Assembly: GCF_005145025.1 (NCBI RefSeq)
Contig: NZ_CP039697.1
Coordinates: 682,001-746,000, forward strand
From: Novosphingobium sp. EMRT-2
GTDB lineage: Bacteria; Pseudomonadota; Alphaproteobacteria; Sphingomonadales; Sphingomonadaceae
Length of the DNA stretch: 64,000 bases
Direction of reading: 5' to 3'
The translations under genes were made by a program, and so were the position numbers. The first letter of the stretch is position 1, and each line of letters starts with the position of its first letter. Positions 1 to 64,000 of this stretch are shown here, in pieces. The notes beneath the pieces were generated by a model that did no database searches, was not told the origin of the DNA, and saw only the letters and a list, made by a program, of their open reading frames with translations.

Positions 1-651
1 ACGGTGATGATCACCGGCGACAACCCCTTGACCGCGGCCGCCATCGCCGCCGAATCCGGCGTCGACGATTTCCTTGCCGAAGCGACGCCCGAGGACAAGC
101 TGGCGCTGATCCGCACGGAGCAGCAGGGCGGCAAGCTGGTGGCGATGTGCGGCGATGGCACCAACGACGCGCCCGCGCTGGCTCAGGCCGATGTCGGCGT
201 GGCCATGAACACGGGCACGCAGGCCGCGCGCGAGGCGGGCAACATGGTCGATCTGGACAGCGATCCCACCAAGCTGATCGAGATCGTCGGCCTCGGCAAG
301 CAGTTGCTGATGACGCGCGGGGCGCTGACCACGTTTTCGGTGGCGAACGACGTCGCCAAGTATTTCGCGATCATCCCGGCGATGTTCGTCGTGCTCTATC
401 CGGGGCTGGGCGTGCTCAACGTGATGAAGCTGGCTTCCCCGGAAAGCGCGATCCTTTCGGCGATCATCTTCAACGCGCTGATCATTCCGGCGCTGGTGCC
501 GCTGGCGCTGCGGGGCGTGACTTACCGGCCGATGGGCGCGGGGCCGCTGCTGGCCCGCAACCTGGCGGTCTATGGCCTGGGCGGCCTGATCGCGCCGTTC
601 ATCGGCATCAAGGCGATCGACCTCGCGGTCGCCGGCCTCCATCTCGTCTGA
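1..651 (+). CDS. kdpB: Potassium-transporting ATPase subunit B, 3' part (KdpB)
   Basis: P-type ATPase subunit that hydrolyses ATP to drive K+ uptake by the KdpFABC membrane complex. The gene is cut by the left edge; the open frame runs from base 1. Visible are the end of the P domain (TGDNPLTA, then [18 protein letters not shown], the conserved hinge with the Mg-binding aspartates) and the C-terminal membrane helices ([29 protein letters not shown]). About 216 of the usual 680-700 residues are present. kdpC follows after 11 bases, so kdpB-C-D-E form one operon. The identity is certain from these motifs and the order. Confidence 0.97.
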
Positions 652-662
652 GGACTTTCGAC

Positions 663-1259
663 ATGACCAAGGATCTTCTGGCCGCGCTGCGCCCCGCGCT
701 GGTGCTCACGGTATTGTTCTCGCTGCTGCTGGGGCTGGCCTATCCGGTGGCGCTGACGGGAGCGGCCCAGCTGCTATTCCCCCGCCAGGCCAACGGCAGC
801 CTGATCGACCGCGATGGCCATGCGGTGGGTTCCAGCCTGATCGGGCAGGGCTTTGCCGGCGAAGGCTACTTCCATCCGCGCCGATCCGCCGCCGGCAAGG
901 GCTATGACGCCACCGCGTCCGCCGGCTCCAACCTCGGGCCGACCAGCCAGGCGCTGGCCGACCGGGTGAAGGCTGATACCCGCGCTCTCGCAACCTCACC
1001 GGGCGTCATCGTTCCGCCTGACCTGGTGACAACTTCCGCCTCGGGGCTCGACCCCCATATCAGCCCCGAGGCGGCCTATTTCCAGGTGGCCCGTATCGCG
1101 CGGGCACGAGGGATGAGCGAAGCGGCCGTGCGCGCGCTGGTGGCCAGCCATGTGGAAGGGAGGATGCTGGGCTTTCTGGGAGAGCCGCGCGTCAACGTGC
1201 TGGAACTCAATCTTGCTCTCGACAGCGCCGCACCAGCAGGCGCACACGGGAGGTCATGA
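663..1259 (+). CDS. kdpC: Potassium-transporting ATPase subunit C (KdpC)
   Basis: Small single-span subunit of KdpFABC, 198 residues, typical length. One N-terminal membrane helix (about residues 10-35, [20 protein letters not shown]) is followed by a periplasmic domain with family signatures [22 protein letters not shown] and the C-terminal [14 protein letters not shown]. The ATG at 663 is the first in-frame start after kdpB, 11 bases downstream of its stop. The stop overlaps the kdpD start (ATGA at 1256-1259), which implies translational coupling. Confidence 0.97.
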
Positions 1260-3913
1260 ACGACGCCAGGCCCGATCCCGATGCCTTGCTGCGCGCGGCC
1301 GCGCGCGAGGCCAAGGGCCGCCTCAAGGTTTTCCTTGGGGCGGCGCCGGGCGTGGGCAAGACCTACGAGATGCTCAGCGATGGCGCGGCGCGGCGCGGCG
1401 CGGGCGTCGATGTCGTGGTCGGCGTGGTCGAAACCCACGGCCGGCGCGAAACCGAAGCCAAGGTCGATGGCTTCGAGATCATGCCGCGCAAGCCCATCGC
1501 TTATCAGGGGCACACCCTGGCGGAGATGGACATCGACGCCATTCTCGCGCGCCGGCCGCAGCTGGTGCTGGTCGACGAGCTGGCCCATACCAATGCGCCG
1601 GGCAGCCGTCACGACAAGCGCTATCAGGATGTCGAGGAACTGCTGGCGGCGGGGATCGACGTCTATTCCACGCTCAACATTCAGCATCTCGAAAGCCTGA
1701 ACGATCTTGTCGCCTCGTTCACCAAGGTCCGCGTGCGGGAAACGCTGCCGGACCGGGTGATCGAGAGCGCGGAGATCGAGATCGTCGATATCCCGCCGGA
1801 CGAGCTGATCGAACGCCTGCGCGAAGGCAAGGTCTATGTGCCGGACGAAGCCTCGCGCGCGCTGGGGCATTTCTTCTCCAAGTCCAACCTTTCGGCATTG
1901 CGTGAACTGGTCTTGCGCCGCGCGGCGCAAGCCGTCGACGCGCAGATGCTGGACTATGTGCGCGCGAATGCGGTGGGCGGCACGTTCGCGGTCAACGACC
2001 GGCTGGTCGTGGCCATCAGCGAACAGGCGGGGGCGATCGAACTGGTGCGCGCGGCCAAGCGGCTGGCCGATGCGCTGCGCGCGCCGTGGACGGCGGTTCA
2101 TGTCGAAACCCCGCGCGACGCCGCCTTTACCCCGGCGGAAAGCGCGCGGCTGGCCGAAGCCATGCGCCTTGCCTCGCAACTCGGCGCGCAGATCGAGACC
2201 ATCCCCGCCGAAAGTGCGCTCGCCGGCTTGCGGCAGTTCGCGGGCGAGGCGCGCGCGACCCAGCTGATCGTCGGCAAATCGCGGCGATCACGCTGGTTCG
2301 AACTGCGCCACGGATCGATCGTGGACCGGCTGGTGCGCGATGCCCCCGGCCTCGCCGTGCATGTTCTGCCGCTGTCCGAAGCGGGAGCGGCCCGCAAAAT
2401 GCGCCTTCCCGATCTGGGCGCGGGCTGGGGTTCGTGGCAGGGCTATGCGGTGTCGCTGGGTCTGGGCGCGGCGATCACCGTGCTGGGGCGGATGATCTTC
2501 GCGCAGGGCAGCATCACCAACATCGGCCTGCTGTTCCTGCTGCCCGTGATGCTGGCGGCGACGCGCTATGGCTTGCGCACCGGAATCGTCACCAGCCTTG
2601 CGTGCTCGCTGGCGTACAATTTCTTCTTCATCCCGCCGCTCAACACTTTCACCATTCAGGACCCGCAGAACATCATCACCGTGCTGGTGCTGCTGGGCGT
2701 GGCCATTGTCGGCAGCCAGCTTGCCGCGCGCGTGCGGGCGCAGGCCTTGTTGGCGCAGGCGAGCGCGGCGCAGAACCGGTCGCTGGCAGGCTTCGCCCGT
2801 CGGCTTACCGGCATCGGCTCCACCGACGAACTGGCGCAAGTCTTGTGTGGCGAGATCGGGCAGCGCTTGGCCGGCAACACGGTGCTGCTGATGCCCGATG
2901 CGACGGGGCTGGCCGTGCGGGCTTCCGCGCCGCCGGGAGGAGGGCTGGGGATGCTCGATGATGCCGCCGCTCGCTGGGCCTTCGACAACAACAAGCCCGC
3001 GGGGCAGGGATCGGATACGCTCACCGCCTCGGAATGGCTGTTCTATCCGATCGGCACCACCAGTCGGGTGCTGGCGGTGTTCGGGCTGTCGCGGGCCGAC
3101 GCGGGCGCGCCGGTGCGCGCGGACCAGTTGCCGTTTCTGCTGAGCCTGCTGGACCAAGCCGGGCTGGCGCTGGAGCGGATCGCGCTGGCCGAGGAGATGG
3201 CGGACCTTGCCCATGTCCGCGAACGTGACCGGCTGCGCCATGCCTTGCTCTCGTCTGTCAGCCACGATCTGCGCACGCCGCTGACCACGATACTGGGCTC
3301 GCTCGCGGAGATCCGGGCGATGTCACCCGAACAGGAGGACCAGCTCGCCGAAACGCGCGCCGAAGCGGAGCGGCTCCACCGCTTTGTCGCCAACCTGCTG
3401 GACATGGTGCGGATCGAGGCGGGGGCGCTGCACCGCAAGATCGAACCCGTCGATCTGGCCGAGGCGGTCGCCAGCGCGCTGCACGATCTGGGCACGGCGC
3501 TGCACGGGCATCTGGTATACGTAGAGATCGCCGCCGATCTTCCGTTCGTGCTGGTCGATCCGCAACTGTTCCACCATTGCCTGATCAACCTGATCGAGAA
3601 CGCGGCCAAATATGGCGATCCCGGAACGGGCATAACCGTGCGCGCCCACCGCGATGCGCAAGGGCTGACGCTGTTCGTCGAGGATGAAGGGCCGGGCATT
3701 CCCGCAGGGCAGGCCCAGCGGATTTTCGAAACGTTCGCGCGGATCGAGGGATCGGACCGCAAGGGTGGGACCGGGCTGGGGCTTGCGATCGTCAAGGGTT
3801 TCGCCGAAGCGATGGGGCTGGGCGTTGCCGCGTCCGATCGTGCGGACGGGCGCGGCGCGTCGTTCGCGATCCGCTTCCCGCCCGGCCAGTTGAAGGACTT
3901 GCCGCCAGAATGA
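1256..3913 (+). CDS. kdpD: Osmosensitive K+ channel sensor histidine kinase (KdpD)
   Basis: Membrane sensor kinase that controls kdp expression under potassium limitation, 885 residues, full length. Order: N-terminal KdpD domain with Walker [10 protein letters not shown] at 28-36 and the [14 protein letters not shown] segment; a universal-stress-type domain (about 250-375); a four-helix membrane block (about 395-500); a GAF-like region; HisKA with phosphoacceptor His670 in [11 protein letters not shown]; HATPase with [12 protein letters not shown] and DEGPGIP. It overlaps kdpC by four bases and precedes kdpE, its cognate regulator. All catalytic motifs look intact. Confidence 0.97.
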
Positions 3914-3923
3914 GCACCGTGGA

Positions 3924-4613
3924 ATGAACAGTGCCGTGACGATACTCGTGGTCGATGACGAGCCGGCCATCCGGCGGCTGCTCCATGCCAGCCTCGCCCG
4001 CGCCGCCTATCACGTGGTGGAGGCGGGCTCCGCGCGCGAGACGCTGGCGGCGCTGCAGATCGACAAGCCCGAGGTCGTGCTGCTGGACCTCGGTTTGCGC
4101 GATCGCGACGGGCTGGAACTGATCCCGCTCATCAAGAGCGCGGGCGCGGCGGTGATCGTCGTGTCCGCGCGCGACGCCACGGATGAGAAAGTGGCGGCGC
4201 TGGACCTTGGCGCGGACGATTTCGTGGCGAAGCCCTTCGACAGCGAGGAAGTGCTCGCCCGCATCCGGGCGGCGCTCCGGCACCGGCTGGCAAGCGCGAC
4301 CGGCGCGCCGGTGCTGCGCCACGGCGATGTGGAGATCGATCTGGCGTTGCGCCGGGTGAGCCGGGGGGGCGAGGAGGTGCGCCTGACGCCCAAGGAATAC
4401 GGCTTCGTGGCGGAACTGGCGAAATCGCCCGGGCGCGTGGTCACGCACACCCAGCTGTTGCGCACGGTGTGGGGCGCTGGCCACGAAAACGATGTGGAAT
4501 ACTTGCGCGTGGCGGCGCGCGCGATCCGGCGCAAGCTGGAGCAGGACCCGTCGCGGCCGACCTTGCTGCGCAATGAACCCGGCGTTGGCTATCGGCTGCA
4601 GGTGGAGGCGTAA
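3924..4613 (+). CDS. kdpE: Two-component response regulator (KdpE)
   Basis: OmpR/PhoB-type regulator of 229 residues. The receiver domain carries the acidic pair D11-D12, the phosphoacceptor Asp55 (LLDLGLRD) and the conserved lysine in FVAKPF. The winged-helix DNA-binding domain covers about 130-229 (LTPKEYGFVAELAKSPGRVV, VEYLRVAARAIRRKLE). It lies 10 bases after kdpD and ends the kdp operon. The downstream gap of about 95 bases shows no strong terminator. Confidence 0.96.
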   Translation: MNSAVTILVVDDEPAIRRLLHASLARAAYHVVEAGSARETLAALQIDKPEVVLLDLGLRDRDGLELIPLIKSAGAAVIVVSARDATDEKVAALDLGADDFVAKPFDSEEVLARIRAALRHRLASATGAPVLRHGDVEIDLALRRVSRGGEEVRLTPKEYGFVAELAKSPGRVVTHTQLLRTVWGAGHENDVEYLRVAARAIRRKLEQDPSRPTLLRNEPGVGYRLQVEA

Positions 4614-4674
4614 CCCGCCCGCCACCTTGCCCTTGCCGTCGGTTGAAGCGCGATGGAGCCTGCATTGCGTCGCT

Positions 4675-4690
4675 TTAACTGATCGGTTAA
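4675..4690. promoter_or_regulatory. Near-perfect 16-base palindrome upstream of the acyl-CoA dehydrogenase operon
   Basis: TTAACTGATCGGTTAA: the half-sites TTAAC-YGA/TCR-GTTAA match except for one pair. It lies 18 bases before the ATG at 4709 and about 60 before the alternative GTG at 4751. Size and symmetry resemble a TetR-family operator. No regulator gene is adjacent, so the cognate protein is unknown. Confidence 0.4.
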
Positions 4691-4708
4691 GTCGGTCCGG
4701 CGGAACGC

Positions 4709-5896
4709 ATGAACGATCATGCGGCTGGTTCTGACCGAGGATGTCTCACAGTGTTCGACACGTTGACGCTGGCCGCGCTGCCGCCCGAGGACGAGGCTCT
4801 GCGCCCGCAAATCCAGGCCTTGATCGCCAGCCATGTCGCGGGACTGCCGGCGGATCGGCGGGCGCGGTCGTGGCAGGGCTTCGATGCCGCGTTCAGCCGC
4901 GCGCTGGGGCAGGCGGGGTTCCTGGGGTTGACGCTGCCCAGGGCCTACGGCGGGCAGGAGCGCGGGCCATTTGCCCGGTTCGTGGTGGTGGAGGAACTGC
5001 TGAGCGCCGGCGCGCCGGTGGCCGCGCACTGGATCGCCGACCGGCAGAGCGCGCCGCTGATCCTCGGTTACGGGACGGAGGAGCAGCGCCGAGCCTATAT
5101 CCCGCGCATCTGCCGGGGAGAGGCGCTGTTCTGCATCGGCATGAGCGAGCCCGGTTCCGGCTCGGACCTTGCCAGCGTGCGGACCCGCGCCGAGCGCACG
5201 AACAAGGGGTGGCGAGTCAACGGCCAGAAGATCTGGACCACGAATGCGATGCATTCGGACTACATGATCGCGCTGCTGCGCACGTCGGGCACGCCGGAAG
5301 ACCGGCATGCGGGGCTTTCGCAGCTCATTATCGACCTCAAGGCGCCGGGCGTTGTGGTGCGGCCGATCGTCGATCTCACGGGCGACGCGCATTTTGCCGA
5401 AGTGTTCTTCGACAATGTGGAACTGCCGGTCGAGGCGCTGATCGGCGGCGAGGGCGAAGGCTGGAAGCAGGTCACGGCCGAACTCGCGTTCGAGCGATCG
5501 GGGCCGGAGCGCATCTATTCCTCGGTGGTGCTGCTCGATGCCTGGATACGCCATTTGCAGGCGGTTGGCCGTCGCGATGCGGGCGTGCTGACCGGCCGTT
5601 TCATGGCCGAGATCGCCACGCTGCGCGCCATGTCGATCGCCTGCACCGCGCGCCTTGCGCTGGGGGAAAGCCCGGTGGTCGAGGCGAGCATCGTCAAGGA
5701 CCGGGGTACGACGTTCGAACAGGACCTCCCAGTGGCGATCGGTGACGATCTGGCCGCGCATCCCGACGAGCTGGTGAGCGACGAGCTCTACCGCACGCTG
5801 CTCTATGTCACGCACATCGCGCCCAGTTTCTCGCTGCGCGGCGGCACGCGCGAGATCCTGCGCGGGATCATCGCGCGCGGCATGGGTCTGCGGTAG
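4709..5896 (+). CDS. Acyl-CoA dehydrogenase, long subunit of a probable heteromer
   Basis: FAD enzyme for alpha,beta-desaturation of an acyl-CoA, 395 residues. Motifs include FCIGMSEPGSGSDLASV (flavin/substrate loop) and WRVNGQKIWTT. The usual C-terminal catalytic Glu is replaced (RGGT instead of YEGT), and a Glu sits in the FER motif at residue 262, the position used by isovaleryl-CoA dehydrogenase and steroid ChsE-type enzymes. A shorter dehydrogenase follows 17 bases later, as in the alpha2beta2 dehydrogenases known from steroid catabolism. Start is uncertain: ATG 4709, or GTG 4751, which has a GAGGA nine bases upstream. The substrate cannot be read from sequence. Confidence 0.88.
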   Translation: MNDHAAGSDRGCLTVFDTLTLAALPPEDEALRPQIQALIASHVAGLPADRRARSWQGFDAAFSRALGQAGFLGLTLPRAYGGQERGPFARFVVVEELLSAGAPVAAHWIADRQSAPLILGYGTEEQRRAYIPRICRGEALFCIGMSEPGSGSDLASVRTRAERTNKGWRVNGQKIWTTNAMHSDYMIALLRTSGTPEDRHAGLSQLIIDLKAPGVVVRPIVDLTGDAHFAEVFFDNVELPVEALIGGEGEGWKQVTAELAFERSGPERIYSSVVLLDAWIRHLQAVGRRDAGVLTGRFMAEIATLRAMSIACTARLALGESPVVEASIVKDRGTTFEQDLPVAIGDDLAAHPDELVSDELYRTLLYVTHIAPSFSLRGGTREILRGIIARGMGLR

Positions 5897-5913
5897 GGGA
5901 CGGGAGAGAGCCG

Positions 5914-6891
5914 ATGGATGCAAGCGAACTGCTCGAACCCTTTGACCGGATGCTGGCGACGATTGCCATGCCGGCTGCGGTGCGCGCCGTGGAAGGCGGC
6001 AGCGATGCCTCGGCGATGTGGAGCGAACTGGCGCAATCGGGCTTTCTAGATGCGCTGGTGCCCGAAGAGGCGGGGGGAGCCGGCCTGTCGCTGTCCGCAA
6101 TCGCGCCGTTGATCGAAGCCATCGGCGCCCATGCCTTGCCGTTGCCGGCGGCCGAAACCATGGTGGCGCGCGCCCTGCTGGCCGGGACTGGTTTAGCCTC
6201 GCCGGATGGCCCGATCGCGCTCGCCACGGCCGGCGTGCCGGGGCAGATCGTACCGTGCGGTCTTGTCGCCGCGCACGTCTTGATCGATTTGGGCGACCGT
6301 CTCGTGCTGGCGCCGATCGACGCGCTGGCGGTGACGCCGACGGGGGTTCATCACGCGCTGGCCGTGCGGATCGGTTGGGAAGGTACGCCAGCGGGGCGGG
6401 ACATTACCCGTCCCCGGGCCGGGCTGCGGGCGCTCGCAGCGGTCGTGCGGGCAACCCTGATCGCCGGCACCGCGCACCGCCTGCTGGAACTGACCACGCG
6501 TCATGCCAACGAACGGGTGCAGTTCGGCAAGCCCATCGGCCGCCAGCAGGCCCTGCAGCAGAACCTCGCGGTCATGGCGGAAGACGCCGTCGTCGCCCGC
6601 ATCGCCGCGCAACTGGGCTGCGCGCAGGGGCTTGATGTTTCGCCGGCCGCTGCGGCGGTCGCCAAATCGACCGCCTCGTCCGTCGCGGCGCGGCTCGCCG
6701 GCACCGCCCATGCCGTCCACGGCGCGATCGGGATCAGCGAAGAATTCGACCTCCAGTTGCTAACCCGGCGGCTGCACGAATGGCGCCTGGCGGACGGCTC
6801 CGAGGGATACTGGAACGGTGTACTGGGCGCGGCTCGTCTCGCTGATCCGGCGGGCTCGGTGGACTGGATACGCGCGGAAGTCTTCGCCTGA
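5914..6891 (+). CDS. Acyl-CoA dehydrogenase, short subunit
   Basis: Second dehydrogenase of the pair, 325 residues, shorter than the usual 380. The N-terminal helical domain has LVPEEAGGAGLS. The middle beta domain is reduced, and the flavin-loop SEPGSGSDLA motif seen in the partner is absent. The C-terminal helical domain keeps ERVQFGKPIGRQQALQQNLA and HAVHGAIGISEEFDLQ. This matches the short subunits of heteromeric acyl-CoA dehydrogenases in steroid-degrading bacteria. It follows its partner by 17 bases with a GGGAGAG ribosome site and ends the two-gene unit. Confidence 0.85.
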   Translation: MDASELLEPFDRMLATIAMPAAVRAVEGGSDASAMWSELAQSGFLDALVPEEAGGAGLSLSAIAPLIEAIGAHALPLPAAETMVARALLAGTGLASPDGPIALATAGVPGQIVPCGLVAAHVLIDLGDRLVLAPIDALAVTPTGVHHALAVRIGWEGTPAGRDITRPRAGLRALAAVVRATLIAGTAHRLLELTTRHANERVQFGKPIGRQQALQQNLAVMAEDAVVARIAAQLGCAQGLDVSPAAAAVAKSTASSVAARLAGTAHAVHGAIGISEEFDLQLLTRRLHEWRLADGSEGYWNGVLGAARLADPAGSVDWIRAEVFA

Positions 6892-6913
6892 AAGCGGGAC
6901 CGCAGGAAACGCC

Positions 6914-7756
6914 CTACCCGGCGCTGTCCTCCGCCAGTGCCGCCGCTTCTGCCGCACAATCGCGATCCGGCGCCTTGTGCGGCTGGCTCGCCAGTTCGGC
7001 CCGGGCGGCCGCCAGATCGGCCTGGAAGTCCGGTTCCAGCTGCATCCGCGCAAAGACGGCGGATGCGACCACGCGGCCTTCCTCGATATCGCTTTCCCAA
7101 TGGACGTTGCAGATCCGGCGGCTCTCGCCGAACGTGCGGCCGCGCGCGACCAGTTGCGTCGCGCGATCGGGGATCAGTTCCGCCAGCAGCAGCCCCCAGC
7201 CATAGCCGATGGCGCTGTGGCCCGACGGATAGGAACCGTTGTTGCGCAGGCCGGCCTCCTGCGAAGGGGTGCAAGTGGGCTTGCCGTTCTCCATGAAGGG
7301 GCGGGGGCGCTTGTACTTGTCCTTGGCGCCGCTGGTCGCCATGCCGAAATCGATCATGGCGCGGCGCATCAGCCGGTTGAGCGCGGGCGTGTCCGTCGGC
7401 GTGATGGCAAGGCCGGCGGTGCAGGAAAAGGTGCCGGTGGCCTTGGGCGACCAGAGATCGGCATCGCTCGCCGCCAGCGTGAAGCGCGCCTTGCCCTGCA
7501 AGGCCAGCGCGCGGTCGGCGGCGGCATGGTCCCGTGCTTCCGTGGCGGAACCGGCCGCCGGCGCGGGAGGAACGAGCGCCACGCTGTCGATGCCCGCGCC
7601 CGGCGCCAGGTAACCTCCTGCGCCCGGCGCGGTCATCGCCAAGGGCAAAGGGGTTGCGCTGGACGATCCGGGAGAGGTCTGTCCGGCAAGCGCGGCGCCC
7701 GCGCCAGCGCCGGTCAGCAGCAGGGCGATAAGGGTGATCGTACCGCGATTGGTCAT
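6914..7756 (-). CDS. Exported class A non-specific acid phosphatase (PAP2 superfamily)
   Basis: Periplasmic phosphomonoesterase, about 280 residues from the ATG whose complement is at 7754-7756. The N-terminus (TITLIALLLTGAGAGAALAG) is a signal peptide. The full vanadium-phosphatase signature of bacterial class A phosphatases is present: KDKYKRPRP, SYPSGHSAIGYG and ESRRICNVHWESD. The role would be scavenging phosphate from organic phosphates. It ends 22 bases from the preceding dehydrogenase (convergent) and starts back to back with the exported protein at 7985. Confidence 0.92.
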   Translation of the reverse strand: MTNRGTITLIALLLTGAGAGAALAGQTSPGSSSATPLPLAMTAPGAGGYLAPGAGIDSVALVPPAPAAGSATEARDHAAADRALALQGKARFTLAASDADLWSPKATGTFSCTAGLAITPTDTPALNRLMRRAMIDFGMATSGAKDKYKRPRPFMENGKPTCTPSQEAGLRNNGSYPSGHSAIGYGWGLLLAELIPDRATQLVARGRTFGESRRICNVHWESDIEEGRVVASAVFARMQLEPDFQADLAAARAELASQPHKAPDRDCAAEAAALAEDSAG

Positions 7757-7984
7757 TGCTTCTGCCTCGTTCGTTTCATGCGCTCGGCTGGCTGCCGGGG
7801 TGGGTGATGCCAGTCCTTTTTCGCTTCGCCAACCCTGTGCTTCACGCGCGGTTCGAGACAATGCGAAACACCCGCTCAAATGGCGTATTGTCCGTCACCG
7901 CCAGCCGCCTTAGCCACCGCGTCGCTGCGGTTCTTGCGAGGGCCGGCAGTGCGTGTGGCGCGTTCGGTCCGGAAGGGTAACAGC

Positions 7985-8638
7985 ATGATGTGGAAGGGCG
8001 GTGCAGGTCTGGCTTTGACGATGGTTGCCATGCCAGCGGTTCCCGCATGCGCTCAAGGAGCGGCGCCGTCGTCTGCGACCGTTGCCGTGCCGGCACCGCC
8101 CTTTGTACCGGCCGACTTCAACGTTCCGACCCACGTGGAAGGACCGGATTTCACGATCGTGCCGCTCGCCCCCGCCTTGGCGAAGATCGATTACGACGCC
8201 TACATGGCTTCCATCGAGCACTTGCAGAAGACCTTTTCGCGCAGCACCAGCTGGCCTCACGAGGGCATCTCCGCCGCCGACGCCGTGCAGGACATGGAGA
8301 CCGAGCAGGCGCGGTTCCAGGCTCGCAAGTCCTTCGCCTATTCCGTGCTGACGCCCGATGGCATGCGCGAACGCGGCTGTGTCTATGTCTATCCCAGCAC
8401 TGTTCCGGGCTACGACGCCGTGGTCAGGTTATGGGTGACCAAGGCCGAGTACGACGCGGGCTTTGACGCCGAACTTTACCAGTGGGTCACCCACTGGGTG
8501 CGGACCGACTGGCCTTTCGCGAAGGTGGCCTATCCCGGCCGCGCGATCGAATGGAGCGCCTGGGACGCCATGGTCGCTGCAAGCAAGGCCGCAGCAAGCA
8601 AGACTGGGAAAACCGCATCCGGGGCGCAAGCGCAGTAG
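7985..8638 (+). CDS. Exported protein of unknown function
   Basis: 217 residues starting at MMWKGG with a GGAAGGG ribosome site. A signal peptide (LALTMVAMPAVPACAQG) is followed by a short proline/alanine-rich stretch. The mature part (about 55-200) has a recognisable but unnamed domain: RSTSWPHEGISAADAVQDM, FAYSVLTPDGMRERGCVYVYPS, EYDAGFDAELYQWVTHWV. It vaguely recalls GNAT acetyltransferase-like proteins, in which a ...GCVYVYP... strand follows a charged helix, but I would not assign acetyl transfer. Transcribed away from the acid phosphatase across a 228-base gap. Confidence 0.75.
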   Translation: MMWKGGAGLALTMVAMPAVPACAQGAAPSSATVAVPAPPFVPADFNVPTHVEGPDFTIVPLAPALAKIDYDAYMASIEHLQKTFSRSTSWPHEGISAADAVQDMETEQARFQARKSFAYSVLTPDGMRERGCVYVYPSTVPGYDAVVRLWVTKAEYDAGFDAELYQWVTHWVRTDWPFAKVAYPGRAIEWSAWDAMVAASKAAASKTGKTASGAQAQ

Positions 8639-8660
8639 GCAGCGGACCGGTCGCGCCGGT

Positions 8661-9890
8661 TCAGGCGCGGAAGCTCTTGTACTCCAGCCGGGCGATCGCG
8701 CGGTTATGGACCTCGTCCGGCCCGTCGGCGAGACGCAGCGTCCGCGCGAGCGCGTAGGCCGAAGCCAGCGGGAAATCCTCCGAGACGCCGCCTCCGCCAT
8801 GGGCCTGAATGGCGTCGTCCAGCACTTTGACCGCAAGGTCCGGCCCGGCGACCTTGATCATGGCGATTTCGCGCTGGGCGGCCTTGTTGCCCACCTTGTC
8901 CATCATGTCCGCCGCCTTCAGGCACAGCAGCCGCGTCATCTCGATCTGGGTACGCGCGGCGGCGGCGCGCTGCTCCCATACCGACTGCTCAGCAATGGGC
9001 TTGCCGAAAGCCGTGCGCGACAGCAGCCGGGGAACCATGTGGTCCAGCGCCATCTCGGCAAGGCCGATCGCGCGCATGCAATGATGGATGCGCCCGGGGC
9101 CGAGGCGGCCCTGCGCTATCTCGAACCCGCGGCCTTCCCCCAGGATCATGTTGGTGGCCGGCACGCGGACATTGTCGAAAACGATCTCGCAATGGCCGTG
9201 CGGCGCATCGTCATAGCCGAAGACCGACAGCGCGCGTCCAATGGTCAAACCCGGGGCGTCGACCGGTACCAGTATCTGGCTGTGCTGCTGGTGCCGGGGG
9301 GCATCCGGCGTGCTGAGGCCCAGCACGATCAGCACCTTGCAACGCGGATCGCCCGCGCCGGAAATCCACCACTTCCGCCCGTTGATGACGTAATCTTCTC
9401 CGTCCCGCGTGATCCGCGTGGCGATGTTGGTCGCATCGGAGCTGGCGACATCGGGTTCCGTCATCGCGAAGGCGGAGCGCATTTCGCCCGCCATCAGGGG
9501 GCCGAGCCACTGCGATTTCTGTTCGGCCGTACCATAGCGATGCAGCAGTTCCATGTTGCCCGTATCGGGCGCGGAACAGTTGAACACTTCCGATGCCCAC
9601 GGCACCCTGCCCATTTCCTCGGCGCACAGGGCATAATCGAGATTGGACAGCCCAGCACCGTGGTAAAGATCGGTATCATGCGCCGGGTTGGGCGGCAGGA
9701 ACAGGTTCCACAGCCCTCCGGCCCGCGCCCGCGCTTTCAGTTCTTCGATGACCGGCAGCACCTTCCAGCGCGTCGCTCCTTCCGCGAGTTCAGCTTTGTA
9801 GCGGTCTTGCGCTGGAAGGACGTGCGCGGCCATGAAGGCCCTGACCCGTTCGCGCCATTCGCGTTGCCGGGGGGATATATCAAAGTCCAT
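8661..9890 (-). CDS. Acyl-CoA dehydrogenase, ACAD10/11-like
   Basis: 409 residues from [17 protein letters not shown]. Flavin loop [33 protein letters not shown], and C-terminal [19 protein letters not shown] are signatures of the ACAD10/ACAD11 branch rather than ordinary short-chain dehydrogenases. Members of this branch work with a phosphotransferase on 4-hydroxyacyl-CoA (human ACAD10/11; the Lva pathway of Pseudomonas). A separate ACAD10-like kinase is encoded at 46752, so the two could act together; that link is inference. Stop codons are convergent with the exported protein (22-base gap); divergent from the flavin reductase. Confidence 0.9.
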
Positions 9891-10101
9891 AAGTGCCCCT
9901 TGCGCCGTCCCCGTCCATGCCATTGCGTGGCGGGAGGCCGGTTGGGGGCAGTGCCGCGCGGCCCGCACGCTGTCGAATACGCATCCAGGATCGCTGCGAT
10001 GACGAACCGGCAATTGCTCGCCGCCGGCCGTTATGGCGCTTTGCCCGCGTGACTTCCGGGCGGCACCACCGCAGGAAGATGACCGGGTGAGGAGTACGGT
10101 T

Positions 10102-10605
10102 ATGGATGAAATCGCAAAGAAAACCGCGCTGCGGATGATCCCCTACGGCATCTATGTGCTGACCACGAGCGATGCCGACGGTGCACCGTTCGCGGCAACG
10201 GTCAACTGGGTGACGCAGACCTCGTTCGCACCGCCTCTGGTAGCCTTGGCGGTCAAGGCGGATTCGGGTTCCTATGCGGCGTTCCGGGCAACCGGCGTTG
10301 CGGTGCTCAACATCCTGGGCAAGGGGCAGCAGGGCGCGGCGTTCACGTTCTTCAAGCCGGCCGACTATGTGGACGGCAAGCTTTCGGGCGAGAGCGTTCG
10401 CGCCGCGGGCAATGGCGCGCTGGTTCTGGAAAGCGCGGCCGCGGCCGTGGAGCTCAAGCTGGTGACGGTGGTGGAAGAAGGCGATCACCATTTGGTCATC
10501 GCCGAGGTGACCGAAGCCATGGTGATGCGCGAACCCGGAGGCCGCGCGGATGCCGCCGTGCTCGAGATGAAGGATCTCGGCGAAAAGGTGTTTTACGGCG
10601 GCTGA
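10102..10605 (+). CDS. Flavin reductase-domain protein (FMN-binding split barrel)
   Basis: 167 residues. The fold signature is in [38 protein letters not shown] and [10 protein letters not shown]. Such proteins bind FMN and reduce it with NAD(P)H for a partner monooxygenase, or are uncharacterised FMN-binding paralogues. The GAGGAG ribosome site eight bases upstream fixes the ATG at 10102. Possible clients in the window are the luciferase-like enzyme at 37262, but no gene is adjacent to confirm it. Divergent from the ACAD10/11-like gene over 211 bases. Confidence 0.85.
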
Positions 10606-11052
10606 GCGCCGACAGAGCCTCGAATTGGAACCGCCGGAGCCCTCGGGCTCCGGACGGGCCAGTGGAACGCGCCCGGTATGACAGGGTTATGCGCGTTCAG
10701 ATGTCGTGCTTATTCATATTTATGATTTATATAATAAAAGGGATCGTCAAGCGACGTCCCGATCGCTGTTGTCGCGGGTGACAATGGTTTTCGGGCCGCG
10801 CTTCGCTTCGCCGGATCGTCCATCAGGAATCTGGCTGACAGAGAATTTCTTTAGGAAATAGCCTTCTACACCTGTTGCGGATGGCTGAATTTGCCCGCAC
10901 TCTGCAAACCGGGCCAGGATTGGTCGGCTGGGGATGCCTTTGGAACATGGTTGATGCCCGTTGGGAAACGCTAATGTGCTTCAACGAGATTTGTGGTTCG
11001 AACCGTGCCCTTTAAATGCTGATCATATAAAAAATGGCATGGGAGAGTTGCG
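10606..11052. other. 447-base non-coding leader before the first TonB receptor
   Basis: No convincing gene. It holds a 9-bp hairpin at 10634-10653, a strongly AT-rich island at about 10709-10740 (TATTCATATTTATGATTTAT and onward), a small inverted repeat near 10845-10861 (ATTTC...GAAAT), and just before the start codon a second AT island with the sequence TGATCATATAAAAAATGG at 11020-11037. The AT islands contrast sharply with the surrounding GC-rich DNA and are the likely promoter and operator region of the receptor at 11053. Confidence 0.6.
10634..10653 (+). terminator. GC-rich hairpin after the flavin reductase gene
   Basis: Arms CCGGAGCCC and GGGCTCCGG are perfectly complementary, separated by two bases, 28 bases after the stop at 10605. 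No T-tract follows, so it is either a weak intrinsic terminator or an RNA-stabilising stem. Confidence 0.45.
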
Positions 11053-13407
11053 GTGAAGGGTGCCTATTCGGGATCGACTGGACGTATCGCGCTGGGACGA
11101 CGGGGCCGCCTGCTAGGCGGAAGTGCCGCCCTGATTGTGCTGGGACTGCCGGGGATTGCCTTCGCCGCGCCGGAAGGGGCGAGTGCATCGCCCGCCGGGG
11201 CGGAGGAATCCGCCGAAGGCGCCGGCACGGGCATTCAGGACATCATCGTTACCGCGCGCCGCCGCGAAGAGCGTTCGCAGGACACGCCACTCTCGATCAG
11301 CGCCATCTCGTCGCAGCAGCTCAAGGAGCTGAATATCGTCCGGCTGGAGGGCATTACCCAGCTTGCGCCCAGCCTGCGCATCACCCAGGCGAGTGGTAGC
11401 GGCAACTCTCCCGCGATCTACATTCGTGGCATCGGCACGCTGTCGACCGCACTCTACGTGGAACCTGCCGTCGGCATTTACGTCGATGGCGTCTATACGC
11501 CGCGTCCGAGCGGCAACACGTTCGATCTTCCCGATATCGCCAGCGTGGAAGTGCTGCGCGGGCCGCAGGGAACGCTGTTCGGTCGCAACACTACCGGTGG
11601 CGCGATTGTGTTAACGACTCAGGCGCCGAGCGAGGACGCCGGCTTGAAAGCCGATTTCTCGATTGGTTCGCGCAGCGAGGTTACCGCATCGGCGGTGGCG
11701 CAACTGGGGCGTATCGGCAATTCGCCGTTCAAGGTGCGCTTGTCGGCACAGGCTCACAGCCGCGATGGATGGGTGCGCACGCCGAACTATTCGCCTTCGA
11801 AGTGGGGCGGCGCGCTTTACAGCTATGGCTTCGGAGCGGCGGTCCAGGGCGACTTGGGCAAGCTGACGGTCGATCTGCGTGGTCGCTATAACAACGTCGA
11901 ATCCTACACGGGATGGGAGGCTCTGGCGGCCACGACGGTGGGCGGAACCTATTTCCGCAACTCGGGAACCGCCAATGGCCTGCCGTTCCCGATCGGCGTG
12001 GGGCCGCGGGACTACACGTATCGCGATCCGCGCACGGACGGGCGCTCCGTCGCCAAGAGCTATGGCGGCGCGCTGACCCTCACCTACGCCGTCAGCCCCG
12101 CGCTCACGATCAAGTCGATTACCGGGTACACGGGCATCGACCAGGATCTCCACGCCAACATCGGTGGCGGATCGACGCGGGGTTTCGTGGTGAATCCGGT
12201 TGTCGCCGGGCAAAATATCGAACCGGTCAGCGCCCATGTCACGCCCTATAACCCAGGTCATCAGAAGCAGTTCACGCAGGAACTCCAGCTGCTCGGCAAT
12301 CTCGGTGATTTCAATTATCTGGTCGGCTTCTACTACTATGATGAGAAGGTGAGGGAAAATCTCACCACCATCCTGAATTCGCCGCTCTCCGCAACCACGG
12401 CCGTGCGCCTCAACCGCACGACGATCTATGCGATCCATTCGAAGTCCTACGCCGGTTTCGCGCAGGTCGGCTGGAAGCCTTCGTTCGCGGACGGGAAGCT
12501 CGAGGTCGTCGGTGGCGTCCGTTACACCGAAGACAAGAAGTCCCTCGTTTCCAATACCGTTTCGCGCACGACCACGACCACCACTGCGGCGCAATCGCGC
12601 AAGGACAAATGGGACAATGTCGGCTGGCTGGGCTCGATCAGCTACCGTGTCTCACCCCTTGTCATGGCCTACGTTCGTGCCTCTTCGGCTTACCGGTCGG
12701 GCGGATACAATGCCCCGACCGTCGGCGCGCCGCCCTTTGGACCGGAAACAGCGATCAGCTACGAAGCAGGTTTCAAGAGCGATCTGTTCGACCGGCACCT
12801 GCGCTTCAACGTTTCGGTGTTCCAGACCGACTATGACAACCTGCAGGTCAACGGCTACAATATCGCCACCAACACCAATTCGCTGACCAACGCCGGCAAG
12901 GCGCGTTATCGCGGTTTCGAGGTGGAAGGCCAGGTCGTGTTCGGCAATTTCCGGATGGACGGCAATCTGGGCCACGTCGATCCCAAGTATCAGGAATACA
13001 TTCTGGCGGTGGGCGGCGTGCCCACGAACGTCGCGTCGCAGGCAAAGTTTGCCAACGTACCGCGTTGGACCTATCACGTGGGCGCACAATACCGGATTGA
13101 TACCGGCAAGATCGGCGGCTTTACGCTGCGCGGCGATTACACCGGCAAAAGCAATTCGCCGAGCTACACGTTGATTTCGCAAGCGCCGAATACCGCCCAG
13201 GTTCCGCTCTTTGGCCGCGAGGACAATTTCAGCGCCCGCCTGATGTGGGATTTCGAATCCAACGGCCGCAAGTTCCGGGCACAGGTGTTCGGCGAAAACC
13301 TCAGCAACAACCGCTACATCACGTTTGCTTCGGACTTCGGGGCGATCATGGCCGGTACGTTCAACCGCCCGCGCTATTATGGCGTGGCGTTGGGCGTGGA
13401 GCTCTGA
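11053..13407 (+). CDS. TonB-dependent outer-membrane receptor
   Basis: 784 residues, the normal size. A signal peptide ends near ...LPGIAFA. A TonB-box-like segment (DIIVTARRREE) leads into the plug with IYIRGIGTLS, VGIYVDGVYTPR and VEVLRGPQGTLFGRNTTGGAI; a 22-strand barrel follows and ends ...YYGVALGVEL. The start is GTG at 11053 behind GGGAGAG. The family imports large or scarce substrates across the outer membrane using TonB energy. With an SDR, an MFS carrier and a hydrolase downstream it probably feeds a catabolic pathway; the substrate is unknown, a steroid-like compound being the contextual guess. Confidence 0.95.
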   Translation: MKGAYSGSTGRIALGRRGRLLGGSAALIVLGLPGIAFAAPEGASASPAGAEESAEGAGTGIQDIIVTARRREERSQDTPLSISAISSQQLKELNIVRLEGITQLAPSLRITQASGSGNSPAIYIRGIGTLSTALYVEPAVGIYVDGVYTPRPSGNTFDLPDIASVEVLRGPQGTLFGRNTTGGAIVLTTQAPSEDAGLKADFSIGSRSEVTASAVAQLGRIGNSPFKVRLSAQAHSRDGWVRTPNYSPSKWGGALYSYGFGAAVQGDLGKLTVDLRGRYNNVESYTGWEALAATTVGGTYFRNSGTANGLPFPIGVGPRDYTYRDPRTDGRSVAKSYGGALTLTYAVSPALTIKSITGYTGIDQDLHANIGGGSTRGFVVNPVVAGQNIEPVSAHVTPYNPGHQKQFTQELQLLGNLGDFNYLVGFYYYDEKVRENLTTILNSPLSATTAVRLNRTTIYAIHSKSYAGFAQVGWKPSFADGKLEVVGGVRYTEDKKSLVSNTVSRTTTTTTAAQSRKDKWDNVGWLGSISYRVSPLVMAYVRASSAYRSGGYNAPTVGAPPFGPETAISYEAGFKSDLFDRHLRFNVSVFQTDYDNLQVNGYNIATNTNSLTNAGKARYRGFEVEGQVVFGNFRMDGNLGHVDPKYQEYILAVGGVPTNVASQAKFANVPRWTYHVGAQYRIDTGKIGGFTLRGDYTGKSNSPSYTLISQAPNTAQVPLFGREDNFSARLMWDFESNGRKFRAQVFGENLSNNRYITFASDFGAIMAGTFNRPRYYGVALGVEL

Positions 13408-13412
13408 CCCGG

Positions 13413-14225
13413 GTGGAAGGCGATCCGGCGGCTTCGCCTGCCAGCAAGACGCCGGACCCGTCACCGTGGCTGTCCGATTGCGCCCGGCTCGCAGGCCGTT
13501 GCGCGATCGTGACCGGGGCGGGGTCGGGCATCGGCCGTGCGATCAGCCGCCACCTAGCCCATGCGGGCGCAACGTTGCTGCTGCTTGACCGCGACGCTGA
13601 TGCGGTGAAGCGTGCCGGTGACGATCTTTCAGCGCGCGGTACCGCGACCGTGGATGTCTCCGACTGGCAGGGTTTGCAACGCGCGTTCGACGATCTTCTC
13701 GGGGCCGACTTCCCGGATATCCTGGTGAATGCCGCGGGCATTTTTCCGTCCGCGCCCGCGCTCGATCTCGATGAGGAGCACTGGGACACTTTGCTGGACG
13801 TCAATCTGAAAGGCACGATGCGTCTCGGCCAGCTTGCCGGGCGAAGGATGCGCGATGGCGGCCGGGGCGGGGCCATCGTCAATATCGGGTCGGTGCAGGG
13901 GCAGCGGTCCACCCCCGGCAAGGCTGCCTATGCCGCATCGAAGGCCGGCATAGAGGCGTTGACTCGCGTGCTCGCCGTGGAACTGGCGCCATATGGCATA
14001 CGCGTCAACGCGGTCGCGCCAGGCCCGGTCCTGACCGAAGCCGCGAAAGCGCGCCTTGCAGCGATCGCGGACGGGGCCATGGCCGGGCGGGCCTTCAAGG
14101 CGGATCATCTGCGAATCGGTGATCCCGATGAGATCGCCCGCGTGGCGCATTTTCTCGCCAGTCCGGCGGCCTCCTACGTGTCAGGTGCGGTCTGGACGGT
14201 CGATGGCGGCACGACGTTGGCTTGA
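13413..14225 (+). CDS. Short-chain dehydrogenase/reductase (SDR)
   Basis: About 270 residues from GTG 13413, five bases after the receptor stop; no ATG exists near the fold start. Rossmann motif GAGSGIG (about 35), NAAG, and the catalytic Ser...YxxxK set in NIGSVQGQRSTPGKAAYAASK; C-terminal SGAVWTVDGGTTLA is typical of classical SDRs of the FabG type. It would oxidise or reduce an alcohol/ketone with NAD(P). It is probably cotranscribed with the TonB receptor. Confidence 0.88.
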   Translation: MEGDPAASPASKTPDPSPWLSDCARLAGRCAIVTGAGSGIGRAISRHLAHAGATLLLLDRDADAVKRAGDDLSARGTATVDVSDWQGLQRAFDDLLGADFPDILVNAAGIFPSAPALDLDEEHWDTLLDVNLKGTMRLGQLAGRRMRDGGRGGAIVNIGSVQGQRSTPGKAAYAASKAGIEALTRVLAVELAPYGIRVNAVAPGPVLTEAAKARLAAIADGAMAGRAFKADHLRIGDPDEIARVAHFLASPAASYVSGAVWTVDGGTTLA

Positions 14226-14367
14226 ACGACACAGGGCTGCCGCGCCCATGCTTGCTCGAACGGGCAGCATTGATGCAGGCTCGGCAAGCAACAGATGCTT
14301 CATCGGGAACGGTGCCAGCCGCAAGCCGATGCTATCGTGACACCATAATGATCGGGAGTTGATGCCA

Positions 14368-15594
14368 ATGGCCGTGATATCGGGCGTCGTTCAGGATATG
14401 CCGGCGTCATCGTCCGCAACCGACCTTCCCGCGTGGCGGCGTTGGCTGGTTATCGTGATTCTCCTGACGGGCGGCATCAAGTCGGCCTTGGCGTTCACCT
14501 CGGTGGTCCCGGCGTTGCAACTAATTGCTGCGGAGTTCGGCGGCGCGGGTGATTCGGTTCTGTCCGCGCAGTTCGTGGTCACGTTGGCCCCGGTGGGCAT
14601 GGCGGTGTCGGGCCTCATGGCCGGCATGATCGTTTCGAATCGCAATCTGCGCACCACGATGTTTCTGGCGCTGGGGGTTTGCACTCTTGCCGGATTGATG
14701 CAGCTTGTGGTGCACAACTACTTTCTGCTGCTGGCCAGCCGCTTCGTGCTGGGATTCAGCGCTGTGGTCGCAGACGTTTCGATGACCAGCATCCTGGCCG
14801 CGCAGTTCTCCGGCGCGGCGCGATCGAAGCTCATCGGATTTCGCCAGGCGATTTCGTCGATCGGCACGGTCGCGACGATGCTGCTGGGCGGCTGGCTGGC
14901 GCAGCATTACGGCTGGCGAGCGCCCGGTATCATGTTCCTGCTGCCCGGCATCATGCTGCTGCTGGCGTTTCTTGCCTTTGACCAGCCGATCCGGCTTGAG
15001 CAGATCCCGTCTTCGCGCGAACGGTTCTCGGTCTGGCAGCTCTGGCCGCTGCTGCTGCTTTCGCTGGTGATGTCCATCGGCCACACGATGCCCTCGTTCC
15101 AGATGCCGTTCCTGCTCAAGGAGAACGGGATCACCAGCGCGGTGCTGGTCTCGCGGGTTCCGGCGCTTAGTTCCACGATTTCCATCCTGTCGGCTTTCGC
15201 CTTCGGCTTTGTCTATGCCCGCCTTGGCCCCTGGACGCTGGTGGTGGCGGCGACGCTGATGGGCGCCGGCTTCATCGGCGCTGGATTGGCGCCCAGTTAC
15301 GAGATCATCCTGTTGTGCGTGGTGATCGAGGGCGTGGGCGCGGGCTGGACCATTCCGTTTTTCCTCAACCGGATTCTGGACCGGACCGATCCGGCCAAGC
15401 GCAGTTCGGCGATCGGACTTGTCCAGTCCTCGCTGTTCCTCGGCCATTTCCTGAATCCGCTGATCACGGCGCCCGTCCGCCTGACGCTGGGCATCCACGC
15501 CACCTTCATGGTGGTGGGCGCAGCGCTGATCTTGATCGCGGTCCTGATCGGCGGCTGGAGCACGCGTTTCCGCAACACCGTTCGAGCGATCTGA
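14368..15594 (+). CDS. Major facilitator superfamily transporter
   Basis: About 408 residues with twelve hydrophobic segments, starting with WLVIVILLTGGIKSALAFTS. Cytoplasmic loop motifs are degenerate; overall it resembles the cyanate/nitrate-type (CynX/NarK-like) half of the superfamily. Starts in frame are TTG 14359, ATG 14362 and ATG 14368; the GGGAG at 14354-14358 spaces best with 14368. Placed between the TonB receptor/SDR pair and the amidohydrolase, it is a candidate inner-membrane importer for the compound taken up by the receptor. Confidence 0.88.
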   Translation: MAVISGVVQDMPASSSATDLPAWRRWLVIVILLTGGIKSALAFTSVVPALQLIAAEFGGAGDSVLSAQFVVTLAPVGMAVSGLMAGMIVSNRNLRTTMFLALGVCTLAGLMQLVVHNYFLLLASRFVLGFSAVVADVSMTSILAAQFSGAARSKLIGFRQAISSIGTVATMLLGGWLAQHYGWRAPGIMFLLPGIMLLLAFLAFDQPIRLEQIPSSRERFSVWQLWPLLLLSLVMSIGHTMPSFQMPFLLKENGITSAVLVSRVPALSSTISILSAFAFGFVYARLGPWTLVVAATLMGAGFIGAGLAPSYEIILLCVVIEGVGAGWTIPFFLNRILDRTDPAKRSSAIGLVQSSLFLGHFLNPLITAPVRLTLGIHATFMVVGAALILIAVLIGGWSTRFRNTVRAI

Positions 15595-15618
15595 TTGCGC
15601 GAAGGCTGCCGTCACCCG

Positions 15619-15657
15619 TTGACCCCTCGCGTCTGTTTGCTATCATATTAAAGATAG
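15619..15657 (+). promoter_or_regulatory. Sigma70-type promoter with TATC-N8-GATA element
   Basis: TTGACC at 15619-15624, 16-base spacer, TATCAT at 15641-15646. The -10 box is part of CTATCATATTAAAGATAG (15640-15657), an inverted repeat with 5-base arms CTATC/GATAG. A near-copy occupies the same place in the promoter at 41630-41668 (15 of 18 bases identical). It drives the amidohydrolase at 15677. Confidence 0.6.
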
Positions 15658-15676
15658 AAATGTATAGGAGATGAAA

Positions 15677-16825
15677 ATGCCTTTGGGGAGTTCCAAGCTG
15701 ATTTCCGCTGACAGTCATTTCAACGAACCCGGTGACCTCTTCACCAAGCGGGTGGCGCAGAAGTTCAAGGACCGCGTTCCGCGCATGGAAAGTTTCCCCG
15801 AAGGGGACGGCTGGATCTTCGAAGGGCTGGAAGGCCCGCGCAATTTTGGCTGGAACGCCTGCGCCGGACTGCCGCCCGAGGACATGAAGGCCTGGATGCG
15901 CTTCGACGATATGCGCAAGGGCGGCTGGGATCCGGCCGAGCGTGTCAAGGAACAGGACCGCGACGGGGTGACCGCCGAAGTCATGTACCCGACTCCATCG
16001 ATTCAGGCCGCGATCGCGCTGATCGAAGACGAGGAACTGCACCTTGCCACCGTGCAGGCCTATAACGACTGGGTTTCGGAGTACGTCGCCTATGATCCGG
16101 CGCGTTTCTGCGGCCTCGTCTATCTGCCCAACCGGGGCGGGGTGAAAGTCGCCGTCAAGGAAATGGAGCGCGTTCTTGGGCGCCCCGGCATGCGCGCGGT
16201 AATGGCGCAGGCCTATCCCACCGGCACGACGGTCATGACCGAGGAACATGACTATCTGTGGGCCGCGATCCACGAACGCGACGTCAGCTTCAACATCCAC
16301 GTCGCGCTCGGCATCTACAAGCCGAGCCCGCACAAGGCCAAGCTGCCCGGTTATGGCCGTTTCTTCGACGCGCCGAACCGCTGCATCGAGTTCGTGTTCA
16401 ATGGCGTGTTCGATCGCTTCCCGAACCTCAAGGTCGCTTTCGCCGAAGTCGATTTCGGCTGGGTGCCCTACGTCAAGGAGCAGATCGACAACAACTACCA
16501 GCGGCTGGAAAAGGTCAACCAATTCGGCCTGAAGCGTTTGCCCAGCGAATATATCGATGAGCATTTCTACTTCGGGTACATGACCGACAGCTTCGGCCTC
16601 AACAACCTGAACTACATGAACCCCGAGCGTGTTCTGTGGTCCACCGACTATCCGCACATCAGCGCGGACTATCCCTACAGCTGGCGGACGATCCAGGCGT
16701 CGATGTCGGGCGTGCCCGCGCCGACCAAGGCCGCGATCCTCTACGGCAATGCCGAGAAGCTCTACGGTTTCGACGCGGAAGCGCTCGCCAAGGCGGAAGG
16801 CAAGCCGGCGCTCGCCGCCGCCTGA
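15677..16825 (+). CDS. Amidohydrolase-2 family metal-dependent hydrolase/decarboxylase
   Basis: About 382 residues. N-terminal ISADSHFNEP resembles the first metal-binding motif of PF04909 enzymes (here DxH). Later DFGWVPYVKEQ, and STDYPHISADYPYS with the C-terminal Asp/His pair, are family signatures. Members hydrolyse or decarboxylate cyclic and aromatic acids (ACMSD, LigW, meta-cleavage product hydrolases). GGAG at 15667-15670 favours ATG 15677 over ATG 15671. It lies 89 bases before ipdA in the same direction, so a role in the same catabolism is likely; reaction unknown. Confidence 0.88.
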   Translation: MPLGSSKLISADSHFNEPGDLFTKRVAQKFKDRVPRMESFPEGDGWIFEGLEGPRNFGWNACAGLPPEDMKAWMRFDDMRKGGWDPAERVKEQDRDGVTAEVMYPTPSIQAAIALIEDEELHLATVQAYNDWVSEYVAYDPARFCGLVYLPNRGGVKVAVKEMERVLGRPGMRAVMAQAYPTGTTVMTEEHDYLWAAIHERDVSFNIHVALGIYKPSPHKAKLPGYGRFFDAPNRCIEFVFNGVFDRFPNLKVAFAEVDFGWVPYVKEQIDNNYQRLEKVNQFGLKRLPSEYIDEHFYFGYMTDSFGLNNLNYMNPERVLWSTDYPHISADYPYSWRTIQASMSGVPAPTKAAILYGNAEKLYGFDAEALAKAEGKPALAAA

Positions 16826-16850
16826 TCGCCAGACGCCTTGCAACCGTGAC

Positions 16851-16893
16851 GGGGCCTGGCGCCCGTTCCCAGGCGGAACGGGTGGCTGGCCCC
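16851..16893 (+). terminator. Imperfect hairpin between amidohydrolase gene and ipdA
   Basis: Outer arms GGGGCC (16851-16856) and GGCCCC (16888-16893), inner arms CCCGTTCC (16862-16869) and GGAACGGG (16875-16882). No T-tract follows. It could attenuate read-through into ipdA or stabilise mRNA. Confidence 0.4.
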
Positions 16894-16914
16894 GCGCGTG
16901 CCGGATAGAACGAG

Positions 16915-17784
16915 ATGCTCGACAAGAGGATGCCGCTGGACGCCATCGTGGCGGAACTGGCTGATGGAATGACGATCGCGATCGGCGGCTGGGCCACGCG
17001 GCGCAAGCCGATGGCGCTGGTGCGCGCGATCGCGCGCTCGGGGCTGAAGGACCTGACCGTGATCGCCTATGGTGGGCCAGACGTCGGCATGCTGGCCGCC
17101 TGCGGCAAGCTCCGCCGGCTGGTGTTCGCGTTCGTTTCGCTCGATCACATTCCGATCGAGCCGCATTTCAAGGCCGCGCGCCAGGCGGGGCTGGACGTGT
17201 GGGAAATGGACGAGGGCATGCTGCACTGGGGTCTGCGCGCGGCGGCGATGGGTCTGCCGTTCCTGCCCACCCGCGTCGGCATCGGCACCGCGATTGCCGA
17301 GGATCCGCGCCTGCGGACGGTGAAGAGCCCCTACGACGATGGCGAAACGCTGATCGCGATGCCCGCGATCAAGCCCGACGTGGCGCTGCTGCACGTTCAT
17401 CGCGCCGACGAGAAGGGCAACGTGCTGACGCTTTCGCCCGATCCGTTCTTCGACGAACTGATGGCCCGCGCGGCCGGTCGGACCTTCGTGACCGCCGAAC
17501 AGATCGTACCCACGGCGGACCTGGGCCTGCCCGGCAACGCGCGGTACCACCTGGTCGAGCGGTCGCTGATCAGCGGCGTGGCGCAGGCGCCGTTCGGTGC
17601 GCATCCCACCAGCGCGGCGCCCGATTACCAGATCGATCTCGCGCACCTCAAGGCCTACGCGGCCGCCGAGGGCGAGGCGTGGGATGCCTATCGCCAGCGC
17701 TATGTCGCGGCGGACGAGGGCGCCTATCTCGCGGCGGTGGGCGGGGCGGATGCCATCCGCGCCATTCCCGCGCCGGTCTATTGA
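16915..17784 (+). CDS. ipdA: Steroid C-ring hydrolase, alpha subunit (IpdA-type CoA-transferase fold)
   Basis: 289 residues. Closely resembles mycobacterial IpdA along its length: DKRMPLDAIVAELADGMTIA, GGWATRRKPMALVRAIARSGLKDLTV, YGGPDVGML, and EMDEGML at 97-103, whose glutamate region is the expected active site. IpdAB has a class I CoA-transferase fold but hydrolyses the last steroid ring of the (R)-2-(2-carboxyethyl)-3-methyl-6-oxocyclohex-1-ene-1-carboxyl-CoA (COCHEA-CoA) intermediate. The beta subunit follows after 13 bases. The presence of ipdC and echA20 nearby supports the assignment rather than a ketoacid CoA-transferase. Confidence 0.93.
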   Translation: MLDKRMPLDAIVAELADGMTIAIGGWATRRKPMALVRAIARSGLKDLTVIAYGGPDVGMLAACGKLRRLVFAFVSLDHIPIEPHFKAARQAGLDVWEMDEGMLHWGLRAAAMGLPFLPTRVGIGTAIAEDPRLRTVKSPYDDGETLIAMPAIKPDVALLHVHRADEKGNVLTLSPDPFFDELMARAAGRTFVTAEQIVPTADLGLPGNARYHLVERSLISGVAQAPFGAHPTSAAPDYQIDLAHLKAYAAAEGEAWDAYRQRYVAADEGAYLAAVGGADAIRAIPAPVY

Positions 17785-17797
17785 GGAGACCCGGCCG

Positions 17798-18607
17798 ATG
17801 ACGCAAACCACCGCCACCCTGGCCGACCTGCTCGTGGCGCAGTGCGCCGAAGTCTGGCGCGACGATCCCGAATGGCTGGCGACGGGTATCACGCCGATCC
17901 CGCGCCTGGGCGCCAGCCTCGCCAAGCTGACGTTCAACCCGCGCCTGATGATCACCGACGGCGAGAACATGCTGCTCGAACAACCGGCGCCGATCGGCCC
18001 GCGCGATGGCGGTCCCGTGGTGGAAGGCTGGGCGCCCTATGCCCGCACGTTCGACAACCTGTGGGGCGGGCGCCGGCACGCGCTGGTCGCGCCGGTCCAG
18101 ATCGATCGCTTCGGGCAGACCAACATCAGCGTGATCGGCGATCACGCCCGGCCCAAGGCGGCGCTGCTGGGCGCGCGCGGCTTTCCGGGCAACAGCATAT
18201 CGCACCCCAACAGCTTCTTCTTCCCGCAGCACAACCGCCGCGCGCTGGTGGAAGGCGAAGTCGATTTCGTCTGTTCCGCCGGATACAACCCGGCGCGCTG
18301 GCTGGATGGCCGCAAGCCGCACCGGCTCGATTTGCGGCGGATCGTGACCAACCTGTGTGTGATGGACTTCGGCGGCCCGGATCACGCGATCCGCCTTGTT
18401 TCGCTCCATCCCGGCGTGCCGATGGAGGAAGTGCGGGACAATACCGGTTTCGACCTTGCCGTGCTCGAACAGGGCGTGGGCGAAACGCCTCTGCCCGATG
18501 CCGCAGCGCTGGCCATTATCGCGCGGCTTGATCCGCACAATATTCGTGCCGGTCTGATCAAGGGCAATCCTGCCGCCGTTCGTCCCGCGTCCGTTCGCGC
18601 CATGTGA
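17798..18607 (+). CDS. ipdB: Steroid C-ring hydrolase, beta subunit (IpdB-type)
   Basis: 269 residues, partner of IpdA. Family segments: FNPRLMITDGENMLL, APVQIDRFGQTNISVIGDHARPKAALLGARGFPGNSI, FVCSAGYNPARWLDGRKPHRLDLRRIVTNLCVMDF, and SLHPGVPMEEVRDNTGFDL. As in IpdB, the usual CoA-transferase ENG active-site motif is not evident. Start ATG 17798 lies behind GAGGAG. A hairpin 19 bases after the stop and a new promoter downstream suggest ipdAB is its own transcription unit, although read-through into echA is possible. Confidence 0.92.
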   Translation: MTQTTATLADLLVAQCAEVWRDDPEWLATGITPIPRLGASLAKLTFNPRLMITDGENMLLEQPAPIGPRDGGPVVEGWAPYARTFDNLWGGRRHALVAPVQIDRFGQTNISVIGDHARPKAALLGARGFPGNSISHPNSFFFPQHNRRALVEGEVDFVCSAGYNPARWLDGRKPHRLDLRRIVTNLCVMDFGGPDHAIRLVSLHPGVPMEEVRDNTGFDLAVLEQGVGETPLPDAAALAIIARLDPHNIRAGLIKGNPAAVRPASVRAM

Positions 18608-18625
18608 CGGCTGGCGGCCGAGGGA

Positions 18626-18655
18626 TCGCGGCAAAGCACCGCAGGCTTGCCGCGA
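18626..18655 (+). terminator. Hairpin after ipdB
   Basis: Arms TCGCGGCAA (18626-18634) and TTGCCGCGA (18647-18655) are perfectly complementary; a GC pair lies inside. It is 19 bases after the ipdB stop and just before the promoter at 18673. No long T-tract, so termination efficiency is uncertain. Confidence 0.5.
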
Positions 18656-18672
18656 AGCTATCGTCCCCGATG

Positions 18673-18700
18673 TTGACCTCCTTTAACATTGCAATGATTG
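18673..18700 (+). promoter_or_regulatory. Promoter with palindromic operator for the 14-gene steroid operon
   Basis: TTGACC at 18673-18678 is a good -35. Immediately inside the spacer is TTAACATTGCAATGATTG (18683-18700), which shares 15 of 18 bases with the perfect palindrome at 34624-34641, including the uninterrupted core TAACATTGCAATG. The -10 is not obvious (TGATTG at 16-base or TGATAG at 20-base spacing). An operator lying between -35 and -10 suggests repression. It precedes the start codon at 18732 by about 30 bases. Confidence 0.65.
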
Positions 18701-18731
18701 ATAGAGGCGAGAGAGGAACAGGAGCGTGGCG

Positions 18732-19616
18732 ATGAGCCCGGCGGAAATCACCTACGAGACGGACACCCCGGTGCGCTACGATGTGCGCGACGGCGCGGCG
18801 TGGATCACGATGGACCGGCCGCGCTACAACAACGCGCAGAATAGCCAGATGACCTACGCGCTCGATGCGGCGTTCCGGCGCGCGGTCGACGATCCCGCGG
18901 TGAAGGTGATCGTGCTGGCCGGTTCCGGCAAGCACTTCAGCGCCGGGCACGACATCGGCACCCCCGGGCGCGATGTGGCGCGCAGCTTCGATCGCGCGCA
19001 CCTGCTGCCCGATCACGTCGGCCGCCCCGGCGCCGAGATGCTCTACACCCGCGAACAGGAAGTTTATCTCGGCATGTGCCGGCGCTGGCGCGATGTGACC
19101 AAGCCCACCATCGCGATGGTGCAGGGCGCGTGCATTGCCGGCGGGCTGATGCTGGCCTGGGTGTGCGATCTGATCGTCGCTTCGGACGATGCGTTCTTCC
19201 AGGACCCGGTCTCGCGCCTGATGGGCATTCCGGGTGTCGAATACTTTGCGCATGCGTTCGAGCTGCCGCCCCGCGTCGCCAAGGAATTCCTGCTGCTGGG
19301 CGATCGGATGCCGGCACAGCGCGCTTATGATCTCGGCATGGTCAACCTCGTCGTCCCGCGCGACGAACTGGAGCAGGCGACCACGGCGATGGCGGCGAAG
19401 CTTGCGGCCCAGGCCTCGCTGGGCATGTGGCTTACCAAACAGGCGGTGAATCACGTGGAAGACCTGCGCGGCAAGCGCTCCGCCATGGATGCCGCTTTCC
19501 ACATGCACCACTTCGCCCATGCGCAGAACGATCTCGTCACCGGTCACGCGCTGGGCGGCGTCACCGGCAAGAGCGCGGCGGCGGACAACAAGGCGGGCGA
19601 AAAGGCGGGCGCATGA
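18732..19616 (+). CDS. Enoyl-CoA hydratase/isomerase family protein
   Basis: About 294 residues; ATG 18732 is preferred over GTG 18726 because of GGAG seven bases upstream. Crotonase fold: LAGSGKHFSAGHDIG (oxyanion hole), IAMVQGACIAGGLMLAWVCDLIVASDDAFFQDPV. Both catalytic glutamates of classical enoyl-CoA hydratase are absent (GGLML instead of GxEL, QDPV instead of PEI), so simple hydration is doubtful. It is the first gene of the operon 18732-31842 and overlaps ipdC by four bases. A steroid ring-degradation step is likely but the exact reaction is unknown. Confidence 0.88.
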   Translation: MSPAEITYETDTPVRYDVRDGAAWITMDRPRYNNAQNSQMTYALDAAFRRAVDDPAVKVIVLAGSGKHFSAGHDIGTPGRDVARSFDRAHLLPDHVGRPGAEMLYTREQEVYLGMCRRWRDVTKPTIAMVQGACIAGGLMLAWVCDLIVASDDAFFQDPVSRLMGIPGVEYFAHAFELPPRVAKEFLLLGDRMPAQRAYDLGMVNLVVPRDELEQATTAMAAKLAAQASLGMWLTKQAVNHVEDLRGKRSAMDAAFHMHHFAHAQNDLVTGHALGGVTGKSAAADNKAGEKAGA

Positions 19617-20716
19617 CCGATCCGCTCGCCACGCCTCTTGCCGCGCTGCTCGGCTGCCGGCTGCCGGTGATCCAGACCGCGATGGGCTGGATCGCCGAGC
19701 CGGCGCTGGTCGCGGCGACGGTGGAGGCGGGCGGCTTCGGCTTCCTGGGCGCGGCGGTGATGACGCCGGGCGAGGCGGCCGACAAGATCGCGGTGCTGTG
19801 CGGCCTGACTGCGCATCCGTTCGGCGTAAACTTCCATATGTTCCAGCCGGGCGCGGCCGATCTGGTGGAAATCATCGTCGCCAACCGCGATCGGGTGCGG
19901 GCGGTGAGCTTCGGACGGGGGCCGGACGCGAAGATGATCGCCCGCTTCCGCGATGCGGGTATCCTTTGTGTGCCGACGGTGGGCGCGGTGAAGCACGCGC
20001 GCAAGATGGCCGAACTGGGCGTGGATATGGTTGTGGTGCAGGGCGCCGAGGGCGGCGGGCACACCGGTGCGGTGGCGACCACGGTGCTGCTACCGCAGGT
20101 GCTCGACAGCGTGGGCATTCCCGTCGTTGCCGCCGGAGGCTTCGCCGACGGACGTGGGCTGGCGGCGGCGCTGGCTTGGGGCGCGGCCGGCGTGGCCATG
20201 GGCACGCGCTTCCTGATGACGCGCGAGAGCCCGGTGCCTGACGCGGTCAAGCAGCGCTACCTTGCCGCCGGGACCGACGACATCGAGGTTACGCGCACGG
20301 TGGATGGTCTGCCGCAGCGGATGATCCGCAACAAGGCGTTGACCCGCCTGGCCGTCGGCGGCGCGCTGGCCTCATGGCGCAACGCGGTCTCCGCTGGCCT
20401 TGCGATTAAGCGTGCCACCGGCGCATCCTGGGGCGAAATCCTGCGCGCGGCGCAAGGGATGCGTGTGCACGGCGGCTTGACGCTCGCGCAGGCGATGCGT
20501 GCTGCCGCCGCGCCGATGCTGATCCAGCGCGCTGTGGTATCGGGTGACAGTGAGGCTGGGCTGATGGCCACCGGTCAGGTCGCCGGGCGCCTTTCCGATC
20601 TCCCCTCGGTAGCTGACCTGCTCGCTGCGATCGAACATGACGCGCGCGCGCGGCTGGCCGCGCTGTCGCCTGACCCCACGCCCTTGAGCCCCAACCACTT
20701 GAGGATGTCCGCCTGA
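19613..20716 (+). CDS. ipdC: Flavin-dependent IpdC-type enzyme (nitronate monooxygenase family)
   Basis: 367 residues. TIM-barrel FMN protein of the 2-nitropropane-dioxygenase family with LPVIQTAMGWIAEPALV, PTVGAVKHARKM, VVQGAEGGGHTGAVATTVLLP and AAGGFADGRGLAAALAWGAAGVAMGTRFLMT, a pattern close to mycobacterial IpdC (Rv3553). IpdC acts in steroid C/D-ring breakdown between HIP-CoA beta-oxidation and ring opening. Position between crotonase genes and the overlap with both (ATGA at 19613 and 20714-20718) support this over a true nitronate monooxygenase. Confidence 0.92.
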   Translation: MTDPLATPLAALLGCRLPVIQTAMGWIAEPALVAATVEAGGFGFLGAAVMTPGEAADKIAVLCGLTAHPFGVNFHMFQPGAADLVEIIVANRDRVRAVSFGRGPDAKMIARFRDAGILCVPTVGAVKHARKMAELGVDMVVVQGAEGGGHTGAVATTVLLPQVLDSVGIPVVAAGGFADGRGLAAALAWGAAGVAMGTRFLMTRESPVPDAVKQRYLAAGTDDIEVTRTVDGLPQRMIRNKALTRLAVGGALASWRNAVSAGLAIKRATGASWGEILRAAQGMRVHGGLTLAQAMRAAAAPMLIQRAVVSGDSEAGLMATGQVAGRLSDLPSVADLLAAIEHDARARLAALSPDPTPLSPNHLRMSA

Positions 20717-21465
20717 TGCCGGTCCGAATCCATGTCGCCGACCGTATCGGCGAGATCATTTTCGATCATCCGCCCGTGAACGCGCTGGGCAGCGCGGCCT
20801 GGAACGAAGTGCCCGACATCGTGACCGCGATGGGGCGTGATCCCGACGTGCGCTGCGTGCTGATCCGCGCGGAAGGGCGCGGCTTCTGTGGCGGCGTGGA
20901 TATCAAGGAGATGCAAGCGCATCCCGAACGGATCGTGGCGCTCAATCGCGGCAATTTCCGCACGTTCCAGGCGGTGCGCGCGTGCGAGGTGCCCGTGGTC
21001 AGCGCGGTGCATGGCTTCATCATCGGATCGGGCATCGGCATCTGCGGCGCGTCCGATGTGGTGATCGCGGCCGATGACGCGTTCTTTTCGCTGCCCGAGG
21101 TCGATCGCGGCGCGATGGGCGGGGCCAGCCACCTGATGCGGATGTTCCCCCTGCAGAAAGTGCGGGCCGCGTTCTTCACCGGCGGCCGGATAGACGCGGC
21201 GGAGGCCTGGCGCCTTGGCGCGGTCGAAAAGGTCGTCCCGCGTGAAAGCCTGGTCGCGGAAGCGCGGGCGTTCTGCGCGGTGATCGCGGGCAAGAGCCGC
21301 AAGGCGCTGGTCACGGCCAAGGAAGCGTTGAACGGCATCGAGCCGCGCGATGTCGATCATGGCTATCGCTTCGAGCAGGGCTTCACCCTCGAGATGTATC
21401 TTCACGAGGACAGCCAGCGCGCGCGCGATGCCTTCGTGGATACCGGCAAGGCGGCGGCGTTCTGA
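20716..21465 (+). CDS. echA20: Steroid D-ring hydrolase (EchA20-type crotonase)
   Basis: 249 residues, same length as mycobacterial EchA20 and similar throughout: DHPPVNALGSAAWNEV, LIRAEGRGFCGGVDIKEMQ, LPEVDRGAMGGASHLMR, TAKEALNGIEPRDVDHGYRFEQGFTLEMYL. The family lacks the first crotonase Glu (here GSGIGI) and keeps the second (LPEV), as here. EchA20 hydrolytically opens ring D of the HIEC-CoA intermediate. Starts with ATG overlapping the ipdC stop; the next gene starts two bases after its stop. Confidence 0.93.
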   Translation: MPVRIHVADRIGEIIFDHPPVNALGSAAWNEVPDIVTAMGRDPDVRCVLIRAEGRGFCGGVDIKEMQAHPERIVALNRGNFRTFQAVRACEVPVVSAVHGFIIGSGIGICGASDVVIAADDAFFSLPEVDRGAMGGASHLMRMFPLQKVRAAFFTGGRIDAAEAWRLGAVEKVVPRESLVAEARAFCAVIAGKSRKALVTAKEALNGIEPRDVDHGYRFEQGFTLEMYLHEDSQRARDAFVDTGKAAAF

Positions 21466-21467
21466 CC

Positions 21468-22628
21468 ATGGACATTCGCTATACGCCCGAGGAGCAGGCC
21501 TTCCGCGTCGAAGTGCGGCGCTGGATGGCGGCGCATGTTCCCGCGCAACCGCTTCCCGATTTCGATTCCACGCGCGAAGGCTTCGAAGCGCATCGCCAGT
21601 GGGAGCGCACGCTGCACGCGGGCGGCTGGGGCATGGTCACCTGGCCGGTCGAATATGGCGGGCGCGGGCTCGACCTGATCCGCTGGCTGATCTTCGAGGA
21701 GGAATATTATCGCGCGGGTGCTCCGGGGCGGGTCAACCAGAACGGCATCTTCCTGCTAGGCCCGACGCTGATCGAATACGGCACGCCCGAGCAGAAGGCC
21801 CGGTTCCTGCCGGCAATGGCGGCGGGCGACCATATCTGGGCGCAGGCCTGGTCCGAGCCGGGCGCGGGCAGCGACTTGGCCGGCGTGCGTTCTACCGCCG
21901 TTCGCGATGGCGATGATTACGTCCTGTCTGGTCACAAGATTTGGTCCTCGCGCGCGGTCCATGCGGACTGGGCGTTCGGCCTTTTCCGCGCGCCGGGCAG
22001 CGAGCGGCACAAGGGGTTGTCGCTGATCCTGTTCCCGCTCGATGCGGCGGGCGTCACCGTGCGGCCGATCCAGCGCCTCGACGGAAAGCCCGTCTTCGCC
22101 GAGCTGTTCCTCGATAACGTGCGCGTGCCCGTTGCGAACCGCCTGGGCGACGAAGGGCAGGGCTGGGCGGTGTGCATGTCCACCGCCGGGTTCGAGCGCG
22201 GGCTGATGCTGCGCAGCCCGGCGCGATTCCAGGTTGCGGCGGCGAAGCTGGTCGATCTGTACCGCGCGCGCGCTGGCGCGGCCGATCCGGCGTTGGGTGC
22301 CGCGGTGGCGCAGGCGTGGATGGACGCCGATGCCTATGCGCTGTCGATCTATGCCACCGCCAGCCGGCTGATGGCCGGCGGGACGATCGGGCCGGAAACC
22401 AGCACCAACAAGATATTCTGGTCCGAGTTGGATCTCGACCTGCACAAGACCGCGCTGGCGTTGCTCGGTGCCGAGGCGGAACTGACCGCCGCCGCGCCCG
22501 ATGCTTCCGCCGATGTGGGCGACTGGCTCGACGGTTACATCTTCTCGCTGGCCGGTCCGATCTATGCTGGCGCCAACGAAATCCAGCGCAACATCATCGC
22601 CGAGCGGATGCTCGGCCTACCGAGGTGA
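21468..22628 (+). CDS. Acyl-CoA dehydrogenase, FadE30-like
   Basis: 386 residues. Motifs: WPVEYGGRGLDLIRWLIFEEEYYRAGAPGRVN, WSEPGAGSDLAGV, GHKIWSS, and the end YAGANEIQRNIIAERMLGLPR, very like mycobacterial FadE30, which desaturates HIP-CoA. The usual C-terminal catalytic Glu is Ala (YAGAN); Glu243 in the GFERG motif is the candidate base. Forms a pair with the short dehydrogenase that starts four bases after it. Inferred role: first beta-oxidation step on HIP-CoA or a later ring-derived acyl-CoA. Confidence 0.9.
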   Translation: MDIRYTPEEQAFRVEVRRWMAAHVPAQPLPDFDSTREGFEAHRQWERTLHAGGWGMVTWPVEYGGRGLDLIRWLIFEEEYYRAGAPGRVNQNGIFLLGPTLIEYGTPEQKARFLPAMAAGDHIWAQAWSEPGAGSDLAGVRSTAVRDGDDYVLSGHKIWSSRAVHADWAFGLFRAPGSERHKGLSLILFPLDAAGVTVRPIQRLDGKPVFAELFLDNVRVPVANRLGDEGQGWAVCMSTAGFERGLMLRSPARFQVAAAKLVDLYRARAGAADPALGAAVAQAWMDADAYALSIYATASRLMAGGTIGPETSTNKIFWSELDLDLHKTALALLGAEAELTAAAPDASADVGDWLDGYIFSLAGPIYAGANEIQRNIIAERMLGLPR

Positions 22629-22632
22629 TGGC

Positions 22633-23667
22633 ATGGACTTCCGCCTGACCGACGAACAGACGATGCTGGCCGAAGCCGTCGGCGCTTTGCTGCACGATTG
22701 CTGCAGCGGCGCGGACTTGCGCCGATTGCTGGAAAGTGGCGCGGCGCGCGATGCCGGGCGCTGGGCGCAGATCGAGGCGATGGGCCTGCCGCTGATGCTC
22801 GCGCCGGAAGCGCGCGGCGGCAGCGGGCTGGGGATGGTCGAGATGGCGCTGGTCGCGATCGCCTGCGGCCATGCCGCGCTGCCCGAACCGCTGGTGGAGC
22901 ACGCGGGCATCGCCGTGCCGGCGCTGGTGGCGGCCGGGCGCGACGTTCCGGCGGGCACCGTTGCGGTCGGCCATCCGGTTAACCCGTTCGTCGCCGATGC
23001 CGATACCGCCGAAGCGCTGTTGCTGGCGGATGGGGATGCGATGCATCTGGTGCCGCGTGCTGCGGTAACGCTGGTGCGGCAGGACAGCATCGATCCCTTC
23101 CGCCGCCTGTTCCGCGTGGACTGGAAGCCCGCGCCCGCAACGCGCACCGGTGGCGCCGCGCTGTGGGAGGCGGCATTGGAGCGGGGTGCGCTGTTGGCGG
23201 CGGCGCAATTGCTGGGCTTGGCGCAGCGCGCGGTCGATATTTCCGTGGCCTATACGAAGGAGCGTCAGCAATTCGGCAAGCCGATCGGGTCGTTCCAGGC
23301 GGTGAAGCACCATCTGGCGTCGGCGCAGGTGAAGATAGAATTTGCGCGGCCGGTGGTGCTGGCGGCGGCGGCGCTGCCCGCTTCGTCGCTCGCCCGCGCC
23401 CGGGTCAGCCATGCCAAGCTTGCCGCGCAGGCCGCCGCAGACGCGGCCAGCCATGCCGCCGTACAGGTCCACGGGGCGATGGGCTATTCGTGGGAGGTCG
23501 ACGTGCATTTCGTGCTCAAGCGGGCGCTGGCGCTGGGGCAGGCGTGGGGCACGCCTGGCTTTCACCGCGCGCGCGTGGCTGAGCACATGCTTTCCGCGCC
23601 GCTGGGTCCGGATCGTACCTTCGACGCGGTACCGCTGCAGCAGGAGGCGCGCAGTGAAGCCGCTTGA
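22633..23667 (+). CDS. Acyl-CoA dehydrogenase, short subunit
   Basis: 344 residues starting MDFRLTDEQTML. N-terminal domain LMLAPEARGGSGLGMVEMALVAIACGHAALPEPL; reduced middle domain without the SEPGSGSD flavin loop; C-terminal ERQQFGKPIGSFQAVKHHLA and VQVHGAMGYSWEVDVHFVLKR. This is the layout of the second subunit of heteromeric steroid dehydrogenases (FadE31-33 style). The gene overlaps the ligase start by 14 bases. A second such long/short pair is at 4709-6891. Confidence 0.88.
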   Translation: MDFRLTDEQTMLAEAVGALLHDCCSGADLRRLLESGAARDAGRWAQIEAMGLPLMLAPEARGGSGLGMVEMALVAIACGHAALPEPLVEHAGIAVPALVAAGRDVPAGTVAVGHPVNPFVADADTAEALLLADGDAMHLVPRAAVTLVRQDSIDPFRRLFRVDWKPAPATRTGGAALWEAALERGALLAAAQLLGLAQRAVDISVAYTKERQQFGKPIGSFQAVKHHLASAQVKIEFARPVVLAAAALPASSLARARVSHAKLAAQAAADAASHAAVQVHGAMGYSWEVDVHFVLKRALALGQAWGTPGFHRARVAEHMLSAPLGPDRTFDAVPLQQEARSEAA

Positions 23668-25279
23668 GATCGCCCGCTCGTTGCGCGCCGATCCGGATGA
23701 TGCCGCGCGCTATCGCGCTGCCGGCTGGTGGAGCGACCGGACGCTGTCCGCCCGCATCGCCGAACTCGCCGCGACGCGGCCCGATGCTGTCGCTTGGATC
23801 ACTCCGGAAGGCCACTGCACTTGGCGCGCCTATGATCGCGCGGCGACGCGGATCGCCGCGCTGATCGCCGGACGCGGCCTGGCGCCCGGCGCGCGCGTCG
23901 CGGTGCTGTTGCCCGATGGACCGGCGGTCCACGCCGCGCTGCTTGGCGTCGAGCGCGCTGGCATGGTTGCGGTCGGCATCGGCGCGCGCGCGGGCGTGGC
24001 CGAGGTGGCGCACCTGCTCAAGCGCACCGGTGCCACGCTGCTGATCGCGCACGCGCGCCAGCGCGATCGCTCGCTGGAAGAACTGGTTGCTGCGGTGCGC
24101 GGACAGGGTGCGCCGCTTGCCGACACACTGGTGTTGCCCGATCTGATTGCCGAACCCGGCTGGTGCGACGGCCCCGTTGCCGATCACGCGCCGTTCCCGG
24201 TCGGCGATCCCGACACGCTGTTTCTCATCAATTCCACTTCCGGTACCACTGGCATGCCCAAATGCGTGATGCACACGCAGAACCGGTGGTTCTATTTCCA
24301 CCGCCTTGCGGCCGAAGCGGGACGGTTCGGGGACGGCGAGGTGTTCCTCGGGGCTGTTCCGATGCCGTTCGGCTTCGGCCTGTGGACGTCGCATTTCTCG
24401 CCCGCCGCGCTGGGATGCTCCACGGTGGTATTGCCGAAGTTCGATGCTGGCACAGCGCTCGACATGATTGCGCGCGAGCGGGTGACGGTGCTGTGCTGTG
24501 TGTCCACCCAGTTCATCATGCTGCTGAACGAACAGGCGGAACGTCCGCGCGATCTCTCGTCGCTCAAGTGCATGTTCACCGGTGGCGAGGCGGTCCCTTA
24601 TCGGCGCGCGGCGGAGTTCGAGGACGTGACCGGCGCCGCCGTGCTGCAGTTCTATGGCTCGAACGAGACCGGCGCGCTCAGCCACACCACCGCCGCCGAC
24701 ACGCGCGACCGCCGCCTTACCACCGCCGGCCAGGTCATCCCCGAGATGGGCGTGCGTCTGTTCGATCCCGCCACCGGTGCGGAGGTGGAAGGACGCGGAC
24801 AGCCAGCCTGCAAGGGGCCGGCCACCTGCCTCGGCTACTGGGACGACGACGAGGCGAATGCCAGGCTGTTCACCCCGGACGGCTGGATGCTCATGGGCGA
24901 CATCGTCGAGGTCGATGGCGACGGCTATCTGCGCGTTGTTGGCCGCACGTCCGAATTCATCATTCGCGGCGGCAAGAACCTGTCCGCGCCCGCGATCGAG
25001 GCGGAGGTGGCGACGCACCCCGCGGTGGCCCTGGTTGCCGCCGTCCCGGCGCCCGACCCGGTGTTCGGTGAGCGCGTGTGCATCTATGTCGCCCCGCGCC
25101 CCGGGCAGACGGTGGCGCTGGAAGAGATCACCGCGCACCTCGCGAAACGCGGCGTCTCGCGCGAATGGTTCCCCGAATATCTCGTCCTGATGGACGACCT
25201 GCCGCGCTCGTCGGGCGGCAAGGTCGCCAAGGGCGAACTCGCCGCCGATGCGAAGAAGCGCTGGGCGGTGCCGGCATGA
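23654..25279 (+). CDS. Acyl-CoA synthetase (AMP-forming), FadD3-like by context
   Basis: 541 residues from GTG 23654 behind CAGGAGG. ANL-superfamily core: INSTSGTTGMPKCVMHT (P-loop), FYGSNETGALS, LMGDIVEVDGDGYLRVVGRTSEFIIRGGKNLSAPAIE, and the catalytic lysine region SSGGKVAKGEL. Activates a carboxylate to its CoA thioester via an adenylate. In this operon the natural candidate is HIP-CoA ligase (FadD3 role), but similarity to cyclohexanecarboxylate- or other cyclic acid-CoA ligases is equally visible, so the substrate remains inference. Confidence 0.87.
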   Translation: MKPLEIARSLRADPDDAARYRAAGWWSDRTLSARIAELAATRPDAVAWITPEGHCTWRAYDRAATRIAALIAGRGLAPGARVAVLLPDGPAVHAALLGVERAGMVAVGIGARAGVAEVAHLLKRTGATLLIAHARQRDRSLEELVAAVRGQGAPLADTLVLPDLIAEPGWCDGPVADHAPFPVGDPDTLFLINSTSGTTGMPKCVMHTQNRWFYFHRLAAEAGRFGDGEVFLGAVPMPFGFGLWTSHFSPAALGCSTVVLPKFDAGTALDMIARERVTVLCCVSTQFIMLLNEQAERPRDLSSLKCMFTGGEAVPYRRAAEFEDVTGAAVLQFYGSNETGALSHTTAADTRDRRLTTAGQVIPEMGVRLFDPATGAEVEGRGQPACKGPATCLGYWDDDEANARLFTPDGWMLMGDIVEVDGDGYLRVVGRTSEFIIRGGKNLSAPAIEAEVATHPAVALVAAVPAPDPVFGERVCIYVAPRPGQTVALEEITAHLAKRGVSREWFPEYLVLMDDLPRSSGGKVAKGELAADAKKRWAVPA

Positions 25280-26073
25280 CATACCAGAACATCAAACTCG
25301 CCCTGGAAGGCCGCATCGCCCGCGTCACGCTGGCGCGGCCGGACAAGCTCAACCCGCTCGATTGGTCCACGGTCAAGGAACTGAAGGCCGTAGTTGCGCG
25401 GATCGAGGCCGAGCCGGGCATCGATTTCGTGCTGCTGACCGGCGAGGGACGCAGCTTTTCGGCTGGCGGCGATCTTGACGGGTATGTCCGGCTCTATCGT
25501 GATCCGCCCGCGTTTCAGGCGTTTCTCGACGATTTCCACGCGATGCTGACCGGCATCGAGCAGGCGCGGGCGGTGTGGATCGCGGCGGTCAACGGAGTCT
25601 GTGTCGCGGGCGGGATCGAACTGCTGCTCGCCTGCGACATGGCGATCGCGGCGGAAAGCGCGAGGATCGGCGACGGGCATCTGAACTTCGGCCAGTTGCC
25701 CGGCGCCGGTGGGTCGCAGCGGCTGCCCCGCGCGATCGGCCTGCTGCGGGCGAAGCACCTGATGTTGACCGGCGAACTGCTGGATGCGCGGACAAGCGAG
25801 GCGTGGGGGCTGGTCACGAAAGTCGTGCCCGACGCCGACCTTCTCGCCGAGGCCGAAACGTGGATCGCGGGCATGGCGACCAAGAGTGCGGTTGGCCTCG
25901 CCGGCGCCAAGCGCCTCGCCAACATGACGCTCGATACGCCCTACGAGGAAGGCCTGCGGCAGGAGATCGCGTTCGTCCACCGCTACGCCACCACCGAACC
26001 CGACGCCACCGAGGGCCTCATGGCCTTCAAGGAGAAACGTGCGCCAAACTTTGGCGCGCGGAAGGAAGACTGA
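25276..26073 (+). CDS. Enoyl-CoA hydratase/isomerase family protein
   Basis: 265 residues. Crotonase motifs LLTGEGRSFSAGGDLDGY, NGVCVAGGIELLLACDMAIAAESARIG, LPGAGGSQRLPRAIG. The first catalytic Glu is present (GIEL) but the second position is Gly-His (GDGHLNFG) instead of Pro-Glu, so it may be an isomerase or hydrolase rather than a hydratase. Overlaps the ligase by four bases and precedes the Ltp-like gene by four bases. Substrate unknown; likely a side-chain or ring-derived enoyl-CoA. Confidence 0.88.
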   Translation: MTYQNIKLALEGRIARVTLARPDKLNPLDWSTVKELKAVVARIEAEPGIDFVLLTGEGRSFSAGGDLDGYVRLYRDPPAFQAFLDDFHAMLTGIEQARAVWIAAVNGVCVAGGIELLLACDMAIAAESARIGDGHLNFGQLPGAGGSQRLPRAIGLLRAKHLMLTGELLDARTSEAWGLVTKVVPDADLLAEAETWIAGMATKSAVGLAGAKRLANMTLDTPYEEGLRQEIAFVHRYATTEPDATEGLMAFKEKRAPNFGARKED

Positions 26074-26077
26074 CCAC

Positions 26078-27235
26078 ATGTACAAGTTGCGCGACAAGTA
26101 TGCGATCGCCGGGATCGGCAACACCGAATACAGCAAGTTCTCCGGCCGCACGGTGCGAAGCCTTGCGACCGAAGCCTGCCTCAAGGCGATCGAGGACGCC
26201 GGGCTGACCGTCGGCGATATCGACGGCATCGTCAGCTTCAACTTCAACGACAGCGCGCCCGCGATCGGCGTCGCCACCGAGATGGGCATCGAGAACGCCG
26301 GCTATGCGGTCGACTATGCCGCTGGGGGAAACGGCGCGAACCTGATCACGCTGGCCGCCACCGCCGCGATCGAGGCGGGGCTGGCCAAGAATGTAGTCTG
26401 CTTCCGCGCGATGAACGGCCGTTCGGGCTTCCGCCTCGGCGGCGGACGCGACATGTCGGCCTACGGCGTCACCCAATACACAGCCCCGCTGGGCTGGATT
26501 ACGTATCCGCAGGCGATGGCGATGTGGGCGCGGCGCCACATGATCGACTACGGCACCACCGAGGAACACTGGGCCGAGATTGCCACCACCTTCCGCGCCA
26601 ACGCGGTGCGGAACGAGCGCGCGATGCAGCGCACGCCGATGAGCAAGGACGATTACTACAACTCGCGCTTCATCGTCGATCCGTTCCGGATGTACGACAT
26701 CTGCCTGGAAAGCGACGGTGCCTGCGCGGTGGTCATCACCGCGGCCGAACACGCGCGCGATCTGCGGCACAAGCCGGTCTATATCATGGGCGGCGCCTAC
26801 GGCGGCGGACCGACGCAGGGCGACGACCTGTTCGACGCGATCCGCTGGCCCAGCCATTCGCACAACTGCTTCAAGTACCTGGCCCATGATCTGTGGGGCA
26901 GCGCCGGCATCGGTCCGAAGGACGTCGATGTTGCCGAAATCTATGACTGCTTCACCTACAGCGTGCTGATGGCGCTGGAAGGCCTGGGCTTCTGCAAGGA
27001 AGGCGAAGGCGGCCCGTTCGTGATGGACGGCCGCATCGCCCCGGGTGGCGAACTGCCGCTCAATACCCACGGCGGCCTGCTGTCTGAGGCCTATATCCAC
27101 GGCTTCAACCACGTGACCGAGGCGGTCGAGCAGCTGCGCGGCACGGCCGGCGTGCGCCAGGTGGAAGGCGCGGAGATCGCACTCACCACCGCTGGGGCGA
27201 TGACCTGCGGCAGCGCCATGATCCTGAGGAACTGA
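26078..27235 (+). CDS. Thiolase-fold lipid-transfer-type protein (Ltp aldolase-like)
   Basis: 385 residues of the SCP-x/thiolase-like family: YAIAGIGNTEYSKFSGRTVRSLATEAC, DVDVAEIYDCFTYSVLMALEGLGFCKEGEGG, LPLNTHGGLLSEAYIHGFNHVTEAVEQLRGTAG. It lacks the nucleophilic CxS of true thiolases. Homologues such as Ltp2 are retro-aldolases that need a DUF35 partner and release the last part of a steroid side chain. The very next gene encodes a DUF35 protein, supporting an aldolase complex. Confidence 0.9.
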   Translation: MYKLRDKYAIAGIGNTEYSKFSGRTVRSLATEACLKAIEDAGLTVGDIDGIVSFNFNDSAPAIGVATEMGIENAGYAVDYAAGGNGANLITLAATAAIEAGLAKNVVCFRAMNGRSGFRLGGGRDMSAYGVTQYTAPLGWITYPQAMAMWARRHMIDYGTTEEHWAEIATTFRANAVRNERAMQRTPMSKDDYYNSRFIVDPFRMYDICLESDGACAVVITAAEHARDLRHKPVYIMGGAYGGGPTQGDDLFDAIRWPSHSHNCFKYLAHDLWGSAGIGPKDVDVAEIYDCFTYSVLMALEGLGFCKEGEGGPFVMDGRIAPGGELPLNTHGGLLSEAYIHGFNHVTEAVEQLRGTAGVRQVEGAEIALTTAGAMTCGSAMILRN

Positions 27236-27238
27236 TCG

Positions 27239-27658
27239 ATGTTTCAACCCACTGCCTATGCCAAGCCGCTGCCGGTTCCCGATCCCGAAAGCACGCCGTT
27301 CTGGGACGGGATGCGCGAAGGCCATCTGATGCTCCAGCGTTCGTCGGCCGGCGAATATCTGTTCCCGCCGGTGACGTTCAGCCCCGGATCGCTCGAACGC
27401 CCGGAATGGGTGGAGGCAAGCGGCAAGGGCACGGTGTTCAGCTGGATCGTGGTGCGCCATCCGGTCCCGCGCGACGTCTATGCCGACGAGGTGCCCTACG
27501 TCGTTGCGCTGATCGCGCTCGAAGAAGGCTGCCGCATGACCGGCAACCTGGTGGATATCGCGCCGGAGGATGTGCGCGCCGGAATGCCGGTCGAGATCGT
27601 CTACAACCGCGTCACGCCGGAGATCACGCTGCCGGCGTTCCGCCCGGCGAAGGGGTAA
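27239..27658 (+). CDS. DUF35 OB-fold protein without zinc-ribbon cysteines
   Basis: 139 residues. Architecture of DUF35: a short N-terminal helix (FWDGMREGHLML), the region where a CxxC...CxxC rubredoxin-like zinc ribbon usually sits, then an OB fold (GKGTVFSWIVVRHPVPR, PYVVALIALEEGCRMTGNL). Here the ribbon is gone: residues 33-51 read without any Cys, with Ser at expected positions; the only Cys is in the OB fold. Three bases after the Ltp-like gene, so it is the expected partner for complex formation and CoA-substrate handling. Confidence 0.88.
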   Translation: MFQPTAYAKPLPVPDPESTPFWDGMREGHLMLQRSSAGEYLFPPVTFSPGSLERPEWVEASGKGTVFSWIVVRHPVPRDVYADEVPYVVALIALEEGCRMTGNLVDIAPEDVRAGMPVEIVYNRVTPEITLPAFRPAKG

Positions 27659-27660
27659 CC

Positions 27661-29076
27661 ATGGCTTCGCCCGCGATCGACGATCCCTTCGCCGCCTCGC
27701 CGCTGCTGCGCCGCTTCGCGCAGGCCACGCGCGCGGACCTGGAAGCCTACCAGCTTCGCAAGGTTCAGGCGCTGTGCGAACGGCTCTATGCCAACAGCGC
27801 CTATTATCGCGCCAGGATGGATGCGGGTGGGCTGCAGGGTGGCGTCGTCGACAGCCTTGACCGGTTCTCGAAGGCGTTTGCCTCTTCGGCCAAGGCGGAT
27901 TTCCTCGAGGACCAGCAGGCCGCGCCGCCGTTCGGTACGCGGCTCGGCGTCGATCGCGCGGATGTCGTGCATATCAGCATGACCAGCGGCACCTCGGGAC
28001 AGGGCCAGGAAATCTATGGCCGCACCCAGCGCGACGTGCACATGCTGGGCTATCTCCATGCGCTGCCGTGGTTCATGGCTGGGCTGCGCCAGGGCGATAC
28101 CGCGATCAACTGCGTGCCGGCGGGCGGCATGACCACCGGGGGCTGGGGGCCGGGCGAGGCAATCCGCATCCTGGGCGCCACCGGCTTCCACGTCGGCGGC
28201 AACACCTCCACCGATGCCAAGATCGACCTGATGCTGAAGCTCGGTGGGCTCCGGTTCATCTATGCCTCGACCAACTATCTCCACACGCTGACCGAGGCAC
28301 TGCTGGCACGTGGGATCACTCCGCGCGAGGCATTTCCGGGAATGCACGGCCTGTTCATCGCCGCAGAAGGCTATCCGCTGGAATGGGCGGCCAAGATCGA
28401 GGAACACTGGGGCTGCCGGTTGCAGGAAGGCTATGGCTCCACGCAGCTCAACGGGTTCGGCGGGTCGACGGCGTCTGCCGGGGTGTTCCGCAGCGGCTCT
28501 GCTTCTGGGGGCGAGCGCGGGCTAATCCGCCTGTTCGAATGGGAGCATCTGGTCGAGATCGTCGATCCCGCCACGGGTTTGCCGGTGAAGCCCGGCGAAC
28601 AGGGCGAGATGGTCGTCACCAACCTGTCGGTCGAGGGCAGCCCGGTGGTGCGCTTCCGCACCGGCGACGCGGCGCGCTTCGTGCCCTGGCAGGAATGCGG
28701 CGGCGGCGCGTGGAACGCGATCGAATGCGGCACGATCGGCCGGTTCGACGACATGATGAAGATCCGCGGCAACAACGTCTGGCCGACGATGTTCGACGCG
28801 GCGGTTTTCGCGCACCCGGAAGTGGGCGAATACAAGGGTCGTGTCTACACCCGCGACGGCAAGACCGAGGTGGAGGTGAAGATCGCCGTGGCCGACCACC
28901 AGACGGGTCTTTCCGCCGACGAGCGCAAGCGGCTGCTCCAGTCGGTGCGCAACGCGATCAAGGAGCGCAGCAACATGTGGGTCGACGTATGCGAGGTGCC
29001 GCGCGCCGAGTTCCAGGGCTTTGCCTACAAGGCGCGCCGCTGGACCGACGAACGGCAGGACGGATACCGGCTGTGA
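27661..29076 (+). CDS. Phenylacetate-CoA ligase-like AMP-forming enzyme
   Basis: 471 residues, PaaK branch of adenylating enzymes: LCERLYANSAYYRARMDAGG, SMTSGTSGQGQEIYGRT, AAEGYPLEWAAKIEEHWGCRLQEGYGSTQ, VEGSPVVRFRTGDAARFV, FDDMMKIRGNNVWPTMFDAAVF. The C-terminal PaaK-type lid domain is present. It is a second CoA ligase in the same operon, different from the one at 23654, so two separate acids are probably activated, perhaps ring and side-chain fragments. Starts two bases after the DUF35 stop. Confidence 0.88.
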   Translation: MASPAIDDPFAASPLLRRFAQATRADLEAYQLRKVQALCERLYANSAYYRARMDAGGLQGGVVDSLDRFSKAFASSAKADFLEDQQAAPPFGTRLGVDRADVVHISMTSGTSGQGQEIYGRTQRDVHMLGYLHALPWFMAGLRQGDTAINCVPAGGMTTGGWGPGEAIRILGATGFHVGGNTSTDAKIDLMLKLGGLRFIYASTNYLHTLTEALLARGITPREAFPGMHGLFIAAEGYPLEWAAKIEEHWGCRLQEGYGSTQLNGFGGSTASAGVFRSGSASGGERGLIRLFEWEHLVEIVDPATGLPVKPGEQGEMVVTNLSVEGSPVVRFRTGDAARFVPWQECGGGAWNAIECGTIGRFDDMMKIRGNNVWPTMFDAAVFAHPEVGEYKGRVYTRDGKTEVEVKIAVADHQTGLSADERKRLLQSVRNAIKERSNMWVDVCEVPRAEFQGFAYKARRWTDERQDGYRL

Positions 29077-29087
29077 CGGAGGGCGCG

Positions 29088-29249
29088 ATGGCCGACCGGG
29101 ACGAGGACGGCGCGCTGCTGGCGCAAATGTTGGCGCTGGCCGACCGGCTGGCCCAGAGCGAGGACGCATTGCTCAAGGGGCAGTACGCCTATTTGCGCGC
29201 GCGGGTGGCGGCGCTGATCGAGCTGCAATCGTTCGGCGAGGCGGTGTGA
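29088..29249 (+). CDS. Small alpha-helical protein, 53 residues
   Basis: ATG 29088 has GGAG six bases upstream; an in-frame GTG at 29073 overlapping the ligase stop is an alternative (58 residues). The product is acidic at its start (MADRDEDGALL) and then one long amphipathic helix region (LADRLAQSEDALLKGQYAYLRARVAAL). Its stop overlaps the SDR start (GTGTGA), so it is translated within the operon. No family recognised. A partner or assembly factor for the flanking ligase or SDR is possible but unproven. Confidence 0.6.
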   Translation: MADRDEDGALLAQMLALADRLAQSEDALLKGQYAYLRARVAALIELQSFGEAV

Positions 29250-30016
29250 GCGGCTTCGCGCGCTTTTCGCTGGAAGGGCGGGTTGCGGTCGTCACCGGCG
29301 GCGGTGGCGGGCTGGGATCGGCCGGTGCGCTGGCGCTGGCCGAATGCGGCGCGGACGTGGTGCTGGTGGCCCGCAACCGTGCGAGGCTGGAAGAATCGGC
29401 TGCCGCCGTGGAGGCGGCTGGTCGCCGGGCGATCGTGATCGAGGCGGACGTCGCCGACGCGCGGGCGATGGTCGATGCCGCGGCCGAAGCCGAAGCCGCG
29501 CTCGGCCGTGTGGACGTGCTGTTCAACAACGCGGGCATCACCAACCCGCAAGCGGTGCTGGACGTCTCGCCCGAGGATTTCTTGCGCGTGCAGGAAGTCA
29601 ACATCGCCGGTGCGTTTCATGCCGTGCGCGCCTTCGCGCCGGCTATGCTGGCGCGCGGCTTCGGCCGGATCATCAACATGGGATCGATCCTGTCGGGTCG
29701 GGGCATGGCCAACCGTGGCGCCTACTGCGCATCCAAGGCCGGGCTCGCCAATTTCGGCGCGGCCTGTGCGTTCGAGTTCGGCGGCCGGGGCGTCACTGTC
29801 AACACGCTGGGGGCGACGGTGATCGTCACCGATCTCAACCGCGAACTCGTGCGCACCCAGCCCGAACTCTATGCCCGCGTGGTCGATCGCACCCCGCTTG
29901 GCCGCCTGGGAGAGGTCGAGGACCTGATGGGCGCGCTGATCTTCCTTGCCTCGCCCGCATCGGGCTTCGTCACCGGACAGACGCTGTTTGTCGATGGTGG
30001 CTACACTGCTGGCTGA
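29246..30016 (+). CDS. Short-chain dehydrogenase/reductase
   Basis: 256 residues from GTG 29246, overlapping the preceding small gene. GGGGGLGSAGALALAECGADVVL (cofactor), NNAGITNPQAV, and the catalytic region NMGSILSGRGMANRGAYCASKAGL with Ser, Tyr and Lys; ends TGQTLFVDGGYTAG. Candidate for the IpdF-type step (hydroxyacyl-CoA or ring hydroxyl oxidation in HIP degradation), since IpdF is an SDR in the equivalent actinobacterial cluster. The SDR at 30032 is an equally good candidate. Confidence 0.88.
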   Translation: MSGFARFSLEGRVAVVTGGGGGLGSAGALALAECGADVVLVARNRARLEESAAAVEAAGRRAIVIEADVADARAMVDAAAEAEAALGRVDVLFNNAGITNPQAVLDVSPEDFLRVQEVNIAGAFHAVRAFAPAMLARGFGRIINMGSILSGRGMANRGAYCASKAGLANFGAACAFEFGGRGVTVNTLGATVIVTDLNRELVRTQPELYARVVDRTPLGRLGEVEDLMGALIFLASPASGFVTGQTLFVDGGYTAG

Positions 30017-30031
30017 AAACCGAAGGATACC

Positions 30032-30814
30032 ATGTCGACACCGCTCAAGACCCTGTTCGATCTCACGGGCCGCACCGCGCTTGTCACCGGCGGTTCGCGC
30101 GGGCTCGGACTCACGATGGCCGAGGCGCTCGGCGAGTTCGGCGCGCGGGTGATCGTTACCGCGCGCAAACAGGCCGAACTGGACAAGGCCGTAGCGCACC
30201 TCTCCGCCCTTGGCATCGCGGCCAGCGCGATCGCCGCCGACGTCGGCAAGCCCGAAGCGGCGCAGCAGATCGTCGATGCGGTCAAGGCGGATGGTGGACG
30301 GATCGACATCCTCGTCAACAACGCCGGAACCTCGTGGGGATCGAAGACCGAGGAGATGCCCCTCGATGCATGGAACAAGCTGCTGGCGGTCAATCTCACC
30401 GGTCCATTCCTGCTGGCGCAGGCCGTCGCGCGCGAATTCATGCTGCCGGCGGGCTGGGGGCGGATCGTCAACATCGCCTCGGTCGAAGGGTTGCTTGGGC
30501 ACCATCCGCGCATGATTGGCACGATTGCCTACAACGCCAGCAAGGGCGGCCTGATCAACTTCACGCGCGCGCTGGCGGCGGAATGGGGCGGGCGCGGCGT
30601 GACCGTCAACGCGCTGGCGCCGGGCTACTTCCCGTCCAAGCTGACCGGCTACGTGCTCGACAAGCATGGCGAGGAATTGCGCCACGATACGCCCAGCGGC
30701 CGGCTCGGCTGCGACGACGACCTCAAGGGCGCGACACTGCTGCTGGCGTCCGACGCCGGGGCACACATCACCGGGCAGGTGTTGCCCGTCGATGGCGGCG
30801 CATCGATTATCTGA
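30032..30814 (+). CDS. Short-chain dehydrogenase/reductase
   Basis: 260 residues. GGSRGLGLTMAEALGEFGARVIVTAR (cofactor), LVNNAGTSWG, NIASVEGLLGHHPRMIGTIAYNASKGGL (catalytic Ser/Tyr/Lys), and C-terminal ITGQVLPVDGGASII. The insertion before the Tyr (HHPRMIGTI) matches the gluconate-5-dehydrogenase/RhlG-like subgroup. Fifteen bases after the previous SDR with an AAGGA site, so the two are a tandem pair in the operon. Predicted to oxidise or reduce a ring or side-chain hydroxyl; substrate inferred only. Confidence 0.88.
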   Translation: MSTPLKTLFDLTGRTALVTGGSRGLGLTMAEALGEFGARVIVTARKQAELDKAVAHLSALGIAASAIAADVGKPEAAQQIVDAVKADGGRIDILVNNAGTSWGSKTEEMPLDAWNKLLAVNLTGPFLLAQAVAREFMLPAGWGRIVNIASVEGLLGHHPRMIGTIAYNASKGGLINFTRALAAEWGGRGVTVNALAPGYFPSKLTGYVLDKHGEELRHDTPSGRLGCDDDLKGATLLLASDAGAHITGQVLPVDGGASII

Positions 30815-30837
30815 ACGCAAAACGTGGGGAGGTTACG

Positions 30838-31842
30838 ATGAATGCACCCAGTCGTTTCGGCACGCGCTATCCGTTTCATCCCTATCCGACAGGGTGGTTC
30901 AGCGTGGGTTTCGCGGAGGATCTGGAGCCGGGAGACGTCCGGCCCCTGCGCTATTTCGGCAAGGATCTGGTCTTGTTTCGCACGCAGGGCGGCGAGGTGG
31001 CGGTGACCGATGCGCATTGCCCGCATCTGGGCGCGCATCTCGGCTATGAAAGCTGGGTGGAGGGCGAGACGCTGGTCTGCCCGTTCCACCAGTGGCGCTA
31101 CGATACCGGTGGCAAGTGCGTTAGCGTGCCGTTCTCCCGCACGGTACCCCCGCGCGCGAAAGTGCGCAAGTGGCCGACGCTGGAGCGCGGCGGCATGATT
31201 TTCATCTGGCACGACCTCGAAGACCGCGAGCCTGCGTGGGAACTGCCCGCGTTCGACGAAAGCCGCCGCATTCCCGATGCGGGCTTTCGCAAGCTGCACG
31301 ACGATTTCGGATCGGCACACCCGCAGGACGTGTTCGAGAACGGCGTCGATTTCGCGCATTTCCCCGGCGTCCATTCCACCGGCCGCGCGGTCAGCAACGG
31401 CGCGATCCGCGCCGACGGCGTCCGCTTCTTCAGCCCGGTGCGCATCCTCCCCGCGGGATACGACGGACCGGTGGAAGGCGTGGACGTCGGTTCGACGGTT
31501 GATTCCGAAGTGATCGGCGGCGGTCTTTCGCGCGTGGAGAGCCGCACGCCGCACGCACCGGGCATTGTCACAGTGTACTATGTCTCGGTGACACCGGTGG
31601 ATGCCAATCTCAGCCATTACTATGTCCACCAGTTCTTCCTGCGTGACGACGATTGCCCGATGACGGAAGAGCAAATCGCGGCGTTCACGGCGCTGGCGGC
31701 CGAGCACGGCCTCAAGGAGCAGTGGAGCGACGGCAAGATCTGGCCGTTCAAGGCCTATGTCGAACAGCCGCTGCTGAGCGCGGTGGACGGGCCGATCCTC
31801 AAGTATCGCGACTGGTACAAGCAGTTCCACCCGGCTGTGTGA
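30838..31842 (+). CDS. Rieske non-heme iron oxygenase, KshA/DAF-36-like
   Basis: 334 residues. Rieske centre CxH-x17-CxxH with C61, H63, C81, H84 (AHCPHLGAHLG and CPFHQW). The catalytic iron site is in ENGVDFAHFPGVHS (H174, H179 plus a later carboxylate). The VRKWPTLERGGMIFIWHD segment is shared with 3-ketosteroid 9alpha-hydroxylase KshA and the cholesterol 7-desaturase group. It would hydroxylate a sterol nucleus using an external reductase; no KshB-type reductase gene is in the window. GGGGAGG six bases before the ATG; last gene of the operon, followed by a terminator. Confidence 0.9.
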   Translation: MNAPSRFGTRYPFHPYPTGWFSVGFAEDLEPGDVRPLRYFGKDLVLFRTQGGEVAVTDAHCPHLGAHLGYESWVEGETLVCPFHQWRYDTGGKCVSVPFSRTVPPRAKVRKWPTLERGGMIFIWHDLEDREPAWELPAFDESRRIPDAGFRKLHDDFGSAHPQDVFENGVDFAHFPGVHSTGRAVSNGAIRADGVRFFSPVRILPAGYDGPVEGVDVGSTVDSEVIGGGLSRVESRTPHAPGIVTVYYVSVTPVDANLSHYYVHQFFLRDDDCPMTEEQIAAFTALAAEHGLKEQWSDGKIWPFKAYVEQPLLSAVDGPILKYRDWYKQFHPAV

Positions 31843-31854
31843 CCAGCGCATTGG

Positions 31855-31887
31855 GGCGGGCGCGTGCAGGGCGCGCCCGCCTTTTTT
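31855..31887 (+). terminator. Intrinsic terminator of the 14-gene operon
   Basis: Arms GGCGGGCGCG (31855-31864) and CGCGCCCGCC (31872-31881), seven-base loop, followed by TTTTTT (31882-31887). Twelve bases after the Rieske gene stop. Textbook rho-independent form. Confidence 0.9.
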
Positions 31888-31893
31888 GTGCGC

Positions 31894-31920
31894 AAAAAAA
31901 GGCGGGGATCGCTCCCCGCC
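31894..31920 (-). terminator. Intrinsic terminator of the minus-strand Coq4-like/amidohydrolase unit
   Basis: On the minus strand arms GGCGGGGA and TCCCCGCC (31901-31920) with a four-base loop are followed by seven T residues (A-run at 31894-31900 on the plus strand). It is 26 bases after the Coq4-like stop and back to back with the plus-strand terminator, insulating the two convergent units. Confidence 0.9.
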
Positions 31921-31946
31921 GCTTCCCCAATACACTCGGGATTGCT

Positions 31947-32813
31947 CTATTCCGCCGCTTCCGCCTGGGGCTCCGGCTCGGGCTCGAAGGTCGGCACCTG
32001 CTCGCTCCAGTAGGCGGATTCGCGCGAGGTATCGATCGTGCGCGCACCGCGCACGCCGAACTTGCGGCGCGCTTCTTCCAGCGGCAGGTCCAGCCATTCC
32101 TCGTAGCGCGGCAGGAACAGGGCGTCGGATTGCTCGCCCACCTTCATCGCATAGTGCGCCAGGTCGAACATCCGCAGCGTCAGTTCGGGATAGTGCAGCG
32201 GCCCGCGCATGAACATCGGGATCGTCAGCAACGTGTTCTGCACGTTGAGCAGCCCGGCCAGTTCTGGCCCGAAGTGGCGGAACAGGTTCCCGTATTTGAG
32301 GAACGCCGGCATGATCTCGCCGATCCCGTCGAACCCGCCGCCCGAGAGGATGTGCATGATGTCATGCGTCTGTACGCCGCGCAGGAAGAAGTACTCGAAG
32401 CCCGATCGCGGCTCGAACGTGGGGATGATGTCCACTTCCATGCCCGCGCCGACCAGCCATTGGTACCAGATGCCGCCGACCGAGCCTTCCGGGCACGATT
32501 TCATGTCCTCGCGCGTCAGCCGCGCCAGCCAGCGATCGTCGAGCCACTTGTCGAATTCCGGCCAGGTTCGCCGGGCTTCGTTGAACAGGTCCTCGATGCG
32601 GCCGTGGTCCTGCACCTCGCGCACCGCCTCTATCAGCGAGGGGATGCCATACGTGACGGGGTAGTCGCGGCCATTGCGCTTGAGGCACTGCGTGGTGACC
32701 CATTCGCGGATGCGGGGGTCGTTGAGATACTTCGACGAGCTGATCAGCACACTGCTCGTTGTCTCCACCTTCTGCCGCCCGCGCTGGAGATAGGGCAGTT
32801 CTTCTTCGTTCAT
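31947..32813 (-). CDS. Coq4-family protein
   Basis: 288 residues from MNEEELPYLQ, with GAGG eight bases upstream on the minus strand. Contains the Coq4 metal motif HDxxHx11E in THDIMHILSGGGFDGIGEI. Coq4 binds zinc or iron and lipids and acts in ubiquinone ring modification. This copy is longer than typical Coq4 (about 220-265), with a C-terminal acidic tail (EPEPEPQAEAAE), and sits 31 bases after the amidohydrolase gene, not near ubiquinone genes, so it is probably a catabolic paralogue. Function unknown. Confidence 0.85.
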   Translation of the reverse strand: MNEEELPYLQRGRQKVETTSSVLISSSKYLNDPRIREWVTTQCLKRNGRDYPVTYGIPSLIEAVREVQDHGRIEDLFNEARRTWPEFDKWLDDRWLARLTREDMKSCPEGSVGGIWYQWLVGAGMEVDIIPTFEPRSGFEYFFLRGVQTHDIMHILSGGGFDGIGEIMPAFLKYGNLFRHFGPELAGLLNVQNTLLTIPMFMRGPLHYPELTLRMFDLAHYAMKVGEQSDALFLPRYEEWLDLPLEEARRKFGVRGARTIDTSRESAYWSEQVPTFEPEPEPQAEAAE

Positions 32814-32844
32814 CCTCTCGACCTCCTGATGCGGGGCGCGACGG

Positions 32845-34581
32845 TCATGCTGCCGCGACCGCGATTTTCTGGATGGCGGGGCCGACGAACTCGCCGGGAA
32901 GTTCCCCGGTAAACGCGCCGTTCTCGAATGTCGGCACGCCGTTGACGAGCGTGAGGCGCATCGGTGCGGCATCGCGGGTGAACCGCCAGGTAAAGCCGCC
33001 CTTGCCGTCCGGCACGTCGAACACGCGCCGCAGGGGGCGGGCCTCGATCTCGTCGAGGTGGAACACCGCGATGTCGGCCCGATAGCCGGGCTTGAGCACG
33101 CCGCGGTCGCTGAAATTGAAATGTTCTGCCTGCTTGCCCGTCTGCGCATGGATCGCCTCTTCCAGCGTCAGTTCCTTGTCGCGGAAGAAGCGCGTGATGA
33201 GCAGGATGTTCTCGCCGCCGCCGCACAGCATTTGCCCGTGGGCGCCGGCGTCGGAAATGTTGGCCACGGTCTGGCTCATCCGGATGAGATCGACCGTCTT
33301 GTCGAAGTGCATGGCGTGCGGCACGCGGTTGACGATCGACCCGACCCCGTTCGCCAGCACCCAGTCGGCCAGCGCGTCGGACGGGTGCTTGCCCGTCTGT
33401 TCGGCCAGGTCCTTCAGACTCAGCCCAAGCGGGCCGGCGCCGGTTTCTGAATCCATCAGCAACATCATGTGCGGATTCGCCACGAGCGACTGGCGGAAGG
33501 CCTTGTTGTCCCAGCTGTCACGGGCGCGGGCGCGGAAGTTCTCGTCCTGGAGCAGCGCGATCTTTTCCTCGGTTGTCGGGGCCTGAACGATCTCGTGCCA
33601 CACGTATTCGTTGGCCTGCGCGAACGAGGAACTGCTGAAGAAGTTGAGCGCCGTGGTGGGCGGAACGTGGGCAAAGCTCGGCCAGAAATCGAGCCCTTCC
33701 TGGCGTTGTTGCTCGGAAATCTCCCACATCCGGTCGCGGATCGAATCCTGGAAATGCAGCAGGCCGGCTGCGCCCGCCATCTGCACGCGCACGCCCAGCC
33801 CCCGGCACAGGTTGCCGAGCCGCTCCATCTGTTCGGGCGCCTTCAGCTTGAAGAAGGTATCCAGAATGACCTGCAACTGGCTGCCCGGGCGGCTGGCGAG
33901 CACGCCGATCAGCGCGGTCCATTCGGCATCGTCGGCGACAAGGCTCGGCACCGGACGATCCTTGCTGTCATGGTCCATCAGGTTGGACGACATGCCCAGC
34001 GCACCGGCATCGATGGCATCTTCCAGCAGCGCGCACATCTTGCGGATTTCGTCGGGAGTCGCCGCGCGATCCCAAGCGTCCATGCCCATCACGGCAAGGC
34101 GGATGGCGATGTGCCCGGCATAGCCGGCGATGTTCGTGGAAACCTTGCACTTCGCCTGCATCGAGGCGCGGTATTCGGACCAGGTGCTCCAGTCCCAGGG
34201 CAGGATGTCCAGGAACGGCTTTTCGGCGACTTCCTCGAAGAACGAGAAGATCTTGACCATTTCCATCCGAATTTCGGGATCGGCGTGGACGGGCGCGGCG
34301 GTAAAGCCGCAGTTGCCGATGACCACGGTGGACACGCCATAGCCGGGCAGCGGATCGAGATCGGGCTGCCACCACATCACCGCGTCCATGTGGGTATGCG
34401 GCTCGATGAACCCGGGGGATACAATGCAATCCTTCGCATCGACCACACGTTCGCCGGCAGCATCCGCCAGTCCGGGCGCGATCTCCGCGATGAAGCCATC
34501 CTTCACGCGAACGTCAGCAGCATAGGCTGGTGCGCCAGTGCCATCGACGACGGTTCCCCCCTTGATCAGAATATCGGTCAT
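32845..34581 (-). CDS. N-acyl-D-amino-acid deacylase-type amidohydrolase
   Basis: 578 residues of the D-aminoacylase branch of the amidohydrolase superfamily: ILIKGGTVVDGTGAPAYAADV, SPGFIEPHTHMDAVMWW (metal HxH), NCGFTAAP, and late ISDAGAHGQM plus LKPGYRADIAVF. Family members cleave amides or lactams; in catabolic clusters related proteins are often annotated but untested on steroid or terpenoid substrates. First gene of a two-gene minus-strand unit with the Coq4-like gene, under the palindromic promoter at 34617-34641. Confidence 0.88.
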   Translation of the reverse strand: MTDILIKGGTVVDGTGAPAYAADVRVKDGFIAEIAPGLADAAGERVVDAKDCIVSPGFIEPHTHMDAVMWWQPDLDPLPGYGVSTVVIGNCGFTAAPVHADPEIRMEMVKIFSFFEEVAEKPFLDILPWDWSTWSEYRASMQAKCKVSTNIAGYAGHIAIRLAVMGMDAWDRAATPDEIRKMCALLEDAIDAGALGMSSNLMDHDSKDRPVPSLVADDAEWTALIGVLASRPGSQLQVILDTFFKLKAPEQMERLGNLCRGLGVRVQMAGAAGLLHFQDSIRDRMWEISEQQRQEGLDFWPSFAHVPPTTALNFFSSSSFAQANEYVWHEIVQAPTTEEKIALLQDENFRARARDSWDNKAFRQSLVANPHMMLLMDSETGAGPLGLSLKDLAEQTGKHPSDALADWVLANGVGSIVNRVPHAMHFDKTVDLIRMSQTVANISDAGAHGQMLCGGGENILLITRFFRDKELTLEEAIHAQTGKQAEHFNFSDRGVLKPGYRADIAVFHLDEIEARPLRRVFDVPDGKGGFTWRFTRDAAPMRLTLVNGVPTFENGAFTGELPGEFVGPAIQKIAVAAA

Positions 34582-34616
34582 GCGCCTCTCCTGTCTTTGA
34601 AATCTGATAAGGCCAT

Positions 34617-34641
34617 ATTATAGCTAACATTGCAATGTTAG
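34617..34641 (-). promoter_or_regulatory. Promoter with perfect 18-base palindromic operator
   Basis: On the minus strand a perfect -10 TATAAT (complement of 34617-34622) lies two bases after CTAACATTGCAATGTTAG (34624-34641), a perfect inverted repeat that would occupy the spacer and cover most of the -10/-35 interval. The -35 itself is poor. It is 36 bases before the ATG of the amidohydrolase and overlaps the stop codon of the upstream ribB. A 15/18 match lies in the spacer of the promoter at 18673, so both units probably share one repressor. Confidence 0.75.
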
Positions 34642-35780
34642 ATGTCGTCGGTCAGAGGCCGTTGGTCGACGATTTCGATCCCGTAGCCATCCAGCCCGAT
34701 GAAGCTGGTCTCGCTGTTGCTGAGCAGCACGATGCGGTGGATGCCGAGATCGGTGAGTACTTGCGCGCCGATCCCGTATTCCCGCACGGCGACATGCCGG
34801 CCAGCGCTTTCCTCGCGCCCCGCTTCGCGTGCGCGGATGATGCAGCCAACCAGATCGGGCGCGGGCGAACTGAGCACGATGACCACGCCGCTGCCTTCCT
34901 GCGCGATCCGTTCCATCGCGCGTTCCAGAAGGCCCGAGCGGGGGTCGTCCTCTGCCAGCAGATCCGCAAGCGGCGAATGGACATGCATCCGCGTCAGCAC
35001 CGGGCTATCCTGATCGACGGTGCCCTTGACCAGCGCGACGATTTCCGCGCCGGTCACGGTGTTGCGATAGGACATGATCCGCCAGTCGCCCGAATGCTTG
35101 CTGCGGAACGGCATTTCCGCGCGGCGTTCGACCAGATGGTCGTGCCGACGGCGATAGGCGATGAGATCGCGGATCGTCCCGATCTTGAGACCGTGGTCCT
35201 GCGCATAGGGAATAAGGTCGTCGAGCCGGGCCATCGTCCCGTCCTCGTTGAGAATCTCGCAGATGACGCCCGATGGGTTGAGGCCCGCCAGCCGGGCGAC
35301 ATCGACTGCCGCTTCCGTATGCCCGGCGCGCACCAGCACGCCGCCATCGCGCGCCACCAGTGGAAAGACATGCCCCGGCGTGACGATGTCCGCGCGTGTC
35401 CGGGCCGCGTCGATCGCCACCGCGATGGTGCGGGCGCGGTCCGCTGCCGAAATGCCTGTGGTCACGCCGTCGCGCGCTTCGATCGAGACCGTGAAAGCGG
35501 TTTCGAACGGCGATCCGTTGCGGCGGCTCATCGGCTCCAGGCCAAGCTGTTCCGACCGGTCCCGCGTCATCGCCAGGCACACGAGGCCGCGCCCGTACCG
35601 CGCCATGAAATTGATCGCGTCGGGCGTCGCCATTTGCGCGGGGATGACGAGATCGCCTTCGTTCTCGCGATCCTCGTCATCGACCAGAATGAACATCCGG
35701 CCGTTGCGTGCTTCGTTGATGATTTCCTCGGGCGTCGCCAGGAAGCGATGGCGCAGCGCTATCGGAGCCAGCGCGGTCAT
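34638..35780 (-). CDS. ribB: 3,4-dihydroxy-2-butanone-4-phosphate synthase with degenerate GTP-cyclohydrolase-II domain
   Basis: 380 residues. The N-terminal RibB domain is intact: DDEDRENEGDLVIPA (active-site acids), SRRNGSPFETAFTVSIEA, TPGHVFPLVARDGGVLVRAGHTEAAVDVARLAG. The C-terminal half has the GCH-II fold outline (GDWRIMSYRN, GIGAQVLTDLGIHRIVLLS, GLDGYGIEIV) but none of its zinc cysteines (MHVHSPLADLLAEDDP where the CxxGDxxxSxRCDC segment belongs). Only the RibB activity of riboflavin synthesis is expected. It is translationally coupled to the thiolase upstream (TGATG), so flavin precursor supply appears tied to this flavoenzyme-rich pathway. Confidence 0.92.
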   Translation of the reverse strand: MTALAPIALRHRFLATPEEIINEARNGRMFILVDDEDRENEGDLVIPAQMATPDAINFMARYGRGLVCLAMTRDRSEQLGLEPMSRRNGSPFETAFTVSIEARDGVTTGISAADRARTIAVAIDAARTRADIVTPGHVFPLVARDGGVLVRAGHTEAAVDVARLAGLNPSGVICEILNEDGTMARLDDLIPYAQDHGLKIGTIRDLIAYRRRHDHLVERRAEMPFRSKHSGDWRIMSYRNTVTGAEIVALVKGTVDQDSPVLTRMHVHSPLADLLAEDDPRSGLLERAMERIAQEGSGVVIVLSSPAPDLVGCIIRAREAGREESAGRHVAVREYGIGAQVLTDLGIHRIVLLSNSETSFIGLDGYGIEIVDQRPLTDDI

Positions 35781-36982
35781 CACAGCACCTCGAACAGTCC
35801 GGCGGCGCCCATGCCGCCGCCGACGCACATCGTGATCACGACATAGCGCACACCTCGCCGCTTTCCCTCGATCAGCGCGTGCCCGACCATGCGCGCGCCC
35901 GACATGCCGAACGGGTGCCCGATGGAAATTGCGCCGCCATCGACGTTGAGGCGGTCGTCGGGAATGCCGAGCCTGTCACGGCATGGCAGCACTTGCGCGG
36001 CGAACGCTTCGTTCAGTTCCCACAGGCCGATATCGTCGATCGTCAGGCCATGTTGCGCCAGCAGCCTGGGCACCGCATGGATCGGTCCGATGCCCATTTC
36101 CTCGGGCGGGCAGCCCGCCACGGCCATGCCGCGATACGCGCCCAGCGGCGTCAGCCCCTCGCGCGCGGCAACCCCCGCTTCGACCAGCACGCACGCGGCG
36201 GCACCATCGGACAGCTGGCTGGCGTTGCCAGCAGTGATGAACTGGCCAGGCCCCTTCAGTTCGCCGCCGGTCCAGACCGGTTTTAAGCTGGAGAGGCCGT
36301 CAAGCGTGGTTTCGGCGCGGGGACCTTCGTCGCGGTCGAGCGTGACGGTGCGTTCGCTCTGCTCGCCGGTGGTCTTGTCGGTCACGATCATGCGCGTGGC
36401 CAGCGGCGCCAGCTCCGCGTCGTAGCGTCCGGCGGCGTAGGCGGCCGCGGTCCGCTGCTGGCTTTGCAAGGCATAGGCGTCTTGCGCCTCGCGGCTGATG
36501 CCATAGCGTTCCGAGACGACTTCTGCGGTTTCGATCATCGCCATGTACATGTGCGGGCTGTGCGCCAGAACCGCTTCGGACTGCGCGCGATAGCCGTTTT
36601 TGTGCGCGTTCTGCGTCAGGCTGATCGATTCGACACCGCCGCCCACCACCACATCCATGCCGTCGTGCATGATCTGCTTCGCGGCGGTGGCGATCGCCAT
36701 CAGCCCCGACGCGCACTGGCGATCCAGCGACATGCCGGCGGCGCTGTCGGGCAGGTCCGCCGCCGCCGCCGTCAGCCGGCCGATGTTGTAGCCCTGCGTC
36801 CCCTGCTGCGCGGCGCAGCCCATGATCACGTCTTCCACGCGCGCCGGATCGAGCCCCGCCCGCCGCACCGCTTCGGCCACGGCATGGCCCGACAGCAACG
36901 GGGCCTCGGCGTTGTTGTAGGCGCCGCGATAGGCCTTCCCGATCGGAGTCCGGGCGGTGGAGACGACAAGGGCTTCGCGCAT
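35780..36982 (-). CDS. Acetyl-CoA C-acyltransferase (thiolase)
   Basis: 400 residues. Catalytic residues all visible: Cys90 in DRQCASG, NEAFA, His in [16 protein letters not shown] and Cys in [10 protein letters not shown]. Catalyses thiolytic cleavage of a 3-ketoacyl-CoA in beta-oxidation. In the actinobacterial steroid cluster the corresponding step belongs to FadA5 or FadA6; this one could fill either. First gene of a minus-strand unit with ribB; start ATG complement at 36980-36982 behind AAGGA. Confidence 0.93.
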
Positions 36983-37261
36983 GGGGTTCCTTCTCCGCAG
37001 ATCTGGCCGCTTTCATCGTGGCCTGTCGGGGACGGCGTTATCCGGGCGGGATGCGGCGCTCTATTGCCATTGGATCATCAAGGCCGTCGCTGTGCGGCAT
37101 CGACGGGCGGCATCGACCCGTCGCGGCTGCGATCGCAAACCGGCAAGGTTCGGGCGCAGCGATGCCCGCACGCTAACTCTCGCGCCGCCAAACGGCATTT
37201 GAAAGGCGGGTGCCTCACGCCGAGTTACGGAAACGGAACTGGGAGCCTGAGAGAAACAACA

Positions 37262-38392
37262 ATGCGATTCTCGCTGATTTTTGAAGCTCAGATCGTCGAT
37301 GCTTCGCCACGCGGCGAGAAGCAGGTGTTCGACGAACTGGTCGAACAGGCCTTGTTGGCGGAACAGCTGGGCTTCGACGTGGTATGGAGCGTGGAGCATA
37401 CCTCGCTTACGCACTATGCCCACATGAGCGCGCCGGAGACGTTCCTGGCCTATATCGCCGGGCGGACGTCGCGCATCGGCATCGGGCACGGGGTGGTGTG
37501 TCTCATGCCTGCCATGAATCATCCGATCAAGGTCGCCGAACGGGTCGCGACGCTGGATATCCTCTCAAAGGGCCGCGTGCATTTCGGGGTCGGCAAGGGC
37601 GGAAGCCAGCAGGAAGCGGGCGCTTACGGTTATGACCTCAAGGCGCTGCAGCCACTGATCGACGAGGCTATGTACCTGATTCCGCGCATGTTCGTGGAAG
37701 ACGAGGTCGAACACAACGGCCCGCATATCAGTATTCCGCCGCGCCCGATCCATCCCAAGCCGTTTCAGGAACCGCACCCTCCGATGTACCTGGCGTGCAC
37801 CAACATGGATACGCTGGCGCGCGCCGGCCAGCGCGGCATGGGCGCGCTGGTGCTGGGGTTCGGCGGACCGGAAGAGGTGGCGACCAAGAACAAGGTTTAT
37901 CGCGATGCCTGGGCGACGCGTCTGCCCGAGGACCAGGTGGGTTACCGTCCCATCCAGCACCTTGCGGCGCTGTGCCCCACCATCGTGCTGGACGATGCGG
38001 AGGAGGCACGCCGGATCGGCATTCGTGGCCAGCGCTATTTCTATGAATCGCTCAACTACTGGTACGGCGGCGGCCCGAAGCCGGAACCCGAAACCTGGGG
38101 CGACCAGCTTGTCGAGGAAGGCACCGACACGATCATCACCACCAAGCTCGCCTCCGAGACGCTGACCATGGACTTGCGCCCGGACGAAGGCGGACGCCGT
38201 CCGAGCGGCGGCATCCTGAATGCCAGGAACGCCTATGGCAGCGTGGCCGATTGCATCAACTACGTGGAGCAACTCGCGGCTGCCGGCGCCGACGAGATCC
38301 TGTTCATGACCAACATGGGCACCGTGCCGCAATGGGCGCAGCTGGAAACGCTGCGCAAGATCGGCACCCATGTGATCCCGCACTTCCGGTGA
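37262..38392 (+). CDS. Luciferase-like flavin-dependent monooxygenase
   Basis: 376 residues of the LLM family (TIM barrel, FMNH2-dependent): MRFSLIFEAQ, EQLGFDVVWSVEHTSLTHY, TSRIGIGHGVVCLMPAMNHPIKVAERVATLDILSKGRVHFGVGKG, ending EILFMTNMGTVPQWAQLETLRKIGTHVIPHF. Needs a flavin reductase; the gene at 10102 is a candidate. Typical reactions are Baeyer-Villiger or hydroxylating oxidation of a hydrophobic ketone. The SDR gene overlaps its stop by four bases. Divergent from the thiolase over 279 bases, which hold no gene that I can see. Confidence 0.9.
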   Translation: MRFSLIFEAQIVDASPRGEKQVFDELVEQALLAEQLGFDVVWSVEHTSLTHYAHMSAPETFLAYIAGRTSRIGIGHGVVCLMPAMNHPIKVAERVATLDILSKGRVHFGVGKGGSQQEAGAYGYDLKALQPLIDEAMYLIPRMFVEDEVEHNGPHISIPPRPIHPKPFQEPHPPMYLACTNMDTLARAGQRGMGALVLGFGGPEEVATKNKVYRDAWATRLPEDQVGYRPIQHLAALCPTIVLDDAEEARRIGIRGQRYFYESLNYWYGGGPKPEPETWGDQLVEEGTDTIITTKLASETLTMDLRPDEGGRRPSGGILNARNAYGSVADCINYVEQLAAAGADEILFMTNMGTVPQWAQLETLRKIGTHVIPHFR

Positions 38393-39150
38393 CGATAGCC
38401 ACATCGGGCCGCACCGCCGTCGTGACCGGGGCCGCATCGGGCATCGGCGCGGCGCTGGCGCGGCATGCGGCAAGGCAGGGCATGGCCGTGGCCGCATGCG
38501 ACCGCGATGCCCACGGCCTTGTGCGCCTGGAGGCGGACCTCGATGCGGCCGGCATCGCGCATTGCCTGCGCGTGGTGGATGTCACGAAAGCGGATGAACT
38601 GGCTTCGTTCGCGGCGGAGTGCGTGGAACTCCTGCCCCCCACTGCGCTGCTGTTCGTCAACGCCGGCGTGTTGCGCGGGGGCGGCGTGCTGTATATGCCG
38701 GCCGCCGACTGGCGGCTGCTGTTCGACATTAACGTGCTGGGGGCCATCGGCACGTTGCAGGCCTTCGTGCCGGCCATGGTGGCGCATGGGCACGGGGGCC
38801 AGGTCGTCGTGACCGGATCGACCGGATCGATGGTCGTCGCGCCGGACCTTGCCGCCTATTGCGCGACAAAGCACGCGCTGTGGCCGGTGACCGAGGCGCT
38901 GGACGCCGAATTGCAGGGCACCGGCGTCGGCGTTTCCCTGCTCATGCCCGGCGCGGTCGCCACGCCCATCTTCGATGCCGTGGACCCCGACCGTGCGCCG
39001 CCGGCGGATTCCATCACGCCCGAAGCCGCCGCCGTGATCGCCTTCGACGGGGCAAGGGCGCGGCGGGCGAAGATCTTGACCCATCCCGGCTACGTGGACC
39101 GGGCGGCACGGCGTTTTGAAGCAAGCCTGGCCGACCTGCGCGGGGAATAG
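38389..39150 (+). CDS. Short-chain dehydrogenase/reductase
   Basis: 253 residues from GTG 38389, coupled to the luciferase-like gene (GTGA). GAASGIGAALARHAARQGMAVAACD (cofactor), FVNAGVLRGG, and TGSTGSMVVAPDLAAYCATKHAL with Ser, Tyr, Lys. The C-terminus lacks the usual DGG motif and continues as in the 'SDR family with KR-like tail' group (ILTHPGYVDRAARRF). It likely interconverts the alcohol and ketone handled by the partner monooxygenase. Ends 27 bases from the convergent DapA-fold gene. Confidence 0.87.
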   Translation: MTIATSGRTAVVTGAASGIGAALARHAARQGMAVAACDRDAHGLVRLEADLDAAGIAHCLRVVDVTKADELASFAAECVELLPPTALLFVNAGVLRGGGVLYMPAADWRLLFDINVLGAIGTLQAFVPAMVAHGHGGQVVVTGSTGSMVVAPDLAAYCATKHALWPVTEALDAELQGTGVGVSLLMPGAVATPIFDAVDPDRAPPADSITPEAAAVIAFDGARARRAKILTHPGYVDRAARRFEASLADLRGE

Positions 39151-39177
39151 CGCCGCCGCGCAAGCGGGCCAGCCCGA

Positions 39178-40095
39178 TTACCAGCCCTCGATCTCGGCAA
39201 GGCCGACCTCCTCCACGACCGCCAGCGCCTTGGCAAAGGCATCCGGTTCGACCGGCAGGCGCGGTGCGCGCGGATAGCCTCCGGCAAGGCCGAAGTGGTT
39301 GAGCAGGGCCTTGGTCACGCGAATCCCGCCGTTGCCATAGAGCGCCATGAACAACCGCATCAGCTTGCCCCAGCGTTCGAGGAACGCCGCATTGTCGCCC
39401 GCTTGCGCCGCCGCGATCACGCTGGCGCACAGGTGCGGCGCAATATTGCCTTCCGAGGACAGGTAGCCCTGGCCGCCGAGCGCGAGCACCAGCGGCGCCT
39501 GGTGCGGGCCTCCCACGCAGATGTCGATCCGATCGCCCAGCGCATCGACCAGCGCGCGGAGGTAGCCGGGATCCTGGTGGCTAACGTTCAGGCCGATCAG
39601 GTGCGGATACTTGGCGAACAGGTCGATAATGACCGGCGCGGGGATCACGTAACCCACCGACTGGTGCGTGGACAGGACAGCGGGAACCGATGTGTTGGCC
39701 AGCACTTCACTGAAATAGGCGTCGAGCTCGCGCGGGGTGGGGACATGGCCGTGCCCCACGTCCAGCGAATAGACCTGCGCGGCATCGACGCCGGCACCCT
39801 GTGCCATGTCCAGAAAGGCGATCATCTGGCGGGCAGTGCGTGGCTCCACCCCCATGGCGCGGACCGGAGCCTTGCCCTTCAGTTCCTCGACCGCGATGGT
39901 CAGCAGGCGTCCCGTTTCTTCCGGCGACAAGGTATAGCCCTCGCCGCTGCCGCCGCCGCCGACATAGACGCCAACGCCCGCATCGCCCAGCTTGCGCAGG
40001 TGCCGGCGAAGCGCCGCTTCATCGATCGCGCCATCTTCGGTGAACGGCGTTATGCTGATCGTGAAGGTCTGGAGGCGGGACGCATCGGCTTTCAT
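39178..40095 (-). CDS. DapA/NAL-family protein lacking the Schiff-base lysine
   Basis: About 305 residues from MKADASRL (second of two ATGs, six bases after GGAG). The dihydrodipicolinate-synthase fold is clear: TPFTEDGAIDEAALRRHLRKL, VYVGGGGSGEGYTLSPEE, ALGGQGYLSSEGNIAPHL. But the strand that should carry the catalytic lysine (GIKE/D in DapA) reads IGLNVSHQD, codon AAC = Asn, and the YYNxP tyrosine motif is replaced by LSTHQSVGYVIP. It therefore cannot use the usual Schiff-base mechanism. Divergent from the FadR-type regulator 116 bases away, which probably controls it. Confidence 0.88.
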   Translation of the reverse strand: MKADASRLQTFTISITPFTEDGAIDEAALRRHLRKLGDAGVGVYVGGGGSGEGYTLSPEETGRLLTIAVEELKGKAPVRAMGVEPRTARQMIAFLDMAQGAGVDAAQVYSLDVGHGHVPTPRELDAYFSEVLANTSVPAVLSTHQSVGYVIPAPVIIDLFAKYPHLIGLNVSHQDPGYLRALVDALGDRIDICVGGPHQAPLVLALGGQGYLSSEGNIAPHLCASVIAAAQAGDNAAFLERWGKLMRLFMALYGNGGIRVTKALLNHFGLAGGYPRAPRLPVEPDAFAKALAVVEEVGLAEIEGW

Positions 40096-40211
40096 CATTC
40101 TCTCCTTGAAATGCGGGGCCTTGAAATAGGGGGGAGACCGGCTGGACTTGCAAAGATTTAGCACAAGCGTAATGCAGGGCCTTTCCGATTGGCCTAACGG
40201 GGGTACCTAGG

Positions 40212-40991
40212 TTGAGCTTGAAGACGGAGAAGCGCCGCTTGCGTCAGCCTCGCGTCGCAGAAATCGTGGCATCGAGCTTGCGGTCGCGCATTCTCTCCGG
40301 CGCGCTGGCGGATGGTGACATGCTCCCCAAGCAGGAGGAGCTGCTGGCCGAATTCGGCGTCAGCCCCCCCTGCATTCGCGAGGCATTTCGCATTCTCGAA
40401 ACCGAAGGGCTGGTTACGGTGATCCGCGGCAATGTGGGGGGCGCCATTGTGCATGTGCCCCACCCCGGTACGGCGGCCTACATGCTCGGCTTGGTGTTGC
40501 AGTCGCGATCGGTTTCCCTGCTCGATCTGCTGAACGGCATGCGACTGCTGGAGCCCGCCTGCGCGGCCGAAGCGGCGCTCAGGCCCGATCGGGCGACGAG
40601 CGTGCTGCCCCGGCTTCGGGCGAATATCGACGCCAGCGCCGCCGCGATCGACGATCCGGCCGCCTTCATCGGCCTTGCGCGCGCGTTCCATTCCGAGCTG
40701 GTCAACAACTGCGGCAACGAGACGATGAGTCTGGTCGTCGGCGCGCTCGAAAAGCTCTGGACCGCGCAAGTCGAAACCCTGGCGGTGGACCGGTCGGTCC
40801 ATGGCACGTTTGCCGACCGGGCGCTGCGCCTGTCGTTGCTGAGCGAACACGAGCGTATCTACCGGGCGATCGAGGAAGGCGACGCGACGACCGCCGAACG
40901 CGCTATCCGCGAGCATTTCTCGGGCGGAGGCGAACGACGGCACGGCTTCGATACCTCGGTAACGGTCAAGGCGGACACGTTGCGGTACTGA
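40212..40991 (+). CDS. GntR-family transcriptional regulator, FadR/FCD type
   Basis: About 259 residues if TTG 40212 is used; TTG 40239, six bases after GGAGAAG, is a good alternative (250 residues). Winged helix with VAEIVASSLRSRILSGALADGDMLPKQEELLAEFGVSPPCIREAFRILETEGLVTVIRGNVGG; C-terminal all-helical FCD domain (FHSELVNNCGNETM, LSEHERIYRAIEEGDATTAERAIREHF) with the His/Asp set that binds metal and carboxylates. Likely a ligand-responsive repressor of the divergent DapA-fold gene and itself; no clear operator seen in the gap apart from ACCTAGGT at 40205-40212. Confidence 0.9.
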   Translation: MSLKTEKRRLRQPRVAEIVASSLRSRILSGALADGDMLPKQEELLAEFGVSPPCIREAFRILETEGLVTVIRGNVGGAIVHVPHPGTAAYMLGLVLQSRSVSLLDLLNGMRLLEPACAAEAALRPDRATSVLPRLRANIDASAAAIDDPAAFIGLARAFHSELVNNCGNETMSLVVGALEKLWTAQVETLAVDRSVHGTFADRALRLSLLSEHERIYRAIEEGDATTAERAIREHFSGGGERRHGFDTSVTVKADTLRY

Positions 40992-41006
40992 TCGCGCATG
41001 GGGCTG

Positions 41007-41585
41007 CTACGCTTCGAGCCACCGCGTCACGTCGGCCGCGGATGCGCGGGGACGCTCCGGGGCTGGTTCCACCACGCTGCCCACCAGGATGACGCCTGCA
41101 ACCTTTTGGTTTTCCTCCAGGCCAAGCAGGGCCGTCGCCTGCTCGTCATAGGCGTGCCAGCCCGTGAGCCATTGCGCGCCATATCCGAGCGCGTGCGCGC
41201 CGTTGACGACGTTCATGCAGACCGCGCCGGCCGACAGCACCTGCTCCCATTCCGGCACCTTGTGCCCCGGGATTGCCGCCGAGACGACCACGACCACGAG
41301 CGGCGCTGAAACGAGCTTGCGGGTGCTGACGCGCGTCTTCCCCGCATCCGGCCGCTGATCGGCGAGTTCCAGAAGGCGGTCCACCCAGAGGCGCTTGGCC
41401 TCGCCCGCGATCAGGATCAGCCGCCAGGGGCTGAGCCGGCCGTGGTCGGGGACGCGAAGGGCGATTTCGACGATCTTGTCGATCTCCTTGCTGCTCGGCC
41501 CGGGTGCGACGAGCGCATCCGGCAGCGGCGAACGGCGGGTGGCGAGTGTTTCCGCGCATGTCCGCGTCTCGGCGATGGTCGCCAT
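41007..41585 (-). CDS. Nitroreductase-family protein
   Basis: 192 residues from MATIAETRTC. FMN-binding nitroreductase fold, short single-domain type: RRSPLPDALVAPGPSSKEIDKIVEIALRVPDHGRLSPWRLILIAGEAKR, PLVVVVVSAA, GAVCMNVVNGAHALGYGAQWLTGWHAYDEQA, VAGVILVGS. Similar to YdjA-type NADPH:FMN oxidoreductases that reduce enones or nitro groups. Ends 15 bases from the convergent FadR-type gene and is divergent from the 41690 gene across a promoter with the TATC-N8-GATA element. Confidence 0.88.
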   Translation of the reverse strand: MATIAETRTCAETLATRRSPLPDALVAPGPSSKEIDKIVEIALRVPDHGRLSPWRLILIAGEAKRLWVDRLLELADQRPDAGKTRVSTRKLVSAPLVVVVVSAAIPGHKVPEWEQVLSAGAVCMNVVNGAHALGYGAQWLTGWHAYDEQATALLGLEENQKVAGVILVGSVVEPAPERPRASAADVTRWLEA

Positions 41586-41629
41586 GGGTCCGATTTCTCC
41601 CTCGGTTTGCGGCTGTTGCCGCTTGGTGT

Positions 41630-41668
41630 TTGACTCTCTAGTCGATTCCTTTATCATTTAAAAGATAG
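41630..41668 (+). promoter_or_regulatory. Sigma70-type promoter with second TATC-N8-GATA element
   Basis: TTGACT at 41630-41635, 16-base spacer, TATCAT at 41652-41657. The element TTATCATTTAAAAGATAG (41651-41668) matches the one at 15640-15657 at 15 of 18 positions and has the same placement on the -10 box. Precedes the small gene at 41690 by 21 bases and lies in the gap divergent to the nitroreductase. Confidence 0.6.
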
Positions 41669-41689
41669 CACATAAAGGAGAGCCTGGCT

Positions 41690-41992
41690 ATGCAAGCCAT
41701 GCCGCTGCGCTTTGAAGATGTCCGCCTGGGAGAGGCGGTGAGTTTCGACGGTGCTTTTGCCGGAGACGGACCACTGGCACAGCGCGTGTGCGACATGGTC
41801 CGGCGCTGGTCGGGTACGCCAAGCGCCTCGCTGGTTTCGGCCCATGGCCTGGACGATGGTTTTGCCCCGGAACGGCTGGCGGGCAGGGTCATGGCGCGCC
41901 ATCTGGATGGCACCAACAACGCGGATGTCGAAATCATCCTGCAAGCGCGGAACGCAAGCGCAAGGGCGGTGGTCCGTGTGGCGCTCGGCTGA
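41690..41992 (+). CDS. Hypothetical protein, 100 residues
   Basis: ATG 41690 behind GGAGAG. The start LRFEDVRLGEAVSFDG and the end NADVEIILQARNASARAVVRVALG look faintly like the first strand and last two strands of MaoC/hotdog dehydratases, but length and core do not fit a complete hotdog domain; I assign no function. It has its own good promoter with a shared operator-like element. The LysR gene starts 52 bases after its stop, so the two may be cotranscribed. Confidence 0.65.
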   Translation: MQAMPLRFEDVRLGEAVSFDGAFAGDGPLAQRVCDMVRRWSGTPSASLVSAHGLDDGFAPERLAGRVMARHLDGTNNADVEIILQARNASARAVVRVALG

Positions 41993-42044
41993 CGTGGGCA
42001 ACCATGCCTGTTCAAGCCAGGCGGAACCGGGCATAGCTGCGCCC

Positions 42045-43016
42045 ATGTCGACGTCGCTTCCCCCCAGCGTGCCGCGCGAGGTGGCCACTCTGCGCACGTT
42101 ACGTATCGCCAAGCACTTCCCGTTCTTTCTTGCCGTTGCCGAGGAGCAGAATCTCCATCGCGCGGCCGAGCGACTCAACATCGCGCAATCGGCCCTGTCG
42201 CGCCGCATCGCCGATCTTGAGCGCGAACTGGGCAATATCGAGCTGTTCGAGCGGCAGGCACGCGGCGTGGCGATAACGCGCGCCGGGCAGGTGCTGGCAC
42301 AGGACGTGCGGCGTATCCTGCTGCAGATCGAGGAAGCCCGGCGTAATACGCGCCGCATCGCGGAGGGCGATTCAGGTCTTGTGCGCGTGGCGTTTTCGGA
42401 AGCCATGCTGCGCCGTCCTGTGCTGCCGGTGGTGCTGCGGGAATTCCGTTCGCTGTACCCCGAAGTAGAATTGCGCGCGTTTCCGCTGACCTCTGATGCG
42501 CAGCGCAACCGTCTGCTCGCCGACGAGATCGACGTTGCCTTCGTGATCGACGAAGCGAGCGACGTGGAACAGTTCGAGCGCCTGTCGGTGGGCGTGGACC
42601 ACTTCGTCCTTGCCTTGCCGGACGATCACCCGCTTGCGTCGCTGGATGCCGTCACGCTCAGCGATATCGCGGCCGAGCCGCTGCTATGGCCGGCGAGGCA
42701 CACTTCGCCACGGCTGTTCGATCGCATGATCGCGGCGTTCGATGCGCGGGGCGTTTCGCCGAATATCGTAGTGGAAGTGTCCGCGGTCGATATCGCCTAT
42801 GAGCTTGCTTCGGCCCGCATCGGCCTTGGCATCATCACCGCCGCGCGGGCGGATCGCACGCCGCCGGGCATCGTGCTGCGCTCCATCACGGACCTCGACC
42901 TGCCCTTGCCGATCAGCATGCTGTGGGCGAAAGGGAACGGATCGCGGGTGATCGAACGCTTTATCGATCTGGTGCGTCGAAGCCTGGCGGACGAAGCGGG
43001 GCCGGCGGGAAGCTGA
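42045..43016 (+). CDS. LysR-family transcriptional regulator
   Basis: 323 residues from ATG 42045. Helix-turn-helix at about 18-80: LRIAKHFPFFLAVAEEQNLHRAAERLNIAQSALSRRIADLERELGNIELFER. Effector domain with LRREFRSLYPEVELR-type start (VLPVVLREFRSLYPEVELRAFPL) and DIDVAFVIDE-like sheet. Typically activates a nearby or divergent operon in response to a catabolite. Candidate targets are the preceding small gene and the nitroreductase. Ends seven bases from the convergent esterase gene. Confidence 0.92.
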   Translation: MSTSLPPSVPREVATLRTLRIAKHFPFFLAVAEEQNLHRAAERLNIAQSALSRRIADLERELGNIELFERQARGVAITRAGQVLAQDVRRILLQIEEARRNTRRIAEGDSGLVRVAFSEAMLRRPVLPVVLREFRSLYPEVELRAFPLTSDAQRNRLLADEIDVAFVIDEASDVEQFERLSVGVDHFVLALPDDHPLASLDAVTLSDIAAEPLLWPARHTSPRLFDRMIAAFDARGVSPNIVVEVSAVDIAYELASARIGLGIITAARADRTPPGIVLRSITDLDLPLPISMLWAKGNGSRVIERFIDLVRRSLADEAGPAGS

Positions 43017-43023
43017 CCCCCGT

Positions 43024-43941
43024 TCAGGGCAGGGCGAGCCTGCTGGCGATCAGCGCGCCAAGCTCCCGTACCTCGGCGTTGGCGGCGCTGAGCAGGTCCA
43101 CCAGCGTGAAAAAGCCGTGCGCCATGCCGGGATGATCGCGCAGGGTGACCTTTACGCCCGCGTCGCGCAGCGCGGCGGCGTAGCACGCGCCTTCGTCGTG
43201 CAGCGGATCGCAACCGCCCACAACGATGATCGCCTCGGGCAAACCGGCAAAGTCGCTTGCGGCAAGTGGCGCCGCTTCGGGCATGTGGCGCATCTCCGGC
43301 GGCACGTGCTGGTCCCAGAACCACCGCATGTCTTCGCGGGAGATCAGGTAATCGCCCTGGCCGAACGCGGTATAGGAATCGCGCGTGAAATCGGCGGACA
43401 GCACCGGATAGAGCAACACTTGCAAAGCGATCGGCGGCCCACCCCTGTAGCGCGCGCGCAACGCCAGGGCGGCGGCGAGATTGCCGCCCGCGCTATCGCC
43501 CATGACCGCCAGCGGCATGCCTTCGCCCAGCGCTTCCAACACCGCCCAGCAATCGTCAAGCGGCTGGGGAAAGGGGTGTTCGGGCGCCAGCCGGTAATCG
43601 ATGCTCACCACCTCGGCGCCGCTCTCGTGCGCCAGTTGGCGGCACACGGGATCGAAGCCGTCCAGCGTGCCGAAGACCCAGCCTCCGCCATGCATGTACA
43701 GGATTCGTCCGCCGTTCCCTTGCTCCGGCCGATAGTGCCGCACCGGCACCGTTCCGTGCGGCCCTGGCACGCTGGCGTCGTGCACTGTCACGTTTTGCGC
43801 GCCCCGCGCGGGCGGCAGGGCAGCCTGCGACTGGGCAAAGGCGCGGCGGGCATCGTCGGGCGTTCCGGCCGAGAATCCCGGAAGGCCCAGCGCGTTGCGC
43901 CGGTCGAGAATGGCCTGCATTTCCGGATCGAGCGGTCCCAT
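43024..43941 (-). CDS. Alpha/beta hydrolase, hormone-sensitive-lipase family esterase
   Basis: About 305 residues from the second ATG (complement 43939-43941), six bases after GGGAG. Family IV motifs: oxyanion hole ILYMHGGGWVFG, nucleophile elbow VMGDSAGGNLAAAL, Asp in GCDPLHDEG, His in GMAHGFF. Cytoplasmic carboxylesterase for short acyl esters or lactones. Divergent from the DmdC-like dehydrogenase gene over 140 bases, so it may open esters that feed that pathway. Confidence 0.92.
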   Translation of the reverse strand: MGPLDPEMQAILDRRNALGLPGFSAGTPDDARRAFAQSQAALPPARGAQNVTVHDASVPGPHGTVPVRHYRPEQGNGGRILYMHGGGWVFGTLDGFDPVCRQLAHESGAEVVSIDYRLAPEHPFPQPLDDCWAVLEALGEGMPLAVMGDSAGGNLAAALALRARYRGGPPIALQVLLYPVLSADFTRDSYTAFGQGDYLISREDMRWFWDQHVPPEMRHMPEAAPLAASDFAGLPEAIIVVGGCDPLHDEGACYAAALRDAGVKVTLRDHPGMAHGFFTLVDLLSAANAEVRELGALIASRLALP

Positions 43942-44032
43942 CGTCATCTCCCTGAGTCCGGCCATTTCCGGCTGATAGGTGCGTGACGGCAATTGCCGGA
44001 TTGCGATACCTCCGATCCGCCTTCGATATTCG

Positions 44033-44061
44033 ACGTCCTGTTTCGTTGTGGCCTAGGACGT
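44033..44061. promoter_or_regulatory. Inverted repeat upstream of the DmdC-like operon
   Basis: ACGTCCT (44033-44039) and AGGACGT (44055-44061) are perfect 7-base arms 15 bases apart, ending 20 bases before the ATG at 44082. Could be an operator or a leader hairpin; no match elsewhere noticed. Confidence 0.35.
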
Positions 44062-44081
44062 GAGACCAGATTGGGAGCGGC

Positions 44082-45836
44082 ATGAGTGATATTCTGATTG
44101 CGCGGGAGGAACTGGATTTCCTGTTGTGGGAGTGGCTCGGCCTCGACCGGGTGCTCGCCGAATCCGATGATGGCGGGATCGACCGGGAAAGCGCGGGTGC
44201 GATCCTCGACCTTTCGGCCAAGCTGGCCGCGAACGGCTTCCTTCCCCACTACAAGCTGTCCGACAACCGCGAACCGGAACTGACCGCTTCCGGCGTCAGG
44301 GCGCTGCCGGAAATCGGCGCGGCCTTGCGCGAATATGCCGAACTGGGCCTGTTTTCCGCCAGCTTACCGCCCGACCGGGGCGGGATGGGGCTGCCCGCCC
44401 TGCTCGCCAACGCATCCTTCGCGCAGTTTCTGGCCGCCAATGTCGCCACGGCCGCCTATCCCATGCTCACGACCGCCAATGCCCGCCTGCTGCTGGCGTT
44501 CGGCACCGAGGCGCAGATCGAGGCATTCGCCCTGCCGCAGATCGCGGGGCGGTGGTTCGGCACGATGTGTCTGTCCGAACCGCAGGCCGGTTCGAATTTG
44601 GCCGACGTCGCAACCCGGGCGGTGCCGGACGGGCAGGACGCGCTGGGCACGCGCTACAGGCTTTCCGGCAACAAGATGTGGATTTCGGGCGGGGATCACG
44701 ACCTCTCGGAAAACATCGTCCACCTGGTGCTGGCGCGGACGGTGGATGACTGTGGAGAACAGGCTGCGGGTACCAAGGGCCTGTCGCTGTTCGTGGTGCC
44801 GAAGATCCTGCCTTCGGGCGATCGCAACGATATTGCGGTGGCCGGGCTCAATCACAAGATGGGTTATCGCGGCACCACGAATTGCCTGCTGAACTTCGGC
44901 GAACGCGAGGGCGCGATCGGCTGGATCGTGGGCGCGCCCGGCCAGGGCCTGCCCCAGATGTTCAAGATGATGAACGAGGCGCGGATCGGCGTGGCGCTGG
45001 GTGCGGCGGCGCTGGGCTATCGCGGCTGGCGCCATGCGGTGCAGTATGCGGGCGAGCGCTTGCAGGGGCGCCCGCCGGGAACCGCGCCGGGCAAGTCGCT
45101 GCCCATCGTCGGCCACCCCGACGTGCGCGCGATGCTGCTGGCGGGCAAATGCTATGCCGAAGGTGCGCTGGCGCTGGTGCTGTACTGCGCCCGGCTGGTG
45201 GATGAAGAGTCGCACGATCCCGATGCGGCCGTGCTGCTGGGATTGCTGACGCCGATCGCCAAGACCTGGGCGTCGGAATATGGCCTGGCGGCCAACGACA
45301 TCGCCATCCAGGTGCATGGCGGATACGGCTATGCGCGCGATTTCGATGTCGAGCAGCTGTGGCGCGACAATCGGCTCAACCCGATCCACGAAGGCACGAC
45401 CGGCATTCAGGGGCTGGATCTGGCCGGCCGGAAACTAAAGGACGCCGCTGCCCTTGCGCTGTTGCGGGGGCGTATCGACCAGACCGTTGCCAAGGCAGCG
45501 CAGGAGCCGGAACTGGCCGGTCTGGGCCGTAGGCTGGCCAAAGCCTGGGACCGGCTCGGCATGGCGGCGGAGGTCTTGCGGGCATCGGAGCCAGACGTGC
45601 TGGCATCCAACGCTACCGCCTTGCTGCGGGCATTCGGGCACGGCGTGGCCGGCTGGCAATGGCTGGACCGCGCGCTGCTATGTGCTGGGGCAGGTGAGGA
45701 TGCCCCGTTCCGTGCAGGCAAGGTCTGGGCCTGCCAATACTTTTTCGAACGCGAGATGCCGAAAATCGAGGTGTGGATCGCGCCGCTGCTGGCCGGCAGC
45801 GCATTGCCCGCGGCGATACCGGCGGCTTGCCTGTAA
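44082..45836 (+). CDS. Acyl-CoA dehydrogenase with C-terminal extension (DmdC-like)
   Basis: 584 residues, the long class typified by 3-methylmercaptopropionyl-CoA dehydrogenase. MCLSEPQAGSNLADVATRA (flavin loop), LSGNKMWISGGDHDLSENIVHLVLART, LNHKMGYRGTTNCLLNFGE, IQVHGGYGYARDFDVEQLWRDNRLNPIHEGTTGIQGLDLAGRKL; here the HEGTTGIQ motif retains the normal catalytic Glu. The extra C-terminal domain is about 450-584. Head of an operon with an SDR and an APH-type kinase; substrate unknown, a branched or medium acyl-CoA being likely. Confidence 0.92.
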   Translation: MSDILIAREELDFLLWEWLGLDRVLAESDDGGIDRESAGAILDLSAKLAANGFLPHYKLSDNREPELTASGVRALPEIGAALREYAELGLFSASLPPDRGGMGLPALLANASFAQFLAANVATAAYPMLTTANARLLLAFGTEAQIEAFALPQIAGRWFGTMCLSEPQAGSNLADVATRAVPDGQDALGTRYRLSGNKMWISGGDHDLSENIVHLVLARTVDDCGEQAAGTKGLSLFVVPKILPSGDRNDIAVAGLNHKMGYRGTTNCLLNFGEREGAIGWIVGAPGQGLPQMFKMMNEARIGVALGAAALGYRGWRHAVQYAGERLQGRPPGTAPGKSLPIVGHPDVRAMLLAGKCYAEGALALVLYCARLVDEESHDPDAAVLLGLLTPIAKTWASEYGLAANDIAIQVHGGYGYARDFDVEQLWRDNRLNPIHEGTTGIQGLDLAGRKLKDAAALALLRGRIDQTVAKAAQEPELAGLGRRLAKAWDRLGMAAEVLRASEPDVLASNATALLRAFGHGVAGWQWLDRALLCAGAGEDAPFRAGKVWACQYFFEREMPKIEVWIAPLLAGSALPAAIPAACL

Positions 45837-45853
45837 TCATGGGAGAAACGGGA

Positions 45854-46759
45854 ATGTCGATCGATCTGTCCGGCCGCGTGGCCATCGTGACCGGGGCCGG
45901 CGGCGGGCTGGGGCGCGCGCACGCACTGTTGCTGGCCCGGCGCGGCGCAAAGGTGCTGGTCAACGATCTTGGCGGCGCGCGCGACGGCAGCGGCGGTAGC
46001 ACGACGATGGCCGAACAGGTCGTCGACGAGATTCGCGCGGCGGGTGGCGAGGCCATAGCGAACGGCGCGAGCGTGACGGACTATGCGCAGGTTGAGGCCA
46101 TGGTCGAACAGGCGGTGGCGGCCTGGGGGCGGGTCGATATTCTCGTCAACAACGCCGGCATCCTGCGTGACCGGACTTTCGCCAAGCAGGATCTCGCGGA
46201 TTTCCGCACCGTGATCGACGTGCATCTGATGGGCGCCGCCAACTGCACCAAGGCGGTGTGGGGCATCATGACAGCGCAGAATTTCGGCCGGATCATGATG
46301 ACCACGTCCTCGTCGGGCCTCTATGGCAACTTCGGCCAATCGCAGTACGGGGCGGCCAAGCTGGGCCTTGTCGGCATGATGAAGACCCTGGCGCAGGAGG
46401 GGCGCAAGTATGACATCCGCGTTAACGCGCTCGCTCCCACCGCTGCCACGCGGATGACCGCCGACATCATGAGCGAGGAGCAGTTAGCCGCGCTCGATCC
46501 GGCCGGGGTTTCGCCGGCCATGCTCGCGCTTGTCTGCGATGCCGCGCCGACGAGCGTGGTCCTGTGTGCCGGGGCGGGCCATTGCGAAGCGGCTCACATT
46601 ACGCTGACGCGCGGCATCCACGCCGGCACGGGCGACGATGCGCCGGAGCGCGTGCTGGCCGGGCTCGGCCAGATCCTTGATCGGGAGGGTGAGATGGTTC
46701 CGGAAACGGGACTGGAGCAATCGCGCTATGAACTTTCGCGCGTGCTGGCCGATGCCTGA
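45854..46759 (+). CDS. SDR of the MFE-2 (3R-hydroxyacyl-CoA dehydrogenase) type
   Basis: 301 residues from ATG 45854 (GGGAG eight bases upstream; ATG 45839 possible). RVAIVTGAGGGLGRAHALLLARRGAKVLVNDLGGARDGSGGS is the hallmark of the N-terminal dehydrogenase of peroxisomal multifunctional enzyme 2; NNAGILRDRTF and TTSSSGLYGNFGQSQYGAAKLGL complete the catalytic set. Extended C-terminus as in these proteins. Converts a 3-hydroxyacyl-CoA to the ketoacyl-CoA. Overlaps the kinase gene by eight bases. Confidence 0.9.
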   Translation: MSIDLSGRVAIVTGAGGGLGRAHALLLARRGAKVLVNDLGGARDGSGGSTTMAEQVVDEIRAAGGEAIANGASVTDYAQVEAMVEQAVAAWGRVDILVNNAGILRDRTFAKQDLADFRTVIDVHLMGAANCTKAVWGIMTAQNFGRIMMTTSSSGLYGNFGQSQYGAAKLGLVGMMKTLAQEGRKYDIRVNALAPTAATRMTADIMSEEQLAALDPAGVSPAMLALVCDAAPTSVVLCAGAGHCEAAHITLTRGIHAGTGDDAPERVLAGLGQILDREGEMVPETGLEQSRYELSRVLADA

Positions 46760-47789
46760 CCAACTGGCGCCAGTTCGCCCGAATCATCGATTTGACGAAG
46801 CCGCGCTGGCGCGGTGGATGGACGACCACGTTCCCGATTTCCGCGGGCCACTTTCGGTGAGCCAGTTCGATGGCGGCCAGTCCAACCCCACCTATCGCCT
46901 GCGCACGGCGGGCCGCGACTATGTGCTGCGGCGCAAGCCCCCCGGCGTGCTGGTCAAGGGCGCGCACGCGGTGGACCGGGAATTCCGGGTCATCTCGGCG
47001 CTTCACGCCACCGGCTTTCCGGTGCCCGCGCCGTTCGGCCTGTGCCTCGATGACGCGGTTATCGGCACCTCGTTCTATGTGATGGAGATGGTGGAAGGCC
47101 GCAGTTTCCGCGACACCGCCTTTCCGGAAGTGCCGCGCGACGAGCGGGCGGCCATGTTCGAAGCGATGAACGCCACGATCGCCCGGCTCCACGCGATCGA
47201 TCCGGTGGCGGCGGGGCTCGGGGATTTCGGGCGGCAGGGCAATTACTTCGAACGGCAGGTGGGGCGCTGGTCGCGGCAATATCTGGAAGATCCCGAAGCC
47301 GGGCGCCTTGCGGCGATGGATGCGTTGATCGAATGGCTGCCTGCGAACATTCCCGCCGGCGATGACTGCACCATCGTTCACGGCGATTTCCGCTGCGACA
47401 ACATGCTGTTCCACCCGCGCGAGCCGCGCGTGATCGCGGTGCTGGACTGGGAGCTTTCGACCCTGGGGCATCCGCTGGCGGACTTTGCCTATCATCTGAT
47501 GATCTACCGGATGCCGCCGGGATTTTCGACGGGGCTGGCCGGGCTGGACCTTCCGGCGCTCGGCATCCCCGACGAGGAACGCTATGTCGAGGCCTATTGC
47601 CGCCGCACCGGGCGGGACGGCATCGATCGGCTGGATTTCTACCTGGCCTTCAGCCTGTTCCGGCTGGCGGCGATCATCCACGGCATCAAGGGACGTCTCC
47701 TTCGCGGCACCGCATCGTCATCGCAGGCGGAGCTGGCGGTCGAGCAGCTCGACCGGATCGCCGCGCTGGCGCTCGCGCAAACCCGCTGA
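46752..47789 (+). CDS. APH-family phosphotransferase, ACAD10/LvaA-like
   Basis: 345 residues. Kinase-like fold: QFDGGQSNPTYRLRTAGRDYVLRRKPPGVLVKGAHAVDREFRVISAL (nucleotide site), VHGDFRCDNMLFH (catalytic loop) and VLDWELSTLGHPLADFAYHL (metal Asp). This close variant phosphorylates 4-hydroxyacyl-CoA in ACAD10/11 and the Lva levulinate route, after which a dehydrogenase-fold protein removes phosphate. The ACAD10/11-like gene at 8661 and the neighbouring SDR and dehydrogenase make a hydroxyacyl-CoA salvage role plausible, not aminoglycoside resistance. Confidence 0.9.
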   Translation: MPDQLAPVRPNHRFDEAALARWMDDHVPDFRGPLSVSQFDGGQSNPTYRLRTAGRDYVLRRKPPGVLVKGAHAVDREFRVISALHATGFPVPAPFGLCLDDAVIGTSFYVMEMVEGRSFRDTAFPEVPRDERAAMFEAMNATIARLHAIDPVAAGLGDFGRQGNYFERQVGRWSRQYLEDPEAGRLAAMDALIEWLPANIPAGDDCTIVHGDFRCDNMLFHPREPRVIAVLDWELSTLGHPLADFAYHLMIYRMPPGFSTGLAGLDLPALGIPDEERYVEAYCRRTGRDGIDRLDFYLAFSLFRLAAIIHGIKGRLLRGTASSSQAELAVEQLDRIAALALAQTR

Positions 47790-47843
47790 CGGGTCCGCGC
47801 ATGTTCGGCGCGTCGATGCGCCATTCGTTCTAGGAGCAGAAGT

Positions 47844-48200
47844 ATGGCGGATATCAAGCGTTTCGCTGTCAATCCCCGCATGAGTGGCGCCGTCGTGCAC
47901 GGCGGGGTCGCTTATCTGTCGGGGCAGGTGGCGATCGATCATCGTGGTGGCGCCGTGGTGGACCAGGTGGCCGAAGTGCTGCGCCGGATCGACGACCTGC
48001 TCGTCGAAACCGGCAGCGACCGGTCCCGACTGCTGACAGCGACGATTCTGCTGGCCGATCTGGCGACGCTGCCCGAACTCAACGCGGCGTGGGACCGGTG
48101 GATCGTGCCCGGCTGCGTGCCCACGCGCACAACCCTGCAGGCCATCCTGGCCTCGCCTGCCTACGCGCTGGAGATCGTCGTGATCGCAGCGGTGGATTAG
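47844..48200 (+). CDS. RidA-family protein (YjgF/YER057c/UK114)
   Basis: 118 residues. MSGAVVHGGVAYLSGQVA, QVAEVLRRIDDLLVETGSDRSRLLTATILLADLATLPELNAAWDRWI, and the conserved C-terminal arginine region PTRTTLQAILASPAYALEIVVIAAV. RidA-type trimers deaminate reactive enamines or imines, for example those made by PLP enzymes. The convergent aminotransferase at 48249 gives it a logical partner. 54 bases after the kinase gene with its own AGGAG. Confidence 0.9.
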   Translation: MADIKRFAVNPRMSGAVVHGGVAYLSGQVAIDHRGGAVVDQVAEVLRRIDDLLVETGSDRSRLLTATILLADLATLPELNAAWDRWIVPGCVPTRTTLQAILASPAYALEIVVIAAVD

Positions 48201-48248
48201 CGTCCGCTATTCTCCCCTCAACCTGCGAAGGGAGGGAAGGAGGCGTGG

Positions 48249-49472
48249 TCACGCCATTTCGGCCACCATTTCATGCGCCAGCAGGCCGAGCCGGCGCACG
48301 CCTTCGCGCGCGGGTTCGGCACCGATCATCGAGAAGCTGAGGCGCAGGCTGTTGGTGCGGCCCGGCAGCTTCTCCGCGCCGGCCGGGAAGAATGCCGCGC
48401 CGCCGATGATCGACACCGAATGCTCGGCCAGCGCGCGCTGCGCAAATAGCGTGGCGTCCATGTGTTCCGGCAGTTCGACCCAGATGTACAGCCCGCCTTC
48501 GGGGCGCGTCCACGTGACGCCCGCCGGCATTGCCTCCTCCAGCGCGGCGAGCATGGAATCGCGCCTTTCGCGATAGGCGGCGCAGCCCGCCGCGACGGCA
48601 TTGTCGAGATGGGTTTGCACGACATCGAGCAGCAGCATCTGGTTGAGCGCGCTGGTGGCAAGATCGGCCGCCTGCTTGATCAGCACCAGCTTGCGGATCA
48701 CTGCCGCCGGGCCGGCGATCCAGCCGATCCGCAGCGAGGGCGCAATCGTCTTGGAGAACGTGCCGGTGTGCAGGACCGGCACCGGTTCGATATCGCCATA
48801 CCGCTCGACCGCCAGCGACAGCAGGGATGGCACGGCCTGCCCGTCGTACCGCAGCGCCTCGTAGCAGCCATCCTCGACCACCGCCATGCCGGTGTCTTCG
48901 GCCAGGTCGAGCAGCTTTTCCCGTTCCGCGCGGGTCATCGTGGTGCCGGTCGGGTTGCGGAAATCCGGCCCGACGTAGCAGAACTTGGCGCCCGCAAGGC
49001 GGGCCGCGTCCCATTCCGCTGCGTCCACGGGCAAGCCGACATAGCGTGGCTCATAGGCGTCGAAGGCCCGCAGCGCGCCGATGAAGCTGGGGATTTCGAC
49101 CATGGCCGTGTCGCCGGGCGACAGCAACAGGCGGGCGATGAAATCCAGGGCCTGCTGCGATCCGTTGGTGATCATCACGTTGTCCACGGTGCATGGCGTG
49201 CCCTGGGCCGTCATGTGCGCGGCGATCCACGAGCGCAGCGGTCCGTGGCCCTCGCTCGGCGCGTATTGCAGCGCCGTGCGCGCCCGCACCGGATCCGCCC
49301 AGATCGCCTGCGACGCGGCTGCCAGTGCGTCGTAGGGAAAAATCGCCGGATCGGGCAGGCCGCCCCCCAGATGAATGATCTGCTTGGCATCCAGCAGTTT
49401 TATGCGCTCGCGGATGTCCGAGGCGACCACCTGCTGCATCCGGGTGGCGTAAAGCGTGGTCCAGTCGGTCAT
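48249..49472 (-). CDS. PLP-dependent aminotransferase, class I/II (LysN-like)
   Basis: 407 residues of fold type I, similar to 2-aminoadipate aminotransferases and the catalytic part of MocR proteins, with no DNA-binding domain. ALQYAPSEGHGPLRSWIAAHM, ITNGSQQALDFIARLLLSPGDTAMVEIPSF, YVGPDFRNPTGTTM, and the PLP lysine in HTGTFSKTIAPSLRIGWIAGP. Transfers an amino group between an amino acid and a 2-oxo acid. Convergent with the RidA gene; promoter in the AT-rich stretch 49570-49600. Confidence 0.92.
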   Translation of the reverse strand: MTDWTTLYATRMQQVVASDIRERIKLLDAKQIIHLGGGLPDPAIFPYDALAAASQAIWADPVRARTALQYAPSEGHGPLRSWIAAHMTAQGTPCTVDNVMITNGSQQALDFIARLLLSPGDTAMVEIPSFIGALRAFDAYEPRYVGLPVDAAEWDAARLAGAKFCYVGPDFRNPTGTTMTRAEREKLLDLAEDTGMAVVEDGCYEALRYDGQAVPSLLSLAVERYGDIEPVPVLHTGTFSKTIAPSLRIGWIAGPAAVIRKLVLIKQAADLATSALNQMLLLDVVQTHLDNAVAAGCAAYRERRDSMLAALEEAMPAGVTWTRPEGGLYIWVELPEHMDATLFAQRALAEHSVSIIGGAAFFPAGAEKLPGRTNSLRLSFSMIGAEPAREGVRRLGLLAHEMVAEMA

Positions 49473-49569
49473 GGTTTTCCCTTTGCGGTGCCGTTGCGGA
49501 GGCGCGTCATAGGCGACGATCTAATCGCCGCCCCGCGTGCGCAGGAATCGTGTCCGCCCGCGACGACTT

Positions 49570-49606
49570 CTCCATTATTATAATGATTGTATTTATAAGA
49601 GATGAG
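49570..49606 (-). promoter_or_regulatory. AT-rich promoter region upstream of the aminotransferase
   Basis: In a GC-rich neighbourhood this stretch is nearly all A/T. Read on the minus strand it contains TTATAAATACAATCATTATA with a TATAAT box; on the plus strand ATTATAATGATTG matches 11 of 13 bases of the right part of the element at 18683. A -35 is not clear. It lies about 100 bases before the aminotransferase start, in the 147-base gap after the P450 gene. Confidence 0.35.
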
Positions 49607-49619
49607 ACCTTGTCGAGTC

Positions 49620-50879
49620 CTATCTCGTCAGGCGCACCGGCATGTGCTTGATCCCGCCAACGAAATTGGAACGCAGCCGGTCGACCGGGCCGGTCAGGTG
49701 CAGGTCAGGAAAGCGGGCCAGCAATTCTCCCAGCACGGCGGCCAGTTCGATCCGGGCCAGATCGTTGCCCAGGCAACTGTGCCTGCCGAATCCGAATGTG
49801 AGATGCCGGTTGGGCTTGCGCACAAGATCGAGCGTGAACGGGTGTTCGAAAACTTCTTCGTCCCGGTTGGCCGATGGGTAGAACAGCACCACCTTTTCGC
49901 CGGCCCGCACGGTCTGGTTCGCGATCTCCACATCGCGCGTCGCGGTTCGCGCCATATAGACGATGGGCGTGACCCACCGCAGCAATTCCTCCACCGCATG
50001 CGGCATCATCGATGGGTCTGCGGTCAAGGCGGCACGGGCGTGCGGATGTTCGATCAGCGCCAGCATTGCCCCACTGGTGGCATTGCGCGTGGTTTCGTTG
50101 CCTGCGATCGCCAGCAGGAAGCAAAAACCCAGGATTTCGCGATCGCTCAGTGGGGTTCCATCGATCCGCGCTTCCACCAGCAAGCTGACCAGATCCTCGC
50201 GCGGGGCGGCGCGACGTTGCGCGATAAACCGCGCGAAATAGCCGAACATGGCCTGCTGTGCAGCGACGATCGCTTCGCGCGGAAGGTCTACGCTGCCATA
50301 TTCGGGGTCTTCGGCGCCGATGACCGCGTTGCTCCAGACGTACATCTGGTCGCGATCGTCGGTGGGCACCCCGAGCAGTTCCAGGATCACGTCCAGCGGC
50401 AGCCGCATGGCTATGGCGTCGACGAAATCGATTTCGTCGCTGGTTCCCGCCGCCACCGCCGCGATCCGTGCGGCGGCAACGTCATCGGCGATTTCCCGGC
50501 AACGTGCCACGATATGCTCCTCCAGCGCGCGCATCACGCTGGGCTTGAAGCGTTCGCGCAGGATCATGCGGTTCTTGTGATGCTCGGGCGGGTCCATTGT
50601 CAGCATCAGCGGGACGCGCGGCGCGCTCGCCTCCACCATCTGATCCTTGCGCAGGATGGTGACGCCCGGCCCGCTGATGAAGCTTTCGCTGTCCTTTCCG
50701 ATGGCGGTGATGTCGGCATAGCGGGTGAGCGCCCAGAAGGGTTCGCGCTCGCCGTCGTCGTGCCAGGCGATCGGCTGTTCCCGCCGCATCCGGGTCCAGA
50801 CATCGTGCGGATAGCCCTGCGCGGAGAAGCGGTCGGGGTCAAAACAGGCAGGGTCGGCCAGCGGGCGCGAGGTCATCAT
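49620..50879 (-). CDS. Cytochrome P450, CYP125/CYP124/CYP142-like
   Basis: About 419 residues; the start MMTSRPLADP follows GGAG, while an earlier ATG would lie inside the operator. Soluble bacterial P450: I-helix LLAIAGNETTRNATSG, ExxR in VEELLRW, heme loop FGFGRHSCLGNDLARIE. The segments VLFYPSANRDEEVFEHPF and LRSNFVGGIKHMPV are shared with the CYP125/124/142 group that hydroxylates the terminal carbon of sterol or isoprenoid side chains. Needs ferredoxin partners not present here. Divergent from the TetR gene over a 20-base palindrome. Confidence 0.92.
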   Translation of the reverse strand: MMTSRPLADPACFDPDRFSAQGYPHDVWTRMRREQPIAWHDDGEREPFWALTRYADITAIGKDSESFISGPGVTILRKDQMVEASAPRVPLMLTMDPPEHHKNRMILRERFKPSVMRALEEHIVARCREIADDVAAARIAAVAAGTSDEIDFVDAIAMRLPLDVILELLGVPTDDRDQMYVWSNAVIGAEDPEYGSVDLPREAIVAAQQAMFGYFARFIAQRRAAPREDLVSLLVEARIDGTPLSDREILGFCFLLAIAGNETTRNATSGAMLALIEHPHARAALTADPSMMPHAVEELLRWVTPIVYMARTATRDVEIANQTVRAGEKVVLFYPSANRDEEVFEHPFTLDLVRKPNRHLTFGFGRHSCLGNDLARIELAAVLGELLARFPDLHLTGPVDRLRSNFVGGIKHMPVRLTR

Positions 50880-50894
50880 CCGTCTCCGATTCAT

Positions 50895-50914
50895 TAGTGA
50901 ACGATCGTTCACTA
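50895..50914. promoter_or_regulatory. Perfect 20-base palindrome in the P450/TetR divergent gap
   Basis: TAGTGAACGATCGTTCACTA is a perfect inverted repeat. It lies 16 bases before the P450 start and 33 before the TetR start, the classical position for a TetR-family operator controlling both genes. Confidence 0.85.
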
Positions 50915-50947
50915 GCATTCGTGCGGCATCCGCGCTAGGGGGGAGGC

Positions 50948-51526
50948 ATGGAAAACGGCATTGCCCCACCCGCTCGCGCGGCACGGCGAACGCGCATGGC
51001 GCCGGCGGAGCGCCGTGGCGTGATCCTTGCGGCCGCGTCGGAAATGTTTCGGCGCCATGGGTTCGCCGGGGCCAGTGTCGATGCGATCGCGGCGGCCTCC
51101 GGCGTCAGCGGACCGGCCATCTATCGCTATTTCAGCGGCAAGACCGAACTGCTGCTGGCGTTGCTGGAAACGGCGGTCACTCAGGCCGTGGCCTCGCTGG
51201 AGGCATCGCCCGGCGCTGGCGTGGAGGCGATGGCCGGCGTGCTGGCGCGTCACGCCATCGAAGAAGGCGCAATTGTCAGCCTGCTGCAAGGGACCGTGGC
51301 CGATATGTCGGCCGCAGACCTGGCGCGGCTGGAGCGCCTGCGCGGTGATGCCGTGGCCTCTCTTGTGCGGGCGTTGCGGAACGGCCGGCCTGGGCTGACG
51401 GCCGCCCAGGGCGAAGCGCGCATCGTCGCGGCGCTGGCGGTCGTGGGGCAGGCGGAACGCTTCGTTGCGGCCGGCGGTGACAGGAACGACCTTCGTTCGA
51501 TCCTGATCGCCATCTTTTCCGTCTGA
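50948..51526 (+). CDS. TetR-family transcriptional regulator
   Basis: 192 residues. HTH at about 22-66: AERRGVILAAASEMFRRHGFAGASVDAIAAASGVSGPAIYRYFSGKTELLLALLE. The ligand domain is short and helical. Very probably a repressor of itself and the divergent P450 through the palindrome 50895-50914, released by a hydrophobic substrate or CoA intermediate. Confidence 0.93.
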   Translation: MENGIAPPARAARRTRMAPAERRGVILAAASEMFRRHGFAGASVDAIAAASGVSGPAIYRYFSGKTELLLALLETAVTQAVASLEASPGAGVEAMAGVLARHAIEEGAIVSLLQGTVADMSAADLARLERLRGDAVASLVRALRNGRPGLTAAQGEARIVAALAVVGQAERFVAAGGDRNDLRSILIAIFSV

Positions 51527-51631
51527 AGCCCGCGCCGTACGCGGTATCGGTCCTGCCGTTGCCAAAATGCTGCGCAGAATCGCCATCGCTATTGTGTTGA
51601 CGAATCAACTATTGTGCGTCTAGCTCGATGG

Positions 51632-52114
51632 ATGACGAACCTGCATCCCTTCCTGCCGCGCCTCGAACATGCCTTCACGATCTCCATCACATTGTCGCGG
51701 CCGAGCTGGGTCACGCCCGCCGCGAGGGGGGATTCGCGCGCGGCAATCTACGCCAAGGACGGTGTGGTCGAAGGGCCGCGCCTCAACGGGCGCGTGGTGC
51801 CGATGTCGGGTGGGGACTTTCCGCTGACGCGCCCGAACGGGGTGATCGACTTCGACGCGCGATACCTGCTGGAAGCGGATGACGGCGCGATCATCTATCT
51901 TGAAAACCGCGGTTTCCGCTGGGCGCGCAGTGACGAGATCGCCGACCGGATGCGCCGCAACGAGCCGGTGGGCTTCGACGACTACTACATGCGGGTCACG
52001 CCCCGGTTCGATGCGCCCGAAGGGCCGCACGCGTGGCTGTCGCAGCATGTTTTCGTGGGCGTGGCGGAAAAGATCCCCGGGGCCAACCGCATCCACTACT
52101 TCGTTGTGCTGTGA
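51632..52114 (+). CDS. DUF3237 family protein
   Basis: 160 residues from ATG 51632 (GTG 51614 is possible; no strong ribosome site). DUF3237 beta-barrel pattern: LEHAFTISITL, GPRLNGRVVPMSGGDFPLTRPNGVIDFDARYLLEADDGAIIYLENRGFRW, YYMRVTPRFDAPEGPHAWLSQHVFVG. The fold is a small beta-barrel of unknown biochemical role, common next to aromatic and terpenoid catabolic genes. A paralogue follows directly. Confidence 0.85.
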   Translation: MTNLHPFLPRLEHAFTISITLSRPSWVTPAARGDSRAAIYAKDGVVEGPRLNGRVVPMSGGDFPLTRPNGVIDFDARYLLEADDGAIIYLENRGFRWARSDEIADRMRRNEPVGFDDYYMRVTPRFDAPEGPHAWLSQHVFVGVAEKIPGANRIHYFVVL

Positions 52115-52190
52115 CCTGCCGCGATCGCCTCCCGGGTGGTGGCGCCTTTGATTGCAACCCGTTGTTGCCTTTCAGTTCCGAGGAAAACCG

Positions 52191-52646
52191 ATGACCCCGT
52201 CCCCCGCCGACTGCCGCCTTGAGCATGTGTTCGACATCGAAGTCCTGTTCGGTGCCGACCGGGTGATTTTCGGTCCGCTCCCGGGCGGTGGCAACCAGGG
52301 CTATACCCCGGCGATCGGCGGTAGCATTTTCGGCCCGCGCCTCTCCGGTACGGTGGTGCCGCACAGCGGTGCCGACTACGCGACCGTACGCGCCGACGGC
52401 ACTATTGAGCTGAACGCGCACTATCTGCTTCAGGCCGATGACGGGACGTCGATTTACATCCAGAACAAGGGCTATCTCGTCCGTCCGCTACCGGGTGAGC
52501 CGCAGCCGTCGTACTTCCGGCTGACGCCCTATTTCCGCGTGCCCGAGGGGCCGCACGACTGGCTCTCGCGCACGGTCATCGTCGGCGGCGGGGAACGGCG
52601 AACCGATCCCGACCGCTCGCTGTTCCGCTACTACGCGCTGGTCTGA
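52191..52646 (+). CDS. DUF3237 family protein, second copy
   Basis: 151 residues; GAGG seven bases before ATG 52191. Matches the preceding protein motif by motif: LEHVFDIEVLFG, GPRLSGTVVPHSGADYATVRADGTIELNAHYLLQADDGTSIYIQNKGYL, YFRLTPYFRVPEGPHDWLSRTVIVG. The two genes are 76 bases apart and clearly arose by duplication. The shared TVVP, ADDG and PEGPHxWLS segments mark likely functional residues. No reaction can be assigned. Confidence 0.88.
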   Translation: MTPSPADCRLEHVFDIEVLFGADRVIFGPLPGGGNQGYTPAIGGSIFGPRLSGTVVPHSGADYATVRADGTIELNAHYLLQADDGTSIYIQNKGYLVRPLPGEPQPSYFRLTPYFRVPEGPHDWLSRTVIVGGGERRTDPDRSLFRYYALV

Positions 52647-52774
52647 GCGCGCGTCGCGCCACGGTTTGCATCCTCTCTTGCTTGACCACCGTCCGCAGCG
52701 CTCTTGCCTTGCCGGGTGACCGGCGTGCAGCATAAGCGGGAGATACAGGCGATGGATCAACGACAAGGGATGCC

Positions 52775-53542
52775 ATGACTGAACCGCCACGCGGTGCCGC
52801 CGAGCGCGTCGCCTACCTGATCCGTCTCGTCGCCGCCGGCCCGCACCGGTTTAGTCTGGGCGAACTCGCCGCGCGCGCGGAACTGCCGCCAAGCACGGTC
52901 CATCGCCTGCTCAAGGTGCTGCTCGATTGCGGTTTCGTGGAGCGGGGAAGCGGGCAGAGCTATCGCCCCGGGCGCGAGCTTTACCGCACGGCTTCGCAAC
53001 TCATTGCCCGCTTCGATCTGACGCGCAGCGCGCGGCCGTTCCTGGACATGCTGGTCGCCGAATGGCAGGAGACGGCGGTGCTGTGCGCCTATAGTCCGCC
53101 GGGGCGCTGCGGGATCATCGCGGATGTGGTCTCCACGCCGCACCTGCTGCGGTTCGCGGTGGAGAAGGGGGGCGAAGTTGCCCTGCCTTGGGGTTCGCTC
53201 GGACGGGCCATTCTGGCGTTCCTGCCGACGGGGGAAGGGGAAATCCTGCTGCGCAAGGCCGGCGATGGCCCACTGACAGGGCGCCCCCGGCCAACGCGGG
53301 CGGAACTGGAAGCGGACCTCGCGCGAATCCGCAAGGAAGGAACGGCGCGCTATTTCGATCCGCGTCATGACATTGCCGGCATTGCCGCGCCGATCTTCGG
53401 GGCCGAAAAGGAAATGCTGGGCTGCATCGGCGTGACCATGCCTTCGGCACGCTACCGGCTGCACGAGGAGGATGACCTGGCCGCCGCCGTCCGGTTGGCC
53501 GCTTCCCGGATCAGCGAACTGGCGGCCATCTCTTACAGCTAG
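52775..53542 (+). CDS. IclR-family transcriptional regulator
   Basis: 255 residues. N-terminal winged helix (about 8-70): ERVAYLIRLVAAGPHRFSLGELAARAELPPSTVHRLLKVLLDCGFVERG. C-terminal GAF-like ligand domain: LPWGSLGRAILAFLPTGEGE, RYFDPRHDIAGIAAPIFGAEKEMLGCIGVTMPSARY. These regulators bind palindromes and sense aromatic or organic acids. The three inverted repeats between its stop and the TonB receptor are its likely targets. Confidence 0.93.
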   Translation: MTEPPRGAAERVAYLIRLVAAGPHRFSLGELAARAELPPSTVHRLLKVLLDCGFVERGSGQSYRPGRELYRTASQLIARFDLTRSARPFLDMLVAEWQETAVLCAYSPPGRCGIIADVVSTPHLLRFAVEKGGEVALPWGSLGRAILAFLPTGEGEILLRKAGDGPLTGRPRPTRAELEADLARIRKEGTARYFDPRHDIAGIAAPIFGAEKEMLGCIGVTMPSARYRLHEEDDLAAAVRLAASRISELAAISYS

Positions 53543-53544
53543 TT

Positions 53545-53605
53545 TTCCGTATAATGGAATTGTGATTCCGAAATTCGGAACGCCCTTGACCGTTGATTTA
53601 TCAAC
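53545..53605 (+). promoter_or_regulatory. Promoter region with three tandem inverted repeats
   Basis: TTCC-N7-GGAA at 53545-53559 surrounds a perfect TATAAT (53550-53555). TTCCGAAATTCGGAA at 53566-53580 is a perfect 7+1+7 palindrome. GTTGATTTATCAAC at 53592-53605 is a perfect 6+2+6 palindrome directly after TTGACC (53586-53591), so it fills the spacer of a possible second promoter. The first two share TTCC/GGAA arms and could be paired sites for the upstream IclR protein. Confidence 0.65.
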
Positions 53606-53664
53606 ATGCTCTATGCCTCCCGTAGGCCGGGACAAAGATGGCCGCAACAAGGGGAGATGGACGA

Positions 53665-56121
53665 ATGGCGCGTGGTGCTATGTTACGGGCGGCCGGCGGT
53701 TCGGTGATGGCGCTTGCTGGCGCGATGCTCTGGGCAGGGCCTGGTTTCGCACAGGAAGCTCCGGACAACACGGCCAAGGGCAAGGATCCGGTGGCCGAGG
53801 AAATCATCGTCACCGCTCAGTTCCGTGACCAAAAGCTGCAGGACGTGCCGATCGCCATCACGGCGATGAGCGGCGCCATGCTGGAACAGCGCGGCCAGAC
53901 CAACCTCGTCGATCTGGGCGGCAAGGCCCCGAACGTGACGCTCCGGACGGCTTCGGCGAACTTCGGTCCCGCCGTCGTCGCTTACATTCGCGGCGTTGGC
54001 CAGCGCGATACCTCGTTCGCGCTCGAACCGGGTGTCGGCATCTATGTCGACGACGTCTATCTGCCGACGATGCAGGGATCGATGCTGAGCCTCATCGACC
54101 TTGACCGCATCGAAATCCTGCGTGGTCCGCAGGGAACGCTCGCCGGGCAGAACTCGATCGGCGGCGCGATCAAGCTCTATTCCAAAAAGCCGGACGGTTC
54201 GAACGACGGCTACCTGTCGGCGACCTATGGCAGCTACAACCGCATGGAGCTGCGCGGCGCGGCGAATTTCACGGTGGTGCCGGACAAGCTTTTCGCCCGC
54301 CTTTCGGGCGTTGCCGTCAAGAAGGACGGTTACGTCACCCGCTATGACTATGCCTGTACCCATCCCGGCAGCACGCTGCCGAGCATGGTGGCCGCCGACA
54401 AGTGCAAGCTGGGCACCGAAGGCGGCAAGGAATACGTCGCCGGGCGGCTCGCGCTGCGCTGGCAGGCTTCCAGCCGGGTGACAGTGGACCTTGCGGCGGA
54501 CGTGACGCGCGACAACAGCGAAGTCGGCCCCGCGACATTGCTCTACGTTGGCCGGCAAGCCGTCCCGGGCGCGACGCTGACCGGCGTGGCAACGCCGCCA
54601 TCCTCGGCCTATGTGCTCAATGGCAACGTCTTCGGCACCGCATCGGGTTCGCCCTACATCTCGTATTCGCCCTACGGGAACTACGCGCAGGATACGTTCA
54701 CCAAGAGCCCCTTTGTCAGCTACGAGAACTACACCGAGGTCACCCCGCGCGATGGTTCGGGCACGTGGTCCGCGCCGCTCAAGGGCTTGATCAACAGCTG
54801 GGGCGTTTCGGGCACGATCACGGCGGAACTGACCGACAACCTCAACCTCACCTCGATCACCGCCTATCGCAAGTTCGACGGCAACTATTCGTCGGGTGAC
54901 AGTTCGCCGTTCAACACCGGGCTGCAAGCGAACCGTGTCTATAACCACCAGTTCAGCCAGGAACTGCGCCTGTCCGCCAAGATTGGCGACATGGTCAACC
55001 TGACCGTCGGCGGGTTCTATCTGGACAGGACGAGCCGCAACCGGTCGCGCGTCACGCTGCCGACGCTGAACTTCATCGAGGACAACCGGATTCCGGCCAA
55101 GACCAAGGCCGTGTTCGCCAACGCCGAAGTTTCGCCGCTGGCGCGGCTGACCATCCTGGGCGGCATCCGCTACACAGACCAGAGCAAGACCTTCATTTAT
55201 GGCCGCGAAGGCATTCCCGGCTCGTCCACCGGCGGTGCCGTTCCGGCTTCGCTGGCGCCGCTCAACGGCCTGTCGCGCGAGTTCTCGGGCAGCCGGGTCG
55301 ATTACCGGCTTGGCGCGCAGTACCACCTGACCGACGCGATCATGGGCTATGCCCAGTTCTCGACCGGCTTCAAGGGCGGCGGCATCAATCCCCGGCCGTT
55401 TTTCCCGGCCCAGGCCCTGCCGCACAATCCGGAAACGCTAAAGGCCTATGAAATCGGCCTGAAGAGCGAGTTCCTCGATCATCGCGTGCGCCTCAACGCA
55501 TCGGCGTTCATCAACAAGTACAACGACATCCTGGTGACGGTTTCGAACTGTCCGGTGGCGGTGGGCGTCCCGGCCGCGCCCTGCGCGCTGCCGCTCAACG
55601 CCGGCAAGGCGACGATCAAGGGCTTCGAGGCCGAGCTGGCGGTGCGACCGGTGCAGGGCCTCTCGATCGACGCGTCGCTCGCCTATCTCCACTTCAAATA
55701 CGATTCAATCAGCGCGATCGCGGCCAGCGCCGGCATCGGGCTGGAGGACAAGGGCGTCTATATCTCGCCCTGGCAGTGGAGCCTGGGTGCGCAGTACGAG
55801 TTCGATCTGGGCAAGGCCGGCACGATCATTCCGCGCATCGACGTCAACCACGAGGACGCGTTCGAGCGCAATGCCAACAACGTCGATGCCGCGACCGGCG
55901 GCAAGGACATCTTCGGCGTGATCCCCAGCCGCACGCTGGTCAACGCCCGCGTGGCCTATGCGACGGCGGAGAAGGATTGGGAGCTGGCGGTAGAAGTCCG
56001 CAACCTGACCAACAAGCTCTACTATTCCGACATTTTCGACAATCGCGGATCGACCAATTCGATCCAGGGCGTTCCGGGTGAACCGCGCACCTGGGCCGTC
56101 ACGCTCAAGCGCCGTTTCTAG
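53665..56121 (+). CDS. TonB-dependent outer-membrane receptor
   Basis: 818 residues from ATG 53665 (GGGGAG upstream; an earlier ATG at 53638 lacks one). Signal peptide ends ...WAGPGFAQ. TonB-box-like EEIIVTAQFRDQKLQDVPIAITAMSG, plug motifs VAYIRGVGQRDTSFALEPGVGIYVDDVYLP and IEILRGPQGTLAGQNSIGGAIKLYSKKP; barrel ends VTLKRRF with the terminal Phe typical of outer-membrane barrels. Its own promoter with three palindromes and the dioxygenase/TPP-enzyme module downstream point to a dedicated uptake and catabolic unit. Confidence 0.95.
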   Translation: MARGAMLRAAGGSVMALAGAMLWAGPGFAQEAPDNTAKGKDPVAEEIIVTAQFRDQKLQDVPIAITAMSGAMLEQRGQTNLVDLGGKAPNVTLRTASANFGPAVVAYIRGVGQRDTSFALEPGVGIYVDDVYLPTMQGSMLSLIDLDRIEILRGPQGTLAGQNSIGGAIKLYSKKPDGSNDGYLSATYGSYNRMELRGAANFTVVPDKLFARLSGVAVKKDGYVTRYDYACTHPGSTLPSMVAADKCKLGTEGGKEYVAGRLALRWQASSRVTVDLAADVTRDNSEVGPATLLYVGRQAVPGATLTGVATPPSSAYVLNGNVFGTASGSPYISYSPYGNYAQDTFTKSPFVSYENYTEVTPRDGSGTWSAPLKGLINSWGVSGTITAELTDNLNLTSITAYRKFDGNYSSGDSSPFNTGLQANRVYNHQFSQELRLSAKIGDMVNLTVGGFYLDRTSRNRSRVTLPTLNFIEDNRIPAKTKAVFANAEVSPLARLTILGGIRYTDQSKTFIYGREGIPGSSTGGAVPASLAPLNGLSREFSGSRVDYRLGAQYHLTDAIMGYAQFSTGFKGGGINPRPFFPAQALPHNPETLKAYEIGLKSEFLDHRVRLNASAFINKYNDILVTVSNCPVAVGVPAAPCALPLNAGKATIKGFEAELAVRPVQGLSIDASLAYLHFKYDSISAIAASAGIGLEDKGVYISPWQWSLGAQYEFDLGKAGTIIPRIDVNHEDAFERNANNVDAATGGKDIFGVIPSRTLVNARVAYATAEKDWELAVEVRNLTNKLYYSDIFDNRGSTNSIQGVPGEPRTWAVTLKRRF

Positions 56122-56131
56122 GAACGACTGA

Positions 56132-56169
56132 TCCGGCGAAGGACGGCCTGCGGGTCGTCCTTCGCCGGA
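56132..56169 (+). terminator. Strong hairpin after the second TonB receptor
   Basis: Arms TCCGGCGAAGGACG (56132-56145) and CGTCCTTCGCCGGA (56156-56169) are perfectly complementary over 14 bases, ten bases after the stop. Only CTTT follows, so termination may be partial, giving less expression of the enzymes than of the receptor. Confidence 0.75.
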
Positions 56170-56223
56170 CTTTCGGCCCGGTCGGAGACCGGCGACCCGC
56201 ACTATCGCAGGAAAGGAATCACC

Positions 56224-57195
56224 GTGTCGTCTCGACCCGTTGCCAACCCCGCCGTTTCGGCATCCGATGTTCCCGCCGGAACCCCCATCGTCGCCGGCCT
56301 GCCGATGCCGGAGTTCAGGCGGATTGGCGTCGAACCGATCTCGGGCGCCTGTGGCTGCGAGATCACCGGGGTGGACCTGCGCCAGCCGCTTGACGCGGAA
56401 ACGCTGGCCGAGGTGATGAAGGCGTTCGAGCAGTTTCTGGTGATCGTGTTCCGCGATCAGGATCTGACGCCGGAACAGCACAAGGCCTTCTCGCGCTATT
56501 TCGGCGAGTTGACCGAACTGCCGCAGGCGCCAACCTATGCCGGCCATCGCGACATGCAGGAAGTCCGCCGCGAAGCGCACGAGCCGGAAAACGTGGTGCC
56601 CTCGTTCGAGCATTTCCACACCGACAGCCCGTTCCTGCCCACGCCGCCCAAGTGCATCGTGATGCGCGCGCTGGAAGTGCCGCAGTGGGGCGGGGATACG
56701 GCCTTTTCCAACGCCTACCTTGTCTATGAACACTTGTCCGACGGGATGAAGACGCTGCTCGATGGGCTTCAGGTGGTCTATTCGGGCAAGGATATCTGGG
56801 CGAAGAACGAAAAGCTCGACCCCGACAAGCGGTTGCGCCTGCGCGAAAGCCACGATTTCACCGAGGACCAGCTCGAAAGCATCCACCCGGCGGTGCGCGT
56901 TCATCCCGAAACCGGACGCAAGGCGCTGTTCGCCACGAGTGCCTATTTCAAGCGCTTCGTCGGCTGGAGCGAGGACGAAAGCCGCGCCTTGCTGGCCTAT
57001 CTCCAGAGCCTGGCGCAGCATCTGCACTACCATTGCCGCATCAAGTGGCAGAAGGACACGCTGATCGTGTGGGACAACCGCTTCACGCTGCATCGCGGGG
57101 TCCACGATTTCAAGTACGAGCGGCGGCATCTGATCCGTACCACCGTGGTGGGCGAACGGCCCGTCGGTCCGGCCGCGCGCCAGGCCGGCAACTGA
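56224..57195 (+). CDS. TauD/TfdA-family Fe(II)/2-oxoglutarate dioxygenase
   Basis: 323 residues from GTG 56224 behind AGGAAAGGA. The 2-His-1-carboxylate facial triad is visible: HxD in EHFHTDSPFL and the distal His in WDNRFTLHRGVHDF, with the 2-oxoglutarate arginine in RRHLIRTTVVGERP. An N-terminal extension of about 30 residues precedes the fold. Hydroxylates a substrate next to a heteroatom or carboxylate (taurine, 2,4-D and others). First enzyme of the module ahead of the TPP enzyme; substrate not predictable. Confidence 0.92.
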   Translation: MSSRPVANPAVSASDVPAGTPIVAGLPMPEFRRIGVEPISGACGCEITGVDLRQPLDAETLAEVMKAFEQFLVIVFRDQDLTPEQHKAFSRYFGELTELPQAPTYAGHRDMQEVRREAHEPENVVPSFEHFHTDSPFLPTPPKCIVMRALEVPQWGGDTAFSNAYLVYEHLSDGMKTLLDGLQVVYSGKDIWAKNEKLDPDKRLRLRESHDFTEDQLESIHPAVRVHPETGRKALFATSAYFKRFVGWSEDESRALLAYLQSLAQHLHYHCRIKWQKDTLIVWDNRFTLHRGVHDFKYERRHLIRTTVVGERPVGPAARQAGN

Positions 57196-57220
57196 ACCGC
57201 GGCGGACACGGAGAACCGGC

Positions 57221-58849
57221 ATGAAGGTGAGCGCCGCGATCGCGGAAATCCTCAGGCGCGAGGGCGTCGACGTCATTTTCGGCTATCCGCGCAACGCGGT
57301 GCTGGAAACGGCGGCGGCCATCGGCATCCGCCCGGTGATCGTCCGGCAGGAACGCACCGGCGTTCACATGGCCGATGCGCTGTCCCGGCTGACGCGCGGG
57401 CGCCGCATGGGCGTGTTCGCGATGCAGCACGGGCCGGGCACCGAGAACGCCTATGGCGGCGTGGCGCAAGCCTATTCGGAAAGCGTGCCGGTGCTGGTGC
57501 TTCCGCAGGGCTATGCCCGGCGCATCGCCAACGTGCCGGACAACTTCAACGCCTCGATCTCGATGCGCGACGTGACCAAGACGGCGGAACCGATCCTGCG
57601 TGCCGAGGACACGCCGGCGGTGCTGCGCCGCGCCTTCTCGGCCTTGCGCAACGGCCGGCTGCGCCCGGCCCTTGTCGAAATGCCGTGGGACGTGCTGGCG
57701 GAGGAGATCCCGGGGGAACTGGACTACCTCCCGGTCATCAGCACCCGTTTCGGCCCCGATCCCGCGGCGGTCGAGGCGGTGGCGGACCGGCTGGTCGCCG
57801 CGCGGCGGCTGGTGATCCATGCCGGGCAGGGCGTGCACTGGGCCGAGGCTTATGCCGAGCTGCGCGAACTGGCGGAGCTGCTCGGCGCGCCCGTGTCCAC
57901 CAGTCTGGAAGGCAAGAGCGCGTTCGACGAAACGCATCCGCTGGCGCTGGGATCGGGCGGCGCGGCCATTCCCGGCCAGCTACGCCATTTCCTTGATCGC
58001 GCGGACCTGATCCTCGGCATCGGGTGCAGCCTGTCGGAAACCGCGTTCGGCGTGGCGATGCCCGATCATGTACCGATCATTCACGCCACGCTCGACCCTG
58101 CCGACATCAACAAGAGCGTGCGCTGCGAAGCGGCGCTGGTGGGCGACGCGCAGCTGACGCTGGCCATGCTGGTCGCGGCCTGCCGCACCCGGCTGGACGC
58201 GCCGCGCGATCCCTCGGCGACCATTGCCGAAATCCGCGACGTGGAAACCCGCTGGCTGGCGGAATGGCTGCCCCTGCTCGAAAGCGACGACACGCCGCTG
58301 AGCCCCTATCGCGTGCTGTGGGAACTGCAGCGCACGGTGGACGTGGCCAACACGATCATCACCCATGACGCCGGTTCGCCGCGTGACCAGCTGACGCCGT
58401 TCTGGAAATCGAAGACGCCGCTGTCCTACCTCGGCTGGGGCAAGTCGACGCAGCTCGGCTATGGGCTTGGCCTGGCGATGGGCGCGAAGCTCGCCTGCCC
58501 GGACAAGCTGTGCATCAACGTCTGGGGCGATGCCGCCATCGGCTTTACCGGCATGGATTTCGAAACGGCGGCACGCGAACGGCTGCCGATCCTGTCGATC
58601 CTGCTCAACAACAGCGCCATGGCCATCGAACTGCCGGTCATGCCGATCGCCACCGAGCGCTACCGCAGCACCGACATCTCGGGTGATTATGCCGCCTTCG
58701 CCCGCGCGCTGGGCGGCTATGGCGAGCGGGTGACCACGCCCGACCAGATCGCGCCGGCGATCCGGCGCGGCATTGCCGCGATCGAGGCCGGCCAGCCCGC
58801 GCTGATCGAGTTCATCACGCATACCGAAACGAGAGCCTCGCGCCTGTGA
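57221..58849 (+). CDS. Thiamine-diphosphate-dependent enzyme (decarboxylase/lyase family)
   Basis: 542 residues, three-domain layout of acetolactate synthase, benzoylformate decarboxylase and 2-hydroxyacyl-CoA lyase. Catalytic Glu44 (RQERTGVHMADALSR), central domain, and TPP motif GDAAIGFTGMDFETAARERLPILSILLNN (GDx...NN). Lacks an obvious acetolactate-synthase FAD signature. Placed between two Fe/2-oxoglutarate dioxygenases, it most likely cleaves or decarboxylates a 2-hydroxy or 2-oxo product of them. Its stop overlaps the second dioxygenase start (GTGA). Confidence 0.92.
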   Translation: MKVSAAIAEILRREGVDVIFGYPRNAVLETAAAIGIRPVIVRQERTGVHMADALSRLTRGRRMGVFAMQHGPGTENAYGGVAQAYSESVPVLVLPQGYARRIANVPDNFNASISMRDVTKTAEPILRAEDTPAVLRRAFSALRNGRLRPALVEMPWDVLAEEIPGELDYLPVISTRFGPDPAAVEAVADRLVAARRLVIHAGQGVHWAEAYAELRELAELLGAPVSTSLEGKSAFDETHPLALGSGGAAIPGQLRHFLDRADLILGIGCSLSETAFGVAMPDHVPIIHATLDPADINKSVRCEAALVGDAQLTLAMLVAACRTRLDAPRDPSATIAEIRDVETRWLAEWLPLLESDDTPLSPYRVLWELQRTVDVANTIITHDAGSPRDQLTPFWKSKTPLSYLGWGKSTQLGYGLGLAMGAKLACPDKLCINVWGDAAIGFTGMDFETAARERLPILSILLNNSAMAIELPVMPIATERYRSTDISGDYAAFARALGGYGERVTTPDQIAPAIRRGIAAIEAGQPALIEFITHTETRASRL

Positions 58850-59745
58850 CCGCGGTGGTGCCGCGTCGCAGCCTGTCGGCGGGGGAACGCGAGGCGTTCG
58901 CCGCCGGCGACGAGGCGGCGCTGGCGGAACTGCGGGCCGATCTGCGCGCAGCGTTTACGCAGGGCGCGCGGGCGATTGTGATCGAAACCGGCAATCCCTT
59001 GGTTCTGGGCGAGGAGGTCTTCGCCGCCTGCCTGCTGATGATGGGGCGCTGGCTTGGCACGCCATCGATCCAGTCGCCGCAAGGGGAACTGGTCGCGCGG
59101 GTGGAACGGCGGCCGGGCGATGCGCAGGCGCGCGGCACGCATTCCGATCTCGAACTGGCGCCGCACACCGATCTGCACGATATTCTGGCGCTGGGCACGG
59201 TGCGCGAGGCGGTGCGGGGCGGGGATTCGTTCCTGGTCCGCGCGGTGGACCTGCACGACGCGGTCCGGCGGCGGATGCCGCATCACCTGCCGGCGCTGCG
59301 CCAAGGGTACTTCTTCGGCACCAACCCGGTGCTCCGCTCACGCGCGCCCGTCAGCGCCAGCGAGGTTCCGGTTTTCGCGGGCGATGGCGACGGGGTGCAG
59401 TGCTGCTTCAACCCCTATTTCCTGCAAGCCGCCGCGCAATCGCGCGGGGAAGCGTTGCCGCCCGATCTTGCCGCTGCCGTCACCGATCTGCGCGCGCTGG
59501 CGCTGGAGCTTGCCGGGACCGCGCAATTCCGCCTCTCGCCCGGTGACGTGGTGCTGTGGCACAACTGGTCGTGGCTGCACGGCCGCACCGCGTTCGAGGA
59601 CGATCCAGAGCAGCGCAGACTGTTGCTGCGCCTGTGGCTGCGCTCGGACTTGTGCCCGCCGGCGGACATCCGCTTTGCCGAGCGGTCGGTGACCATCGAC
59701 GACGATCACGAACGCACGCGGCGTGAAGGGATGAGGGTAGAATGA
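58846..59745 (+). CDS. Second TauD/TfdA-like Fe(II)/2-oxoglutarate dioxygenase
   Basis: 299 residues from GTG 58846, overlapping the TPP-enzyme stop. Iron motif HTDLHDILALG (HxD), distal His in HNWSWLHGRTAF, and the 2-oxoglutarate Arg in RLLLRLWLRSDL. It is clearly different from the dioxygenase at 56224, lacking the taurine-type LHR motif. Closer to the gamma-butyrobetaine/TfdA-like or 'asparagine oxygenase' edge of the superfamily. Stop overlaps the MFS start (ATGA). Confidence 0.87.
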   Translation: MTAVVPRRSLSAGEREAFAAGDEAALAELRADLRAAFTQGARAIVIETGNPLVLGEEVFAACLLMMGRWLGTPSIQSPQGELVARVERRPGDAQARGTHSDLELAPHTDLHDILALGTVREAVRGGDSFLVRAVDLHDAVRRRMPHHLPALRQGYFFGTNPVLRSRAPVSASEVPVFAGDGDGVQCCFNPYFLQAAAQSRGEALPPDLAAAVTDLRALALELAGTAQFRLSPGDVVLWHNWSWLHGRTAFEDDPEQRRLLLRLWLRSDLCPPADIRFAERSVTIDDDHERTRREGMRVE

Positions 59746-61037
59746 GCGCGATCAAGGAATCCGGCAAGGAACCCGGCGAAGAGAACGCGACATGGCCATG
59801 GTCGGCCACCTGGCCGTTGTTCATCCTGACGCTCATTTCCGTGTTCAACTATCTCGATCGCGCGCTGCTGGGGCTGGTGCTGCCGATGATCAAGCGCGAG
59901 TTCGGCGTGTCCGACACCGCGCTGGGCCTCGCCACCGGCCTCGCGTTCATTTTCCTCTATTCGCTGCTGGGCCTGCCGATCGCGTGGCTGGCGGACCGGT
60001 TCAACCGGCGGAACATCATCGCCATCGGACTGGGCTTCTGGAGCCTGATGACGGTGCTGACCGGCTTCGTCACCAGCATCTGGCAACTGGCTATCGCGCG
60101 CTTCCTGATGGGGGCGGGCGAAGCCTGCGGGCTGCCGCCGTCGAACTCGATCATCGCCGACCTGTTCCACCCGCGCCGGCGGCCGCTGGCGCTGGCGATC
60201 TTCGGCACGGCCAACTCGATCGCCTTCATCGTGTTCTTCCCGATCGCCGGCTGGATCGCGCAGAACCATGGCTGGCGCGCGATGTTCGTGGCGATGGGCG
60301 TGCCTGGCATGATCGTCGCGCTGCTGCTTCTGCTGACCGTTCGCGAGCCTGCGCGCAAGACGCCGCCGCGCGAACGCGAACGGCTGTCCGCCACGCAGAT
60401 ATTTGCCGACATCCGGGCGCTGTTCGCCGACAAGTGCTACGCCTGGATCTTCGCGGGCGTCACCCTGATGGGGGCTAACGTGTGGGCGGCGGGGGCGTGG
60501 ACGCCGACGTTCTTTTCGCGCGTGCATCACATGGGGCTGGCCGAGATCGCCGGGACGATCGGGCCGACGCGCGGTTTCATCGGCGCAGCAGGCGTGTTGT
60601 GCGGCGGGCTGCTGATCGACCGGTTGCCTGCCAGCCGCATTCGCTGGCGGCTGGCCGTGCCCGCGCTGGCCTGCCTGCTGGCCGGCCCGGCGGAAGCGGT
60701 GTTTCTGCTGGGTTCCGACCGCGCCGTCTGGTTTACCGCCTTCGCGCTGACCAGCTTCGTCACCCTGATCCACCAGGGGCCGGTCTATGCCGCCACGGTC
60801 AACATCGTGCCCGAGCGCCAGCGCGCGCTTGCCATTGCCTTGCTGCTGTTCGGCGCCAGCTTCATCGGCAACGTCGTGGGGCCAAGCGCCGTCGGCTTCG
60901 TCACCGATCTGCTGACGCCGCGTTACGGCGACATGGCCATCCGGCATTCGATGCTGATCATCGCGGTTACGCCCGTCCTCACGGCCGCCTGCCTGATGCG
61001 CGCGGCCCAGCTGTATGGCGAGCGGGCGCACGGATAG
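59742..61037 (+). CDS. MFS transporter, Spinster-like
   Basis: 431 residues, twelve membrane helices. NYLDRALLGLVLPMIKREFGVSDTALGLATGLAFIFLYSLLGLPIAWLADRFNRRNIIAIGLGFWSLMTVLTG with the motif-A loop ADRFNRR is typical of the Spinster-related bacterial group found in sphingomonad catabolic clusters. Presumably moves the pathway substrate or a product across the inner membrane. Coupled to the dioxygenase upstream; the last gene of the module follows after 78 bases. Confidence 0.92.
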   Translation: MSAIKESGKEPGEENATWPWSATWPLFILTLISVFNYLDRALLGLVLPMIKREFGVSDTALGLATGLAFIFLYSLLGLPIAWLADRFNRRNIIAIGLGFWSLMTVLTGFVTSIWQLAIARFLMGAGEACGLPPSNSIIADLFHPRRRPLALAIFGTANSIAFIVFFPIAGWIAQNHGWRAMFVAMGVPGMIVALLLLLTVREPARKTPPRERERLSATQIFADIRALFADKCYAWIFAGVTLMGANVWAAGAWTPTFFSRVHHMGLAEIAGTIGPTRGFIGAAGVLCGGLLIDRLPASRIRWRLAVPALACLLAGPAEAVFLLGSDRAVWFTAFALTSFVTLIHQGPVYAATVNIVPERQRALAIALLLFGASFIGNVVGPSAVGFVTDLLTPRYGDMAIRHSMLIIAVTPVLTAACLMRAAQLYGERAHG

Positions 61038-61115
61038 CCCGCTGCGGTTTTCCGCCCACCGACATTGCCGGATGGCTCGCGAGGCGACATGATCGCCGCG
61101 AAGGAGGCTCCGGCC

Positions 61116-61772
61116 ATGTCCGCGTTCCCACCCGCGACCACGCCCGCCACGTTCTATTTCGATCTGGTATCGCCGTTCGCGTACCTGATGTGGAAGCAGT
61201 TGCGGCGGAACGCCACGCTGGCGTTGCGGCCCGAACCGGTTCTGCTGGGCGGCCTGCTTCAGCACTGGAGGCAACTGGGGCCGGCCGAAGTGCCGCCCAA
61301 GCGCATCCAGATCTACCGCATGTGCCAGTGGCTTGCCGATCGCCACGGCATTCCGTTCCGCTTCCCCGATGTCCACCCGTTCCGCTCGATCGAGGCGCTG
61401 CGCCTGCTGGTCGCGCTCGATGCGCGGGTGGATGCGGTGGACGCCCTGTTCGATGCGGTGTTCCGCGATGGCCTGGATCTTGGCGACCCGGCCAATCTGG
61501 AAGCGTTCGGCCGGGCGCTGGGGCTGGACCACGTGGCGGCGGTACTGGCCGCGCCCACGGTGAAGGACCGGCTGCGCGCCAATACCGACGCGGCGATCGC
61601 GCGGGGCGTTTTCGGCGTGCCGACGGTGGAAGTGGGCGCGGAACTCTTCTGGGGGTTCGACACGATCGGGATGATCGACGATTATCTCGCCAATCCCGGC
61701 CTGTTCCGGGCGCCGGCGATGGCCCGGCTGGAAGGGCTGGGCTACGGCGTGCCGCGCCGGACGACCGGATAG
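61116..61772 (+). CDS. DsbA-family 2-hydroxychromene-2-carboxylate isomerase-like protein
   Basis: 218 residues from ATG 61116 (AGGAGG eight bases upstream; ATG 61089 is possible). Thioredoxin-like kappa-GST fold: FYFDLVSPFAYLMWKQL has Ser at the glutathione-activating position, then RCQWLADRHGIPFRFP-like segment, and GVFGVPTVEVGAELFWGFDTIGMIDDYL. HCCA isomerase needs glutathione and interconverts naphthalene-pathway intermediates. Here no naphthalene genes are near, so a glutathione-dependent isomerisation of another intermediate is likely. Convergent with the GGDEF/EAL gene (six bases). Confidence 0.9.
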   Translation: MSAFPPATTPATFYFDLVSPFAYLMWKQLRRNATLALRPEPVLLGGLLQHWRQLGPAEVPPKRIQIYRMCQWLADRHGIPFRFPDVHPFRSIEALRLLVALDARVDAVDALFDAVFRDGLDLGDPANLEAFGRALGLDHVAAVLAAPTVKDRLRANTDAAIARGVFGVPTVEVGAELFWGFDTIGMIDDYLANPGLFRAPAMARLEGLGYGVPRRTTG

Positions 61773-61778
61773 GGCCTG

Positions 61779-64000
61779 TCAGGCCGCTCGGTTGCGCTTT
61801 TCCGCGTCCTCGTCTTTCGCTTCGACCGACCCGCCATCGCTTCCACCCTGCTGCGCGGCAGGACGGGTTCCCTCTCCGATGCCGTCGGGATCGATCGCCT
61901 GGGATATGAGGAAGCCCTGGATCTCGGTGCATCCCTTGTCGCGCAGCGCCTGAAGCTGTGCGTCGGTCTCGACGCCTTCCGCCGTGGTGTCCATGCCCAG
62001 GCTGCCCGCCAGCCCGGTGATGGCCTGGATAATGGCGCGCGATTCGGCGTTGTGATCGAGCGATTCCACGAAGCACCGGTCGATTTTGATCTTGTCGAAG
62101 GGAAAGCTGCGCAGATAGTTGAGCGAGGAATAGCCCGTTCCGAAATCGTCGAGCGCGATGCGCACTCCGATCTCGCGCAGCTTGTAAAGCGTCGACACGT
62201 TGGCTTCGCTGTCCTGCATCAGCACGGTTTCGGTGATTTCAAGCTCCAGCCGGCCGGCGTCGATCCCCGCGCTGGCCAGTGCGTTGACCACGGTGGGGAT
62301 CAGGTTCGCGCTGCGCATCTGCGCGGGCGAAAGATTGACCGAGATGCGCAGGTCCGCCGGCCACAGCGCGAGTTGCGCGGTCGCCTGCCGAATCACCCAT
62401 TCGCCCACCTGCACGATCAGCCCGGTTTCCTCGGCCAGCGGGATGAAGGCGTTGGGCATGATCAGCCCGCGCGTGGGATGCTGCCAGCGGATCAGCGCTT
62501 CGTAGCCCACCACATCGCCCGACGAGATGTTGACGAGCGGCTGGTAGTGCAGCGTGAACTCGTTGCGCACCAGCGCCGCGCGCAGGTCCATTTCCAGATC
62601 GCGCCGTTCGCGCGCCGCTTCGTCCATGCCGATCTGGAAATGGGCAAAGCGGTTCCGCCCGTTGGTCTTCGCGCTGTACAGCGCCAGATCGGCGCGCTTC
62701 ATCACTTCGGTGGGGTCGCTGTCCGCGATGGTGGCGAAGGCAATGCCGATGCTGGTCGACGTCATCACCTGCATCCCGTCGAGGATGAACGGCTGGTCGA
62801 CCGCATCGATGATCCGTGCGGCACACGCTTCCACCTCTTCGGGCGATTTCACCCGCTCGATCAGAACCGCGAATTCGTCGCCTCCAAGGCGGGCCACCAT
62901 GGCCTTTTCCTGCACGCAGGCCTCGATGCGGCGTGCGACTTCGCAGAGCAGGCGATCGCCGATGGGATGCCCCAGCGTGTCATTGACCGATTTGAACTGA
63001 TCGAGATCAAGGCACAGGACGGCCGTCAATTCCTCTTCGTGCAGGCGCTTGACCGCGCGGCCCAACGTCTCGTTGAACAGGAAGCGGTTGGCGAGGTCAG
63101 TCAGGCCGCAATAGTGCGCCATGTAGCTGACCCGTGCTTCCGCCCGCATTTCCGCCGTCACGTCGGAGGCGACGCCCTGCATGCGGCCGCCGGCGCGTGG
63201 CTGGGCGGAAAGCCGCCACCAGCACGTTTCGCCGCCCACGGTGATCTGCACGGTAAGGTCGCGGAAAGCCTGCCGTTTCCGGAGCATCTCGGCGAGACGC
63301 TCGTACTCGTGGCCTGCTTCGAACAGCGACAGCAGCGCATGCCCCTCAAGCGCTTCCCGGTCGCGTCCGCTTGCTTCGACGAAACGATCGGTGGGGGCCA
63401 CGATCAGCCCCTCCCGGTCGATCGACCACAGCCAATCCGCGCTTTGCGCCTCGTAATCCTTGAGCAGGAGTTGCACGGTCTCCGCGCTTTCCCGGAGCGC
63501 CTGCTCGCGCGCGACTTTTTCAGCGAAGACCTTTTCGTTGCCCTTGATCGAGCGGGAGAGGACGGCGGCGTAGCACAGGATCAGCAGCGTGCCCGTTGTC
63601 GCCAGGGGATTGCCGGACAGCAGCCATCCGGCGATCGAGCCGATCGTCAGCGGGATCATATAGGAAAAGGCGGCGCGCGGAAGCGGGCCATAGCTGATGA
63701 CAGCGGCGCCCATCATGCCGCCGGTGAGCATGGCCAGCAGCGTGAACACGCCAGGCGTGGCGTCGAGGCCGCCGATCGCCATGGAAATGCCCCAGGCAAT
63801 GCCGTTAAGAGTGGCAAGAAGCTCTATGAAGCGGCCGTCCCTTGACGGAGACAGGTCCTCGTAATCGTTCTTGGCCAGACGGCGCGCGTGCAGAATGCGG
63901 ACGAGGCCTTGCCCAAGGACCAGCAAGGTCCAGAACGCGATGGCCGCGTGCGACACGGAAGACCACAGGACGGTCGCGACGATGATTGCGTTGATGATAC
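61779..64000 (-). CDS. Membrane PAS-GGDEF-EAL protein (c-di-GMP turnover), N-terminus beyond the window
   Basis: At least 740 residues; the frame is open to base 64000, where more hydrophobic sequence appears. N-terminal membrane block with several helices, then PAS (SADWLWSIDREGLIVAPTDRFVE), GGDEF with intact RLGGDEFAVL and EAL with intact YEALIRW, LEITETVLM and IKIDRCFVESL. Both diguanylate cyclase and phosphodiesterase motifs are present, so it may be bifunctional or use one domain as regulator. C-terminal tail is low-complexity and acidic/basic. Not functionally linked to its catabolic neighbours. Confidence 0.95.
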   Translation of the reverse strand, partial: IINAIIVATVLWSSVSHAAIAFWTLLVLGQGLVRILHARRLAKNDYEDLSPSRDGRFIELLATLNGIAWGISMAIGGLDATPGVFTLLAMLTGGMMGAAVISYGPLPRAAFSYMIPLTIGSIAGWLLSGNPLATTGTLLILCYAAVLSRSIKGNEKVFAEKVAREQALRESAETVQLLLKDYEAQSADWLWSIDREGLIVAPTDRFVEASGRDREALEGHALLSLFEAGHEYERLAEMLRKRQAFRDLTVQITVGGETCWWRLSAQPRAGGRMQGVASDVTAEMRAEARVSYMAHYCGLTDLANRFLFNETLGRAVKRLHEEELTAVLCLDLDQFKSVNDTLGHPIGDRLLCEVARRIEACVQEKAMVARLGGDEFAVLIERVKSPEEVEACAARIIDAVDQPFILDGMQVMTSTSIGIAFATIADSDPTEVMKRADLALYSAKTNGRNRFAHFQIGMDEAARERRDLEMDLRAALVRNEFTLHYQPLVNISSGDVVGYEALIRWQHPTRGLIMPNAFIPLAEETGLIVQVGEWVIRQATAQLALWPADLRISVNLSPAQMRSANLIPTVVNALASAGIDAGRLELEITETVLMQDSEANVSTLYKLREIGVRIALDDFGTGYSSLNYLRSFPFDKIKIDRCFVESLDHNAESRAIIQAITGLAGSLGMDTTAEGVETDAQLQALRDKGCTEIQGFLISQAIDPDGIGEGTRPAAQQGGSDGGSVEAKDEDAEKRNRAA

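What the first reader, a model, noticed from the sequence alone, without database searches (positions are those of the whole stretch)
16915..36982. A steroid C/D-ring (HIP) catabolic locus with several non-standard passengers
IpdA, IpdB, IpdC and EchA20 homologues lie together, each recognisable by family segments along the protein (seen in the sequence). Established knowledge links this quartet to the last two steroid rings. Fourteen genes (18732-31842) have gaps of at most 23 bases or overlaps and end at a terminator. Beyond the known set the locus holds a second CoA ligase of PaaK type, an Ltp/DUF35 pair, a KshA-like oxygenase, a D-aminoacylase-type amidohydrolase, a Coq4 paralogue and RibB. 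That mix is not the actinobacterial order and may define a sphingomonad version of the pathway.
Basis: partly seen in the sequence, partly recalled or inferred. Interest (0 to 1): 0.75.

Follow-up and report, generated by a model that had tools for sequence, protein, structure and literature searches.

The report
Steroid C/D-ring genes without A/B-ring genes
A bacterium, probably a Novosphingobium, carries genes of the kind that finish off the last two rings of steroids, but the usual genes for the first two rings were not found; instead they sit inside a conserved gene island whose enzymes suggest a different route for taking apart some steroid-like compound.

Summary
The genes are as described: 14 tightly packed genes (18732-31842) ending at a terminator-like hairpin, with genuine IpdA, IpdB, IpdC and EchA20. 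The reading "HIP locus, sphingomonad version" is only half right. The known sphingomonad steroid (SD) cluster shares a seven-gene block (IpdA-IpdB-ECH-IpdC-EchA20-IpdE1-IpdE2) and a thiolase with this locus. HsaC, HsaA, FadD3 and KstD, found in every SD genome compared, were not found in this genome. The block sits in an island conserved in Sphingomonadaceae and Caulobacterales: a PtmU3/DitZ-like putative dinuclear oxygenase, two CoA ligases, a crotonase, an Ltp2-type retro-aldolase with DUF35 partner, a luciferase-like enzyme resembling a progesterone Baeyer-Villiger enzyme, amidohydrolase, Coq4-like, RibBA and SDRs. Three genomes carry the island without the block, but have an SD cluster. 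I conclude that the island is an alternative upper pathway, not via A-ring aromatisation, delivering a steroid-like bicyclic intermediate to the Ipd enzymes; the substrate, perhaps a terpenoid or modified steroid, is unknown. Against: some SD clusters carry the same IpdA type, and four of six island genomes in a family sample also have steroid genes.

The parts
11137..13407 (+). TonB-dependent receptor, probable uptake
   Evidence: Pfam TonB receptor and plug; a relative lies in the island stretches of 7 of the 9 genomes
13410..14225 (+). short-chain dehydrogenase missed by the gene caller (exact start not fixed)
   Evidence: 54-92% identical to an SDR in the islands of 8 other genomes
14455..15594 (+). 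MFS transporter
   Evidence: Pfam MFS_1; relatives beside the island
15671..16825 (+). AmH2: PF04909 protein, probable amidohydrolase-related dinuclear oxygenase (PtmU3/DitZ/SfbO type)
   Evidence: Best PDB sequence hits PtmU3 and DitZ; fold search ranks PtmU3 1 and DitZ 2-3; D14, H16, E19, H210, E259, D326, H329 invariant in 22 of 22 aligned homologues
16915..17784 (+). IpdA
   Evidence: best PDB hits 6con/6co6 IpdAB
17798..18607 (+). IpdB
   Evidence: best PDB hits 6con/6co6 IpdAB
18732..19616 (+). ECH-A, crotonase (position of ScdN)
   Evidence: NF006140 above cut-off; same place and 67-77% identity in the 6 SD clusters where it is in view
19613..20716 (+). IpdC
   Evidence: NMO/FabK families; 53-69% identity to IpdC of 6 SD clusters, 52% to a cut piece in G018
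20716..21465 (+). EchA20
   Evidence: NF005925 above cut-off; 70-76% identity in 7 SD clusters
21468..22628 (+). IpdE1-like acyl-CoA dehydrogenase
   Evidence: Pfam ACAD domains; 65-76% identity in 7 SD clusters
22633..23667 (+). IpdE2-like acyl-CoA dehydrogenase
   Evidence: best NCBIfam match IpdE2, 130 bits, below its 450-bit cut-off; 43-57% in 7 SD clusters
23654..25279 (+). FadD, acyl-CoA ligase, not FadD3
   Evidence: FadD3 family 202 bits against cut-off 657
25276..26073 (+). ECH-B, crotonase of the movable core module
   Evidence: directly before Ltp in 25 of 29 loci
26078..27235 (+). Ltp, Ltp2-type retro-aldolase
   Evidence: best PDB hit TcLtp2 6ok1; Y289, D290, C291, F292 and Y339 in 31 of 31 loci, Gly at the place of the thiolase nucleophile
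27239..27658 (+). DUF35 partner without zinc-binding cysteines
   Evidence: Pfam OB_ChsH2_C; a single Cys
27661..29076 (+). PaaK-type CoA ligase
29088..29249 (+). 53-residue conserved small protein
   Evidence: found behind PaaK in 11 of 29 loci
29246..30016 (+). SDR1
   Evidence: near the core module in most loci
30032..30814 (+). SDR2
   Evidence: NF006070 above cut-off
30838..31842 (+). KshA-like Rieske oxygenase, optional part of the island
   Evidence: KshA_C 85 bits; best PDB KshA 4qdc E 1.5e-38; Rieske motif and a DxxHxxxxH-like motif present; the only KshA_C protein over cut-off in the genome
31853..31883 (+). terminator-like hairpin with T run
31947..32813 (-). Coq4-like protein
   Evidence: Pfam Coq4 28.6 bits, cut-off 22.9
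32845..34581 (-). AmH3, D-aminoacylase-type amidohydrolase
34638..35780 (-). RibBA, flavin supply
   Evidence: both domains
35780..36982 (-). FadA thiolase, counterpart of the SD-cluster FadA
   Evidence: 54-66% to the SD thiolase in 6 of 7 genomes
37262..38392 (+). luciferase-like monooxygenase (376 aa with corrected start)
   Evidence: 60% over its whole length to an LLM of G024 with a pdc-like neighbourhood, the neighbours read by eye
38482..39150 (+). SDR3
39178..40095 (-). DHDPS-family aldolase
   Evidence: in 7 of the 9 genomes
43024..43941 (-). AbH3, esterase/lipase-type hydrolase
   Evidence: relatives in islands
44082..47789 (+). ACAD4, SDR4 and APH-type kinase
   Evidence: all three in G041, G044 and G046, some of them in G042 and G048
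49620..50879 (-). cytochrome P450
   Evidence: 69-85% relatives near the island in G041, G042, G046 and G048
8661..9761 (-). ACAD3, beside APH in other island genomes

Best explanation
This is a catabolic island for a polycyclic, steroid-like compound, probably a terpenoid. Shown: it joins (a) a seven-gene C/D-ring block related to that of steroid clusters with (b) a different upper module, in a genome where the marker genes of the 9,10-seco pathway were not found. Inferred mechanism: the compound enters by the TonB receptor and MFS carrier; P450, Rieske and SDR enzymes oxidise it; FadD and PaaK make CoA esters; AmH2 hydroxylates an unactivated carbon next to a blocked position (as its relative PtmU3 does, recalled); Ltp/DUF35 splits the resulting or ECH-made beta-hydroxyacyl-CoA by retro-aldol cleavage, leaving a ketone; the luciferase-like enzyme, fed by flavin from RibBA and a flavin reductase, inserts oxygen next to a ketone and AbH3 cleaves the ester. 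A bicyclic keto-acyl-CoA of the HIC-CoA kind results. IpdC desaturates it, EchA20 opens one ring, IpdAB the other, and FadA, IpdE1/E2 and ECH-A finish by beta-oxidation. The exact substrate is not known; a triterpenoid, diterpenoid or side-chain-bearing steroid fits best.
For: SD clusters of 7 relatives share the 7-gene block and a FadA thiolase with the window; the HIP genes that follow the block there are replaced. HsaC, HsaA, FadD3 and KstD not found in G000. Island conserved in 9 further genomes (8 of the 9 fetched, and G015), with another order in three Caulobacterales and single genes missing in some. S. jatrophae (G147) and G352 have AmH2 joined directly to FadD without the block, and an SD cluster elsewhere. 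In 298 genomes of the family, 6 of 6 with the Ltp module have an IpdA, against 41 of 298 overall (Fisher p 4.9e-6, relatedness not corrected). Of 29 PaaK-module loci I searched the genomes of 23 for IpdA: 12 of 12 that show the luciferase-like gene have IpdA of 55% identity or more, against 2 of 11 others (p 6.7e-5). IpdC, EchA20 and ECH-A of island and SD type differ at no group-specific residue. Ltp2 tyrosines invariant in 31 of 31; AmH2 ligand candidates invariant in 22 of 22; nearest folds PtmU3 and DitZ.
Against: No substrate, transcript or metabolite was measured. Four of the 6 island genomes in the family sample (G147, G196, G316, G352) also have HsaA, so the substrate may be a steroid after all. 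AmH2 identity to PtmU3 and DitZ is only 22-26%, and no small Rieske ferredoxin, the ARO neighbour described in PMC10811679, is among its named neighbours. SD clusters of G269, G336 and G293 carry the same or nearly the same IpdA residues, so the island IpdAB may simply act on HIP-derived COCHEA-CoA. Four genomes of another genus (G161, G223, G272, G345) also have IpdA without HsaA at the thresholds used, so decoupling is not unique to the island. The order of steps is inferred. The Rieske gene is missing from several islands. Absence rests on similarity thresholds; genes of the 2,3-seco and 4,5-seco routes were not searched for.
Confidence: 0.55

Rival explanations
1. HIP scavenger: the strain does not degrade whole steroids but takes up HIP or similar C/D-ring fragments released by other steroid degraders. 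FadD activates HIP, ECH-B, Ltp/DUF35 and SDRs remove the propionate chain by an aldol instead of a thiolase step, PaaK re-activates the shortened acid, and the Ipd block does the rest.
For: Complete Ipd block while HsaC, HsaA and KstD were not found; two CoA ligases, as in aldolase-type side-chain routes (PMC12882949 passages); TonB receptor and MFS carrier in front.
Against: Does not explain the putative dinuclear oxygenase, Rieske, P450, luciferase-like enzyme, esterase or kinase; the island is kept alongside SD genes in G042, G046, G057, G058 and G352, where HIP is presumably already handled; no FadD3 and no close HIP-dehydrogenase homologue (best 35-37%) in G000.
Confidence: 0.15
2. Steroid locus after all: the A/B-ring functions are encoded by divergent genes or by a seco route not searched for, and the island is a variant steroid or bile-acid cluster converging on HIP.
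For: Ipd block related to SD blocks; luciferase-like enzyme 60% identical to an LLM with a pdc-like neighbourhood, whose C. tardaugens counterpart acts on progesterone (PMC12239570 passages); Rieske of the KshA family; 4 of 6 island genomes in the family sample also have HsaA.
Against: Genome rated 100% complete, yet HsaC, HsaA, FadD3 and KstD were not found at the levels seen in every SD genome compared.
Confidence: 0.17
3. The Ipd block has been retooled for a bicyclic or monocyclic non-steroid terpenoid (for example a decalin resin acid or an apocarotenoid such as abscisic acid), with changed specificity centred on IpdAB.
For: Of 14 residues that separate 10 island from 9-15 SD proteins (by gene), 12 lie in IpdA and IpdB (close SD relatives left out); AmH2 resembles DitZ; the core module alone occurs in 9 genomes without IpdA above 35%, so it handles something by itself.
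Against: The same IpdA residues and part of the IpdB residues occur in SD clusters beside TesB; S. jatrophae and G352 keep the island with only SD-type IpdAB.
Confidence: 0.13

Closest known systems
SD (steroid degradation) cluster of Novosphingobium/Caenibius tardaugens and scd genes of Comamonas testosteroni TA441
   Same: Seven genes in the same order, matching scdL1L2 (ipdAB), scdN, scdK (ipdC), scdY (echA20) and an IpdE1/E2 pair, and a FadA thiolase (gene roles from PMC13101464 abstract and introduction and PMC6895838 passages; the two named clusters themselves were not aligned here)
   Different: No TesB, TesA2, TesD, FadD3 or HIP thiolase beside the block; a different downstream module; island blocks form one clade in a 26-member tree
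ChsH2-Ltp2 / Shy-Sal steroid side-chain aldolases
   Same: Thiolase-like protein with an adjacent DUF35 partner; the Tyr of the YDxF motif and the second Tyr of TcLtp2 both present
   Different: Cys in place of the TcLtp2 His in YDHF (as in CtSal), DUF35 without zinc-binding cysteines, a crotonase instead of a MaoC hydratase next to it
Amidohydrolase-related dinuclear oxygenases (PtmU3, AibH2, SfbO; PMC10811679) and DitZ
   Same: Fold; Glu ahead of the W-V/L motif and a DYPH motif in five of five printed alignments, DYPH shifted against SfbO
   Different: 20-26% identity; no small Rieske ferredoxin among the named neighbours; substrate unknown
pdc luciferase-like Baeyer-Villiger monooxygenase of C. 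tardaugens (progesterone)
   Same: 60% identity to an LLM of G024 that lies beside a regulator-like and a BVMO-like gene, both read by eye
   Different: No such neighbours in the window; identity to the C. tardaugens protein itself was not computed
bsd I bile-salt side-chain cluster of sphingomonads (PMC12882949)
   Same: CoA ligase, acyl-CoA dehydrogenases, an amidohydrolase and an esterase-like gene in one cluster (passages)
   Different: bsd I has SclA, Scd4AB and a MaoC-like hydratase; the window has PaaK, Ltp, DUF35 and the Ipd block

Membership tests
IpdAB ring-C hydrolase | sequence nearer to solved IpdAB than to CoA transferases | tested here: met
   E 3.8e-69 and 1.2e-52 to 6con against 1e-25 and 1.7e-13 for the next families
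IpdAB ring-C hydrolase | loss of the catalytic Glu of the beta subunit of CoA transferases (Gly57 in RHA1; PMC5380842 passage) | not tested
   no residue-level alignment to 6con_B was made
Ipd/Scd C/D-ring block | IpdA-IpdB-ECH-IpdC-EchA20-IpdE1-IpdE2 in order | tested here: met
Sphingomonad SD (HIP) cluster | TesB, TesA2 and TesD beside the block | tested here: not met
   none among the neighbours of the block; in the genome no HsaC at E 1e-10, HsaA 26%; TesD was not searched genome-wide
Sphingomonad SD (HIP) cluster | FadD3 HIP-CoA ligase | tested here: not met
   over cut-off in 10 of 10 SD genomes and 0 of 9 island-only genomes
9,10-seco steroid pathway | 3-ketosteroid delta-1-dehydrogenase | tested here: not met
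   no NF009478 match at E 1e-100 in G000; 10 of 10 SD genomes and 3 of 9 island-only genomes have one, only one of all matches over the curated cut-off
9,10-seco steroid pathway | KshA oxygenase | tested here: inconclusive
   family match only; activity and reductase partner unknown
Ltp2-type steroid aldolase | catalytic Tyr pair and no nucleophilic Cys | tested here: met
   31 of 31 loci, residues as in PMC12329534 (passages)
Ltp2-type steroid aldolase | zinc-binding DUF35 partner | tested here: not met
   DUF35 is adjacent but has one Cys only
ARO dinuclear oxygenase | three carboxylate and three His ligands | tested here: inconclusive
   fitting invariant residues and motifs, but ligation was not modelled and the N-terminal motif lies outside the printed alignments
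ARO dinuclear oxygenase | oxygenase activity | not testable with these tools
   needs protein
Abietane dit cluster | ring-hydroxylating dioxygenase DitA and ring-cleavage DitC | not tested
   no such gene named among the 50 of 57 called window genes scanned with Pfam; the genome was not searched for them

The most novel reading that the evidence does not exclude
The island encodes a complete aerobic route for a polycyclic terpenoid that never aromatises a ring: ring opening by dinuclear-oxygenase hydroxylation next to a CoA-activated carboxylate followed by Ltp2/DUF35 retro-aldol cleavage, then the steroid-type C/D-ring block. It would be a further entry into the steroid C/D-ring pathway besides the 9,10-seco, 4,5-seco and 2,3-seco routes.
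Probability: 0.3. Interest if true: 0.8.

Novelty: new variant of a known kind. Interest (0 to 1): 0.58.

Why it matters
IpdAB, IpdC and EchA20 are taken as signs of steroid degradation in genomes. Here they occur, well conserved, in genomes where the marker genes of the 9,10-seco pathway were not found, so such readings could be wrong for these bacteria. The island also offers testable genes for how bacteria break down terpenoids rich in quaternary carbons, a process whose best known case, the dit pathway, is itself only partly resolved (PMC13063091 passages).

Tried and rejected
Considered and set aside: (1) that the passengers are chance neighbours: rejected, they recur in 9 further genomes (8 of the 9 fetched; the stretch of the ninth, G057, held only IpdA and IpdB; and G015). 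(2) That percent identity of IpdA alone separates island from steroid clusters, my first reading: rejected after searches showed IpdA of 63-67% beside TesB and TesA2 in G269, G336 and G293; a tree was built instead. (3) That IpdAB residues prove a new substrate: weakened. My first residue comparison gave no group-specific residue in any of the seven proteins, because the close SD relatives were in the SD group; one search left out G336, G269, G283, G237, G293 and G057 and relaxed the threshold to 90%, which must be borne in mind. (4) Abscisic-acid and vitamin D degradation were thought of from general knowledge and not tested. (5) The D-aminoacylase-type gene as an amide hydrolase: possible, since D-aminoacylases were among cholate-induced genes in C. 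tardaugens (PMC12882949 passage); not pursued. (6) A tRNA scan found nothing. (7) Literature: searches were aimed at the island; among the rows listed (15 of 915, 5 of 5, 15 of 41, 2 of 2 and 15 of 12,527) none had a title or abstract start describing it. They cover open-licence papers only, and the bile-salt paper on strain Chol11 (PMC8552905) is not held. The tree root rests on one long branch, G052c; only the split of 10 island from 16 SD blocks is robust.


Full report
What is there. The window is G000:C3:682001-746000 of a 4.77-Mb genome rated 100% complete.

The core four are real. IpdA and IpdB have solved IpdAB as nearest structures by a wide margin. IpdC and EchA20 fit by family and by place. 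Two further genes, IpdE1- and IpdE2-like, complete a seven-gene block in the order of the scd genes of Comamonas (gene roles from PMC13101464, abstract and introduction read, and PMC6895838, passages).

Comparison with the known sphingomonad cluster. Tblastn of all called window genes against regions of seven relatives (G007, G003, G004, G024, G018, G001, G037) finds the block in each; it is cut by a contig end in G018 and G001. There it is followed by a thiolase, an SDR, two acyl-CoA dehydrogenases, an SDR and, where in view and identified, FadD3; the window's FadA has a 54-66% counterpart in 6 of the 7. In G007, G024 and others the block is preceded by TesB and divergent TesA2, TesD and further Tes genes. 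This is the layout reported for the SD cluster of N. tardaugens, and for Sphingomonas sp. KC8 and A. estronivorus (PMC6895838 passages). [quoted passage not shown] whether those are relatives of the Ltp/DUF35 pair here was not tested. In the window the downstream SD genes do not follow the block.

The steroid A/B-ring genes were not found in this genome. HsaC: none at E 1e-10 in G000. Of 20 genomes, the 8 with SD-type IpdA have it (39-100% identity); of the 12 others, three have a distant homologue (32-36%) and nine none. HsaA: 53-100% in the same 8, at most 42% elsewhere, 26% in G000. FadD3 over its curated cut-off: 10 of 10 SD genomes, 0 of 9 island-only genomes. KstD at E 1e-100: 10 of 10 SD, 3 of 9 island-only, not G000. 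The nearest relatives in G000 of the HIP-CoA dehydrogenase of G007 have 34-37% identity. The only KshA_C protein over cut-off in G000 is the one in the locus. Genes of the 2,3-seco and 4,5-seco routes were not searched for.

The island. Homologues of the PaaK-type ligase (426 proteins significant among 7,997 scored, 120 listed) led to 29 named loci. Around them the order ECH-B, Ltp, DUF35, PaaK, SDR recurs. In Sphingomonas populi, S. colocasiae, a Sphingopyxis MAG, Sphingobium sp. CECT 9361, Novosphingobium sp. MD-1, a Sphingomonadaceae MAG and a Sphingomonadales MAG the Ipd block precedes it; in Pseudolabrys, Bosea, Alsobacter, Oceanibacterium and Burkholderiales no Ipd gene is in view. I searched the genomes of 23 of the 29 loci for IpdA: 9 of these, from the latter groups, have none above 35%. 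Wider stretches of nine genomes show the island in eight: TonB receptor, SDR, MFS, AmH2, Ipd block, FadD, ECH-B, Ltp, DUF35, PaaK, small protein, SDR1, SDR2, optional Rieske, SDR3, luciferase-like, FadA, RibBA, AmH3, Coq4-like, DHDPS-like, GntR, nitroreductase-like, LysR, esterase, ACAD4, SDR4, APH, ACAD3, RidA, aminotransferase, P450, not every gene in each. The stretch of the ninth, G057, held only IpdA and IpdB. In three Caulobacterales genomes (G049-G051) the genes are in another order.

The Ipd block is the exchangeable part. In S. jatrophae (G147, the same genome as G058) and G352, AmH2 is followed directly by FadD, the rest of the island is there, and an SD cluster lies elsewhere. C. 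estronivorus (G057, the same as G196) has the island without the block, an SD cluster and one extra IpdAB pair. In 298 genomes of the family IpdA (E 1e-60) occurs in 41 and the Ltp module (E 1e-100) in 6, all 6 with an IpdA (Fisher p 4.9e-6; relatedness is not corrected for). Among the 23 genomes, 12 of 12 with the luciferase-like gene in view have IpdA of 55% identity or more, against 2 of 11 others (p 6.7e-5). The island therefore seems to need Ipd chemistry, from whichever source. Against a wholly separate role: 4 of those 6 island genomes (G147, G196, G316, G352) also have HsaA, 40 of 298 having it overall; and 6 of the 41 IpdA genomes lack HsaA at E 1e-100, G000 and G075 with the island but also four of one other genus (G161, G223, G272, G345) without the Ltp module.

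Descent and residues. A tree of six concatenated Ipd proteins (26 sets, 1,875 columns) puts the 10 island blocks in one clade with support 100, nested beside the SD blocks of G269 and G336 if rooted on G052c. With the closest SD relatives left out, island and SD proteins differ at 5 fixed residues in IpdA, 7 in IpdB, 1 each in IpdE1 and IpdE2 and none in ECH-A, IpdC and EchA20 (with those relatives kept in, none at all). The island IpdA residues, and part of the IpdB ones, occur in SD clusters of G269, G336 and (one residue off, IpdA only) G293, and in second copies in G283 and G237 beside an AmH2-like gene, a ligase-like gene and a luciferase-like gene. So the residues mark descent and do not prove a new substrate.

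Clues to the upper chemistry. Ltp: nearest structure TcLtp2; the catalytic Tyr294 and Tyr344 of TcLtp2 and Cys304 of CtSal (PMC12329534, passages) correspond to Y289, Y339 and C291, invariant in 31 of 31 loci, with Gly where SCP2 thiolases have the nucleophilic Cys. [quoted passage not shown] AmH2: nearest structures by sequence and by predicted fold (mean pLDDT 84.5) are PtmU3 and DitZ, then SfbO, with AibH2 and an uncharacterised amidohydrolase among the next (PMC10811679 parts 1-2 of 3 read); mononuclear decarboxylases follow with lower but still significant scores. Dehydroabietic acid products of P. abietaniphila carry a 5-alpha-hydroxyl (PMC13063091 passages), which is where a PtmU3-like enzyme would act by my recollection. 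Luciferase-like enzyme: 60% identical to an LLM in G024 that lies beside a regulator-like gene and a BVMO-like gene, both judged by eye from their sequences, resembling the pdc cluster, whose LLM turns progesterone into testosterone acetate (PMC12239570 passages); RibBA would supply flavin.

Judgement. That much I hold at about 0.7. The full mechanism and substrate class are held at 0.55 and below. Known parts in a new combination make it a new variant of a known kind.

Noticed in passing
L190 (G283) 9373-16399 and L192 (G237) 8858-16088: A second IpdA-IpdB pair stands beside an AmH2-like gene (25% identity), a ligase-like gene (by eye), a crotonase and a luciferase-like gene (60%), in genomes that also have another IpdA and HsaA: possibly a further Ipd-dependent pathway.
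   Followed up: partly
G161, G223, G272, G345 (one other genus of the family; no window coordinates): Four genomes have IpdA of 54-55% identity but no HsaA at E 1e-100 and no Ltp module: another case of Ipd genes without the A-ring oxygenase, not examined.
   Followed up: no
window 27239-27658: The DUF35 partner lacks the zinc-binding cysteines described for ChsH2 and Shy DUF35 domains; 18 of 31 homologues lack even its single Cys.
   Followed up: partly
window 29088-29249: A conserved 53-residue protein without family match sits between PaaK and SDR1; role unknown.
   Followed up: no
window 4751-6891 and 10102-10605: An acyl-CoA dehydrogenase pair and a flavin reductase upstream are shared with Novosphingobium sp. 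MD-1 but were not labelled in the stretches of nine other genomes.
   Followed up: no
window 44082-47789 and 8661-9761: An APH-type kinase with acyl-CoA dehydrogenases, an arrangement recalled from 4-hydroxyacyl-CoA degradation, lies near the core module in Pseudolabrys and Bosea too.
   Followed up: no
L206 (G052, Rhodospirillales MAG): An SD-like cluster with TesD-G genes contains APH and ACAD3 relatives (56% and 66%), a mixture of steroid and island genes.
   Followed up: no
window 40320-53542: GntR, LysR, TetR and IclR regulators lie downstream; which of them controls the island, and whether any resembles KstR2, was not tested.
   Followed up: no
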